Below, piece after piece: positions 1 to 64,000 of a DNA stretch of 64,000 nucleotides. The stretch is from Thunnus maccoyii (taxonomy: Eukaryota; Chordata; Actinopteri; Scombriformes; Scombridae). Both the position numbers and the translations under genes were made by a program. The stretch lies in assembly GCF_910596095.1 (NCBI RefSeq), contig NC_056544.1, forward strand, positions 13,377,155 through 13,441,154, read 5' to 3'. Under the pieces are notes generated by a model that saw only the letters and a program-made list of their open reading frames with translations, did not search any database and was not told where the DNA came from. Position 1 is the first letter of the stretch. Every line of letters starts with the position of its first letter.

Positions 1-84
1 GATCAGATCAGTTGCTAAGCAGCACGTACTGTACGTTAACTTAGATTTGGCTGGAGTTAATCGTTTTTATCATTCAACAGTTTT

Positions 85-85
<1 letters not shown>

Positions 86-131
<46 letters not shown>

Positions 132-141
132 ATTATTATTT
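86..141. repeat. (TTA)n microsatellite
   Basis: About 18 units of the trinucleotide ATT/TTA, interrupted once near position 130. Simple sequence repeat in intronic DNA. Confidence 0.95.
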
Positions 142-1199
142 GGAGATTGTTTAATAGAAAAGACACTTTGATGGTGATCGTCTCGGGTTATCTCTCTCTT
201 TCATTTTTGTGTGGTTACGTTGTATTTACAGTAACGTTATTTATGTAGCGTCATGTATTTGTCTTGTTTAATAACAACTTCGACAAACAAAACAGAATTT
301 CCTTCCATTGCAAAGGAGCACAACAGGTTAATCCCCCCGGGTCAATGATTATAACTGCTTGCAGCACTTAAATGAGTCACTCTGGAAAAACGGACACAAG
401 CGTCATGTCAACCGCTGGCCCTCATTAACGTTACTCACTGCCATGGTAACTGTCTGCCCCTAAAAACTATCATGTAAACACTGTATTCTTAAATTTACCC
501 TGCTCCAACCACAGTCTTCTTCTTTACCTCATATACAAACATATTGACAGTCTTGTTCATGATGTATGGAGTGAATGAAAATGAAAAAAATCCTGAAAAT
601 ATATGAATGTTATTTTCAGGAATAATGCATTAATGATATTAAAAATGGATATGTCAAGTAAAATATTAAACATTTCCATCCCTACCAACCCTACACCTCC
701 TTATTGCTGCTGCCAGTGATCAACAGTTCATTTTCTTAATATAGCCCAAAATCACAGGACTGTCTTCAAACAGTTCCATATGCCAAGTACCGTGTCCTAT
801 CACATAAGTTATAGGTCAAAATCACAAATTCATCATTCTCATAATGTCAGAGATTGGATTGAATTGCTCACATTTAGGATCTGACAACAGATGAGTGAAT
901 ACATGAATACATAACCTAATATAACTTTGTAGGATATAGCTCAAAGCCTAAAAGAACATCATAAGCTCATTTTACAGACTAAATTAAAGAATAGAAGTTG
1001 TTATATTCCTCTACATATTTGATTTAAATTTGAAATATGCCAAAGTTCAGCTTTCATTAGTCTTGATGGTTTGGGACACAACTTCCCCACATACTCTGTG
1101 GTTACAAGTCCAGGCGTAGATCTAGCATATTTATGATTAAAATATGCTCTTTCAGCATTCATTATGCCTGTGTGTTTCAGTTTTTGTATGAGGTAGTCA

Positions 1200-7228
<6,029 letters not shown>

Positions 7229-8545
7229 GCTTTGGGAAGCATGTGCCTGTCATAAAGGGTGCCGTATTACATTGATGCAGAGGACACAAGACAGAGCAGC
7301 GGAGCAGAGGCGGCATCAGAAAACTGCTCCCCTCCTCACTCTGGGAGATTTCATTCCTCTTATGCAATCCCACTGCATATTACCTACAGCATCTGTAGAC
7401 CAGGAGAGCCCTCTAGTGTTCAAGAAGTGGACTTAAAGGCCGCATTGTCGGAACATTTTGGTGACTGAAATTATACTGACATTTCTGTTTGTCATGTGTT
7501 CTAAGAAAACTGTAAGACAAGGGATTGGTGCTGTAAATCGACCATATTCCTCTGTTCACCCCTCCCTGTAGTATTTGTGTGGATGTGTGTCTTATGTTTT
7601 TTGTTATTTAAAAAAGTATGTGAAAGTCTTCAACATGTTTTTTTTCTGGTACAGTTGCATTTTGTTTAACTGTTTTACTGGTACCAGAAGTGTAAGTGGG
7701 TGGTGATAAAGGATGTAAAAGTGTTTCTCTTAAACTGACTGAGCATAGAAGAGAAGAAGTCACAAGTTGTCTGTCCTCTTCAAAACTGCTAATTAATATG
7801 AATGTCACTCAAGACTCTGTGAGCAGGATGTTATGTAAGGGGAAAATCTCAGACCGCCACAAATAAGTGGTTGGAGGGGGGACTGTGTCTGTCCCCTGCA
7901 GTCCCATGTATTTACTTAGAAGAACAGAAACTTGTCACTGTGGAACTGCAGGTTCCGTCCTCTTAGCTACTATCACAAGTCCGCCTTCACTGATAATCAC
8001 CTCCTCACCTGGTTGTGAGGGAGGTTGACTTTATTGAAAATATAACACTAACACCATTAAGTTTTTATATTTGGTTCCTTTGGTATGATATCTAGTTGTG
8101 TGACTGTGTGTGCATGTATGACTGTTGTCTGTTGAGTGAGAGTAATGAATTTATTTTTAACAAGACTTTGCCAATGTGCAAAACTCAGTAAAATGTATAT
8201 TTGATGCCATTTGTGAAGTCATATCCATAGAATGTAAACTTAGGTTAATGTGTTGACAAAATACATTTTATACCCACTTGGAAGCTGTTATTTAGTGCAA
8301 GTCAACAGTGTAAAGGCTATAGTGTTTTTAAGATTCCTGTGTTGTCTTTAAAATGTTGAAAGTTTATCTTGTATTTAAGGCCAAATCTGTAAATTAAAAA
8401 AATGTGCACTCTGTATAACTCCTGATAACTTTTTGTGGTGTGTTTCACTAGTTCTTTTGTAAAAGGTGTGAGGAAGATAATTCTACACAGAATTAAATAA
8501 CAGGAAATTTGAAAGACAAAGTGGCAATAAAACTATTTTTATCTT
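7229..8545 (+). other. fam102b 3' untranslated region
   Basis: No credible coding exon follows the TAG stop. The first consensus polyadenylation signal in a good setting is AATAAA at 8526-8531, so the transcript probably ends near 8545-8555. ORFs at 7259-7468 and 7608-7808 have no family resemblance and lie in this UTR. Confidence 0.6.
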
Positions 8546-8879
8546 TTATGTCAGGATCAAATCATTAAAAAATGGCAACTGAAAGAGGAAATTGGACATT
8601 GAACTGATAAATTGATATTGCGGAATGGTAATTTAGGCACCCCACGGAGAGTTTTAAAACAGCATTTCCGGTTTAAGCAGAAGCAATATTTCAAATAAGC
8701 GTCAGCTGAGTACATTGCCATGAGAAACAAAAAAAAATAACGTAAATGTGTGCGTTTTTAAATGCATCAAAATGTAACTGTAGGATAATTACACGTTATC
8801 TGTAAACATGCCTCAGATATTCTGTCCGTGCAGTCAGATACAATTAATAACACTTACATATGCTTTTATTTTGAAAAAG
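8546..8879. other. short intergenic spacer between fam102b and prpf38b
   Basis: About 330 bases of AT-rich sequence with no gene seen. A TTTCCGGTTT word at 8666-8675 resembles an ETS site but is isolated. Confidence 0.5.
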
Positions 8880-9112
8880 AAACGTTGCCGTATCTACTGC
8901 GCCACTGACGTTACACTTCCGGTTCCACCTCGCAACAGCACTTTAGCTACAACGACGGCGGGAAGTTGTTATCATCAATTTAACCACAAATCAGCAACAA
9001 CTTAACGGACGAAATTGTTAACGATCGACAGCTGACTATCTAAGACTGATGGACCTGTAAACGGAAACACGCTAACTGTTCACTGAGCTCAGCGACGTTG
9101 GATCCAGCTATC
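8880..9112 (+). promoter_or_regulatory. probable prpf38b promoter and 5' UTR
   Basis: The region just before the prpf38b start is richer in CpG than its surroundings and has a canonical ETS/GABP word ACTTCCGG at 8915-8922, directly after a CRE-like TGACGTTA at 8906-8913. These elements are typical of TATA-less housekeeping promoters. The transcription start is not determined; the CpG-containing stretch 8930-9110 is probably 5' UTR. Confidence 0.55.
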
Positions 9113-12100
9113 ATGGCTAACGTCGGGAACCAGCTACCAACACAGGCCGTTAGCAAGCCTGCAGCAGGGAAACATGGAAATGTACTGCCCCTGTGGGGCA
9201 ACGAAAAGACTATGAACCTCAACCCAATGATTCTCACCAATGTGCTGTCCTCGCCGTATTTCAAAGTTCAGCTTTATGAACTAAAGACCTACCACGAAGT
9301 TGTGGACGAAATCTATTTCAAGGTAACGTTAGCAAATGCTAATCCGCATGCTAGTTAGATAACCACTGCTCAGTCAACCTAGCGGTAGCTACTGTGTTAG
9401 CAACGTGCTGCGGCCGTCGAATAACAAGACAAAGTGTACTGTTTATTTAAGTGTAATATAACAGCGCACATTTCTTTACAGTGCAGTGTTATTAATAAAA
9501 TGTGAACCAGTCAGCTTGTAAAGTAAGCTAACCTTAAAGCTGTAATGTTTAATGACCAGTCTTGGGAGTTTTCTCTGTTTCCAAGCTTTAATAGGAGCCA
9601 TGTTGGGGACATGCATTCATTGCTGCTGCCGTTTACACTACAGCTGTTGTCGCGCCCGCAGACTATTCTTGAGTCTCTAATCACTGCGCAGCGTTAATTA
9701 GTCACTATTATTTATTAGATTTTCTACATCACATCTCTCTTAACACCTTCCTTCTTTTGAGTAACAAAGATGCATTTGGGAAAATAAATTTAGACAATGT
9801 AAAATAAAGCAAATACCAAACTAATAAACTCTTCTGTAACAGGCTATGAAACAGAACTGAACAATAATAGACTCTTTTCATTGTAAACATTTTAAACTGT
9901 GTCAGTGCTAACGGAGTGACTTCTTTTTCTTATTCAAAACAATAACATTAACCTAAACTGAAGTTTCAGGGCAGACTGTCAGTTGCCCATGTAGATGCTG
10001 AGGATTATTCTGCCTCATTAGCAATCTATGCACAAACTTCAAAGTCTTTCAAGAGAGATGGCTGTTTAAACACTCTGCCTCTTGATGTGGTGACAGCAAG
10101 TGGTGTCTGTGGTGTCCTTTTGTCTTATTGTTGATGTCCGCCGTCCATTTCTGCCTTGTTTATCACGTCTGTTTCCTCTCCCTCCTCAAGCTCAGAGGAA
10201 GTGGCGGGGTCAGTAGACACAGGTGCTAAACGAGTTAGGATCTTGAGGTGTTGCATTTGTGCAGAACAGTGGCAGTTGTAGTCCATCATTTCTGGATGTC
10301 AAGTTTGACAGCAACAGAGTCACCTGGCTTGAGCAGAGGAAACAGGCAGCTGGAGTGACGTCTATCGCAGTGGTGTTTTTAGGAAGCCTTGGCTCTGGAG
10401 TCTGCTGCTTTCACCAGGGTAATGTCTGACCACTGCAGAATAAGCTTTCCTTCAAGTGGGGGAATGGGAGTCTGTATCTGACGGCGTAGTATCAATTGGG
10501 CTGAACTATAACCTGTTGCCTGGTTGGGTGTAGCTCTGTAGCTGAGAAGGGCAAGTGAGGGATCCTTCTGTTTTTAAAAAGTGTTGCATTGCACCATTTG
10601 ACTGGGGGAAATGTGGGCTCGTTATATGGTGAAAGTCGTAAGCCTTTACAAAGTGCTGAAACTGACGCCTTCAGAATTGTGATATATCATGTGACCATGA
10701 TAGTGGGGCAGCCCTATCTTGCAAAGATGGTGCTGAGGCAAGACGTCATTGTGCTTGTCCTATCTGGTAAGAAGGCGAGCTCAATATAACTGGAGAAGTA
10801 ATCGATTACCACAAGGTAATTTCTTTAGTCCACTTCATAGATATCAGCAGCCAGAGTCTATCTGGCAAAGGAGTCGTCACCAGCAGCTCTCTGTTTTGAG
10901 CAGGTTTTGTCAGTTGGCAATGTTTGCAGTGTTTGATCCACTTTTGCAGTGCTTTGCCAATGCCTGGCCACCAGACGCTCTGTTTGGCTCTCTTGCAACA
11001 CTTCATTATGTCCATGTGACCATCGTGCAATCGTTCCACTATCTCTGACCTCAGGCGTTTGGGAATGACGATTCTGTCACCGTAGAGAAGCAAGTTAAGG
11101 CATATTATGAGAGAATCTTTCACTGTATAGTACATCTTAATACTGTCTAGCACTTTGGATGCATAATTTGGCCAGGCCTTACTCTCAAAATGCATCACTA
11201 TCTGTAGCTCCGGGTCGTCCTTTGTGTGCTTTTTAACCTCATCCAGACGTGAACTTGACATCGGTCATGCTGCCTGTGTGGCTTTCTCCAGGGCCAGCAT
11301 GTCGTCTGACAGTTCAATTTTCTCCAGATGTAGCGCTGCAGAAGGGAGTCTTGAGAGTGTGTCAGCCACTACAAGCAGTTTGCCAGGGACATACTCAGCT
11401 TTTGCATTGAATTTCATCATTCTCAGGAGTAGTCGTTGACAACGAAGCAGCACTGCATCAGTGTCCTTAACTTTTCACATGCCCACACCACAGACAAACT
11501 CTCCTTTTCAATCTGTGCATATTTTGTTTCGGTATCTGTCAGAGTGCGAGATCAGTAGACAGCCGGCCGTAGTTGTCCATTGTGGTCCTGAAGGAGAAAA
11601 CACCTCCCAACCCATAGCTTACATTTACGATTATTGGTTTGCTGACATCATAAAGTGGTGTGATACCAGCCACAGCATATTGGAGTCCTGCACACTGCCG
11701 TTCTTGTGCCTGCTCACACTGCCTGCAGACTACTTTTGAGTCTCTAATCATTGAGCAGCGTTAACTAGTCCCTATTATTCACTAGATTCATTACATTAGA
11801 AAAGCAAATAAGGTGGAATTAGTTATAATCATAGAGCATGTTAACGTAAAGTTTGGTGTACTCTGAAATAGCTGTAGTGTCATTCATGTGTTAGTTTAAA
11901 ATGCTTACATTAGATCACATTTTTAAGAACACTTAGGACAGTTCAGCCTTCTTATGGATACAAATAAACTTGTGTTATTATCTGCTCTGGACAGCGTGAA
12001 GCCTCTTATGTAAGTTATCAGGGAGATGGACAGGATCTCTCTGAGTATAATGGCAGCTTAGATCGGGTCTTTGCAGACAGGTGTGTGTATATAAACTTTT

Positions 12101-15100
12101 TTTAACATTGTTCTCTCATTGCATGCAGGTGACTCATGTTGAGCCTTGGGAAAAGGGAAGCAGAAAGACCGCAGGCCAGACTGGAATGTGCGGAGGGGTA
12201 AGTGAGAAGTACGTGCTTTTTGTATTCCCCATCTTTTCCCCCCTCTCCATCTCCCTTAACAGTCTGTGGAAAACACTGGATATGACTTACAAGCAGGGCT
12301 TGACTTTTTATACTTCAGAGTCTTTGTGCCATTATGAATAGGATAGCTGTGAATAATATGCAATGATTTGCTCAATAAATATATTTTCATCCTTGCTAGG
12401 TACGTGGAGTTGGGACTGGTGGAATCGTGTCAACGGCTTTCTGTCTTCTATACAAACTGTTTACTCTCAAGCTGACTCGCAAACAGCTGATGGGTCTGAT
12501 CACTCACACAGACTCTCCCTACATCAGAGCACTTGGCTTCATGTACATACGGTATGATTCAGTGTGTGGAATTGTCAAAAATATTGCGAGTGCATTGCTG
12601 ATAAAGATATGACAATTTGATTGTTGAATTACATGCCTGTTTCAGAAAAATGTTTTGTTCTTAAAGCAGCAAATATATAATATGAATGATAGTTCTCCAT
12701 AAAATCAGTGATTTGATATCGTCTGTGTGTGATGCTCATATTGTGGTCTCCGTCTTGTTTTGGTTCAGATACACTCAGCCTCCAGCAGATTTAATAGAAT
12801 GGTATGACGGCTTCCTGGATGATGAGGAGGTATGTCACTCCGGGTAATAATTTAATGTTTCTTTCTCTCCATTAAATACACAGTCACACAACACACACTA
12901 AAAGCTGTCTGTCCCCCCTCCCTCCCTCCCTCACCCTGTGATGCTCATGGCTGATTTTTCACCTTTGCCTTCATTTGGCTTAATTGTCCCCCGGTTTTGT
13001 CCTCTAAACCCGAGTAGCTAGGTTACTAACTTGCTCACTTGCTGTGCTGCTGATTTTTATCAGGGTAAGTACCATATATGACGCTGAGTTAATCTTTTAG
13101 TCAAATGTTATATTAAGGCATGCCCTCTGTTTTTGACAAGATTTTAACAGGACTTGTTGCACAAAACTAAATTTGCTATAAATGGCAATTGGAGCATCCA
13201 CACAGATACCTACACACACACATAAATATTGCATTCATCTATTGCTATTACAATATAATTTGATTCCAGGTGTGCAACCAGGCCTCCTTTTGATGTTCTG
13301 TTTCATTATATTTGAATTGATCATATATAATCGTACCCAACTGGTTAATTCCCCTGTTTTTTTCTTTAGATGCCCATTGTGCAGCAGGTGAATTGGATAT
13401 TGTATCTCAGCACTGTTGGTTTGCGTGTGTGAGTGCAAAGCGGCTGTTCTCTACACTCTAAAGTTGACAACTATTCAACTGGTGTGCACTTACCTACCAG
13501 CTCCAATCTGTGTTTACACTGTGGGCGATTTTTATCCTCATATGGTCTCTTAAGAGTTCATTACGCTGAAAGGAGAGTGAAGAGGAAGCCAAGGCTTCTC
13601 TCTCTTTGTCCCTTTAGCGTAATGAGGATTTCTCTCAGTGTTCTCAGATACTCCTCTCCCTTCCCTTCAACTCTGGTCTGTAAAGGGCGGATGCAATATT
13701 TTTTCTTAAAGAAGCTCTTTTAAACTGATGATGTGCAGGAAAGAGGAAAGGATCTTACAAATATAATAACCCTTGTTTCATTATAAAAGCTCACTTTGTA
13801 AATACAGACGCCATGAACTGCTAGACAGTTTAGATGAGGAAAACATTTTGTGATATTTATACTTTTGTTTCCTCTATTTTGAATTAAAAGTAAAGCCAGG
13901 CACATTTGATTGATATGAGAGATTAAGCTAGATGAACAGAGGTGAAGGTTCAGTACTTGGTCATCACAAATTGCTTTTTGATTTGAGGCAAGATTGAAAA
14001 AGCAACCAGATTTATCCGTGTCTTGCCTGTGTGTGCTAATTGAGTTTCTGTGGCTCTTTCCCACTGTTTGATTCCAGGAGCTCGACGTGAAAGCTGGAGG
14101 TGGATGTGTGATGACCATCGGAGAGATGCTGCGCTCCTTCTTGACCAAACTGGAGTGGTTCTCCACATTGTTCCCCCGTATCCCAGTGCCTGTGCAGAAG
14201 ATTATTGACCAGCAGATGAAGGCTAGGCCTCGGAAGGTCGCTCAGAAGGAAACGCAGGAAGAAGAGGCTGAATACACAGAGACTGCAAAGCAAGGGGAAC
14301 GCCGCCGCTCCAGGTAACGCATTAAATAATTTAAACTTTTTTTGTGTGTTAACTTTTTCCTTAGACAAGCTTCCCTGGCCCCATCGATGTCTTTGCTTGA
14401 ACAAATAAAAAAATTCAGTTCACTTTTCTGAGACACATGTATTATTTATACATAAAATTGTCTGTTTCCAGCTCTGCTCACGAAAGTTATTATTGGCTTT
14501 AAAACCTATACACACCCATGCTGCACCCACACAGGTTTGGTTAGTTGTTCTGCATGTTAACACCTTTTCTTAGAACTCTACATTATGAGCAAAGGCCAGT
14601 TAAAACTTTAAATAAGATATGATTTGATTTGAGTGTCAGTAGTCAGTTGTTTGGTTTGGTTTTATTGTCCAAGTTGTTAAAACTAATGGTACTGTTCTTG
14701 CCAGGACCCCCAGACGGACACCGAGCCCCAGACGGTCTCCTAAACGGTCAAGGAGCAGGAGCCACCATCGTGAGCGAGAACGCCACGGCCCCAGCTTCGA
14801 CCGTGAGCTGGAGAGGGAGCGCGACCGGCAGAGGAAGGAGAGGGAGGGCAGGGACCGAGATAGGGACAGAGGGGACAGAGGAGACAGGGAGAGGCGACGA
14901 TCCCGAAGCACAGACAGAAACCAAGACAGACGAGAACGTAGAAGAAGTCGCAGCAGCAGCCGGGACCGAAGGAACGAACGTAGAGACAAGGAGAGGGACG
15001 GAGGGGATGACAGGAGCAAGAGGAAGGACAGAGATCACCACAAAGATCGAGGGACTGAGAGGGAGCGGTCCAGGGATAAAAAGAACAGGGGAGAGACTGA

Positions 15101-15380
15101 CGACAGGAGGCATAAAGACGACAGGGAGAGGCACAGAGAAGAGAGGAAGGCGAAAAGGTCGAGCCGGAGTCGAAGCAGGGAGAGGAGACACAAAAGCGGG
15201 GTAGAGGAGAAGAGCAGGAAACGAGAGCGCAGCCACAGCAGAGAGAGGGACAGGGATAGAGACGGAGAGCAGCGTTCTCACAAACGTAGTCGTAGCAAAG
15301 ACAGGAGCCATCATCAGCGAGAGTCCAGTAATGACCATAGTAAACATAGTGAACGCAGAAGGAGTCAGAGCACTGAGTAA
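9113..15380 (+). CDS. prpf38b: pre-mRNA-splicing factor 38B
   Basis: Six coding exons: 9113-9322, 12129-12197, 12400-12551, 12769-12829, 14078-14313 and 14705-15380, giving 467 residues (1,404 nt, in frame throughout). The start is ATG at 9113; an in-frame TTG at 9098 is not an initiator. Residues 1-25 are a variable leader. Residues ~26-215 form the PRP38 domain, with [77 protein letters not shown] and [20 protein letters not shown]. The last exon is a long arginine-rich RS/RD/RE tail typical of SR-like splicing proteins, ending ...RRSQSTE. The protein is expected in the nucleus, in the spliceosomal B complex. It is shorter than the human protein (about 546 residues from memory), mainly through a shorter leader and tail. 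Exon 1 is separated from exon 2 by a 2.8-kb intron holding a retroelement. Confidence 0.96.
9590..11800 (-). mobile_element. decayed Ty3/gypsy-type LTR retrotransposon in prpf38b intron 1
   Basis: Read on the minus strand, three blocks follow polyprotein order. 11539-11751 resembles the start of the RNase H domain (YDVSKPI..., YGLGGV). 11265-11453 is its end ([19 protein letters not shown]). 10806-11261 is the integrase zinc-binding region, with H-x2-H followed by C-x2-C (HCKHC). The first and second blocks are in different frames, and the second and third are in one frame but separated by a stop, so the copy is inactive. About 70 bases at 9658-9727 and 11726-11793 are similar direct copies (both with gagtctctaatca and gcagcgttaa), probably LTR pieces. 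Gag, protease and most of the reverse transcriptase are missing. 9728-10800 may hold the rest of integrase but I could not confirm it. Confidence 0.75.
11801..12128 (+). other. end of prpf38b intron 1
   Basis: AT-rich intron sequence after the retroelement. The branch and polypyrimidine region before exon 2 (about 12090-12128, ending ...gcatgcag) is the only functional signal I see. Confidence 0.5.
12830..14077 (+). other. prpf38b intron 4
   Basis: About 1.25 kb between the exons ending FLDDEE and beginning [10 protein letters not shown]. No gene, recognisable transposon or RNA gene is visible. Small ORFs on both strands here have no family resemblance. Confidence 0.6.
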
Positions 15381-16140
15381 ACGTCACCTTGGAGCAATAT
15401 TACTTCTACTCCTGTGTTTTTTCTTCCTTTTTTTTTCTACCCAGTTGTCTAGTCTGTCGTTTGTGCTACAGAGAAGGAACGTTAGCACATCGGACATCTG
15501 GAATTGTTGTCTTTGGCCGATGTAATGTTGCTTTACGTTTATGTTTTCCTGCCTTTTTCACTCCCCAGTAAATCATTGTTAGTCTTCACTTGAAATTCGA
15601 AAAGTGGAAAAAAAATGGCATTTTAATTTTCTATGGTTCATTTCTTTTGCCCCCGAAAGATGTGGGTTTGTATATAATGTTTCGGAGGCTGTCTACACAT
15701 AAGTGGTCTGAGTTGCATTCATTGCTGGGTTGGGCGCAGTCAAGCGTAGCTCAACACTGATTCGTTTTCATAACATTTTTGTAATCTACAGAGAAGAACT
15801 GTTATGTTCAGGCTGTTCAAAAGCCAATACAAACCTTTTTTAAAATTTGACTAATCTTACAGTTTTACATTTTTAAGCTATATTCTGATTAGACACGCTC
15901 TAAGGGTCAGAATTTAACGGTTGACGTTCAAATTTGAGCACAGCTGCGATTTATGGCTCAAACCGGCACAAAGCAATTCTGTCCACAACCGTGTGTAGAC
16001 AGCCTGAGAATGTTTTAATCCCCTAAAGGGCAGTCTGCAAAGGGTAATTTTTACTACACACACTGAGCCCTGCTTGTGCTGTGTTTGGGTTATTGCTCTG
16101 TTGCATTTTGTTTTCTAATAAAAACACTTTTACGAACAAT
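15381..16140 (+). other. prpf38b 3' untranslated region
   Basis: Sequence from the TAA stop to the polyadenylation signal AATAAA at 16117-16122, giving a predicted transcript end near 16140. No coding exon is seen. Confidence 0.7.
16117..16122 (+). terminator. prpf38b polyadenylation signal
   Basis: Canonical AATAAA on the plus strand, followed 20-35 bases later by a GT-rich stretch (gcgctttgttcttg), as expected for a cleavage site near 16140. Confidence 0.65.
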
Positions 16141-16239
16141 GCGCTTTGTTCTTGATTTGAGAGAAATGTGCCATGCAAGTGTCATACAACTATAGAAAAA
16201 GAAAAATAGCAATTTCATGGAAACACAAAGGCTGAATGC

Positions 16240-16783
16240 AAACAATATTTTTGACACTTTTATTAGAATGTAGTCTGAAAATATTTTTCTTATTAAATAT
16301 ACATTTAGAAATGACAGTAAATACTCTGGACATGTAAAACACTTCCTGATATATTACCTTTTTAGGATGACTAATATATAATTTACAAAAGTGAATAAAA
16401 CATAAAAAGCAGGAGGAACAAAGCCCTAGGTACAAAATATATCACCTCAACCAACAATAGACAAAACATGTATCTCAATCAAGGGTACAATCACAGCCTG
16501 ACCTGTCAACCTTCTAAATCACATTAGGGTTTTGTAAAGTACACGAATACCCTTTAATTGTTATGTGTGGCTAGATTAAGTCAGCAGTTGCAGTTTAGGA
16601 TAAACTAATAGAAATGCAAATGTCAGAGCTACCCACACAAACCCTCATACTCTATCAGATCTAAAACTATTGTGCTTTATGAGTAATAAGGAAAAGATTT
16701 GGCAAAGGTTGACAGAAAGATCATCACATTCTAGTCGGGAGTGTTGTGTAGACGTCTCACTCAGTCTACATGAGTGTTTTTTT
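16240..16783 (-). other. 3' untranslated region of the large fndc7-type gene
   Basis: Minus-strand sequence after the TAG stop of the large fndc7-type gene. An AATAAA reading on the minus strand at 16258-16263 gives a predicted end about 15-25 bases lower, near 16240. Confidence 0.5.
16258..16263 (-). terminator. candidate polyadenylation signal of the large fndc7-type gene
   Basis: AATAAA on the minus strand, about 520 bases after the stop codon. It lies about 135 bases from the oppositely oriented prpf38b signal. Confidence 0.5.
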
Positions 16784-17804
16784 CTACTGGGGGAGACCCT
16801 GTCCAGTTTGCACACACACAGGTTCGGACTCCGGTCCTCTAATGGCCGCATTCCTGGCCGACACAGAGAAACAGTAAGTGGAGTTGGGGCTCAGGTCAGT
16901 GAGAATGATGCTTTCCCCGAACACCATTAGCTCCTGTGGCTCATGGGAGCTTCCCTGCGGCCTGATAATCAGGCTGTAATGGGATGCGGTGTCTACTTGA
17001 GACCACTCAACAAAAATAACTGTTGACATCGCCTGTGTGACGTCCAGCACGGGAGCTGAGAGGCCTCCTGTTGGGAGAAAAACAAGCCACAGTTGTGAAA
17101 ATGGTCATGGAGGATTTTTTTATGTCTCATACAGATTGAGAAAAACATCTAATAAATGAAATAATGAGGAAAGAATGTGAAGATTGCATGAAAGCAAATA
17201 CAAAGCATCGCTTCCAATTAGCTGTGAAACAGTGAGTCATTAAAAGCCCTCAGTACTCTCACTTTTCAAAAATCACTGCAACAATTAGTGCTGCTTTTTT
17301 TGTTTAATGATTTCATGTATGAATACTTTACTCAGCTTAAATCACCCACAAGTGCTTCAGAGCTTTGTGCAGATATAAAATATAAAGGCTTCAATATTAT
17401 ACAACTCACCATTATCTGGCATTTTTTCACTGAGATCTCTTCTCCTTCGTCCTTGTGTAATCACTAAAGAGAAAGCTTTATCAGTTATTTTGTAAAAAAA
17501 CAAACAAACATGTCTTTTAATTTAGATATTCATACAGGGTCACAGCATCGTCTCCATGCATTCCTACCATTTGTGATACTTTTTGCTTCACTTTCTCCAG
17601 CTGCGTTGCTGGCTGTGATCACCAGGTTTGTGGTAGTGATGTTGGACAGAGAGCAGGACAGCCCTGCAGTGCTGCACAGCTGTGCCTCAGGCGAAACACG
17701 GTTGTCGTACACAGTGTAGGTGGTGGCAAACACTGAGGCGTTCCACGAAACTGTGGCGAAGGACCTGTTACCGCTGTACACCACACCTGATGGTGGACAA
17801 GGAG
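16784..17804 (-). CDS. large fndc7-type gene: C-terminal exons with polybasic site
   Basis: Exon 17568-17804 is an atypical, shortened FN3 module that has lost the second, fifth and sixth cysteines. Exon 17410-17463 (54 bases) encodes VITQGRRRRDLSEKMPDN, with an RRRR-D furin-type site. Exon 16784-17067 encodes a final ordinary FN3 module (LSPNSTYCFSVSARN) and ends GLPQ-stop. The equivalent short exon of the compact gene encodes VISRGRRSVD-stop, so the tail exon is shared but only the large gene carries an FN3 module after it. Confidence 0.75.
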
Positions 17805-20800
17805 CTGGATGAAGAGAAATGAGAGTGTTGTGGTTACTTAAAGCATCTCTAACTTAAAATTTCTCTATGACATTATATATTTATGACATAAGCAACAAAA
17901 AAATATTGTAGTGTCAAAGTGAGACATAATTGTAGTCATACTTGATCTTATATTTTGCATTTCTTATTTTTATTATATGCATCTGGTTTTAGTGAGTTGC
18001 CCTGCATGCTTTTTTATATGAGAACACCGGTGAGTGATTGGATGACACACACCCTTTCACTCAGGATTGGCGGTCTGGACTGAGTTCCTTGACTTTTGGC
18101 TGAGTGTGAGAGGTGAACGGAGGTGGACAAGCAAGGGAAGAAAAGTGAAACTTGGAGACATGGGGAGCGACGGATGTGAGAGGGTTCGCTCCACAGAAAA
18201 TAGGTTGCAGTTGGTCGTGGGAACCTGAGGACCGAGACTACTCGTCGAAGCAGCGTGGATACACCGGATGAAAGGTACAGCTGGGACGAGGAAGCAGACA
18301 GACCACAGCGGGACGAGCCAGGCGTCGCCGACGGAGACTTGGTTCAACGCGCACTATTATGATAAGTAACAGAATGTGAAACAGGCTACTCTGAGGGCGT
18401 GTGTGTGCTAGTGGTAGTCATATGTCACTTGATTGAGGATATTTATTTTCCTCCTCCTACAGCGGCTTCGTATACAAGGTCCCGGAAGAGGCGGCGTGGC
18501 TGGAGCAGAGGAGCCAACCACTGCAGGACTTCCTTTCTCCTTGTGTCACAGAGAACTTGAGTATCCCCCTTCCCTTACCTATTTATTGGCCCTCACCATT
18601 GGAACAGACATTTTAAGGACTTTTTTTTATTCCATTTTAAATATTCTTGGTTTCCACAAGCTTCTTTTAACATAACTCATTTTTCGCCCTGTTTTAAATA
18701 CTTGTGAATAAAATTCCTGAACTGTCACGATGCATGCGTTGTATTTTTTAACAGTGGAAATTCATGCTGGATTTTTAAAAGAACCTAACAATTGTGTGAC
18801 AGTAGTGTAAAATGTAAAACCATGTTTGAACAGTAGCTTGAATCCAAAGTGTAATCTACCTGTTGTTTTATTAAGAGGCACTGATGGATCACTGGTGCCA
18901 GCAGCATTCCTGCTCTCCACTGTAGCAACATAGGACGAACCGCAGGGGAGGGGAATCTCAAAGTACGTCCTGTTTGTCCAGTAGGAAGAGAGATCGAACT
19001 GGGCCTGGCTGTCTCCCAGAAGACTTCCCGTTAACTTCAGTATGTACTCGGTGTCCCTGCAGGTGATCTGCGTCCAGCTGAAATGCATTACCTGGATCTC
19101 CGTCTGCATCGGCATCAGCTGTACCTGTATGGCATCTGGAGGACAAGGAGCTGAGGGAGAGACGGGAAGTTCAGACACAAGCCAAAGCCACAAATTTCAA
19201 TCTTTGCATGCGTCACCTATAGGCTACCTGCTCCGCTCTGCAATGGGTCACTGAAGGAGCTGTTGCATGTCCCATCTGAGGCCTGGACGGAGAAATTGTA
19301 GACTGTTCCACAATCAAGACCCTCGATAATGCAGGTGGGATTAGTGCTGTGACAGTACAGCATGTCTCCGTTCTCTGCTTGAGCACAGCCATAGTAGTCT
19401 ACAGCATTATCTCTGCGCATCCATGAGAGCAGTGCAGACTGATTGTTACAGTGGAACGTAACCGAGACACCATCTGGCTGGCAGGGACCTGGACAGAAAG
19501 AAAAACTCTTCATAACTCCTCATCAAAGTGCTGAATCCAGTATTTTTTTAGTCATGCTGTGTCTCTTGGACATTAAATCACTTGTGTGTATAAAGCACAT
19601 AAGGGACAAATACCTGTGTTGAGTGTTGCATTTTGACTGGCCTTGCTGGAGCAGTTCTCATGGCTCGCAGTCACAAATACTGTATACTGCTGGTCACAGT
19701 GGATCTCTGACAGGCTGCAGTTACTGGAGGTGGTGTTACAAGTATGCACGTGTCCATCTGCACCCATCGCAACAACGTGGTAGGTTTCAGCAACTGGAGA
19801 GCTGGTCCAGGACACTAGGGCGCTGTGGTCCTCACAGGAGGCGTTGACCATCACATCTCTGGGTGGACAGGGCTCTGCAAAGAGCAAGAAAAGTCAGCAA
19901 TAGTCAGCTTGGAATCAATTACAAAGGTTTTCTGATGAGATTTTAAAATACTTTATCATCTATACTAGTGGTTAACATTATTGGGATTTATCAAGATAAA
20001 TTTGTGAAGTTGTGAGATGATTTATGCTACAGGAAAGAGGAAAAAACAAAGGTCTTCTTCATGAATTTACATTCTTTTTTCCTTTTTTTTGGCGTTTTCT
20101 CTGAACTTTGCATTTTTCTTGGGAAATGTTGGGTTTTTTTCCTCTTTTGGCCTCTTAACTATTAATTATATGAAACAAGCCGATAAGGCGAAATCACTCT
20201 TGGATCTCTATGAGTAGAAATGCTTACAACTGCAAGGGGTTGCAAACATGGCTCCATTTAACACAAGTGAGATGTTAGTGGTATGTAGAAATTTTACAGA
20301 TACTGAATTCTATGGAAAGTTAGATGTTTATGAACACATACTGTGTATTGATAGATTACACTCTTGTTTTTTCAGTCACCCTGTTGTAAAAATAACCAAT
20401 CTACTCTATACAGTCTTCTTAATCAATATTTTAAAAAAATGTTTTATAGTGCTCTGCACAAAACAAATGAAATTAACTATGTACCCATGCTAATTCTGTA
20501 AGGTGGACTCCTCAAACTGCTGCACTGGTCTGATGATGCAGCAACAATGATGGTGTAATGGAGGTCACATCGTGCTCCGTGCAGGGAGCAGCTGGTGCCA
20601 GTGTTATTGCAGGACAGGTAGGTGTGGTCACTAGCTTCAGCTGTGGCAGTGTACACTGTGTTTCCCTCTCTGCCCTCCATGAGATCCCAGACAACGAGGA
20701 TGGAGGAGTTGTGGCACTGAGGGAAGGCTGTGATACCAGAGAGGGAGCAGGGGGCTGCAGGAAGAGACAGATTTCAGTACTTGACACTGCAGCATGTATG

Positions 20801-23800
20801 GTTTTTATGTTTTACTCAAGAGTGGAATATTTATTTTGAATGAAAAATAGCAGAGAAGTATTTCTTTCACAAAGACAGAAATGTGTTACCTGTCTGCAGT
20901 TCGATGGTGGCACTAGGCTGACTCTCACACTCGCTGTTTTTAGCAACAACACTGAAGTTATAGAGTACACCGCATGCCAGGCCTTCCACCTCGCAGGTAG
21001 TGTTTGTGGAAGTGGTGCAGTTGGCTGTGTAGTCCTCTCCACCTACTGCTGACACAGTGTAGCTGTCCGCCCCTGGGGCGGCATCCCACGATATCCAGGC
21101 TGAGTTGGTCACACAGTCAAGGTTGCCTCTAATTCCCTGCGGCTGGCAGGGAGCTGGAAAGAAGACATGAATATTAAGTTGGTGACTGGCTGGATGGATG
21201 GATGGATGGATGGATGGATTTTTACAGTTTTCATACCTGCCATGATGCTGTGGGTTTGGCTGTGCTGGCTGCGGCAGTCTCCTCTGACAGACGTGACTTC
21301 AACAGTGAACGTATTTCCACAGGTCAGATTGCTGATAGAGCATGCCGTGTTTGTGGTGTTACATGACTCGCTGCTTCCTCCGTTTTCTGGAGTTACTGAA
21401 ACCAAAAAGTACTCCGCTTCTCTGGTGGCATCCCAAGAAATTGTCACATCATTTGACAAGCAGTTGACCTGGGAACTCAGGTTCTGAGGTGGGCAGGCGG
21501 CTGGGAGTAAGGAAAGTAATTTGATTACTCAGCTTCAAATTTCAAGTTGAAATGTTTGGTATTTCCATCATATGAGTATAACTTACCTGAGCTGAACACC
21601 AGAGCCTGGCTGGGGATACTTGAGCAGTTGTCATCCATCGCGACTACTTGAACAGAGTAGCGGCTGCCACATGTGAGGTTGTCAAGATTACAGGTGAGGT
21701 CAGAGGTCTGGCAGCTGGCGTTGCTATGACTACTGTAGGCTGTCACTGAGTACTGTACAGCACCCAGACTGGCAGACCAGGACACAACAGCAGTGTTGTT
21801 GGCACAGTCCATCACCGCTGAGACGTTAGTGGGAACACATGGCACTGCAGATAAACAAGAAGGTAGGAACGGGTACATGAGTAAAAACATCATTGAGTGG
21901 GTGAATTCAAGTAAAGCAATTGTTCAAGTGACTATGGGCTGCTGAAAATTACAGTTTAGAATAGCTTCATGGGTAGTAAAGGAATAGTTCATCCCAAAAA
22001 TAAGTCAGATACTCAATTTTGTGCCTTTAAATCTCAGTCATCTTACTTCAAGTTAAATTATCTGTGAATTTATCTTGTACTGTACTAATGTATATTGACA
22101 TATTGTAAAATATAGAGCAATATATTACAAATTGCTGTGGATTTGAATACATGAAAAATATACAGTATTTAGCAAATACATCATCATTATTGTTCAATAA
22201 TATAATACAAAAATATAATGGACATAAATAATTGTTTTTGGCCATGGTAAATACACTGAAAATATATAGTAATATTTTACACTATGTATTAAATACGGCA
22301 ATAATTGATATTCTCTGCAATATATATATTTGGGATATATAAATAATAAATCTGAACATTTCAATGAAACATTATCATCTATAAACAGTCAAGTTTCTGC
22401 CAAAAGTTATGGAGTATAGAAATCTTCTTGAAAAGTCATAATAAAGGGTCTGAAAGAAACTTCTTTTCACATAATTGGTCCCCTGGAAAGTATGACATTC
22501 TTTTTTTTTTTTTTTTTTTTTTTAAAAAAAAAGCTGTTTTATTCACTCTTAAAAGCCGTCCCTGTTCCATTTCTTTTGAGGTTTTCATACAGTGTCCTCC
22601 AGCCATTTTTAACAGAAAGAAATCATCTGAATAATATGAACAGGAATGAAAAACAGGAGAAATAAAAAATTATATCACATAGTTCTTGAGTTAGTAACTA
22701 ATCTGCTGTTTTAGGAAGTGCCCACATGTTTTAGCACATTTATGATTAGATTGTGTTTTATGAAACTTTGTTATGTTATGTTATTAACAATGACATATGG
22801 CATATATATTCCCTTCTGACAACCATTTATCCCTCACCTGACTGCAGACTGGTAGTTAGACTGGAGGTGACGTTACACTGCTGGTTAGAAGCTGTGACGG
22901 ACACAGAGAAATTGTGCCCACAGTTCAGACCAGGAACGCTGCATTTATTAGAGTCGGACATGCACACGTTTGAGATGCCAGAGTCAGTCTGCATGGTGGC
23001 CGTGTAGTAGTCTGTCCCATTACTGGGCTGCCAGGTTACCATGACGATGCTAGAGAGGCAGTCCTGCATGGTAGAAACTCCTGCAGGCGGGCACGGCCCT
23101 AATGGGAAAAGACATACAAGTTAATTTAGTTTCAGCTTACTTCTACTGTTATATTTCAGTTATTTCTTCATCTGTTTGCATCTACATATGAGCCAAACTC
23201 ATATCTGACTCTTTGACATGAATACTGTGCATGTCAGAGGTGTGTAACCTACATGTCTGTATGGAAGCAGGTGCACTGGGGTGGCCTGGACAGTGCTGGT
23301 TATGAGGTGTGACTGTGAGGCTGTAGTTTTGTCCACAGATGAACTCAGAGAAGTACGCTGTGGTGACATTAGTGGTGAGCCCAATTGATCCGTACCCTCC
23401 CTCAGCGGAGACCATGTACAAGTTTGTCCCATTACTTGCATCCCAGCTCAGGGAAACGATTTTCATATCGCAGTTCACAGAGGTAACCAAATTCCGGGGC
23501 ACACAGGGATCTGAAATAAAAACAAAGATAATGGATATACTGTATCAGAAATCTTCATCCACAACAGATAATTTCAGTGATTCTGGAAATCCAAGCACTT
23601 GTAAGTTTATTCTTACAGCACTTTCCGTGACAAAATGTAATTACCCATATGGATGACAGAGCTGTTGCTGGGCAGACTGGTGCAGTTGTCAACTTTTGCT
23701 CTCACTACAACAGTGTACTCCTCCCCGCAGTGCAGGTCCTCCCAGGTGCAGGAGGTGGTGTTAGTGAGACACTGGTGGGTGTGTCCATCAAGTCCAGTAG

Positions 23801-26800
23801 CTACGGCAACATATGTTTCAGCGCCATCACTGGGCCCCCAGCTAACAGATCCCATGTTGAACTCACACTGCACGTAGGTGGTCACATCGCGGGGGACACA
23901 TGGAGCTGAGGATGGAGAGTGGATGTGATACACATGCAGAGAAAAACAACACTCTTTAATGTTCGCGTGGATTGTGGTGTAAGATGTGAGATCGTACTAG
24001 TTTTGAGGAAGGCAGGGCTGCTGGGGATGCTGTCACACTCGCTGCCTTGTCCTTGTACAGTCACACTGTAGTTCTGTCCGCACGGCAGAGCAGCTGACAG
24101 AAGCATCTGGGTCGTATTGTAGCTCTCAACATATCCGAGGCTTCCTGTGGCTGTAATTAGGTAATTCACTACACCACTTGCCCGGTGCCAGGAGATTTGG
24201 ACCTCCTCGCTGTGACAGAACGCCTGAGCAGACACAATGACAGGCTGGCAAGGCTCTGAGAGGAGCAAAAGAAAAGAAAAACAGGAAAAAGGAGATAGAA
24301 ACCATAAAGATGATTGTCAGAGAGGAATAGGGCAAGTGGTACAATACAGTAGAAGCACTTAGACTCTTTACTTCAGTAGAATTTCTACAAGAGCTGAACT
24401 TATTAGTCCATTAAACAATTAGTAGATTGATAAAAAAAAAAAAAATCTGCAATTATTTTGATCATTTTATCATTTCTGTTCTGTAGCTGCCAAAATATAT
24501 TTAGAGGAGTAAAAGATACATATTTCTTAAATGAAAATATGGAAAATACCAGTATAAGAGAAATGTCACAAAGTTATACCTAAGTGTAAATGTAATTAGT
24601 TACTTTCTACCCCTGAATAAGACAAACAAAAAGGAACCTTTTAGCATCTGCGGTACCTGTCAGGATGAACACTGTGTGACTGGCCTTGCTACAGCAGCCT
24701 TCAGTGTGTGCTGCGACAGTAAAGTTGTACATCTCTCCGCAGGTGAGACCAGGGAACTGACAGGTAGAGCCTGTAGAGTTACACATCTGCACCTCCCCTC
24801 CTGATGCCTTGACAGCTCTTGCTTTGTAGAGTTCAACATCAGACCTCTCCTCCCAGGACAGGACAGCAGTGCGGGAGCCGCACTGCAGGTCAACAGCCAC
24901 ACGCTGTGGGGGACACGGACCTGAGGAAAAGATTTGTTGAAGAATAACAGTCAAACCTTGAAGAAATAAAACCCAAACTAACATGATGTGTGAGGATTTT
25001 GACAGACGACTGACGTGTGGTGAGGTTAGCATGCGTCGGTGCTGTGAGGCTGCACTGCTTGTTGCTGGCGGTGAGGCTGAGGTTGTAGGTTTCCCCACAA
25101 TTTAAATCTGTCACATTACAGCTGTTCTGCTGAGTTGTACACAAGGTCTGAAGACTTCCACTGACAATGGCTGTCAGGGAAAAGTTTGCTGCACCATAAG
25201 TAGCGTTCCAGGACACCACAGCAGCACCCTCGGAGTTACAGTCGACCTCTACCTCTACCTCTGTCGGCAGGCACGGAGCTGGGGAAAGAGCATGAGTATG
25301 TTTAAGAACAGGCAGAAGTAAAACTTAGAAAAGTGTATTTAATATGTGCAAATCTATATATATTTAGTATGTCTGTACCTGATGTAAGAGAGATCACTGT
25401 GCTGTCAGAGCTGTTGTACCGCTGTCCCAGAGCTTTGACCCACACGTTGTACACTATGCCACACATCAGTCCTGAGACAACACAGCTGGTTTCTGTGTCT
25501 GTGCCACTACAGGAAGTTAAGTGGCCATTTTGGTTGTCAAAGTAGGCGACGTAACCCACAGCGAGGTCGCTCTGCTCCCAAGAAACAGTCGATGTAAGTT
25601 GTTCACACGCCACATTGGCCTGAATGTTGGTGGGTGGGCAGGGCTCTGAATGAAGGGAAAGCATACACATTTAAGTATACCCATACAGGCCTATATCAGT
25701 ATAAAGTGAAATAGTTTAATTACACATTCCTTTCTGATCAGATGACTGACCTGTCATGACGTGGTAAGTTTCAGAGGTCACAGAGTTGTTGCAGGCCACG
25801 TTGTGTGCAGCCACAGTGACGTTGTAGATCTGACTACACTGCAAGCCAGTCAAGGAGCAGTGGGTGTTGTTGGTGGTGTTACAGGTGACTGTCAAACCCT
25901 GGTCAGTCACAGCCTGTACAGAGTAGGATTTGGCACCTTTTGTTGCACCCCACAACACCTGAGCACTGCCCATATTGTAGTTGACAGAGAGATTCATGGG
26001 AGCACAGGGCTCTGGAGGGAGAAAAGGTTAACAAAAGGGATAGTTACATTCAGTGTGAAAGAAATTACAAATGGTTGGTCAGCCACATTTTAAGACACAA
26101 AATTTACACACACAGATACTTTACCTGTGGTGAAGTATCCTGCCATTTGGCCGGTGCTGTTGCAGGTTTCTCCCACAGCCTTTACAGTGACGTTGTATTC
26201 CTCTCCGCACTGCAGAGACGTCAGCTGACAGTTGGTGTAGTTGGCAGTGCAGCTGGCGGTGTGGCCCGACAAAGCTGTTAGCTCAGAAACATAGGACACA
26301 GCTCCAACGCTGGGTTGCCAGGATACGGTAGAAGAGTAGGTCTCACAATCCATTACAGCTTCGATGGCGTTCGGCTGGCAAGGCCCTACGGGGTTAAAAA
26401 GAATATGACTCAACATTTACAGCTGCGAGTGTCTTTTGATAATGACCCAGTCTGACAATCAGATACTAAAGAGACAAATTGACCTAACAATCTATGGTGA
26501 AGAGAATCAAAGCCCACAGATTCACTTACTAATGATTTAGAGCTTTCAACTGCATCTCACAGTCTTCATTCAGCTCCATTTTCCATTTCGCTACTAAGTG
26601 GAGCTTTAAGGGCTCAGATTCTCTTCACTATATATTGTTCCCAAACACCAAGGGTCAAGGGTGAACATCCATGCACAAATTAATTCAACATAGTGTATGT
26701 GTGGACCTGGATAAGGCTGCACCAGCTACTGTAAGTAAATCAGGAATATACTGTATTTATTCATTTTTAAATCAATTTCAGAGGCTAACAATAATTAATG

Positions 26801-29800
26801 TACATTGGTTATTGATAAATCTGATCTAGTCTGATACAATCCCTACATAACGACAATTAAACTTCCCAATGTGTGTGAATAAAACCCAGAAAAACTGAAA
26901 TTCCTTCACTAGGAGCAATTGGCAACCCCGGATTATGAGTTGAAACAAGAGAAACATGATGTAAACAGCAGAAATGCAACACTAATGTCAACTTGTTCTT
27001 CTCTCAATTAATAGGACAAGTGGTAGTGCCAAGAATGCAAACCAACTCTGACTCAGTGTGCAAGAACAATGTGACTTGCGACAATGGGAAAAAAACACAA
27101 AACACACACATTAGAATTGGGAAAACTCCCATAATATACAAGATGGTTATCTGGTCCAAACATTTTTGTGTAATTGTAGCATGTTTCAAAGCATTTCAAT
27201 AGTCTGCCACGGTGATTTGTTTGATAATATTATGGATTTAGCATGGGAACAAGTCCTACACATAGTGGCTTTAGTCTGCATCATTACTTAATAATTAAGG
27301 GGTCATCGTCGGCTAGCTGGAGTACAGTTGGAAAATTAAACATCACTGCCTTTAAAGATGCTGGTGCTTGCGTAGGTGATTGTACTGGTGTCTGTATGCA
27401 TTAGAAGATGTATGTAATATGTGCAAGTCTATATATATTAAGTATGTCTATACCTGATGTAAGAGAGGTCACTGTGCTGTCAGAGCTGTTGTACCGCTGT
27501 CCCAGAGCTTTGACCCACATGTTGTACACTGTGCCACACATCAGTCCTGAGACAACACAGCTGGTATCTGCATCTGTGCCAACACAGGAAGTTAAGTGGC
27601 CATTTTGGTCGTCAAAGTAGGCGACGTAACCCACAGCGAGGTCGCTCTGGTCCCAGGAAGCGGTCGCAGTAAGTTGTTCACACACCATGTTGGCCTGAAT
27701 GTTGGTGGGTGGGCAGGGCTCTGAATGAGGGGAAAACACACACATGTATTATGAGAAAAAAAAGCCATAGCTGTAAATATGTTCACATATGTCTCTTCCT
27801 GATTAGGTAACAAACCTGTCATGAGGTGTTTGGTCTCAGAGATCAAACTGTCGCAGGCCAGGTTGTGTGCTGTCACAGTGACGTTGTAGATTTGACTACA
27901 CTGCAGGCCATTCAGGAAGCAGCTGGTGTTTGTGGTGTTACAAGTGACTGTCAAGCCTTGCTCAGTCACAGCCTGGACAGAGTAGGATCTGGCGCCGCTT
28001 GCTGCATCCCACAGCACCTGGGCAGCACTCACGTTGTAGTGGACAGAGAGATTTGTGGGAACACAGGGCTCTGGAGGGAGAAAAAGGTCAATTTAGTTTT
28101 AGTTTTGTTCAAGCAAAATACCTCAAGAACTGTGGTCATCATCATTCACTATGGACACAGACAACATAAGTGATACTATAGCAGATCTCATACACAATAT
28201 ATACATGTGGTGAGCTATTCTCCATCTATAAAATTGTTATTTTATATGATATATTCATTTCATTATTGTTTTATGGTTACATAAGCACAAATTTGGTCAC
28301 TGGCATAATTTTCTTTTCTTTTTATTAAATCTGTACTGATCTCCTCCAAGAGGAAATTAAAGTTTCCTTGCCTCATTCTTAACAAAATTATCAACACTGT
28401 AGAGATTTTTTCAAAGTAGATAATTACCATCACTGGGTGTTAACTGGGTTAATGTGACTCCCTAAGCCAAAACTGCCAAGTAGGCCAGTCATACTTTGCA
28501 GCCAAACATTGCTCAAACCCACAAAACTGGAATTCAAATTTAAGTGGACATAACAAATATGTAATTTATATTTCATATGTGTGTAAATTTGGGGGAAATG
28601 TGTAAAATTATGCAGAAGTGATCTCAGATATTTCCATTTGCTGAAATGGTGCAGCCATAAAAAAACTGTATTGGGTTTGGACTGTTGGATTTGAAGTCAC
28701 TCAGTGTAAACAACATAGTATTCTGTAGCTTCACTGAAGCTGGAACAAGATGACAAAGATTTTCTCAATCCTAAAGCTATTTCAGTGGGAAAACAGGGGA
28801 AAGCTGTATTTTAAAAGTATTTTAAAAAGTATTAATAGTGCAAGGTTTGAATAATACTCACCTGTAGTGAGCCTGGCTGGGGCACTGGCAGGACCAGGAC
28901 AGCCAGTATTCATTGCCTCCACAACAACAGAGTATTCCTGTCCACAGACCAGGTTGTTTAGGTTACAGGATGTGCCCATCCCACTGCAGGAGGAGTTGTA
29001 TCCATTGATGGAGGTTGCCTGGACGCTGTAGGCTGTGGCTGCAGCAGCTGTGTTCCAGCTGACCAGAGCTTTACGTGTGGTACAGTTCATTTCAGTGGAT
29101 ACATTGGTGGGAGGACATGGAGCTAGACAGGAAGAGAGGTACAGGTGAGGAAAAGAGGTGAAAATAGAGGAGTTGTCAGAGTTATAGTGAGGCAGAAAGT
29201 CTGATATCTGATGAAGACACTAAATATACTTTAAAGGAAAAGTTAGACATTTAGGATAATGTGCTTTTTCACTTTCTTGCTGAGAATTACAGGAGAATAT
29301 AGACACTCTCATGTCTAACAGTGGTATCAATCTTCTCATCTAAGTCTTACCAAGAAAGTGAGTAAGTATATTCCCCAGTGAATAAGTAAGAATAAATTAA
29401 TAAGTATATTTTTTAGGGTTAGGGTTAACGGTTAGGTCTTTTTTTAGGCCAATGTCTGCACATGTGTTCTTATGTTGTTGTTGCAGTAATTCCCCCTGTG
29501 GGAGACAATGAAAGTGACCTTCACCAAAACATCAAACTATTCTTTTAAGGAATAACCATCAAAGTAAATTTATTTCTTTATACCGGTGTGCTTCTCCATA
29601 GGGGTGCTCATCTCGCTCATGCATACATTGGTGTGTCCCATCACAGTGAAAGAGTAGAGTTGACCACAGCTCAGGTTCAGGAAGGAGCAGCTGCTCTCAG
29701 TGGAGTCACAGGAGGAGTTAACACCTGAAGCAGATGTGGCTTTAACTGTGTAGTTCTGAGTCGTGCTGCTCTGGCTCCACTTTACTGTCATGATGTTGGA

Positions 29801-32541
29801 GCTGCAGTTCTGCTCAACAGTGGTGTTCTCAGGTTTACAGGGAGCTACAGGCAGTTGAAAGAAGCAGAAATGCTCCATTAGAGTCATATCATTTATCCTT
29901 CAGCAAAAATTTTGTTTTATATTTATTTTATATTGAAGTTATAATGATGAAAGAGCTGCACTCACCAGACTGAACCTTGTAGTCGGAGCCCGCAATGATT
30001 TTGCAGTGAATGGAGGAGGAGGTGACGGCCACCTCATAGACCTGACCGCATCGCAGATCATAGATGGAGCAGGAGTTGGATGTCGAGTTACAGGAGGCTC
30101 TGTGTCCGTCAGTGCTGATGGCCCAGGCAGTGTAGTTGTCTGAGCCTGGGGTCTGTGTCCAACTCACAGTCATCACGTTGGTGTTACACTTTAACTCTGC
30201 TACAACATCGTCTGGGAGACAAGGAGCTATGGGGGAGAGTTTGATTACAGGTGAGCTAATGTGCTGCCAGTATAGCCATATAGAGGAGTTATGAGGATAT
30301 TTGAGGAGTCTGAAATGAGTAAATAAACTGTTCACTGTCTCCATATCTTACCAGAGTCAAACTGAATATCAGTGTGTTTAGTGCTGTTGCAGCTCTCTGT
30401 GGAGGCCACCAGCGTAGCTGAGTATGAGCGGCCACAGTGAAGTTTTACAGCACAGGAGGTGTCATTGGAGGAACAGGATGCTACGTGGCCGTGCTCTCCT
30501 GTCACCTCGACAGTGTAGAAATCTGCTCCACTGCTCTCAGCCCAGGAGAAATTGCCTTTGTTTGTCCCACAGTCCATACGAGCAGTGAAGTTTGTGGGCT
30601 GACAAGGAGCTGAAGGAGGAAGAAAACTGACACTTAACGCATGTTGAAGCGGTTGTCTTTTGATTTCTACTCCAGCAGGTCAATCTCTTGCAGCCGTTGC
30701 CATAGAAACACGCCTTACCTGTGCTTATTTCTATGGGCGGGCTGTAGCTGCTGCGGCAGGTTCCATCCAGTGCTGCGATGCGGAAAGCATATCTCTGTCC
30801 ACATAGCAGGTTGGTCAATGTGTGTGAGGTATTAGCGGTGGTGTGCACTGAAGGAGGGAGTGTACTGCCTATCCTCTCAGTGTGCAAGGTGTAGGTGGCC
30901 CCAGGCACTGGACTGTGGTCCCATGTGAGGGTAAGTGTACTGGTATCACAGCTGACCTGGCCCGTCAAGTTAGTAGGCGGACACAGAGCTAGGATAATAC
31001 AGAGGGAAGTTGAAAACTACATCTGTGTATTGATATTTTTGCCATTCCTTCTGATTAAACCCTCCTTAAGAGAGAAATATCATGTCAGAAGCTGCTCATT
31101 ACAATTTTCTCTCACCTGTTCTCAGTTCCACAGCTGAGCTTGGCTCGCTCCTGCAGCCCCTGTCCACAGTTACAACAGTGACAGCGTAGGTTTCCCCACA
31201 GTGGAGGTCAGTGAAATTGCATGAGCTTGAATAGTTAGAGCTGCAAGTGTGATTGTGTCCGTCATCTGCAGTTGCTGTTGCTATGTACATCTCTGCCCCA
31301 GTCACATGGGACCAAGACACAGTGCTGTCCTTGCAAGCTGGAGACACGATGACGTCACTGGGAGGGCAAAGACCTGGAGAAAAGGGAGTGAAAAGGGTTT
31401 AATGTCTTACTGTCAATCTTTTTCTTTGAACTCAAATGTAGAGTTGTGGATATATAACTTCATGTCTTTCTGCACCTGCTCTAAAGCTGTAAGCTGCACT
31501 TTGGGTTCCAACACATGATTCAGAGTACGGTGTGACAGCGATGCTGTAGGTTTCACCGCAGTGGATGTCAGGTACTTGGCAGCTGGTAGCGTTGGTGTGG
31601 TAGTGATGCATGTGTCCATCTTGGCCAGTCGCTGTCACATTGTATCCTACAGCACTGGGGCTTCCTGCCCATGACACCAGGGCTGAGTGACTGAAACACA
31701 CCAGAGTGGCGCTGACATTCTCCGGGGCACACGGGACTGGAGAATCAGAATCAGATTTATTTGTCAAGTAGCAAATACAAAGAATTCAATGTGGTCCAGA
31801 TGTCAATAGAAAGAACAATAAACATGAACATTAAACAACAAACATAAACACAAACATAACAGTGTAGAAAGGGACAGTAATTTACATTTCTGTGTAGTAG
31901 GAGTGTACTATGTGCTTGCATATTGACATGATAAGACATGATAAAGACTATGTGTGTTCAAAAAAGCAGAATATAAATAGAAGTATGAATACCAATGTAG
32001 ATAAATGTGAGTGTAAATAAACTATGTGTGTGTGTCTATTAACAAGATATATATGTACAGTAACTAAAAAATCAAATCTGGATAGATAGAGCCAGCCTGG
32101 CTCTATCCAAAGGTAACAAAATCTGCCTACCAGCACCTCTAAAGCTCTATAAGATTCTATTATATCTTATTTGTCTAGTTGTTCCAACAATTTAAAAATA
32201 TGTATATAAAAACAGTATTTCTATATCTTAGCTGTTTTATAGTTATATAGTATATAGTATGTTACCTTTGGACAGAGCCAAGCTAGCTCTGTTTCCAGTC
32301 TTTATGCAAATTTTTTAAATTCCGCCTGTTTTCCACACCTCTGTAACTATCAGTTCATCATTTTTGGAGGATTTTTGAGTAATGTTGTGGCAGAAAGAGG
32401 TGGATCAAAGAGGAATCAGTTCGTTGAGACACAGGTGTCAGATGGGGAATCTCTTTATTCACAGCGGCCCTACTAACAACGTAGTCAGAGATATCTTGCA
32501 ACGTTACCGAATGTGACATGCCTTTTTATACTGAAAACAGG

Positions 32542-32582
<41 letters not shown>

Positions 32583-35500
32583 GGGTGGATAGGTTTCATC
32601 CTGTTTACCAGACTCTTTGGCTATCCCAAATCCTAAAGAAGGGGGGGACATTTCTTAATTTCACTTATTTTGGACTTTGATCAAATGTGAGTGGGTGTCT
32701 CTGCACTATGTGTGTGTGTGTGGGGGGTACTTCACCCCTTTCCCAATATTCCAGATGTTTTGTGTTTGTTTGGTGGGCTGACATGTTCGGCATCGGTCCA
32801 AGTCATAGTGACCTGGCTCTCATTCTCCCACACTAATTTATAACCATCATATCAGTGGAAAGACTACCTGATTCAAGGGATTCGCTGACACTTTGGGTGC
32901 TGTTGCACTGTGCTCCCTGAGCCTGGACTGTAACATTGAAATCCAAGCCACAAGGCAGATTGTGGAACGCACAACTGGTATTTGTAGTCTGGCAGCTATC
33001 CAAATACCCCTCTCCAGCCACCTGAGCCAAGAAGCCAAGGCGTCCCACAGGATCAGTCCAGCTAAACAAGGCTGTGTTGGTGCCACAGGTGTACTGCTTA
33101 GATATGATAGCTGGAGAACAAGGGGCTGTAAAGAAAACAGGTACAGATGTGGGATCAGTAAGTGGCGGAAGTAAGAAAAGATTCCTTTACATACGTACAC
33201 TTATTGATTTCTCACACACACCTGTACAAACACAGGCACCCATGCACACACTCACCTGTGGTGATGTTAGTGCTGGATCCAGGTGCACTATCACACTGGC
33301 TTCCCCGTGCAGTGATTGTGGCTGTGTAGGTCTCACCACACAGAAGATCTGTTAGCGTACACGTAGAAGTAGACACGCTGCACGAAACTGTGTGAGCACT
33401 TGTAGCTGTAGCATTAACTATGTAACCTGTGGCATCGGCCACTGGCATCCATGAGAGAGAGGAGGAGTTGGTGCCGCAGATCAGGGTGCTGCTCTGGATA
33501 GAAGGAGAGCAAGGAGCTGAGAGGGAAGGAAGAAAGGGAGAGTAAATGTGTTAGTTGTTTCTAAAGACATTAAAATGTCCACGAAAGTTGAGCTTCATTC
33601 TTCCTAGCTTCTCTCCCTCCTACCTGTCATCAGGACTGCCCTGGTGCCTCTAGTGCTGTTGCAGGTGGCATCCTCAGCCAGCACAGTCAGGTTGTATGCT
33701 TTTCCACAGTGCAGGTAGTTCAGCTGACAGGAAGTTGTTTTGCTTCTGCAGGAAGAGTGATGCTGAGAGTTGTGCTCTTGAGCGAGAACAGTATAGGCGA
33801 CGGCCCCGGCAGCAGCATCCCAGGACACTGTAGCTGTGTCTGTGCCACACTGGAGCACACTGGTCACATTGACGGGGTCACAGGGTCCTGGAGGAAGAGG
33901 TAGATAGAAGATATGTGTTACATTATGTGTTTTAATACAAGAAAACACTTACATAAAATCTACAAAAAAATGTGAAAACTACCTGTAGTCATGACCATTT
34001 GACTCGGAGAGCTGGTGCACTGGCTGTTCTGGGAAGTTACTGTGACGGTGTACTGACTGGCACACTGTAGGCCACTGAAAGGACATGTGAGGTTTGATGA
34101 GGAGCAGGTTTCAGAGAAGCTGTCAGGGCCTGTAACAGTCGCTCTGTATGAGGTAGCTCCAAGAGAGGCGTTCCAGGAGGCCAGAATGGAGTTTGTGCCA
34201 CAGTTTGTCACTGCTGTTAAGCTCTGAGGGGAGCAGGGTGCTGGAGGAGGACGTCACAGTGTGTGAAAAAGTTGTTGTCAAAGTTTGAAAATATATTCAT
34301 GGACATTATTATCCTTTCATCACCAACATTTAGTATATTACCTGTCTGAACTGTCTGCGGGTTGCTGTACGCCCCACTGCAGTTGCCGGAGGAAGCTTTT
34401 ACAGACACATTATAAGTCTGTCCACACTGAAGGCCACTCAGAGTACAGTTAGCGCTGTCAGTGTGGCAGGTGACTGAATTTACATCTGCAGTCAGTGGCA
34501 CAGCAGTGACACTGTAGTTGAAGGGCACAGAGGCAAGACTCCAGCTGACCATTAATTCATTGGTGCCACAGAGCAAGTTGGTGTTCACATTCACTGGAGC
34601 ACACGGCACTAACAGAGACAGAAAATAGTGAGACGGAGTCAAAAACTGGCAGGCAAGTGGATATAAGCAAAATCCACACATTCTTGATTCATCAGATAAG
34701 CGTATTTCCCAAAATGTCAAACTATTTCTTTAATGTATTTTGTTACAGTTACATAATCTGTATTTTTATATGCAGGTTGTGGAAGATACATTTAAAGACA
34801 GAGTGATGAGTGACAAAAACTCCTTGCATAACCACCAAGATTTCTCATTTTATGTTACAAAAAAACGATTATTGTCATTGTCGATTAATCTGCCAATTTT
34901 TTTTTCAATCGATCAATTAATCGTTTAGTCAATGAAATGTTAAGAAATAGGGGAAAAATGTTTTTGAGCCCATGTGATGTCTTCAATTTGCATGTTTTGT
35001 CTGTCTAACAGTCACATATGACAAAGAAAAACAGAGAATCATCACATTTGAGAAGCTGGAACCAAAGAACTTTTGGCATTTTTGCTTGAAAAATGACTGA
35101 AATGATTAATTGATTATTAAAATAGTTGCTGATTCCTTGTTTTTTTTTTATCAAATGAATGAATCATTGCAGCTCTAGCTTTTAACATCTAGCAGAACAA
35201 CTAATCAAACTCACTGATGCTGTTGACAACTTAAAATTTCAACACAATATCAACATCAGCATTAAGATCATTTCTTTTCCAAACAGGTTAAATGTCTTTC
35301 AGCTGATCATGAAAACAAATACATCAAATTTACAAAACTCCCCATGTGAGATTCCAAAGTATGAATATTTGTATCACACATGGGATTTTTCACAAGCAAA
35401 CAGTGAAAAATTATGCTGGGTGTCACTTTTAATCAGCACATATGAGGAAAATCTTGGCGTGCACTGATCACTTCTACCTTTCACATTAAATTTGAAAGAG

Positions 35501-38500
35501 ACGTCATGTTGACGTTCACATGTGAGTGGCCCTCTCTCTCAATACCTGGGTCTTGTCTGAAGGGGGTGCTGTAGCTGCTGACACAGGTGCCGTCAGTGGC
35601 TGTCACAACAATGTCATACATGCTGTCACAGACCAGGTCACTCAGTGTGCAGTTGGGACTGGGGCTGTTGCAGGTAAGGGTCTGTCCAGAGCTGGTGGCT
35701 TTCACAGCATAGCTCACAGCATTTGGACTCGGGGCCCAGGATAGCTGAGCAGTGCCAACGACACAGCTCAGCTGGCTGGACACATTAGAGGGAACACATG
35801 GCTCTGGAGGAAGAAACAAATAAATCATCAATCATGGTTGATGAGGTCTTTATGACTGAGACTGTAATGACAATTCAACAGAAATCAAACCACTTCCATG
35901 CGAGTTATAATTGAGCCACTAATTATTGATTGTTGTGTTACCTGTGTATAGAGACACAGTGTCGCCCTGTTGGCCTGTGCAGTTGTCATCTGCTCCTGCC
36001 ACACCGATGGTGTAAACCTCCCCACACAAGAGTCCAGAGAAGCTGCAGGATGTTTTATTGGTCATGCACTCAGATTTGTGACCTGAGCTGCTCACAGCGA
36101 CCGCACTGTAGTATTTGGCACTGTCGCTAGCCACCCATGACACAGGAACAGGATCTGGATGACATGTGTGCACAGCTGTGACGTTGGTGGGAGGACATGG
36201 CACTGAAGGGGAATAAAGACAAAAGGAGAAGTTTGAGACTGAGTTCAAGAAATTCCCGCTGCTGTATCTACATCCTTAATGATGACAAATCGGCATCTCT
36301 CACATGTTTGCACTGTGACCTCTGAACTCGGCAGACTGAAACATGTCCCGGTGACAGAGAACACTGTCACCGTGTAGGAGCTTCCACACGTCAACCCTGC
36401 CGTGGTGCATTGGGTCTCTGTAGAGTTACAGTGAAGGGGCTGACCCATCCCTCCGGAGATGATGGTGGTGTAGTTCTCCGCAGGGACAGAGATGTTCCAG
36501 GTGACCGTCAGCTCACCAGTAACACAGGCCACACTGGTCTGGACATCCTCCGGACCACATGGCACTAAAAGAAGAGGGGATAAAACATAGACATAATAAG
36601 TCATTCATAATTTTCATGATCATTTTCAGTTACAGTTAACTCCTGTGTGAGGGAGTTTAGCTTGATATCTGCTTTTGATGATCTAAATGTTGGATCCAGT
36701 TTAGTTGATTCATATATTTGCTTTCAGGATGTTTCAATTTAAGTATTTGTTTCTTTGGGTTCTTGTTTGGATTTTCTCCAACTGTCTTTTCGCTGCGAGG
36801 TCTGAACCAATTTTCTGGACTGTTTTTCTTATTATTGGTAAGAACTGCTGGTTAACATCCTGATTATTATGGCTTTTTAGATACAGACCCAACACAGGTG
36901 CAGTACCTGAGTCCATGCTGATAGGTGTTGAGGTGGATGGGCAGTTTCCATCATTGTAGGTGACAGTGACGCTGTATCTCCTTCCACAGGGCAGAGAGGT
37001 GATTTTACAGTTGTTGACAGTGTTGCTGGTGCAGGTGAGTTGAACTCCGCTCTGATCCTCTATGGTTGCTATGTAGAGGCCTGTGGGCTGGTGGTTCTGC
37101 CAGACTATCAGAGCATGGTTGGCGTCACAGTCTCTGAACGCCTCGATGTGGGTCGGAGGACATGGCGCTGGAGAAGAGGGAGAGGAATTGGTTGGAAAGT
37201 ATTGTACAGTAAATCTTTGGCAAAGTTATAGGAAAGTGCATTTTTATGAAGACTATAAAGAAATGAATAATCAGTGCTTTTTTCCTGATGACACATCCAA
37301 TTTTTATGTAATCCAACCCTCTGACATACCTGTCATGAAGGTGACCTCCATGCTGTCAGTGCTGTTGCACTTGAGATTAGTGGCGATTACGTTGGCAGTG
37401 TAGTTCTGTCCACATTTCAGGTCTTCCATCAAGCAGTTGGTGCCCATTGAACTGCAGCTGTATGAATTTCCAGCGGTATCCTGCGCAACTGCGATGTAAA
37501 ATATAGCACCGATGCTCGTCGTCCAGTTAACTCTGGCAGAATCCTGGCTACAGTCGACTGATGCTGACACATTGGTGGGGGTGCAGGGAACTGGAGAGAG
37601 GGAGAAAGGTTTGTTTCTCATTAAACAACTCATAACAGAGTATACCCTGCTACCCAGAGCAGCAATATCATATGCCTCATATCTCAGCAACTAAACATGA
37701 TACCATACAGTATCTCACAGAGCTTCTACCACTTACCAGTCTGAGCCACCTCTCCCAGCACCTTGTCGGTGGAGCAGTTGTCATTGGAGGCGACAATCCA
37801 CACACTGAGGTGTTCTCCACATGGCACACCGGTCACTGCGCAGCTGTTGGAGGAAGATGTGCAGTTGTAGGTTTCTCCAGTGTTCCCCTGTGCTTCAACA
37901 GTGTAAGAAAGTGCTCCAGCAGCAGAGTCCCAGGTTGTGATCAACATGTCGGAGTGACACTCCGCTGCTGTCTTTATGTTTGTCGGTAGACAAGGAGCTG
38001 GAGGAAAGAGGAGAAAAAAGACAACAAATCAAGAAAAGAATCAGGCAGAAAGATGCTCTCATATTCTTCCCACAAGTAGAAACTGGATAGATGCCACATT
38101 AGTATATATAATTACATTTAAATTTAAACTAAAACTGATTTTCTTGAAACGAGGAATCTGTTTGGAGTTCATAATTATAGCAACCTAATTATAGACAACC
38201 TAATAATGACTAATACATCCAACCAAACTAAATCCTACTCACAGGTCCGGACGAACTCAGGTTGGGTGACTTCACTGTTACATTCAGAGCTGACGGCGTA
38301 CACAGAGTACTTGTAGAACTGACCGCAGCCCGTATTAGTGAAGAAACACATGTTGTCTGGCGTCCTGCACTCAGTCACTTTGCCAGTGTCATCCACAGCT
38401 GTGGCCACGTAGTAGAAGGTATTGTTGGTGGGCTGCCAGCTAAAGACGATCGCATTGCTGGAGCAATCGTGAATGGTCTGAGGATTGGCGGGAGCACAGG

Positions 38501-41500
38501 GGACTGAAGAAATGAGACAATGAATTAGAGAATTACATCACAATAAATAACGAGGAAATTTAAGCAAATGTTGGTGAATGAGGAGAAAAAAGATAGATAC
38601 TGATAGATAGAAAAAAGCCATATTAACCACTGAATCATACATTGCATAGTATTAGCTTAAAAGTCTAGTGTTTGAAAGTCCACATTTGATCTCTTTGTCA
38701 TTTGCCTCTTTGTTTGCATTCATAGGAATAAACAGGCATGTGTGCTAGACTCTAGATCATTTACCTGGACGGACTTTGTGTGTGTCTCCTTCACCTTTTC
38801 ACTTTCCAGACTGATATTATAGCTGACCTTTGAGATAACCCCCTGACTTCAATAGACTGTAAAGATTAGCTGGTGTTGGATGGCTGTTCTTGGTGACTAA
38901 TGGGAGGGTGTGTTTCACCTCCCAGCATGAGAAAAGAGCACAGGACACAATAGGAGGAACCTACACAGCTTCCCACAGGACAGACTTATGGGAAAGGTTT
39001 GTGATAAAGTATGTCTAGAAGAGTTCGTGTGTGTTACAGTGAGAGGCACCTGAGGTAAAATGAGAAGGTGTTTAGCGTATGGGAAACATAAAGGCATGTG
39101 ATGAGGCACAGGGAAAGGTGGAGGGCTTTAAAAAGGTAATGGCAGACAAATAAAAGGCAGGTTTGTAGTTTTCCACACGAGCAGGTGCTCCACTCACCTG
39201 TCTCGAACAAGCTGGAGGCATTGGAGGTGCTCTCGCAGTCATCAGAGATGGCCGTGACATGGACTCGGTACTTCTCACCACAATTGAGCCTGGTGATCTG
39301 GCAGCTGGTGGAGGCTGATGTACAGTTAAGCGCTGCGCCTGTGCCGTCGACAGCCGTGGCCCTGTACAAGTTGGCCCCAAACACCAAATCCCACGTAACT
39401 GTCACCATGCCGCTGGAGCAGCTGTAGTCCACGGAGATGGTCGTCACCGGGTTTATGGCTGAAGGAGTTAGAAAAATGTAAACAGATGACACATTATTTG
39501 CTTTTTTACCAAGATTTTGAGAATTGCTTCTAAACCTGGTTTTGAACTGATGAAATGTTTCAGATGTCTGCTACTTCTGTTTTGGGACTCCAGCTGTTAA
39601 ACATGGTAAAATACAGCGGATATACAAATGATGTATATGTGTGATCACTGTTGAAAGTACTTTTTTACACAGTATTGTCCTCCCGACTCCCAAATAAGTC
39701 TATTTTGATTTCTGTTGTTGGAGTTTTATAACAGTTTGTTCATAAGAAATTTGACCTCTCTGGCATCTATTTGACCCCAGATTTAAGTAAAGTCATGTAG
39801 GATCACATATTCATACATGAATGAGTTTTGCAAATATATGTGTTCATGCACAGCCCATAATATGTATAAATCAGGAAATATTTGGTGCAATACCAATGCA
39901 TTATGGGAATTTCTGTATTTCTTCATCAAATCAGTTTGTGGTGAAGGGAAGGGTTTCCACTTCTATACTTTTCTACATATTGGTTGATTTTGCAGTTACG
40001 ATGATTATTTTGACACATACAACAGTGGGACCCCAAACATCAACATCAACAGAACATAAATGTTTAAGTTTGAATATATTTAATCAGACAAATCGATTCT
40101 GTTGCTCAAATACTCACTAGAGGTAGTGTGTGTAACATTAGAAGGCTCCCCAGGCACCAAGAAGATGTTGACCGATGATACTCCCACTGTGTATGTGGAG
40201 CAGGGCTCCAGATTACTGATATCCATCGATGTAGTTGAAGTGTTTCTGATGACTGGGGGGTTGCTGAGGTTGTCGTTGTCTTTCACACTCACTTGATAAA
40301 GCAGGACTTTGCTCACAGGGTTCCATGTTACTCGAGCTGTGCTCTTTCCCGTTGGTACAAGACTCACACCAGTTGGTGGCTGCACCACTTTTAGGATAAA
40401 AATACAAGTGTTGATATAATGTATAAATTACAAATCACTTTTTTAGCATAGATCTGCTCGCACATACTTACAGCTAAATAGCTTTCTGAGTACCAAGCTT
40501 CTAATTCTGTATAAAATAAATGATCCCCTCTGAATAAAATCCAGTGAAACCAGCATCTTATGTGGACTTACACGTCATGATTGTCTTTATATTACTTCTG
40601 GAACCTCGTCCAGCATTGTTGGAGGAGTAAACGTAACAGTTGTAAGTTGTAGAGGGAGTCAGGCCGTCCACCTGTCCACCAAGCGTTGTGAAGGTCCAGT
40701 TGTATTTCTTTGCGGGAAAACTAAACAACTCCTCCACAAACAAGTTGTAGCTGTCCGCCCCAATCACGCTGGACCACTCAAACCTTATAGACGTACTTGA
40801 AACAGCTTTGGAGAAGGTGATCTGAGATGTGGCGGGCACTGTGGGAATGTAAGATAAGGCATTTAATATCATCAATGGGATTCTTCTTATTTATTTAGCT
40901 GTTGACTTTTTTATTAAATTGTCTGTACCTGTCATGGTGTTTTCAGTGTCTGTGCACACAACAGTGTAAAACTCAAAGACCTTCAGTGTGACTTGATAAA
41001 CATGTCCTGGTCTTAATCCCTGAATCAGCCTCTGTGTGCTGGGGGCAGACTGCATCACCACCACTGGGGCGATACTGGTAGAGTTCACAACTCTCAAGTC
41101 CAGCAAATAAACTGAAGCTCCAGTGTAGCTGCTCCAAATCACATTCAGTGTTGATGCTGAAGGAGACGTCACTGAAACAATATTACATCCTGAAAAAAGA
41201 GAAAATGTATGATTTGATATGTTTTTATACAATAAGGAAAAGAGCAACAGGTTGTAATCTACTATAAAATACTCTGAGACAATAAAAATACTGAAGATAT
41301 TATTATTAAAGCATAAGGACACCAATATAAACTTACTACTGAATGCCACCAATATTATGTATTTTGAAATCTTATTGTTATACTTTTTAATCAAAAAAGA
41401 TAAAAATTAAGTTAATTTGGAGATTTTTCTACATGCTTTAAACTTAATATTATAGTGATTTTGTTTTAGTGGTAAATGCCACAAATGTACAAATACAACT

Positions 41501-42610
41501 GTTTGTAGTTAAATTTTAAGCATAATTATTATTCTATGTAATATAATTATTATTATTGAATTGATTTTTATGTTATCCAAATTAACAAACTAATTTTTCT
41601 GCAAAATATAATTTACATGCTTGCAAAACATCCCATCCCACACTCAGATTTGAGAAATAAATCCATTTCCATAGATGAACTTAAGTAACATCAAAAGCAG
41701 ATTTTTTGTAGAAAGACAGAAAAAATAAAAATAAAAATGTTAAAGAAGTTTCAGCACTAAGAAACATTTTTAATGGTTGCATTGATTTCTTGTCTGGGAA
41801 GTTTTTTAATCTATAGTGGCCCCTCTGGTGATGAAACCTCCTCAGCAGTTATTATCATTTAATCAATCATATCTATAGTCAGTCTAATGAATTCCAGGTC
41901 TTCCAGTCAGCTGCAGTGTGTCTGTGTGGTGAAAATGTTGGAGGTGAACCATTCGAATCACATCCACATACTGACTCACTGGTCAGCTGGAGGGCTTCTT
42001 CTTAACTGGCATTTATAAACTACCAGAACATTGAACCACCAGCAGCAACATTTACATGATTTTTGTCATTTTCTATACTTACTCAGGTATTTTCTTTAGT
42101 TTTTCAATATGGTTTATGTCTGTAGTTTTCCAATGACGGAGCCCATATCATTGAGAAAGTAAGTTTTGGTCAGATTTCTTACAATTTTTACATGTTTTGA
42201 GGCCACAGTTCAGACAATAGGATGTTATACTGTATTATGAGCCATAAATCTGTTATGATGAAATATACAGTTATAATGTAGATAGAAATTCACTGTGCCA
42301 ATGTATGAATGGAAAACATTATCGTCCATCTAACTTGTCTTATTGATGATGGAAACAAAACAAAACAAAACAAAAAAAAAAACAACTACAAGTCATTGAA
42401 GTCACTTATTGTATTAGATTAGAGCAAACTCACCTGTAGCCATAACATGTTGCATCTAAAAAAAAATTTAAAAGTGATTTAATGAGAGAATTATTACAAA
42501 ATGATAACACAATAAAAATAAAGCTGAAAAGAAACTGAATAAAAAAGTATAACTACCTGTATGACAGACAATAGGATGACTGATGAATAAAACGTCCACA
42601 TCGTATCCAT
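16784..42610 (-). CDS. giant secreted FNDC7-like protein with 43 FN3 modules
   Basis: 46 coding exons (high to low): 42557-42610, 42434-42455, 40929-41189, 40572-40838, 40118-40387, 39198-39458, 38243-38503, 37737-37997, 37330-37590, 36907-37167, 36304-36564, 35942-36202, 35546-35803, 34342-34608, 33983-34240, 33624-33887, 33256-33516, 32868-33125, 31476-31736, 31116-31373, 30719-30988, 30352-30609, 29966-30226, 29584-29844, 28862-29122, 27816-28070, 27454-27720, 26125-26385, 25751-26011, 25379-25645, 25015-25278, 24657-24920, 23998-24255, 23645-23905, 23253-23510, 22838-23098, 21587-21844, 21237-21500, 20890-21153, 20485-20754, 19614-19874, 19228-19488, 18860-19150, 17568-17804, 17410-17463, 16784-17067. 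The sum is 11,418 nt, exactly divisible by three, giving 3,805 residues and one stop. Every FN3 module is one phase 1-1 exon of 237-291 nt. The product is predicted to be secreted and heavily N-glycosylated (many NxS/T). No membrane segment is seen after the signal peptide. Zebrafish has fndc7 'related sequence' genes of this kind; no exact symbol is claimed. The model could still be split by unseen promoters, but no second signal-peptide exon or internal terminal exon was found. Confidence 0.85.
17069..17409 (-). other. intron before the last exon of the large fndc7-type gene
   Basis: AT-rich intron between the polybasic exon and the last FN3 exon; nothing recognisable seen. Confidence 0.5.
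18055..18735. repeat. possible interspersed repeat inside an fndc7 intron
   Basis: The intron 17805-18859 contains a block of different composition: a GC-richer, CpG-containing half (18060-18350), a pyrimidine tract with an acceptor-like end at about 18450-18462, a second GC-rich piece and an AT-rich tail with AATAAA at 18707-18712 on the plus strand. This looks like an inserted retro-element or LTR-like sequence. The minus-strand ORF at 18057-18347 has no family resemblance. No terminal repeats or target duplication were found. Confidence 0.3.
18860..39458 (-). CDS. large fndc7-type gene: array of 38 cysteine-rich FN3 modules
   Basis: 38 consecutive exons, FN3 modules 4 to 41, share the plan xPCxPxNV - C - SW - GAxxY - C-x6-C - LxCGxxYxVxV - C. 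Cysteines sit near residues 3, 14, 45, 52, 59 and 74 of an ~87-residue module. The ordinary proline turn before the F-strand tyrosine is replaced by CG. Most modules have all six cysteines. Exceptions: module 4 (exon 39198-39458) lacks the first; the exons at 27816-28070 and 25751-26011 lack the second; those at 27454-27720 and 25379-25645 lack the sixth; those at 30719-30988, 23998-24255 and 23253-23510 lack the third and fourth; 31476-31736 lacks the third; 18860-19150 is divergent. Confidence 0.85.
19875..20484 (-). other. fndc7 intron without recognised features
   Basis: About 610 bases of AT-rich intron with several T-runs near 20070-20140. A plus-strand ORF at 20248-20493 is AT-biased and has no family resemblance. 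Confidence 0.5.
21191..21220. repeat. (GGAT)n microsatellite
   Basis: Seven units of TGGA/GGAT in the short intron between the exons 21237-21500 and 20890-21153. Confidence 0.9.
21845..22837 (-). other. AT-rich fndc7 intron with a T23A9 tract
   Basis: A 993-base intron. At 22501-22532 there is a run of 23 T followed by 9 A. Around 21980 the words taaaggaatagttcatccca resemble the end of a common fish interspersed repeat, but only a short fragment is present. Nothing else seen. Confidence 0.5.
24256..24656 (-). other. fndc7 intron with an A-run
   Basis: About 400 bases of intron with an A13 run at 24433-24445. The words before it (ttaaacaattagtagattgat) faintly resemble part of the repeat at 34856-35178. 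Confidence 0.4.
25379..26017 (-). repeat. duplicated two-exon FN3 block, copy B
   Basis: Exons 25751-26011 and 25379-25645 with their 105-base intron closely match exons 27816-28070 and 27454-27720. The second exon of each pair agrees at about 78 of 90 residues. Similarity continues into the introns, including some 40 bases past the last donor (atgtgcaa[g/a]tctatatatatt). This is a recent tandem duplication relative to the rest of the array. Confidence 0.85.
26386..27453 (-). other. fndc7 intron with a small foldback element
   Basis: This 1,068-base intron separates the two copies of the duplicated block from each other together with exon 26125-26385. It contains a short palindromic element at 26486-26639. 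The remainder is AT-rich with no gene. ORFs at 26993-27202 are without family resemblance. Confidence 0.5.
26486..26639. mobile_element. small foldback element (MITE-like)
   Basis: Left end aacaatctatggtgaagaga and the reverse complement of the right end (gaacaatatatagtgaagag) are alike for about 30 bases, and gagctttcaa / gtggagcttta words pair further in. This is about 154 bases, typical of a short palindromic DNA element. No clear target duplication. Confidence 0.55.
27454..28076 (-). repeat. duplicated two-exon FN3 block, copy A
   Basis: Exons 27816-28070 and 27454-27720 with a 95-base intron. Partner of the block at 25379-26017. In both copies the first module lacks cysteine 2 and the second lacks cysteine 6, so these losses predate the duplication. 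Confidence 0.85.
28071..28861 (-). other. fndc7 intron without recognised features
   Basis: About 790 bases of AT-rich intron; no gene, microsatellite or clear transposon seen. Confidence 0.5.
29231..29548. mobile_element. palindromic fish MITE, degraded copy
   Basis: Both ends match the family seen at 46590-47115 and 49486-49948: left ttaaaggaaaagttagacat, and right atcaaactattcttttaa; inside are ggtatcaatcttctcatct and accaagaaagtgagtaag. The central part has a gggttagggttaacggttagg stretch. Confidence 0.65.
32082..32320. mobile_element. palindromic fish MITE, fragment
   Basis: Contains the family words agcctggctctatccaaagg, aacaaaatctgcctaccagc and acctctaaagctct, followed in inverted order by gttacctttggacagagcca and tccagtctttatgc. 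The outer ends are missing. Confidence 0.65.
32542..32581. repeat. (TG)n microsatellite
   Basis: About 20 uninterrupted TG units in an fndc7 intron. Confidence 0.95.
34609..35545 (-). other. fndc7 intron with two DNA-element remnants
   Basis: 937 bases. A terminal scrap of the palindromic MITE family lies at 34694-34733 (gcgtatttcccaaaatgtca then aactatttctttaa). A second element occupies about 34856-35178. The rest is AT-rich. Confidence 0.55.
34856..35178. mobile_element. MITE-like element with GCAGCTCTA end
   Basis: Begins with inverted GATTAAT / ATTAATC words (cgattaatctgcc, caatcgatcaattaatcg) and ends with aatgaatcattgcagctcta, an end I recognise from abundant teleost interspersed elements. 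The element is AT-rich and non-coding. The family name is not assigned. Confidence 0.5.
38504..39197 (-). other. fndc7 intron without recognised features
   Basis: About 690 bases. ORFs at 38915-39109 are unsupported. No repeat identified. Confidence 0.5.
39459..40117 (-). other. fndc7 intron without recognised features
   Basis: About 660 bases of AT-rich intron; nothing recognisable. Confidence 0.5.
40118..41189 (-). CDS. large fndc7-type gene: FN3 modules 1-3, ordinary type
   Basis: Three exons (40929-41189, 40572-40838, 40118-40387) with ordinary FN3 tyrosine-corner motifs: LRPGHVYQV, LTPSTTYNC and LEPCSTYTV. They lack the six-cysteine pattern of the modules that follow. The compact neighbouring gene also begins with three ordinary modules (LSPNTVYTM, LQPYTGYRL, LEAGTTYCI), so this is likely the ancestral N-terminal part of the family. 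Confidence 0.8.
41190..42433 (-). other. intron between micro-exon and first FN3 exon of the large fndc7-type gene
   Basis: 1.24 kb, strongly AT-rich in 41200-41720. No exon, repeat or gene recognised; a CAAAA-type simple tract lies at 42354-42385. Confidence 0.5.
42434..42610 (-). CDS. large fndc7-type gene: signal-peptide exon and micro-exon
   Basis: Exon 1 coding part 42557-42610 encodes MDTMWTFYSSVILLSVIQ, a typical hydrophobic signal peptide, ending in phase 0. Exon 2 (42434-42455) is 22 bases, encodes MQHVMAT plus one base, and sets the phase-1 frame used by all later modules. The compact fndc7 gene has the same arrangement (57-base signal exon, 19-base micro-exon), which supports both models. 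Confidence 0.8.
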
Positions 42611-45585
42611 GATAACTGTCAGAGTTTCAGTACATTACATCCATATGTGGGTTCTGCATGCAGCAGCTCATCTGAAATCTTTACAGGCTGAGCGCTGTAG
42701 ATCAACTTCATGGGAACCAATCAGGACGTCCTAAATGAGGACAGGAAGACGCCTGCAGGCTCCCTGTCATCATGAGAAGGAAACAAAGTATGTGGCTTGT
42801 TAGGTGGAGGTGGGGGCATCCTTACGGTCAACCTGCACTTCCTCCATGTTCCCAGAATATTTCACATATCATATTCATATTACATATATAGTCATGTTAC
42901 AATTCATAAATGCAGAGTTTATATCTGTCTTGGACCAGCTAAGCTTTGAAAACATGAACTGTAATATTCATCATTAATATCTATATTTCTTTGATAATGC
43001 AGATCACCTCATATAGAAACAGGATTTGCCTGCTGTAACATAATATGATCTCTTTTGTACAACATATGGAGTTACTGAGAAGTGAATTGACCCAAAACCC
43101 CCAGCCACATCCTTCCTGGATTGACTTCATTTCTCTTGGAAATGCTGCGTCATTAGGCAGAATTTTATAATAGTTGCCCTGTACAAAACAGCCATGTACA
43201 AAAACGTGTCCTGTAGTCATTACACTGTTAATGTTTTGGTTGTAAGATTTCTTTTTATTTAACCTTTATATAACCAGGAAAGTCTCATTGAGATTAAAAA
43301 GACTTTTTCAGTTGTGTACTAAAAGAAACACAACCTTAAACAATATTGCACAAAACAAAATACAGAAGATCAAAATCAGTCATCACAGATTTATAAAATC
43401 ACCAATACGAATCACAAAGCCACGTGTTCAGGTGCTAAAACGCCAGCAGTCAATGAGAGAAACAAGTCACACATCTGCAGTGCAGGTAATCATCTACCTA
43501 AATAAGGTGGCCAAAAATGGCTTTACCTCTATATAGTATGTCTTGTTAGAAGTGAAGTCTTTGCAAATCTTAATACTGCATGATATACTGTATGAAGACT
43601 CTTTGGGCTGTTACCTTCAGTACTCAGCCAAGTGATAAATGATAGTGAGTATAAAGTGTTGTGCTAGATATTTGTAAATGTCCCTTTAATCCTGACTGTC
43701 AGTCTGTATTGTAAAATAATCTTGGATTAAGAGCACGTTATTCTTGATGTTACAAAGCGAGAGTATTGTGTTTTTTAGAGCAATGGTTCTCAAAGTGGGG
43801 TCCACGGACCATCAGGGGTCCTTTAGGGGTTTCCAGGGGGTCCCCGGGTGAAAGGGGAATAATTTATTTTGACTATATTTCCATCCATAAGTAACACAAT
43901 GACAATGTATTTAACTATTCTGGTCATGGGTTTCATACATTTTCTGTAATAAAACATTTAAAAGCAAAAAATTTTAATAGGTGTCAGTTTAGGGGCTTTT
44001 TCCTTGAAAAACTGTTTTAGAGGCTGAATGTTTTACAGTATGTTTTAAACTTCACTTTGTTTTTGATTTGTTGTCTCAATCTCTTCACTAAAGGCCATGA
44101 ATGATACACAACACAGTATGTAAAGTAGTCAAAATATTACAATACAGGTATGTATGTTAAACACTATTAAAAACCTTTTAAAAACCTGACATAAATTCTT
44201 ACTTACCAAACTTATTTTTGATATTTTAATTCAAATTTCATCAATCAATAGAGTTTGATTTTCTGACAATTTGATTGTCTCATAAGAAATACATCAAAGA
44301 TAGTTTATATACTTTTTGTGACCCGGGATATTAAAACTACAAATCATAATGGACTCATAACTCTATAACCAGATAAAATGTTTGGCTACAGGGATTTCCT
44401 GTTCATAATATGCACAGTATCTCAATTTCAAGCTCTGTGAATTCTGCTGAGGGTGTTACATAAATGAATGTGATAGCTTGTTGCGTGTTGCAGGTCTTGA
44501 CAAAGGCTCACACCTCTGACTCCTCTACCCGGCTACTTGTGTTTGTCTTTAGCACAACGTCCCATTATGAGAAGTCTGGCCTTCAGCTTGGAATTCATCA
44601 CACTGAAATGTATCCGCCCAAGTGTCGAGTAGCTTGTGTCTGCCACATGTGGTAACCAAACGTTCTTGAATATGTGCACATTTCGTTGATTCAGCCCTGT
44701 AATTGTTTTTGAAAGTCCACCCCTGGAATTTTTGGCCACTGTGCTTGATCGGAAATAAAAGCTTGAGCAGAGACTCTTGGGTCAGTTACACAACTTTTAA
44801 GGTCAGAGAAAGTCAGCCCATACGTATTCCATAACAGGTTCGCTGTATGAGTGAGACCTATTTTAGGAAGCTTCTCTGATGGACTTGTTTCTGGATTATT
44901 TTGGAGGACTGACTATAGCTCATGTGTCTCACTCCGGGACAAAACATCTCTACGTCATAAAGAACACCCACACAAGATGATTGACAGCACACGGTGTTGT
45001 AATGCAAAGACAATGTGTTTTATTGTTGTCGTCTGTCAGCTGGGGGCAAACAAATCCAATGAAAGCAGAGGTGACACTGAATCTATCTCCAGCAATCTGA
45101 TCAGACGTATCATCCACAGGACACGCCATGCAGGACTCCAGGCTAATGATGATGGATACTTGCTGCTCCACTTTAACCAACCAGGCAGCTTTACAACCCG
45201 GAGACATACAGCAGCCGTATGGAGGTCTTCTACTTGGAGAAGTCCTACGATCTTATTTATTTTAATGATTGAATGATTATTGTCATGATATGTTTAAGTG
45301 GGGCTTTACTGTAAAGTTTCAGTTTCTGCTTTTTCTTACTTTTTTTTTACCAGATATCGTTACATGTTGAGGTTACATAAAGTCATCAACTCATGAAAGA
45401 GCAACTGTAGTGATTAAACATGAGCAATCAGAGAGCAAAAAGTCAAATAACATGCAGCCTACAACAAAAAGTAGAAATATGGAGAGTATTTTCAAATACA
45501 TTGGATAAATATCATTAACGGTGTGATTTATTTTTTCTCCCAAAGCTCTCTTTTATTCATTATTTTTGTTCCTATTTAGTGTTTT
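42611..45585. other. spacer between the two fndc7-type genes
   Basis: About 3 kb with no convincing gene. It should contain the promoter and 5' UTR of the large gene (just above 42610) but no TATA box or CpG cluster stands out. Fragments include a repeat end at about 43250-43310 (tttatttaacctttatataa and aaagtctcattgagat words, common in fish genomes) and a hAT-like end at 43782-43860. A 99-codon plus-strand ORF at 44978-45277 is unassigned. Confidence 0.5.
43782..43860. mobile_element. hAT-type transposon end, fragment
   Basis: The sequence caatggttctcaaagtgggg followed by tccacggaccatcaggggtc is the well-known terminal sequence of hAT (Charlie/Zaphod-like) elements, normally beginning CAGTGGTTCTCAAA. 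The opposite end was not found, so this is a truncated copy. Confidence 0.6.
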
Positions 45586-45786
45586 AACTTGTGTTTTTTT
45601 CATATTTATTGATCAGAAACAGTCAGAATATACAGATTCTCTTGCAAACAGCAGTAACAGCACAGCACAGATATTCCTAAACAAGAGTGATATTTCATCT
45701 GGGTATATTGGATCTTCACAGTTGCTGTTGGTGTAAACACAGTATCCATGTTGGGGGTGTTATTGTTGTGGTAGTGGGCTGGTTCA
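45585..45786 (-). other. terminal 3' UTR exon of the compact fndc7 gene
   Basis: A strong acceptor (pyrimidine tract then CCCTACAG) gives an exon starting at 45786. It runs to the minus-strand polyadenylation signal AATAAA at 45605-45610. It joins the donor at 46488/46487, five bases after the stop codon, so it is untranslated. A 63-codon ORF spans it but begins in the intron and is not used in this model. Confidence 0.6.
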
Positions 45787-46492
45787 CTGTAGGGCAAGAA
45801 AAGTGAGAGAGAGAGAGAAAAATCAAATCAATCTGCAATCGGTGGAAAATTGGATATTACTAAGATTTCATCACAGTTTCAGTACTGATTCATCATACTC
45901 AATAAATGGTTGTTTTGTGCAAAATAAATCATCATATTCTTTATGAAATTTTATATGCATGAGGCAGAATACAGCTTTGTCATACAGAGGCACGAGCCAT
46001 TAAATATCTATCATCTTACAGACACAATAAGATGCCTGAGTCACGTTCCTGCAGCTGCTCTCCATCTTCATTTCCCTGAGTCACGTTCCCCTCATTCTTC
46101 TCTCCATGTTTTACAGGCAGACATGAATCCGAGAAGTCCCAGAGGTAGACAGATCGACATCAGTCTCATCTGTGCTTTCCTATACTCTCTCTCTGCGTCC
46201 CTCTTGTTCTACTCACACACTCACGCCTATTGTTACCTGTGTACTATAGGCACAGTCAATTTATGGACGCATGTGATGCTGTCACAAGATACGCCTCAAG
46301 CTGTGCGGTAGGACAATGGACTCCTCCTGAGAAAGCAGCTTTTATCAATTTCTTTCACACATATTCACAGTCAAGACATGTAATGTAAAGGAGAGCATGT
46401 TGCTTGTCTCAGGTTGTTACATAACTCGCTTCTTTCAGGTCTGAAGACAGTATGTTCTTAACTGGAGTTGAAAAACAAGAAACTTACCGCAT

Positions 46493-49400
46493 TTAATCCA
46501 CGCTTCGTCTTCCACGAGAGATCACTGAAGAAAGAGAGAGATGAGATTTCAGTGCAGTAGCAGCAAACAGCTCATAACTTAAATTGAGTTTAAAAGAATA
46601 ATTCCACATTTTGGCTTGTTAGGTTTTCTTGCTGAGCGTTAGATGGGAAGAAAGATACACTCTTAGGATTGTAGAGTAAATATGTAGCTGGAGCCGGTGG
46701 CCAATTAGCTTAGCTTAGCATAAAGACTGTAAACAGGGAGAAGCCAGTCTGGCTCACTCATGAACACATTATATCTCGTTTGTTTGACCATACAAAAACT
46801 GAAGTGTAAAAATGACAATTTTCTGTTTTATGAGGGATATATGTGCCTGACTGAGCCGAGTGCCGTTACTTCCTGAAATCCTCACAGTAACACCAGGATT
46901 TCAGAAAGTTCAGAAAGTTATTGCAACCGGCCAAGAACTCCATACTAACTCCACAACCACAACTTACACCTCAGTTTTCCCAGTTCCAGTCTTTATACTA
47001 AGCTAAACTAACAGACTTCTGGCTAAGCTAATTCCTGGCTGTATTCAGATTTCATCTAACTCTTGGCAGGAAAGTGAATTCGCATATTTCCCCAATTTTC
47101 AAACTATTCATTTAACTTCTTGAAAAGAAAATGTGAACTTTACAGTCTAGAGGATACTTACCCATACCAGCATTACTTCCTGGGCAGGGAACTGAGAATT
47201 TGACAAAATGAACACATTTATGCACAAATCTTTATATTATATATACAGATTCAAATGTGTGATATTAGTCATTTCAGAGTATAAATCTCCGTCCACTTCA
47301 TGACTCACCTGAGTATGTCCTTGGTTGACAGAAACTGACTTTGATCCCATTCTGTCCCACCGGTGCAGCCACTACTGTGTAGACGTCCCCACAGGTTTCC
47401 TCCTGGATATCACAGTATATGCTGCCGGCAGCTGCGATACAGGTGTAGTTGGCTCCTGTACCGTACAATTCTACTGTGTGATTCTGGATCTGAGAACCCA
47501 AAGATCGCCAGTAGACCCTTAGGGAGTTGTTGGCCCTGCGATAGAGCTTGACGCTTGTTGGACAGCAGGGATCTACAAGAAAATGATTGGGAATGATTGA
47601 GAATATGCTGGAGTTTGTGTCATGTGTTTAAATTATATAATATTGGTGGTTTTAGATGTTTTAGCTCATTAATAACAAACTTATAACCCTCTCATCTCTG
47701 TATGGTATGGAAACGGTAGAGTTTGTTGCACGTTAATTCAAGAGACTGTTTTAAAAACTAACTACAGACCTGAAGTCTTGAGTAGTAAATAGTCTCAAAT
47801 ATGCAAAACCACTGCTATGATCCTTTAATATTACAAAAATGTATGTTTTTTGTGTGAATTGTTAAACGTTATCAAGCACTTCACCCTCAAATAGCCACCC
47901 TGCCTGTGTATATTTTTGTGCATGAGGATTTATATAATATATTTATTATGTATTACATTTTCTTATATTTTTTTGCTCTTTATATATTTATATTTTTCAC
48001 ACACTCCATTTCTTTTCCATCTTTTTATTATTTCTTTCCGTCTTGGGGTTTTTGTCAGACTGCTAATTGAATCGTTTTGCATTCCGATTTTTGTCACCAG
48101 TGACTGATGATTACTTGTTTTCTGATTATGCATATGTACATGGTTGCCTGCGGCTACAGCCAATAGTTTATAAGTTCATTCACCTGTAATGTACGTTAAT
48201 GTAGCTTTGTGCCTGATAAGGATCTAATTGATTGAAACAAAGAATAAGAAATCATTGTGGAAGCAAAGAACAGTGTTCAGTCTACTTTTTGCCATGATAT
48301 CATCTGCTTGTGTCCAACACCTGTTGAAGAGGGTTTTTTGGGGATGGGCATACTTTTTTCCACTATTGGATATATACAGTATTTCAAATTTACATGTATG
48401 TGTTTGTCCTCACTTGATGAGAATCCACGATATTTGCATTCTGACTTGTGTCCGGTGCTGCTGATAGCTTCCAGGTTGACGCTGTAGTTGGTGCCGCAGG
48501 TGATGCATCCCATCAGGCAGTGGGTGTCCAGAGTGTGGCACTTGGCATGTCCACGTGAGGACGTCAGGGTGGTGATGTAGGAACGAGCTCCACGGCCAGC
48601 TGACCAGGTCACATTGGTCATAGCCTGTGTGACCTGGGTCACATTCACAGTCGTTGGGCAGCAAGGACCTTGGGGAGAGAAATACACTTGGTGTGAACAT
48701 TTGTAAAGCTTTCTCTTTCATTCATGTGACCACAAGTGATAAACATGTTTAAAATAACCAGTTTAAGCTAATTTCTAATTATAAGAGGATTTGATGTCTC
48801 TAATATTGAAATTTCTATAACATAAACAGGGAAACAAAAAATAGCTTTATTATTAGCAGTGAGATCAGCATCTGAGTCCCCAGTTTTTAGCTGGTAGCTG
48901 CATGTTTTCATAAATTTTGTATAATTTAATTTTTTAAATTTTTTTCTCTATGACAGCAGGGACAGTAAAAGGGGATGTAAAGACCTTCAGTCCAATATGA
49001 TCATAGTAAGCGTATAATTCTAAGTTGCTCTGTAATGTTTAAAGGATTTTGGGGAGTTTTTCCTTACCGTACAGATTGTAAAGCTCTCTGACCAAAATGT
49101 GTGATTTTGTGTTAAATTAGTCAACTTTACTTGACATTTAAACTTAGTGTTGACCAGTTATACTGTCGTACCTGTTTCCAAAGGTTTACTGTATCCAGGT
49201 AGACTCCGTCCTACCGCTGTGGTGGCCACTGCCATGACCTCGTAGGTTGAACCGCAGGGCAGCTGTGTGAGCTCACAGGAGCCGTTTCTTGCATTGCAAG
49301 TGTGTGTGTCATAGCGTCCGACAGCAGTGATTGTGTAATTTGTGTTTTGATTGTTGGGGGTGGTGAAAAGGACTCTCAATGAGGAATTGTTGGACTGCGT

Positions 49401-52400
49401 CATATTCAGGATCTCTGGAGCGCATGGAGCTGCAGCAGGACAGACAAGTTTATATCAAAAACACAAATGCGAAGTTAGAAATTATGTTAAAGGAATAGCT
49501 TGACATTTTGAGAAATATGCTTATTTGCTTTATTCCTGAGATTAAGATGAGAAGATTGATACCACTTTCAGCCGCTTAGCTTAGCTTAGCAGAAACACCC
49601 CTGGAACCAGGGGAAATAGCTAGCCTGGCTCTGTCCAAAGATAATCCACCAAAATCTGCCTACCAGCACCTCTTAAAATTACTAATTAATACATTATGTC
49701 TTGATTGTTTAATTCATTCAAAAACAGTAATATGGTTAAAAAAAAAAAAATTGTAAAAGGGTCATGCAGGTCCTGGAAGATTTTGTTACCTTTAGACAGA
49801 GCCAGGCTAGCTGTTTCCCCCTGTTTCAAGTCTTTTTGCTAAGCTAAGCTAACTGGCTGCTGGTAGTAAATTTATATTTAACGTACAAACAAGGGATTGG
49901 TATCAATCTTCTATAAGCATATTTCCAAAAATGTCAAACTAACTTTAAATCAGGTATGTGTTACCTGTTCGATATTTCAGGTTTATCAGCCTACCTCATA
50001 GACTTCCCTACCTTTCTTATTGTGTGTGTGTGTATATTTCAGATGGGAGATGCTACTCTATGTGGCTTCTACTTTGTGTTTTTGCAATAACCCATCTATA
50101 CCTGTCTCATGTGTGTGTGGTGTACAGGTGCGGTTACATCCTCGTAACTCGCTGCAAGGTGTGACCACCACAGAATAAGCTGTGTTGCACTGCAGGTCCG
50201 ACAGCGCACAGACCGGTGCTGTGTCGTTACAGTGGATGACATCATTGGTCTGTGCTGCTGTTGTCTCGTACAGTTCTGCCCCTTTGACTGGTGACCACGT
50301 GATCTCCAGGGTCTCTGTGGAAACCAGCTTCACGGAAACACCCTGTGGGCAACAAGGAACTGGGGAGAGTGGGGGGAGGAGAAGTGCAGAAAAGGGTGAG
50401 AAAAATAATTAAGACTGGGCAAAGGACCATAGCAGTGGTTTCACACGTTTTTGTTGTACTTGAAACTTAGGTGGTCCATTGCAGTACTGCAGAACCTCAT
50501 CTTTAAGTGTGTACAGTTGTGAGCAGGAACTAGTACTTTTTGTAGAAAAAATTTCACCATTTGGCTCAGGTGTAACTACAATCATGACTCTGTTTCATGT
50601 TTCCTTAAAGCCATGCCAGTGAGCTTAATACCAGGTAAGTGGTATTGTGAGAGAGATGGCACACCTAAATGGATTACAGTCATTTTTAATGGTATTAATT
50701 ACACCTGTGCTTTTCCTGTCATTGCATCTCAAAGCATCTGCTGTGAAAAAGGCCTATTTTTACTACAATGCCATGGTGGAGAATTCAGGTAAGCTCATCT
50801 GAGATTTTCGAGTCAGCTGCCAAAAAGCCTTGCAGTCATGATGTCAAAGAACCAAAGCCAGATTACAAACCAAACCAAGCAAGTTATGAAAAGGATTATG
50901 TGGATTTGGGCGTTTCCTGCATTAAATGGATGCCACAAGTGGAACTTTAGAGATGAATGTTTCCGTGAACTCACCAACAAGGTCAAATTGTCCAAACAAT
51001 CTCTGCTTGAGAGTCCATTACAACATGACAATAAAATAATTGTACCGATTGTAATTGTAATTAAATCTTCTCTGTGACTTCATTTTGAAGCAACGTTTGT
51101 GTCATGGCAACTTGATTTTTAATTGTAGTTAATCGCTTAAACTAGAATTAGGCTATGTCCTTTAGGGGTATCACAGACATTAAGTATATGGGAAAAAAAA
51201 CATGTATTGATGGTGTTATTCTGGTGCTTTTGGGCGACTGTCCTACTGGTGGTGTAGTTGCGGACATGTGCAGAAGGGCTGGAGCCGGCCTGGTTGTAGG
51301 GGAAGACGGTGGTGAGGTAGGTGTAGCCACACATGCAGAGAAACGGGCAGGTGGTTCCAGTGGTGTTACATGACTTCTCGGTGCCATCGTCCCGCTTTAT
51401 GAAGGCCATGTAGTACTCCACCAGCGGCACCTCGTCCCACACCACCGAGCAGTTGCCTGCTTTGGGCTCCTCCACCCAGATGTTCTCTGGGGGACACGGG
51501 TCTAACAGAAACAGAAACGTTTATAAGCTACAAGAGCGAACATCACTTGTTGGAGGATGTTTTGGGAAATATGTTTACATATGCTTTCTTTCTGAGAGTT
51601 GGATGAGAAGATTGATATCACAGTTATTGAGAGCGATATCAATCTTCTCACCAAACTACTGACAATGAAAGCAAATAAATGTATTTCCCAAAGTGTAAAA
51701 CTATTCCTTTACACACAGGATTTTGTGTCTGATATGCCAAATGTATACAAATACGTCACTGTGCTTGTGTGCGATAAACCCACATGTAATGTAGTCTGCT
51801 GGCTGTGAGGGGCTGCTGGGTCCAGCTGAATTATAGGCTGTGACAGAGACAGAGTGGTTCTGGCCACACTCCACTGGAAAGATACTACAGTAACTGATGC
51901 CCATCGTGGAACAGTTTTGGCTATTAGAGGTCAAGGCAACGTAGGTCTCTGCTCCCTGCACCTTCACCCAGTACACAGCGATTCCAAGAGACCGTCCCTG
52001 AGTCACCTGAATGTGGGTCACATCTGGGCTTGGCGGACCTTGAAATGAAAACACAAAGAGACATTTTCCTTTTTTCATTCACATTGACATTTTCTGTCAC
52101 ACCTAATTCTTGCCGCTGTCAATCATGCTTACGTGTGATCTGGCAAACAGTGAGGTCGTCTCCAGCACGACCCTCAGAGTCCCAGGCTGTGCCCTTGATA
52201 CAGTATGTTGTCCCTGCCTCAAGGGCATCAAAGGTCACCGTGGTGTCAGTGGTGTTCAGTTTAAGGCGGGTGCTGGAGCCCTCTTGGATGATGCAGAGCG
52301 TGTAGAGGACGGCGTGCTTAACGGGGGACCAAGTCACAAGGATGGTGTCGTTGCTAGGAGAGGTGGTGTTCAATTTGGGCGCCATCACCACTAAAGGATA

Positions 52401-55400
52401 CAAGTAATGAGTGGTGTTAAAAAAAAAGAAGAAAAATTTGAAATGGACACAGATTTCTTACTTCTACTCTTGCCCTGCCAGCTTTTTTTTTTGTATGAGG
52501 TGTGAAATGGAATCAATTTTCCTGTGATTATATTACGCTCAGTTTTCCTTCGGGAAGGGAGACAACCTAGTTCTCATGGTTTCTCTTTTCATATCATGAT
52601 AACAGTATGTCGCAAAGGGATGGATACGGTTTCCAACCTCCTGCGTTGGCTGCAAAGAGTAGAGACTGTGTGACAATGGGCAGTGAAATGACACGCCGTT
52701 ATGGCTGGCGGAGTGAGATAACAAGCTATTGTCCCACAGGAACAACAGAAAGGCTGCATTTCACTCTTCATTCACTGATTACCATCTTGAGTAAACTGCT
52801 TCTTATGTGTAGAGTCTGGACAAGTGAAAGTGGGTGGAAATGATCAATATTAATCCATTTTCATACATCACACATATCATACCTGCTAAACTAGATCAGT
52901 TTTTTGTCTTCTTTTTAAATACTCTAACCACAGTTTGAAGTGTGTTTAGGACTCAAGAGACTTATCCGTACCTGTCCTGGCCTTGATGGGGTATGAGGGC
53001 TGACTCCGCCCCCCTTTATTGACGGACATGACGCTCAGCCTGTAGCCAGTGTAGGGCTGGAGCTGCACCACGGTGCCTGGTGAGCCCCTCACCTCGGTCT
53101 CAGAGAAGAAATCACCGGTCTGTGACTCTGCCCTCAGGATGTAGCTGGTTGCCCCGGAAACCTCAGTGAACTCCACAGTGATGCTGTCGCTGTGCTTGGA
53201 GTAGGCCTGCTCAATGCTGGGGACTTCAGGAGCTGGAAAACAAGATGACAGATATAAAGTCAGTTAGATTTAGAGATTTTGAAGTGTAGTAAGTTAAAGA
53301 AGGATCTCTGTCTTTCTTGTATCTATTAATATATTATAAAAGTGCTGCACAAACAAAAAAATAGATAATAAAGTATCTGGATCTCCACCAGGAGTCAGTT
53401 TCCTCCTCAGCTGCCCTCAGCTGCTGTTACTGACCTGTTGTCTCCTCAGTTGCTGCACTGCTGAGGACATTGAGAGCATTGTCCATGGCTTCTAACTGCA
53501 TCGTGTACACCGTGTTTGGTGACAGGGAGTTGACTGAGCCCATCACAGAGTTGCCACTGAACTGAGCAAAGACCGGCCGCTCTGGAGAGTTCTTAGGTGT
53601 TGCTGTGATCTTGTAGGAGCTGGCACCAGTATGTCCACTCCACTGCACTGTCATACTCTTTGACGTGACCGTAAACACTGACAAAGTGATGTCTGACGGA
53701 GATAGGGAAGAAAATAATGTTGGGATACAGTCATAAAGGCTTACAGGTCCTGGCATTGTAGTTTAAAACAAAAGGTTGAGGGTAATGAAATATGCATTTT
53801 GGGGATGGTTTAAATTGGTGACTTAAGGATAGGTTCACAATTTATCAAGTCTGTCAGGTACGGCTGGGCAACATATCGATATTTTATCGATATTATGATA
53901 TGAAACTAGATATCATCTTAGATTTTGGATATTGTAATATCGTGATATGGCAAAAGTGTTGTCTTTTCCTGGTTTTAAAGGCTGCATTACAGTAAAGTGA
54001 TGTAATTTTATGAACTTACCAGACTTACTCACTTAGTCATTATATCCACATTACTGATGATTATTTATCAAAAATCTCATTGTGTAAATATTTTGTGAAA
54101 TAGTCGTCCCTACAATATTGTCACAATATAGATATCGAGGTATTTGGTCAAAAATATTGTGATATTTGATTTTGTCCATATTGCCCAGCCCTACTGTCAG
54201 GTGCCCAGATTAACACTGAAACAGGTTTAGCTCACTGAAATCATTCCTCCTGTTCATACTGGCCACTAGAAGATCCCCTCCAAATGTGCCTCCAATGTGA
54301 GTGATGGGGGACAAAATCCACAGTCCTCATTTTGAGCAAAAATGTTTTTAAAAGTTAAATCTGAAGCTGATATGAGACTTAAGCAGTTATAAATAAAGTG
54401 GATATCATCCACAGTTATAGTCTTTTTAGTAATAAAATCCCTCTTTCTGTCTTGACAGATGCAGCTGCAGTGAAGGATAACAAAAAGAGGTACTAAAAAA
54501 AGACACAAAAAAGACTGAAATCTATCTTATTATGTAACATATCCACTTGATTTGATTAACTGACTTTGACTTTGGATGACAAACGCCTCATATTATCTTC
54601 AAATAAAATGTTAAATATATTCTTGCACTGAAGGAGGACTGTCCCCCATCACTTCCGAACATTGAAAGTGTTATTATGAAGACATCTCTTAATGGTCAGT
54701 GTGAACAGGAGGAATTATTACAGCAAGAAAAACATGCATCAGTGTTCATATGGGCACCTGACTGTTGTTTTAGGACAGACTTGTAATCTTATCCCTTAAT
54801 ATAATTGTCAGACTGTGAACAATCTTATTTTGGATGTTTGCATTTTAAGTTTAAGTAAAATACATTAAGGCAAATGTAAAAGAGGCTTATTTACCATTTT
54901 TAGCAGCACATATCTGAAAATGACAAAACATGTCAGGTTAGTGAATGAAACAAGGAAATGACTTGATGATAAATGACAGGAAACACAGCATTTTTGAGAC
55001 AAGGACATCATTCCAAGGGTAGCAAGCAATTGGTATTTCACATTATATCCTGAGGCAAATTATCTCCTGTATCATATTCTCGGAGCATGAGAGGCAGCAG
55101 GCTGCACATTACCTTCACTCAACACAGATTTCAGGACTGGTCAGTGCAGGTATTTCTTTCAGGTCGGAATGAATTTGTCTATTGAGCTAAGGTTGGGCAT
55201 GCCACACACACTTGTTGAAAGCACTGACGCTCAAAAGAGCCTGTGTTCATATGTTTCAAAAGTCCTCCCTCTGTACACTATTATTCATCTTCATATTATA
55301 AAACATGAGTGAGATCTGAGGTCGGAAATCATGCCAACTACTGTACATTAATCTATTAAAAATGTTCCTCATAGTGTATTTTTGTTCAAATATTTAGGAG

Positions 55401-55494
55401 AAAATCAGTGTAAAACAAGGAAATGATCATCCCTTACCTCTACGAAGGCCGATAAAAGCAAAAGTTTTAGCATCTTTAACTGTGTTGTCCTCAT
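46493..55494 (-). CDS. fndc7: FNDC7, compact paralogue with nine FN3 modules
   Basis: 13 coding exons (high to low): 55438-55494, 54895-54913, 53435-53692, 52972-53232, 52133-52390, 51784-52038, 51247-51501, 50102-50359, 49172-49429, 48414-48668, 47309-47572, 47162-47191 and 46493-46524 (stop TAA). The total is 2,460 nt, in frame, encoding 819 residues. Exon 1 encodes the signal peptide MRTTQLKMLKLLLLSAFVE; exon 2 is a 19-base micro-exon. Exons 3-11 each encode one FN3 module. The first three are ordinary (LSPNTVYTM, LQPYTGYRL, LEAGTTYCI) and the next six are cysteine-rich (VECGQNHSV, LQCNTAYSV, LPCGSTYEV, ITCGTNYSV). Exon 12 encodes VPCPGSNAGM. Exon 13 encodes VISRGRRSVD then stop. Nine modules match ordinary vertebrate FNDC7 (about 730 residues in human, from memory), so this is the likelier orthologue. 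It is predicted to be secreted; its function is unknown. Confidence 0.85.
46590..47115. mobile_element. palindromic fish MITE, full-length copy
   Basis: About 526 bases, lying in the intron before the last coding exon of fndc7. Left half: ttaaaagaataattccacat, ggccaattagcttagcttag, cataaagactgtaaacaggg. Right half in inverted order: tccagtctttatactaagct, ggctaagctaattcctggct, tcaaactattcatttaa. It is a long palindrome with no coding capacity. At least five other copies or fragments lie in the fndc7 introns (29231-29548, 32082-32320, 34694-34733, 49486-49948, 51561-51711). Confidence 0.8.
47573..48413 (-). other. fndc7 intron without recognised features
   Basis: 840 bases of very AT-rich intron (T-rich tracts at 47960-48050). 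No gene or identified repeat. Confidence 0.5.
48669..49171 (-). other. fndc7 intron without recognised features
   Basis: About 500 bases, AT-rich; nothing recognised. Confidence 0.5.
49486..49948. mobile_element. palindromic fish MITE, full-length copy
   Basis: About 463 bases. Left: ttaaaggaatagcttgacat, gccgcttagcttagcttagc, agctagcctggctctgtcca. Right, inverted: ttacctttagacagagccag, gctaagctaagctaactggc, aaatgtcaaactaactttaa. Inserted in the fndc7 intron between the exons 49172-49429 and 50102-50359. Confidence 0.8.
50360..51246 (-). other. fndc7 intron without recognised features
   Basis: About 890 bases. Short ORFs at 50768-51077 on both strands are unsupported. No repeat family recognised. 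Confidence 0.45.
51561..51711. mobile_element. palindromic fish MITE, internally deleted copy
   Basis: Only the outer parts remain: tttgggaaatatgtttacat and gagttggatgagaagattga, then the inverted atcaatcttctcaccaaact and gtatttcccaaagtgtaaaa. Two gatatcaatcttctca / tgagaagattgatatc words form a tight hairpin in the middle. Confidence 0.7.
52391..52971 (-). other. fndc7 intron without recognised features
   Basis: About 580 bases. Overlapping ORFs on both strands at 52539-52843 have no family resemblance and lie between two well-supported exons. Confidence 0.5.
53693..54894 (-). other. fndc7 intron carrying a hAT-like MITE
   Basis: 1.2 kb between the micro-exon and first FN3 exon of the compact fndc7 gene. 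It contains the element at 53859-54193. The rest is AT-rich and unassigned. Confidence 0.55.
53859..54193. mobile_element. hAT-like MITE with intact 8-bp target duplication
   Basis: A 335-base element with terminal inverted repeats tacggctgggcaacata and (reverse complement of the right end) tagggctgggcaatatgg, flanked on both sides by the exact 8-base direct repeat CTGTCAGG (53851-53858 and 54194-54201). Eight-base duplications and a YARNG-type end are typical of the hAT superfamily. Non-coding, AT-rich, with further atcgatatt / aatattg inverted words. Confidence 0.8.
54914..55437 (-). other. first intron of the compact fndc7 gene
   Basis: About 520 bases between the signal-peptide exon and the micro-exon; nothing recognised. 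Confidence 0.5.
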
Positions 55495-55608
55495 GCCTTC
55501 AGCGTTTTTCTGCGGAGCCACTGCCTGGAGGCGAGATGTGTGATGCTGTTTCTCAAAATGACTTCAGGGAAGCAGCTCAAGCTTAAATTTGACTTTTTTT
55601 TTCTCTTC

Positions 55609-55647
<39 letters not shown>

Positions 55648-57429
55648 AGATGAACCGACAGGTCCTTTATTGTTTCAGCAAATACCAAAGAGCCCAAAGG
55701 CTGTAACTCCTCCCCTCAGGGGTGTTTGGGTGGCCTATCAGAACCAGAAGAGGAGCCTAAACTTTGTTAGATGAGGATGTAGATTTAAAAAAATATTTTG
55801 TTTTTGCAATCATGTCTTTAAAATACACTGATTAGTGCCAACAGTTTTCTTTTAGTCTTAAATATTTTTGTGTTCACCAAAGAAACTAAATTGCCGTCCC
55901 AGCCGAGAAATATGAGATAATTTCATATTAACGATGACCTATTTCTGATTCAGGTGTGACTGGAAGGAAGTTTTATGGCTGCTTAAGGTTTCATTCAAAC
56001 AATATTTGATTTCTCCCGGTTGAAACATCTGTGATATCTTGTGATAGATGAGACCATTTTTTTTGAGCAATTTGTCATTTTGTCCTCAATTTTTTCATTG
56101 CCTGAAGAAACACAAGTCAACCAGGTCAAAAACAACACTTTAAGATTTGCATACTGTAAATGCAGATATGTGATATATTATGTGTTGGTCAGGTGTCAGT
56201 GAAGTATAGTGTTTCTAACTGATAGTGTATTAGCTGCTTTAGGATGTATGTAATACACTTATTTATTTTCCCTGACATAAATACAGTAAATTCATCTGCT
56301 TAGAAGTAAAAAAAAAACAAAAACAAAGAAAAACAAATCAAACTAGTGTACACAAGCTTGCTTATGTAACCACATATAGAAAACTTGTTTGGTTCATTTG
56401 GATAACTGTAACTTTATACATCATGCTGTACTACAGGGAGCTCCACCGTACTCCACAGAGATGTACAGTATGTGCTAATATTTCCAGTTAAAGTGACAAA
56501 GGCGACTTTTTATCCATGCTGCTGAATGGTAAGGTTAGAATAATAGCTGCGTATTCCCCGGTGGCCGAGTATCTGCATCAGGTGTGTCTCGTGAAGATGG
56601 GCTGGGAGGATCCCAAAGGACCTTCTATGGACAAATCTCTTTTGTGCATAAAAGCCAAAAGCGGAAAGATGATCAAATTTGACTTCACACAAATGAGATA
56701 ATCATCACAAAGAGAAAGACTTCAAAGAACAAAAAGTAACAGTGTCAGATTTCCCAAATCACCAAATTGTTTTGTTTACAGATAATATCCCATCATGTTA
56801 ATCAATATGTGATAAACAAAGCAAATTGTTTGATTTGAATCACTGACCATTAAGAAAACCTCAGACTCAGCTGTCTACTGTTAGTTCTTACCTCACTTAA
56901 AACAACATGAATGACGTTATTTTAATAGCATGTTGAGTTAAATAATTAGTTTGTCATCATGAACATTATAATATAATTATCATTCTGTTAGGTCACACAA
57001 TCTAAGTCCTCATTCTTTATTGATAATTTAACAAAAGTTTTAGAGTTGTAGACTCCATCAAAGCTGTGAAGGACAACCAACACTGAGGTGCTATCGAGTG
57101 ACGGCTCCAGAGGAGCTGCTCAGTGGTCAGCAGATGAAACTGTGCTGCTTTAAGTTGTGTAACCGAGTGAAATTTTCCTGGTTTAAGTAAAAGCTTTAAG
57201 ATGTGTTCTTCTCTACAGAGGGAGTGTTCCTACATAAATGAACAAACAAACAAGAGAAATATATGAATTCACACTATAAAGATGCATCCCCCAAAGTTTT
57301 TTGGGGGGAGTTTTTCCAGATCAGATTTGAGGGATTAAGGATAGAAGGTGTCATATGAGGCAAATTAGTGATTTGTGATATTGGCTATATAAATAAAATT
57401 AACTTTCCTTGACTAATCTGTGACAACCA
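55495..57429. other. region upstream of the compact fndc7 gene
   Basis: Should hold the fndc7 promoter and 5' UTR. A CT-rich microsatellite at 55609-55647 lies about 115-155 bases upstream of the start codon. The rest is AT-rich. A 60-codon open frame on both strands at 56510-56701 has no recognised family. Confidence 0.45.
55609..55647. repeat. (CT)n microsatellite
   Basis: About 19 CT units with one G interruption, just upstream of the compact fndc7 gene. Confidence 0.9.
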
Positions 57430-58690
57430 TGTATTTCCAAAACATTAACTTTTAATGAGCTGACATCCCCGCTGGACTCAGCTGTGCCTTATGATGCTGG
57501 ATTCTGGACTTCCTAACAAACAGGCCCCAGAGGGTGAGGCTCAGTCACATCACTTCCTCCAACATCATGCTCACCAGAATTCCCCAGGGGTGTGTGCTAT
57601 GTCTGGTCCTGTACGCCCTTCTCACTAACGACTGTGTGGCAACACACAGCTCCAACACTGTCATGAAGTTTGCAGGTGACACAACCATCTGATCACCGAG
57701 TGATGAGTCAGCCTACAGAGAGGAGGTAAGAGCCCTGACATCACGGTGTCAGAACAACCTTCATCTTAACGTCCACAAGGAGATGGTGTTGGATTTCAGG
57801 AGGGTACAGGAAGCACACACCACCATCTACATCCAGGTGGCACCTGTGGAGAGAGTCAGCAGTTTCAGGTTCCTCAGGGTCCACATCAGCGAGAACCTGA
57901 AGTGATCAACTCATACTGAGTCAGTGGTAAGAAATGCAAACGAGCGCCTCTTCTTCCTCAGGAGGCTGAGGAGGTTTGGCATGGGCCGGAGGATCTCTGC
58001 AACTTTTACAGATGCACCATTTAGAGTTTCCTCTCTGGCTGCATCACGGCCTGGTTTCGGAGCAGCTTCAAGCAGGACTGCAAAGCCCTGCAGAGAGTCA
58101 TCAAAGCTGCTCATCACATCACCAGGTCTAAAAATATTAATGGAAAATATTGATGGAAAAATCATCAAGGACCCCAAACACCCAAGTTACAGACTCTTAT
58201 CACTGCTTCCATCAGGCATCAAGCATCAAAGCCAGATCCAGCAGGCTCAGAGACAGCTTCTATCTGTAAGTCATCAGACTGTCGAACTCTGGGACTTTGT
58301 AAACAGATGTAACACACAAACACACACACACACACACACTCACTCACACACACACACACACACACAGTCTCTCTCTCTTTCTCTCCCACACACTTACTCA
58401 CCTCCTACCAAACACACAAATACTCTCTTCCCTACAAGGCAAAATTTATATTCAGATGTATTTATCACCCATCACTTACGTGCAACACCGTACCTGTGCA
58501 TCAATTTGTAATATAATGTATATTTGTATATATTTTAATTCGTCTCTCCTTTATCTTCCTCTCCTCTCATTTTATTATATACTTTAACTGGAACTAGAGC
58601 TCGAAGAAGCCAAGTTTCACTGTCTTCAACATTAACATCTGCTGTGTTGCTGTGCATGTGACAATAAAATCTCTTGAGTCTCTTGATCTT
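57430..58690 (+). mobile_element. non-LTR retrotransposon (CR1/L2/Rex1-like), broken 3' part
   Basis: Plus-strand translation in shifting frames gives reverse-transcriptase segments: LDSGLPNKQAP and FLTSRPQRVRLSHITSS at 57470-57570, RIPQGCVLCLVLYALLTNDC at 57575-57640, then HSSNTVMKFAGDTT. The catalytic FADD box reads FAGD, so a catalytic aspartate is lost. Next come SSFRFLRVHISENLK-stop and NERLFFLRRLRRFGMGRR, then LLSLLPSGIKHQ. Stops and frameshifts separate the segments, and the 5' half is absent. The 3' tail includes a CA repeat, AATAAA and CTTGA-type repeats, as in Rex1/L2-like LINEs. Confidence 0.8.
58311..58368. repeat. (CA)n microsatellite
   Basis: About 27 CA units with a CACTCACT interruption, inside the LINE 3' region. 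Confidence 0.95.
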
Positions 58691-58934
58691 CTCTTGAGAT
58701 AATTATAACAGAGAAAATATGAGTTTCTGACCATCACAAAGAGATCTTCCTCTCCTCTCATTTTATTATATACTTTAACTGGAACTAGAGCTCGAAGAAG
58801 CCAAGTTTCACTGTCTTCAACATTAACATCTGCTGTGTTGCTGTGCATGTGACAATAAAATCTCTTGAGTCTCTTGATCTTCTCTTGAGATAATTATAAC
58901 AGAGAAAATATGAGTTTCTGACCATCACAAAGAG
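58553..58934. repeat. 191-bp direct tandem duplication
   Basis: 58553-58743 and 58744-58934 appear essentially identical: both start atcttcctctcctctcattt and end accatcacaaagag. The unit spans the LINE 3' tail and some flanking sequence, so duplication followed LINE insertion. Confidence 0.9.
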
Positions 58935-60705
58935 GTGAAACTATGTTTCACCTGTGCTGGATTTAAGAGCACTTTAACTTTTCTTGTCATGTTCATATTT
59001 GTGCAGGGAAAACTTTTCCACTTCCTCATATATCAGTGAGACAAAATATAAATATAAGAAAAATATATGATCAGAATTTGGCGCACTGTTTTGCAGTGCA
59101 CCACTGTTTTGGTACACACACACATACGACCAACCAAATAACATCAAATATATACTCCTGAGGGAAGATGAAGGCTTCTTTTAACACCTGTGTGTGTGCC
59201 CTCCTAATATGATCCACAAACTGATCATATTATATCAAACAGATGTAATAATCATTATTTTTGAAGATATCATCATGCCGTCGTGATCATGATTAGTGCT
59301 GCTGATTGATTGCTGATGAATTATTTAACTGCACAAAGTCTTAAAATTTCAAATACAGGGGACATTTGACATAAGATCCCTCAGTAGAGACAGTCTTGAA
59401 CTAAAATTTGATTATTTTACATGATAGACTTGAGTCTTTGACATGCTACTGTCCAGACTGTCTCAGAAATGTTTTGAGTAAACTGTACTGGTTCTGTGGA
59501 GGTGATCCTGTGTAAATGTGAGATAAACTGCACTGGATGATAAGTCATGCTTGCTTCACTCTGACTGGTCTGTCTTGTCGATGGCCTGCAGGTTAAAAAA
59601 CACTGAGAACTTCTTCTGTTCTTTCAATAATCGGAGGGGACAGTTCAGGAATGTTGTTTGGACACATCTCCTTCCCTGATACCCCCCTAGAACAACAGGG
59701 AAACTCGACACCCCACAACAAAAACTGAACACAGCCCAACACCAGCAGGCATTGATGGGGCCTCGACAGGAACGGGGCCACAAAGCGCCCTGACAGAAAC
59801 TTCAGTAAGAAGACACTGTGCTGCTAGCACCCACAGGCCAGCAGGATAGAATTTAGAGGCATCAAATGAGCATATCAGCTAAAAGGACAAAAGTTGATAC
59901 TCATTCGAACTAAAGACAGAGAGGGATTTTCCTGAAATGTTATATTAGCAATCTGACCTACTTTTAATTTGATTTCACTTTATCTCCTTGGCCTGTGGCT
60001 ACTTGAACATATTGGCTAGCAAGCAGCTAGGAAGCAGTGTGGTCAGATAAAATATAAAACAAAACAAAAAGGTTTGTTTATTGCTTCATCTGCTGAGTGA
60101 CACTTAGCCGTGTGACTGAAGTAGACCCCAAACTAAAGGTCATAACTGGATCCAATTGTGCCTCCATCTGAGTTTCCATTTACAGTAATACACACAGAAG
60201 AAAGCTGTTTGCCCACTATAGAGGATATAAAGTATTTGTTATGATGAAATTTTAAACACACTTTAAATTATTAAATGTTTTAGTAATTTTATTAGTAGAG
60301 GCAGAGAAAGCAGAAAGTGTTGCAATGGTCTAAACTCAGATTTGATGAGTATGATTTAAAGTACAAGATTTATATGCTGGATGGAAGTTGCCTACACAAA
60401 TCAAATTAAATGTACTCAATACAAAAATGACACTGAATATAAACAACATAAATATAAATAAACATATCAAAATTTTATTTTTACAGTGTGATTTCAGGCT
60501 TTTCTATCTATTGTTTCTATCTATTGTAAATATACAGCAGTGCATATATACAGGAGAAATAACTTATTATAGAGTGATGTCCTTAAATAACAAATACATC
60601 ATAAATAAAAAATATTCCCTCATCATCCAACAAATACTTAGATATTCTGCATCATGTATCGCAGATACTAGAAGGTCGTTTACAGGGTTGACTGATGTCT
60701 GGGTA
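58935..60705. other. spacer between the LINE and the aknad1 3' end
   Basis: About 1.8 kb of AT-rich DNA with no gene recognised. The minus-strand ORFs at 59556-59783 are unsupported. It should contain the 3' UTR of the aknad1-like gene just below 60706. Candidate minus-strand AATAAA words are seen in 60440-60620 but no single one is clearly best. Confidence 0.45.
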
Positions 60706-63700
60706 TTATAAGATGTGGTGTTTTCTGCCCCCTAGTGGCTGAATGTTGTGCAGTTTGGCCAGGTCAGCTGACAGGCTCTTGGCCATGCGGTCGGTGGTCC
60801 TCTTCATGCTGCGGGCCACCTCAATAGCCTTGTCTAGAGTCCTGTTCATTTCTTCCTCCTATAAAACAGTAGCAAACATAAACTCTTTGGTGCAATGAAC
60901 AGCAGATGTTCTTGTAGGGAAAATCTCTGAAATGTCAGAATACCCAGCAGTGATGCACATTAAAGGAGGACTCATTTCACCTTGTTCCCTCTGCGTCTGC
61001 CTGCCCTGCTGCCAGTCTTTGACAGCACTGATACTGGGGGCTGTGTCTGCTGGAAGTACACGTTGCTGGGCAGGAGTGCTGTGTCCGACTGTGTGGAACG
61101 CTTCCGGTGATGGGACACAGACTGCAGCGGTGGCTCCCTCACTTTATAGCTGGATTTGAGGACAGATAGCAAGGAAGAATGGTTTAATTTGAATGGAACC
61201 ACACAACTAAACAACTTTATCAAGAAAACTGCTTGTGTTACAGGTAAGACACATGTTTACCTGGCAGGCAGGCTGCTGGAGGAGCCGTAGCCGACCTGGA
61301 GGAGAGGCCTCTGAAGAGATGGAGATGAGAGAAGAGACCATCTCTCCTTGGAGTAAAAATTCTCCATGACGACTGCTGGCCACGGAAACATAAGCACTAC
61401 AGTATGTACACGAATAATACACAATGCTGCACATATTTACAGCCCTGGTTTGTTTTTCAGTTACAAAACTGTAAAGAAAAATAATTAGGACCCCCTTACG
61501 AGTGATTATTTGTCATAATGTTATAGTGATACCAATGACGATGGTTTGTGTTATGCAGCACGCTGAAAATCCTGATTAGACACTTAATATTTCTGGCTGA
61601 TTTCCTGCTTTTTGTGTTGTTGCTCTTACTCTTATGACAGCATATGAGTAAAAGCAACTTATGTAAATAAAGTTCTGACCAAACTGTTAACATTGTTAAC
61701 ATCAAATGAGTCACTTACTCCGTGCTCTCTGCTTGGCATTGCTGTCTCTCTCCCCCTTCAAACTAGAGCTCATCAGACCAGAGGTCTTCACTGAGCAGTT
61801 TCCCTCGGACCCTAAAGGAGTACAACACACATGTTGCCTTGTTTGACCCACTTAACCCAATGCATATGATATCCATTAAGAAGAATATACTGTGAAAAAT
61901 AGCTGTGGCTCTGACCTCTACTGGCTTGCAGTGTCCCCTGAAGTTTATATTGAAGCTCTGGTCCAGAGTGCACAACACTGCTGCTGCCTCTCCGGCTCCC
62001 CACAGGCGAATTGTGGAATTGTGGCGAGATCTCAGAGCCAGCCATGTCATCACTGTCTGTACCTGGAGAGCAACGATCAAAATCATTGTAGACGATAGGG
62101 GAAATATCTGCACACGTATATTGTTAAAGTATTGTGGTGGTGGTGGAATACCTTTGCTCTTGCTGGGGTCCATATCTGAAGAAATCCAGTCCTCTATCCT
62201 CACCTGACTGGAACTGAGATTGCTCACATTCTGTCTGCTGTTTGTTGCTTTCCACACACTAGAAGTTATAACAAAGATGGTCATTATGATCACTGAATGG
62301 TAGAAATATAATAGGACTTTGAATCCTGGATTTTTAGATTTAAGTGCTCATATCTAATATGCTGTCTTTTCCTCATATGAGCTTACAAACATGCAGTCTT
62401 TCCTTTAAAATGTTATTGGTTGCAGGGTCTACTTGTGTGTCTGCTTGCTATCCAATAATAAATAAAGGTCAATATCAAACAAATAAAATGCCACACTAAT
62501 ACACCCCCAACAATGCCCATTATCCTTTTATTCCTACACTGATGCCATCCAGCCGGACCAGCTCCCCACCTGTTACAGGCTGGTCTGTGGTGGATCCTGG
62601 GTCTGGTTTTGGACCTGCGCTCCTGACGATCCTGTCTGCATTTGGAGGTGAGGTAGTCCATCTTCTGTGCTAAGTGAGGCAGCTGGACCAGGCCTTCCTC
62701 CAGGTCCTTCTTCAGCCGGGATACCTCTGACTGCAAGGCCAGGATAGCCTCACTAGACACACACATGAGCACACACACAGATATTGAGATCTTCACTGTG
62801 TGAGCAGGCAGGCAGGAATAAAAGGAGATGATTTGGTAATGCTTTTTTTTTTTACAGGTAGTTTAATTTTATACTAATTTGCAGGATTTTAACAGTTTAT
62901 TCTTTAGGACATTTTACAGAGAGGGTGGTGCATTTTGGTACAAATTATAAGAAAAAACAGAAAAAAAAGTGTTAAGTTGGTTTTGTTGTACTCATCATAT
63001 TGTGTTCATAGATAGTTGTGAATTTGCAAAAAATCTTGATAAATTAGACTCTTGACAGTTCATTAACTGACAGAAAATACTTAGTTTTCAGTGTGTACTT
63101 TTGCATGTCAAATGCTATATTAGCATATTAGGTTTTTTCACGAATGTCCTAAAGTAGTTGTTGTGTAAATGTTCATTCTTAGGACATTTCTTTGAAATGG
63201 TTATGTAATTTGGTAGTATACAGGAAATGTGCTCATTGTAGAGTTTTTGAGAAACAACCTATACTATTATACAGTTTGTCACACCAAACCACACACTGAA
63301 AACTAAGTATTTTCTGTCACTTAAAGAGTTGAGAAGTTTTACAAAGTACCAACTATGTATGAACCCAAATGTAATGACCAACTAAACCAACTTAACACTT
63401 TTTCTTAAAATTTGCACCAAAGTGCCTAACCGTCTTTGTAATATGTCCTAAAACTTAACTGTTATATACCTGCAAATTACTGAGAAAATTTCCATGAAAT
63501 TAATAGAAAATTAAAGGACTTGTAAAATAAAGTGTTACTGATGATTTAATACATTTTTACATTGAAAAAACAAGTTCTTGAAATGATAGTTTTCAGCATC
63601 TCAGTGGTCACATAACATTTACTGACCTATTACAAGAGCAGGAGTACAGATGGCTGTCTCTCTGTGCTGTATCCATGGTGGTACTGAGTGTGGGCTCAGA

Positions 63701-64000
63701 GACGTGGTGATGGAGCTGGGCAGGCAGGCTGGATCCTGGTCCATCGGTGGTGAAGAAACATGACTTTAATCATTTCAGTATTGACGAGCTAAAAAAGAAA
63801 ACTTTACGAAGAAGGGCTTACTCACCCTGCAGCCTGACTGAAGGCTCCTTGGTGGTACTCTCCACCCACAGCTCCACTGCAGCTGCTGCACCACAGGACT
63901 GTGTTTGGACGGACGGGCGAGTTCCAGCCCACCACTGGCTGACTGGATGGATAGCTGTCTGCAGGTTGGAGCAGGAGGCTTCACTGTCTGAGCTACTTAA
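60706..64000 (-). CDS. aknad1: AKNA-domain protein, probably AKNAD1; 5' part outside the window
   Basis: Nine coding exons (high to low): 63826-64000 (open at the window edge), 63627-63735, 62570-62752, 62152-62258, 61916-62062, 61719-61811, 61261-61375, 60981-61149 and 60706-60858 (stop TAA). All are GT-AG; the visible part totals 1,251 nt and 416 residues. Exon 62570-62752 encodes the AKNA-type coiled coil EAILALQSEVSRLKKDLEEG followed by a basic stretch. Exon 62152-62258 ends RIEDWISSDMDPSKSK. The last exon encodes a helical C-terminus with ALD-like NRTLDKAIEVARSMKRTTDR. AKNA-family proteins are linked to centrosomal or microtubule functions. AKNAD1 is chosen over AKNA because AKNAD1 neighbours FNDC7 in other vertebrates (from memory) and the visible tail lacks an AT-hook-rich region. 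The upstream part is not seen. Confidence 0.8.
62875..63479. mobile_element. 605-bp foldback element in an aknad1 intron
   Basis: The left half (taatttgcaggattttaaca, tttaggacattttaca, gtgttaagttggttt, cagaaaatacttagttttca) is repeated in inverted order on the right (tgaaaactaagtattttctg, aaaccaacttaacac, taatatgtcctaaaac, taactgttatatacctgcaaatta). The whole forms a long imperfect palindrome centred near 63180. It has no coding capacity and fills most of the intron 62753-63626. Confidence 0.85.

Follow-up and report, generated by a model that had tools for sequence, protein, structure and literature searches.

A 43-module gene beside a compact FNDC7

We analysed a window of 64,000 nucleotides from Thunnus maccoyii (contig NC_056544.1, here C12), in which two genes built of FN3 modules lie on the minus strand. 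Scanned by profile and for splice sites, the window's own reading frames gave 51 FN3 matches, all on this strand, comprising 42 of the 43 modules of the long gene and the 9 of its compact neighbour; module 1 of the long gene was added by direct reading. The exon model of the long gene (42610-16784), which uses a corrected acceptor at 30226, has 46 exons that would join into a single open protein of 3,805 residues, exactly as originally predicted: a signal-like exon, a mini-exon and 43 FN3 modules, with an RRRR mini-exon ahead of the last one. In the following list, L and K denote modules of the C12 giant and of a second giant on contig C7, respectively, and C2, C13, C45, C52, C59 and C74 are the six cysteine positions of a typical module.

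42557..42610, minus: exon 1, which carries the start codon and the signal-like peptide MDTMWTFYSSVILLSVIQ and has a phase-0 donor; the first exon of the C7 giant is also 54 nt, with the same phase
42434..42455, minus: exon 2, mini-exon of 22 nt, phase 0 to 1; the compact gene (54895-54913) and the C7 giant (by eye) have mini-exons as well
40118..41189, minus: modules 1-3 (exons 41189-40929, 40838-40572 and 40387-40118), of the N-terminal type and lacking the six-cysteine pattern; counterparts K01-K03
19228..39458, minus: modules 4-40, cysteine-rich, one per symmetric 1-1 exon
27454..28070, minus: modules 24-25, a duplicate of modules 27-28; C13 is missing from the first module of each pair and C74 from the second
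25379..26011, minus: modules 27-28; pair with K33-K34, which have identical cysteine losses
17568..19150, minus: modules 41-42 (19150-18860 and 17804-17568), chain-end type, without C13 and C74
17410..17463, minus: exon 45, mini-exon VITQGRRRRDLSEKMPDN with the protein's sole R-X-K/R-R motif; resembles the last exon of the compact gene
16784..17067, minus: exon 46, module 43 (no six-cysteine pattern; Pfam fn3 E 2e-9; counterpart K54) and stop codon
16259..16264, minus: AATAAA hexamer 3' of the stop, which may serve as poly(A) signal
46493..55494, minus: compact neighbour, an ordinary-sized FNDC7 with 13 exons, 9 modules and 819 residues, ending VISRGRRSVD

The original prediction argued for a single gene from GT-AG sites, matching phases, divisibility by three and a single stop. 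These observations hold, since GT-AG borders 45 of 45 introns (but the module exons had been selected on GT-AG), the summed exon length is divisible by three and the one stop is terminal. Every module exon, however, is symmetric (class 1-1), so that any subset would join in frame, and phase match and divisibility are therefore weak proof. The array might thus represent several ordinary-size genes or alternative-promoter units, a reading also favoured by ten introns longer than 600 bp, four module donors scoring below 0 in the splice-site scan (modules 22, 29, 31 and 38), and signal-like ATGs in two introns that read into modules 9 and 30. Yet signal-like starts are not enriched in the array span, numbering 4 on the coding strand (2 exonic and 2 intronic) against 10 on the opposite one, nor are poly(A) hexamers between 16 and 47.5 kb (AATAAA, 26 on the minus and 34 on the plus strand; ATTAAA, 23 and 22). 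Besides, chain-end features (signal exon and mini-exon, first three modules devoid of the six-cysteine pattern, and basic C-terminal exon) were seen only at the two ends of the array, and the same layout recurs in the C7 giant, which bears out the single signal-like first exon and the FNDC7 kinship claimed earlier. We regard a split array as very improbable, and the sequence features support one large gene.

The compact neighbour, with nine modules as predicted, itself supplies the exon layout by which FNDC7 is defined here: a signal exon and a mini-exon, followed by FN3 modules on one symmetric exon each. The long gene has this layout, lies at the same locus and on the same strand, and has a similar basic C-terminal exon (RGRR, RGKR, RRRR and RRRR in the four genes of the two loci). 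It differs from the ordinary form, with its approximately nine modules and roughly 800 residues, in having 43 modules (54 on C7), in that most modules bear six cysteines rather than four, and in one further FN3 module beyond the basic site. The size ratio is 4.6, where about five had been proposed. The best reading of these features is that the long gene is an enlarged giant paralogue of FNDC7, not to be filed as ordinary FNDC7.

We used as a yardstick the human gene order, which we take to be PRPF38B-FNDC7-STXBP3-AKNAD1-GPSM2, and found conserved neighbours of FNDC7. PRP38 exons lie at window positions 9188-9337 and 12406-12558, with 14072-14314 slightly under the Pfam cut-off, and another PRP38 gene lies at 33.0 Mb on C7. 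GoLoco exons are located 22-23 kb past the window (GoLoco matches occur on 8 contigs overall), and a Sec1/STXBP-type gene lies about 4 kb away from the compact gene of C7 (Sec1 matches occur on 7 contigs, none of them C12). FNDC7 and STXBP3 appear together in one SNP row of the available part of PMC4488244, and one table row on buffalo FNDC7 gives 13 and 811, which, read as exons and residues, are near the values of the compact gene. An AKNA-like exon at 62416-62862 was recognized by eye only.

A duplicate locus on contig C7

Contig C7 of the same genome carries a duplicate locus, new here, with a 9-module compact gene and a giant that was read as a series of 54 modules plus end exons and not as one assembled coding sequence. 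The 5' exons of the C7 giant are of the type seen in the C12 giant, as is its basic 3' mini-exon, with GTRRRRDL in the position equivalent to exon 45; K05 and K39 are each interrupted by an intron. Between the giants, 41 modules can be paired in order, 35 as reciprocal best matches, which leaves 13 modules over on C7 and 2 on C12. Of the 43 C12 modules, 36 have a C7 module as reciprocal best match (rank correlation, 0.9997). The longest increasing run of best matches comprises 37 of the 43, whereas shuffles averaged 10.3 and never exceeded 16. Because the copy L24 out-scores L27, the reciprocal best pairs do not rise strictly in order. Paired modules are about 46% identical, with dN of 0.51, dS of 1.89 and dN/dS of about 0.27 over 38 module pairs, and the compact pair likewise has a dN/dS of about 0.27. 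The window flanks had only matches of repeat-like look (judged by eye) to 90 kb of C7. From the colinear pairing together with the divergence of the giants, the giant array is therefore older than an old duplication, perhaps the teleost-wide genome duplication, and the giant form looks old in these sequences, not like a recent or unstable expansion.

The original prediction further suggested that repeat number may change rapidly, as in a recognition or immune-type protein varying between individuals. This would be in keeping with the different counts of the duplicates and with the one recent-looking block in a DNA self-comparison of the array (704 bp, 84%); furthermore, a fish vibriosis paper, in the part available, lists fndc7 among genes with selective sweeps and differential expression. 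However, mean identity between modules within the array is only 27-32% at offsets 1-21, and because the modules are so divergent, unequal exchange would have little matching sequence. The dN/dS, about the same in giants and compact pair, also speaks against this reading, as does the block itself, in which the exons of L24/L27 (86%) and L25/L28 (93%) are more alike than the intron between (76%) and the flanks (81-82%). In the recent pair L25/L28, few changes give a dN/dS of 0.77. The module tree resolves poorly, with 2 starred branches among 49 inner ones, and was used only for rough grouping of end modules. We thus rejected a recent or fast-changing array on the basis of module divergence, the single recent block and dN/dS, and a recognition function with such turnover appears very improbable. 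The case also shows that a long FN3 array can stay near-colinear across an old duplication and yet gain or lose whole blocks. The original prediction supposed that the protein would rank among the longest pure FN3 ectoproteins; in module number the C7 sister exceeds it.

Module identity and cysteine pairing

The long gene belongs to the FN3 superfamily by match to PF00041 and by fold, although among 12 FN3-region frames several were under the Pfam cut-off or without a match (48280-48717, 47301-47627 and 18765-19196). The predicted structure of module 23 (pLDDT, 96.1) has the FN3 strand order and FN3 matches in the PDB, where the best-scoring solved sequences were fibronectin and titin modules. 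No FN1, FN2, EGF or fibrinogen-type domain was found by Pfam in 18 selected reading frames (12 of them from the FN3 region), and the prokaryote library NCBIfam gave no match for the 4 modules tried. The long protein has 119 N-glycosylation sequons, compared with 57.9 +- 6.4 in shuffles.

Fibronectin, tenascin and titin have tandem FN3 modules as well, combined with other domain kinds or acting intracellularly, whereas the modules of the giant bear extra cysteines at their poles. An elastic or adhesive chain of the fibronectin or tenascin kind, with modules that unfold under load or bind integrins, would accord with the fold and with a single RGD in the FG loop of module 36, two columns ahead of that in the tenth module of fibronectin. 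But the paired C7 module reads RDD here, RGD is absent from every C7 module, and 15% of shuffled sequences have one; moreover, the extra disulfides would resist unfolding. RGD-based adhesion was rejected for want of conservation on C7, and we hold an elastic or adhesive chain to be improbable.

All six cysteines are present in 28 of the 37 modules 4-40, that is, 28 of 43 in the whole C12 giant, and in 41 of 54 in the C7 giant. In the 18 modules of the two compact genes, by comparison, C13 occurs in none, C74 in 3, C2 in 10 and C59 in 12. Since C45 and C52 were lost jointly in 4 of 45 modules and singly in 1 of 45, it is quite possible that a C'-E hairpin disulfide between them locks each typical module internally.

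FN3 loop geometry, with the strand order of the module 23 model, puts C13 together with C59 at one pole and C2 together with C74 at the opposite one; pairs C2-C59 and C13-C74 within one module were dropped because their residues lie at opposite poles. Pairs C13-C59 and C2-C74, each sharing a pole, are feasible within a module and, together with C45-C52, would turn the same giant gene product into a flexible chain of sturdy beads. Such pairing fits equally well wherever all four pole cysteines are present, and six-cysteine modules are common in both giants. Against it, compact modules keep C2 and C59 at opposite poles without a partner inside the module, and modules with an odd number of pole cysteines (17 of 115 in the four genes) are mostly complemented by a neighbour. 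With a one-column tolerance, 106 of 111 joints in the four genes are balanced; the exceptions are L40/L41 and K51/K52, in which module 41 and K52 share an additional cysteine near the BC loop, and C5/C6, D3/D4 and D5/D6 of the compact genes. Within the C12 array the balance signal had a P of 0.005 when only L05-L40 were shuffled and 0.06 without the duplicate pair, coming largely from one ancestral event (L27/L28 = K33/K34), and the C7 core, with K27 entered in shortened form, gave 0.06. Furthermore, C59 is retained in the last compact module, after which comes a stub exon containing a cysteine (PC on C12; on C7, read by eye, TC), whereas C59 is missing from L42 and the exon after L42 is free of cysteine. 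Pairing within modules seems to us rather unlikely. Because losses balance across joints better than within modules, the pattern, taken with FN3 geometry, suggests staples between neighbouring modules, putatively one per joint in the compact gene and two in the giant.

A putative stapled matrix rod

On balance, we think it somewhat more likely than not that the one gene encodes a secreted, heavily N-glycosylated, disulfide-stapled FN3 matrix rod and is an old tandem paralogue of FNDC7, in which the middle of the array would have been enlarged and both ends retained. As in the compact gene, C59 of one module would be stapled to C2 of the next, and C13 of one module to C74 of the next would be the additional staple of the giant. 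An FN3 module is about 3.2 nm long, and the stapled rod would be stiff, hard to unfold and roughly 140 nm long. The RRRR motif before module 43 is a candidate furin-type site that may let this module be clipped off. More tentatively, there is some chance that fish have retained two covalently stapled giants since the old duplication, with two inter-module disulfides at nearly every joint, an arrangement derived from the single FNDC7 staple, and with conservation of the furin-type site close to the chain end. They would represent a new class of extracellular structural rods, possibly of the sensory cupula or a similar gel.

Literature searches on giant FN3 proteins, the cupula and inter-domain disulfides yielded nothing on the subject, and FNDC7 itself is little studied, the available parts of the sources giving expression, association and gene-list entries and no function. 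A conserved giant pair and a checkable disulfide scheme open the family to testing. We infer that the rod probably acts in extracellular matrix made by epithelial support cells. In other species and for other family members, the available parts of expression studies place zebrafish fndc7a and fndc7rs4 in non-hair cells of the lateral line, and the named fish family of fndc7a and fndc7rs genes in lateral-line support cells; mouse Fndc7 ranks 8 among neonatal supporting-cell genes.

Architecture of the long FN3 gene

The genomic gene model reproduced the reading frame claimed by the original prediction, giving 43 FN3 modules (L01 to L43, from 5' to 3'), 46 exons, and 3,805 residues, with a coding length divisible by three and a single terminal stop. 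A profile made from the window's own modules and run against stop-to-stop frames 55 residues or longer gave 51 FN3 matches in the window, on the minus strand only. The long gene accounts for 42 of them, to which direct inspection of the sequence adds module L01 (41189-40929), and the remaining nine (53692-47309) are the nine modules claimed for the compact neighbour.

Exons of the long gene according to the gene model
42610-42557, minus, exon 1, signal-like, 54 nt
42455-42434, minus, exon 2, mini-exon
41189-40929, 40838-40572, 40387-40118, 39458-39198, minus, L01-L04
38503-38243, 37997-37737, 37590-37330, 37167-36907, minus, L05-L08
36564-36304, 36202-35942, 35803-35546, 34608-34342, minus, L09-L12
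34240-33983, 33887-33624, 33516-33256, 33125-32868, minus, L13-L16
31736-31476, 31373-31116, 30988-30719, 30609-30352, minus, L17-L20
30226-29966, 29844-29584, 29122-28862, 28070-27816, minus, L21-L24
27720-27454, 26385-26125, 26011-25751, 25645-25379, minus, L25-L28
25278-25015, 24920-24657, 24255-23998, 23905-23645, minus, L29-L32
23510-23253, 23098-22838, 21844-21587, 21500-21237, minus, L33-L36
21153-20890, 20754-20485, 19874-19614, 19488-19228, minus, L37-L40
19150-18860, 17804-17568, minus, L41-L42
17463-17410, minus, exon 45, small basic exon
17067-16784, minus, exon 46, L43 and stop

The exon-phase argument originally offered for a single gene is weak, because module exons start and end in phase 1 and any subset of them joins in frame. 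Better evidence comes from chain-end features, which were seen only at the ends of the array and suggest one gene. At the 5' end, the signal-like exon is followed by a mini-exon, and the six-cysteine pattern is absent from modules 1 to 3 in the long gene and in the compact gene alike. Near the 3' end, the small basic exon (VITQGRRRRDL) resembles the last exon of the compact gene (VISRGRRSVD-stop), and the basic C-terminal exon carries the sole R-X-K/R-R of the long protein and likewise of the compact protein. Scanning the array span for a signal-like ATG with a donor gave 4 on the coding strand (2 exonic and 2 intronic) and 10 on the opposite strand; the intronic ones, at 36604 and 24984, which read through the stretch before the acceptor into L09 and L30, respectively, are candidate alternative starts. 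Between 16 and 47.5 kb there was no enrichment of poly(A) hexamers: the minus and plus strands have, respectively, 26 and 34 copies of AATAAA and 23 and 22 of ATTAAA. A 235-column stretch, 68% alike at 32090-32310 and 49618-49842, is common to introns of the long and compact genes and is probably a dispersed repeat.

A nearly colinear locus on a second contig

In the window's own genome, module 35 had at least 89 matches at an E value of ≤0.01, all on the contig of the window (C12) and on contig C7, where a compact gene of 9 modules (D1 to D9) lies with a giant of 54 (K01 to K54). Exons were called automatically for 59 of the 64 hits on C7, and manual completion supplied those of K02, K05, K39, and D1; the C7 giant is treated here as a series of exons. 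It begins with a 54-nt signal-like exon (MGLLGAIGFSLALVSLTQ) and a mini-exon before K01 and has a basic mini-exon containing GTRRRRDL. Both C7 genes have an R-X-K/R-R towards the C terminus, and none was found in the K modules. K05 (about C7:27558860-27559185) and K39 (about 2560-2980 of the C7 piece L011) are split by introns that their window counterparts lack, and K27 apparently ends at a GC donor (GC-AG intron) near C7 27542080.

The two giants are nearly colinear. A reciprocal-best K partner was found for 36 of the 43 L modules (rank correlation, 0.9997), with 47% identity versus 30% for other pairs; the order is not strictly increasing, because K33 is reciprocal best with L24 rather than L27. 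Best hits in increasing order formed a run of up to 37 of the 43 modules; shuffling gave 10.3 on average and never more than 16. Reciprocal-best and ordered-fit comparisons, merged by hand, gave 41 pairs, including 35 that are reciprocal best: L01-L23 with K01-K23, L26-L32 with K32-K38, L33 with K39, L34-L35 with K40-K41, and L36-L43 with K47-K54. L09, L11, L23, L27, L29, and L33 were assigned by position, and L33/K39 is also backed by the common loss of two cysteines, C45 and C52. Thirteen K modules (K24-K31 and K42-K46) have no L partner, and L24-L25 duplicates L27-L28 locally (84% over 704 bp). The order-preserving fit differs from the hand pairing at three places: it pairs L25 with K29 (36%), and it leaves unpaired both L43 and K54 and, with K39 incomplete in the matrix used, L33 and K39.

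Proposed cysteine pairing across module joints

The modules of the giants have as many as six cysteines in fixed positions, which in module 23 numbering are C2, C13, C45, C52, C59, and C74. In FN3 domains, the AB and EF loops lie at the C-terminal pole, and the N terminus and FG loop lie at the N-terminal pole. The model of module 23 (pLDDT, 96.1) places C2 before and C13 after strand A, C59 between strands E and F, and C74 at the F-G turn; C59 corresponds to the proline of KPG and C74 to the glycine of RGD in fibronectin. Among 45 modules, 4 lack both C45 and C52 and 1 lacks just one of the two; for C13 and C74 the corresponding counts are 8 and 4, and the 4 modules with a single loss (L24, L25, L27, and L28) are mutually complementary across joints.

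With one-column tolerance, the pole cysteines (C2, C13, C59, and C74) balance at 41/42 L and 52/53 K joints and, in the compact genes, at 7/8 joints in the window and 6/8 on C7, while 8/43, 6/54, 2/9, and 1/9 modules, respectively, have an odd number of them. With zero tolerance, 105 of 111 joints were balanced and 16 of 115 modules odd. Joint L40/L41 and the equivalent K51/K52 are unbalanced, each with an additional cysteine close to the BC loop. Shuffling L04-L42 gave a P of 5e-5 for joint balance (2e-4 with the duplicate pair removed). The within-array evidence is modest, since shuffling L05-L40 alone gave 0.005 (0.06 without the duplicate) and the C7 core, with shortened K27, gave 0.06. 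The compact genes add weight to pairing across joints: their 18 modules lack C13 in 18 and C74 in 15 cases, but 10 of them have C2 and 12 have C59. The stub after their last module retains a cysteine at both loci (by eye on C7); in the long gene, by contrast, C59 is missing from L42 and no cysteine occurs in the following exon.

The best reading is that the giant product would be secreted as a rod of FN3 modules and laid down in the extracellular matrix, with one hairpin disulfide within each module and two disulfides (staples) to the neighbouring module at each joint; the last module might be cut off by furin. The long protein has 119 N-glycosylation sequons, versus 57.9 ± 6.4 expected from composition shuffles, and no C-terminal hydrophobic anchor (averaged over 19 residues, hydropathy peaks at 1.61, within a module).

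In size and exon number the compact gene (13 exons, 819 residues) comes near ordinary FNDC7 (13 and 811 in the buffalo row; PMC8615036). The giant is a paralogue that falls outside that size and differs in cysteine pattern. The portions of the fndc7 literature examined describe no giant form, and database gene predictions may well exist. In published work, fndc7a labels support cells of zebrafish neuromasts and fndc7rs4 has ring-like expression there (PMC6363392), Fndc7a is named as a neuromast marker in StaVia (PMC11328412), Fndc7 holds rank 8 in a set of genes enriched in supporting cells of the neonatal mouse cochlea (PMC5137903), and FNDC7 and STXBP3 are listed with a SNP suggestively associated with noise-hearing (PMC4488244). 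We regard these reports as context for the FNDC7 family, not for the giant gene itself.

Divergence and genomic surroundings

Identity was 46.2% for 38 of the 41 giant pairs (dN, 0.51; dS, 1.89) and 54.0% for 8 of the 9 compact pairs (dN, 0.41; dS, 1.50); dN/dS was about 0.27 for both, a rough figure because dS is close to saturation (pS, 0.74 in unrelated modules versus 0.69). Within the L array, mean identity was 27 to 32% at offsets of 1 to 21 modules. The recent pairs L24/L27 and L25/L28, with few changes, gave dN/dS values of 0.44 and 0.77, and their exons are more similar than their introns.

PRP38-type exons lie in the window and GoLoco exons 22 to 23 kb past it; on C7, the compact gene has a Sec1-family gene about 4 kb away, and GoLoco exons lie about 1 Mb off. 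These neighbours fit a genome-duplication pair and are suggestive only, because those families match other contigs too; the duplication would presumably be the teleost-specific one.

Elsewhere in the window, a 191-bp unit occurs twice, identical and head-to-tail, at 58553-58934, either as a very recent tandem duplication or as an assembly effect. By eye, frames at 10213-11474 (minus) and 57495-57902 (plus) resemble retroelement remnants, which we take to be of integrase/RNase H and reverse transcriptase. Contig C11 has two FN3-rich regions (0.2-0.3 and 1.60-1.69 Mb; open frames of 5,802 and 5,750 residues), presumably titin-like.
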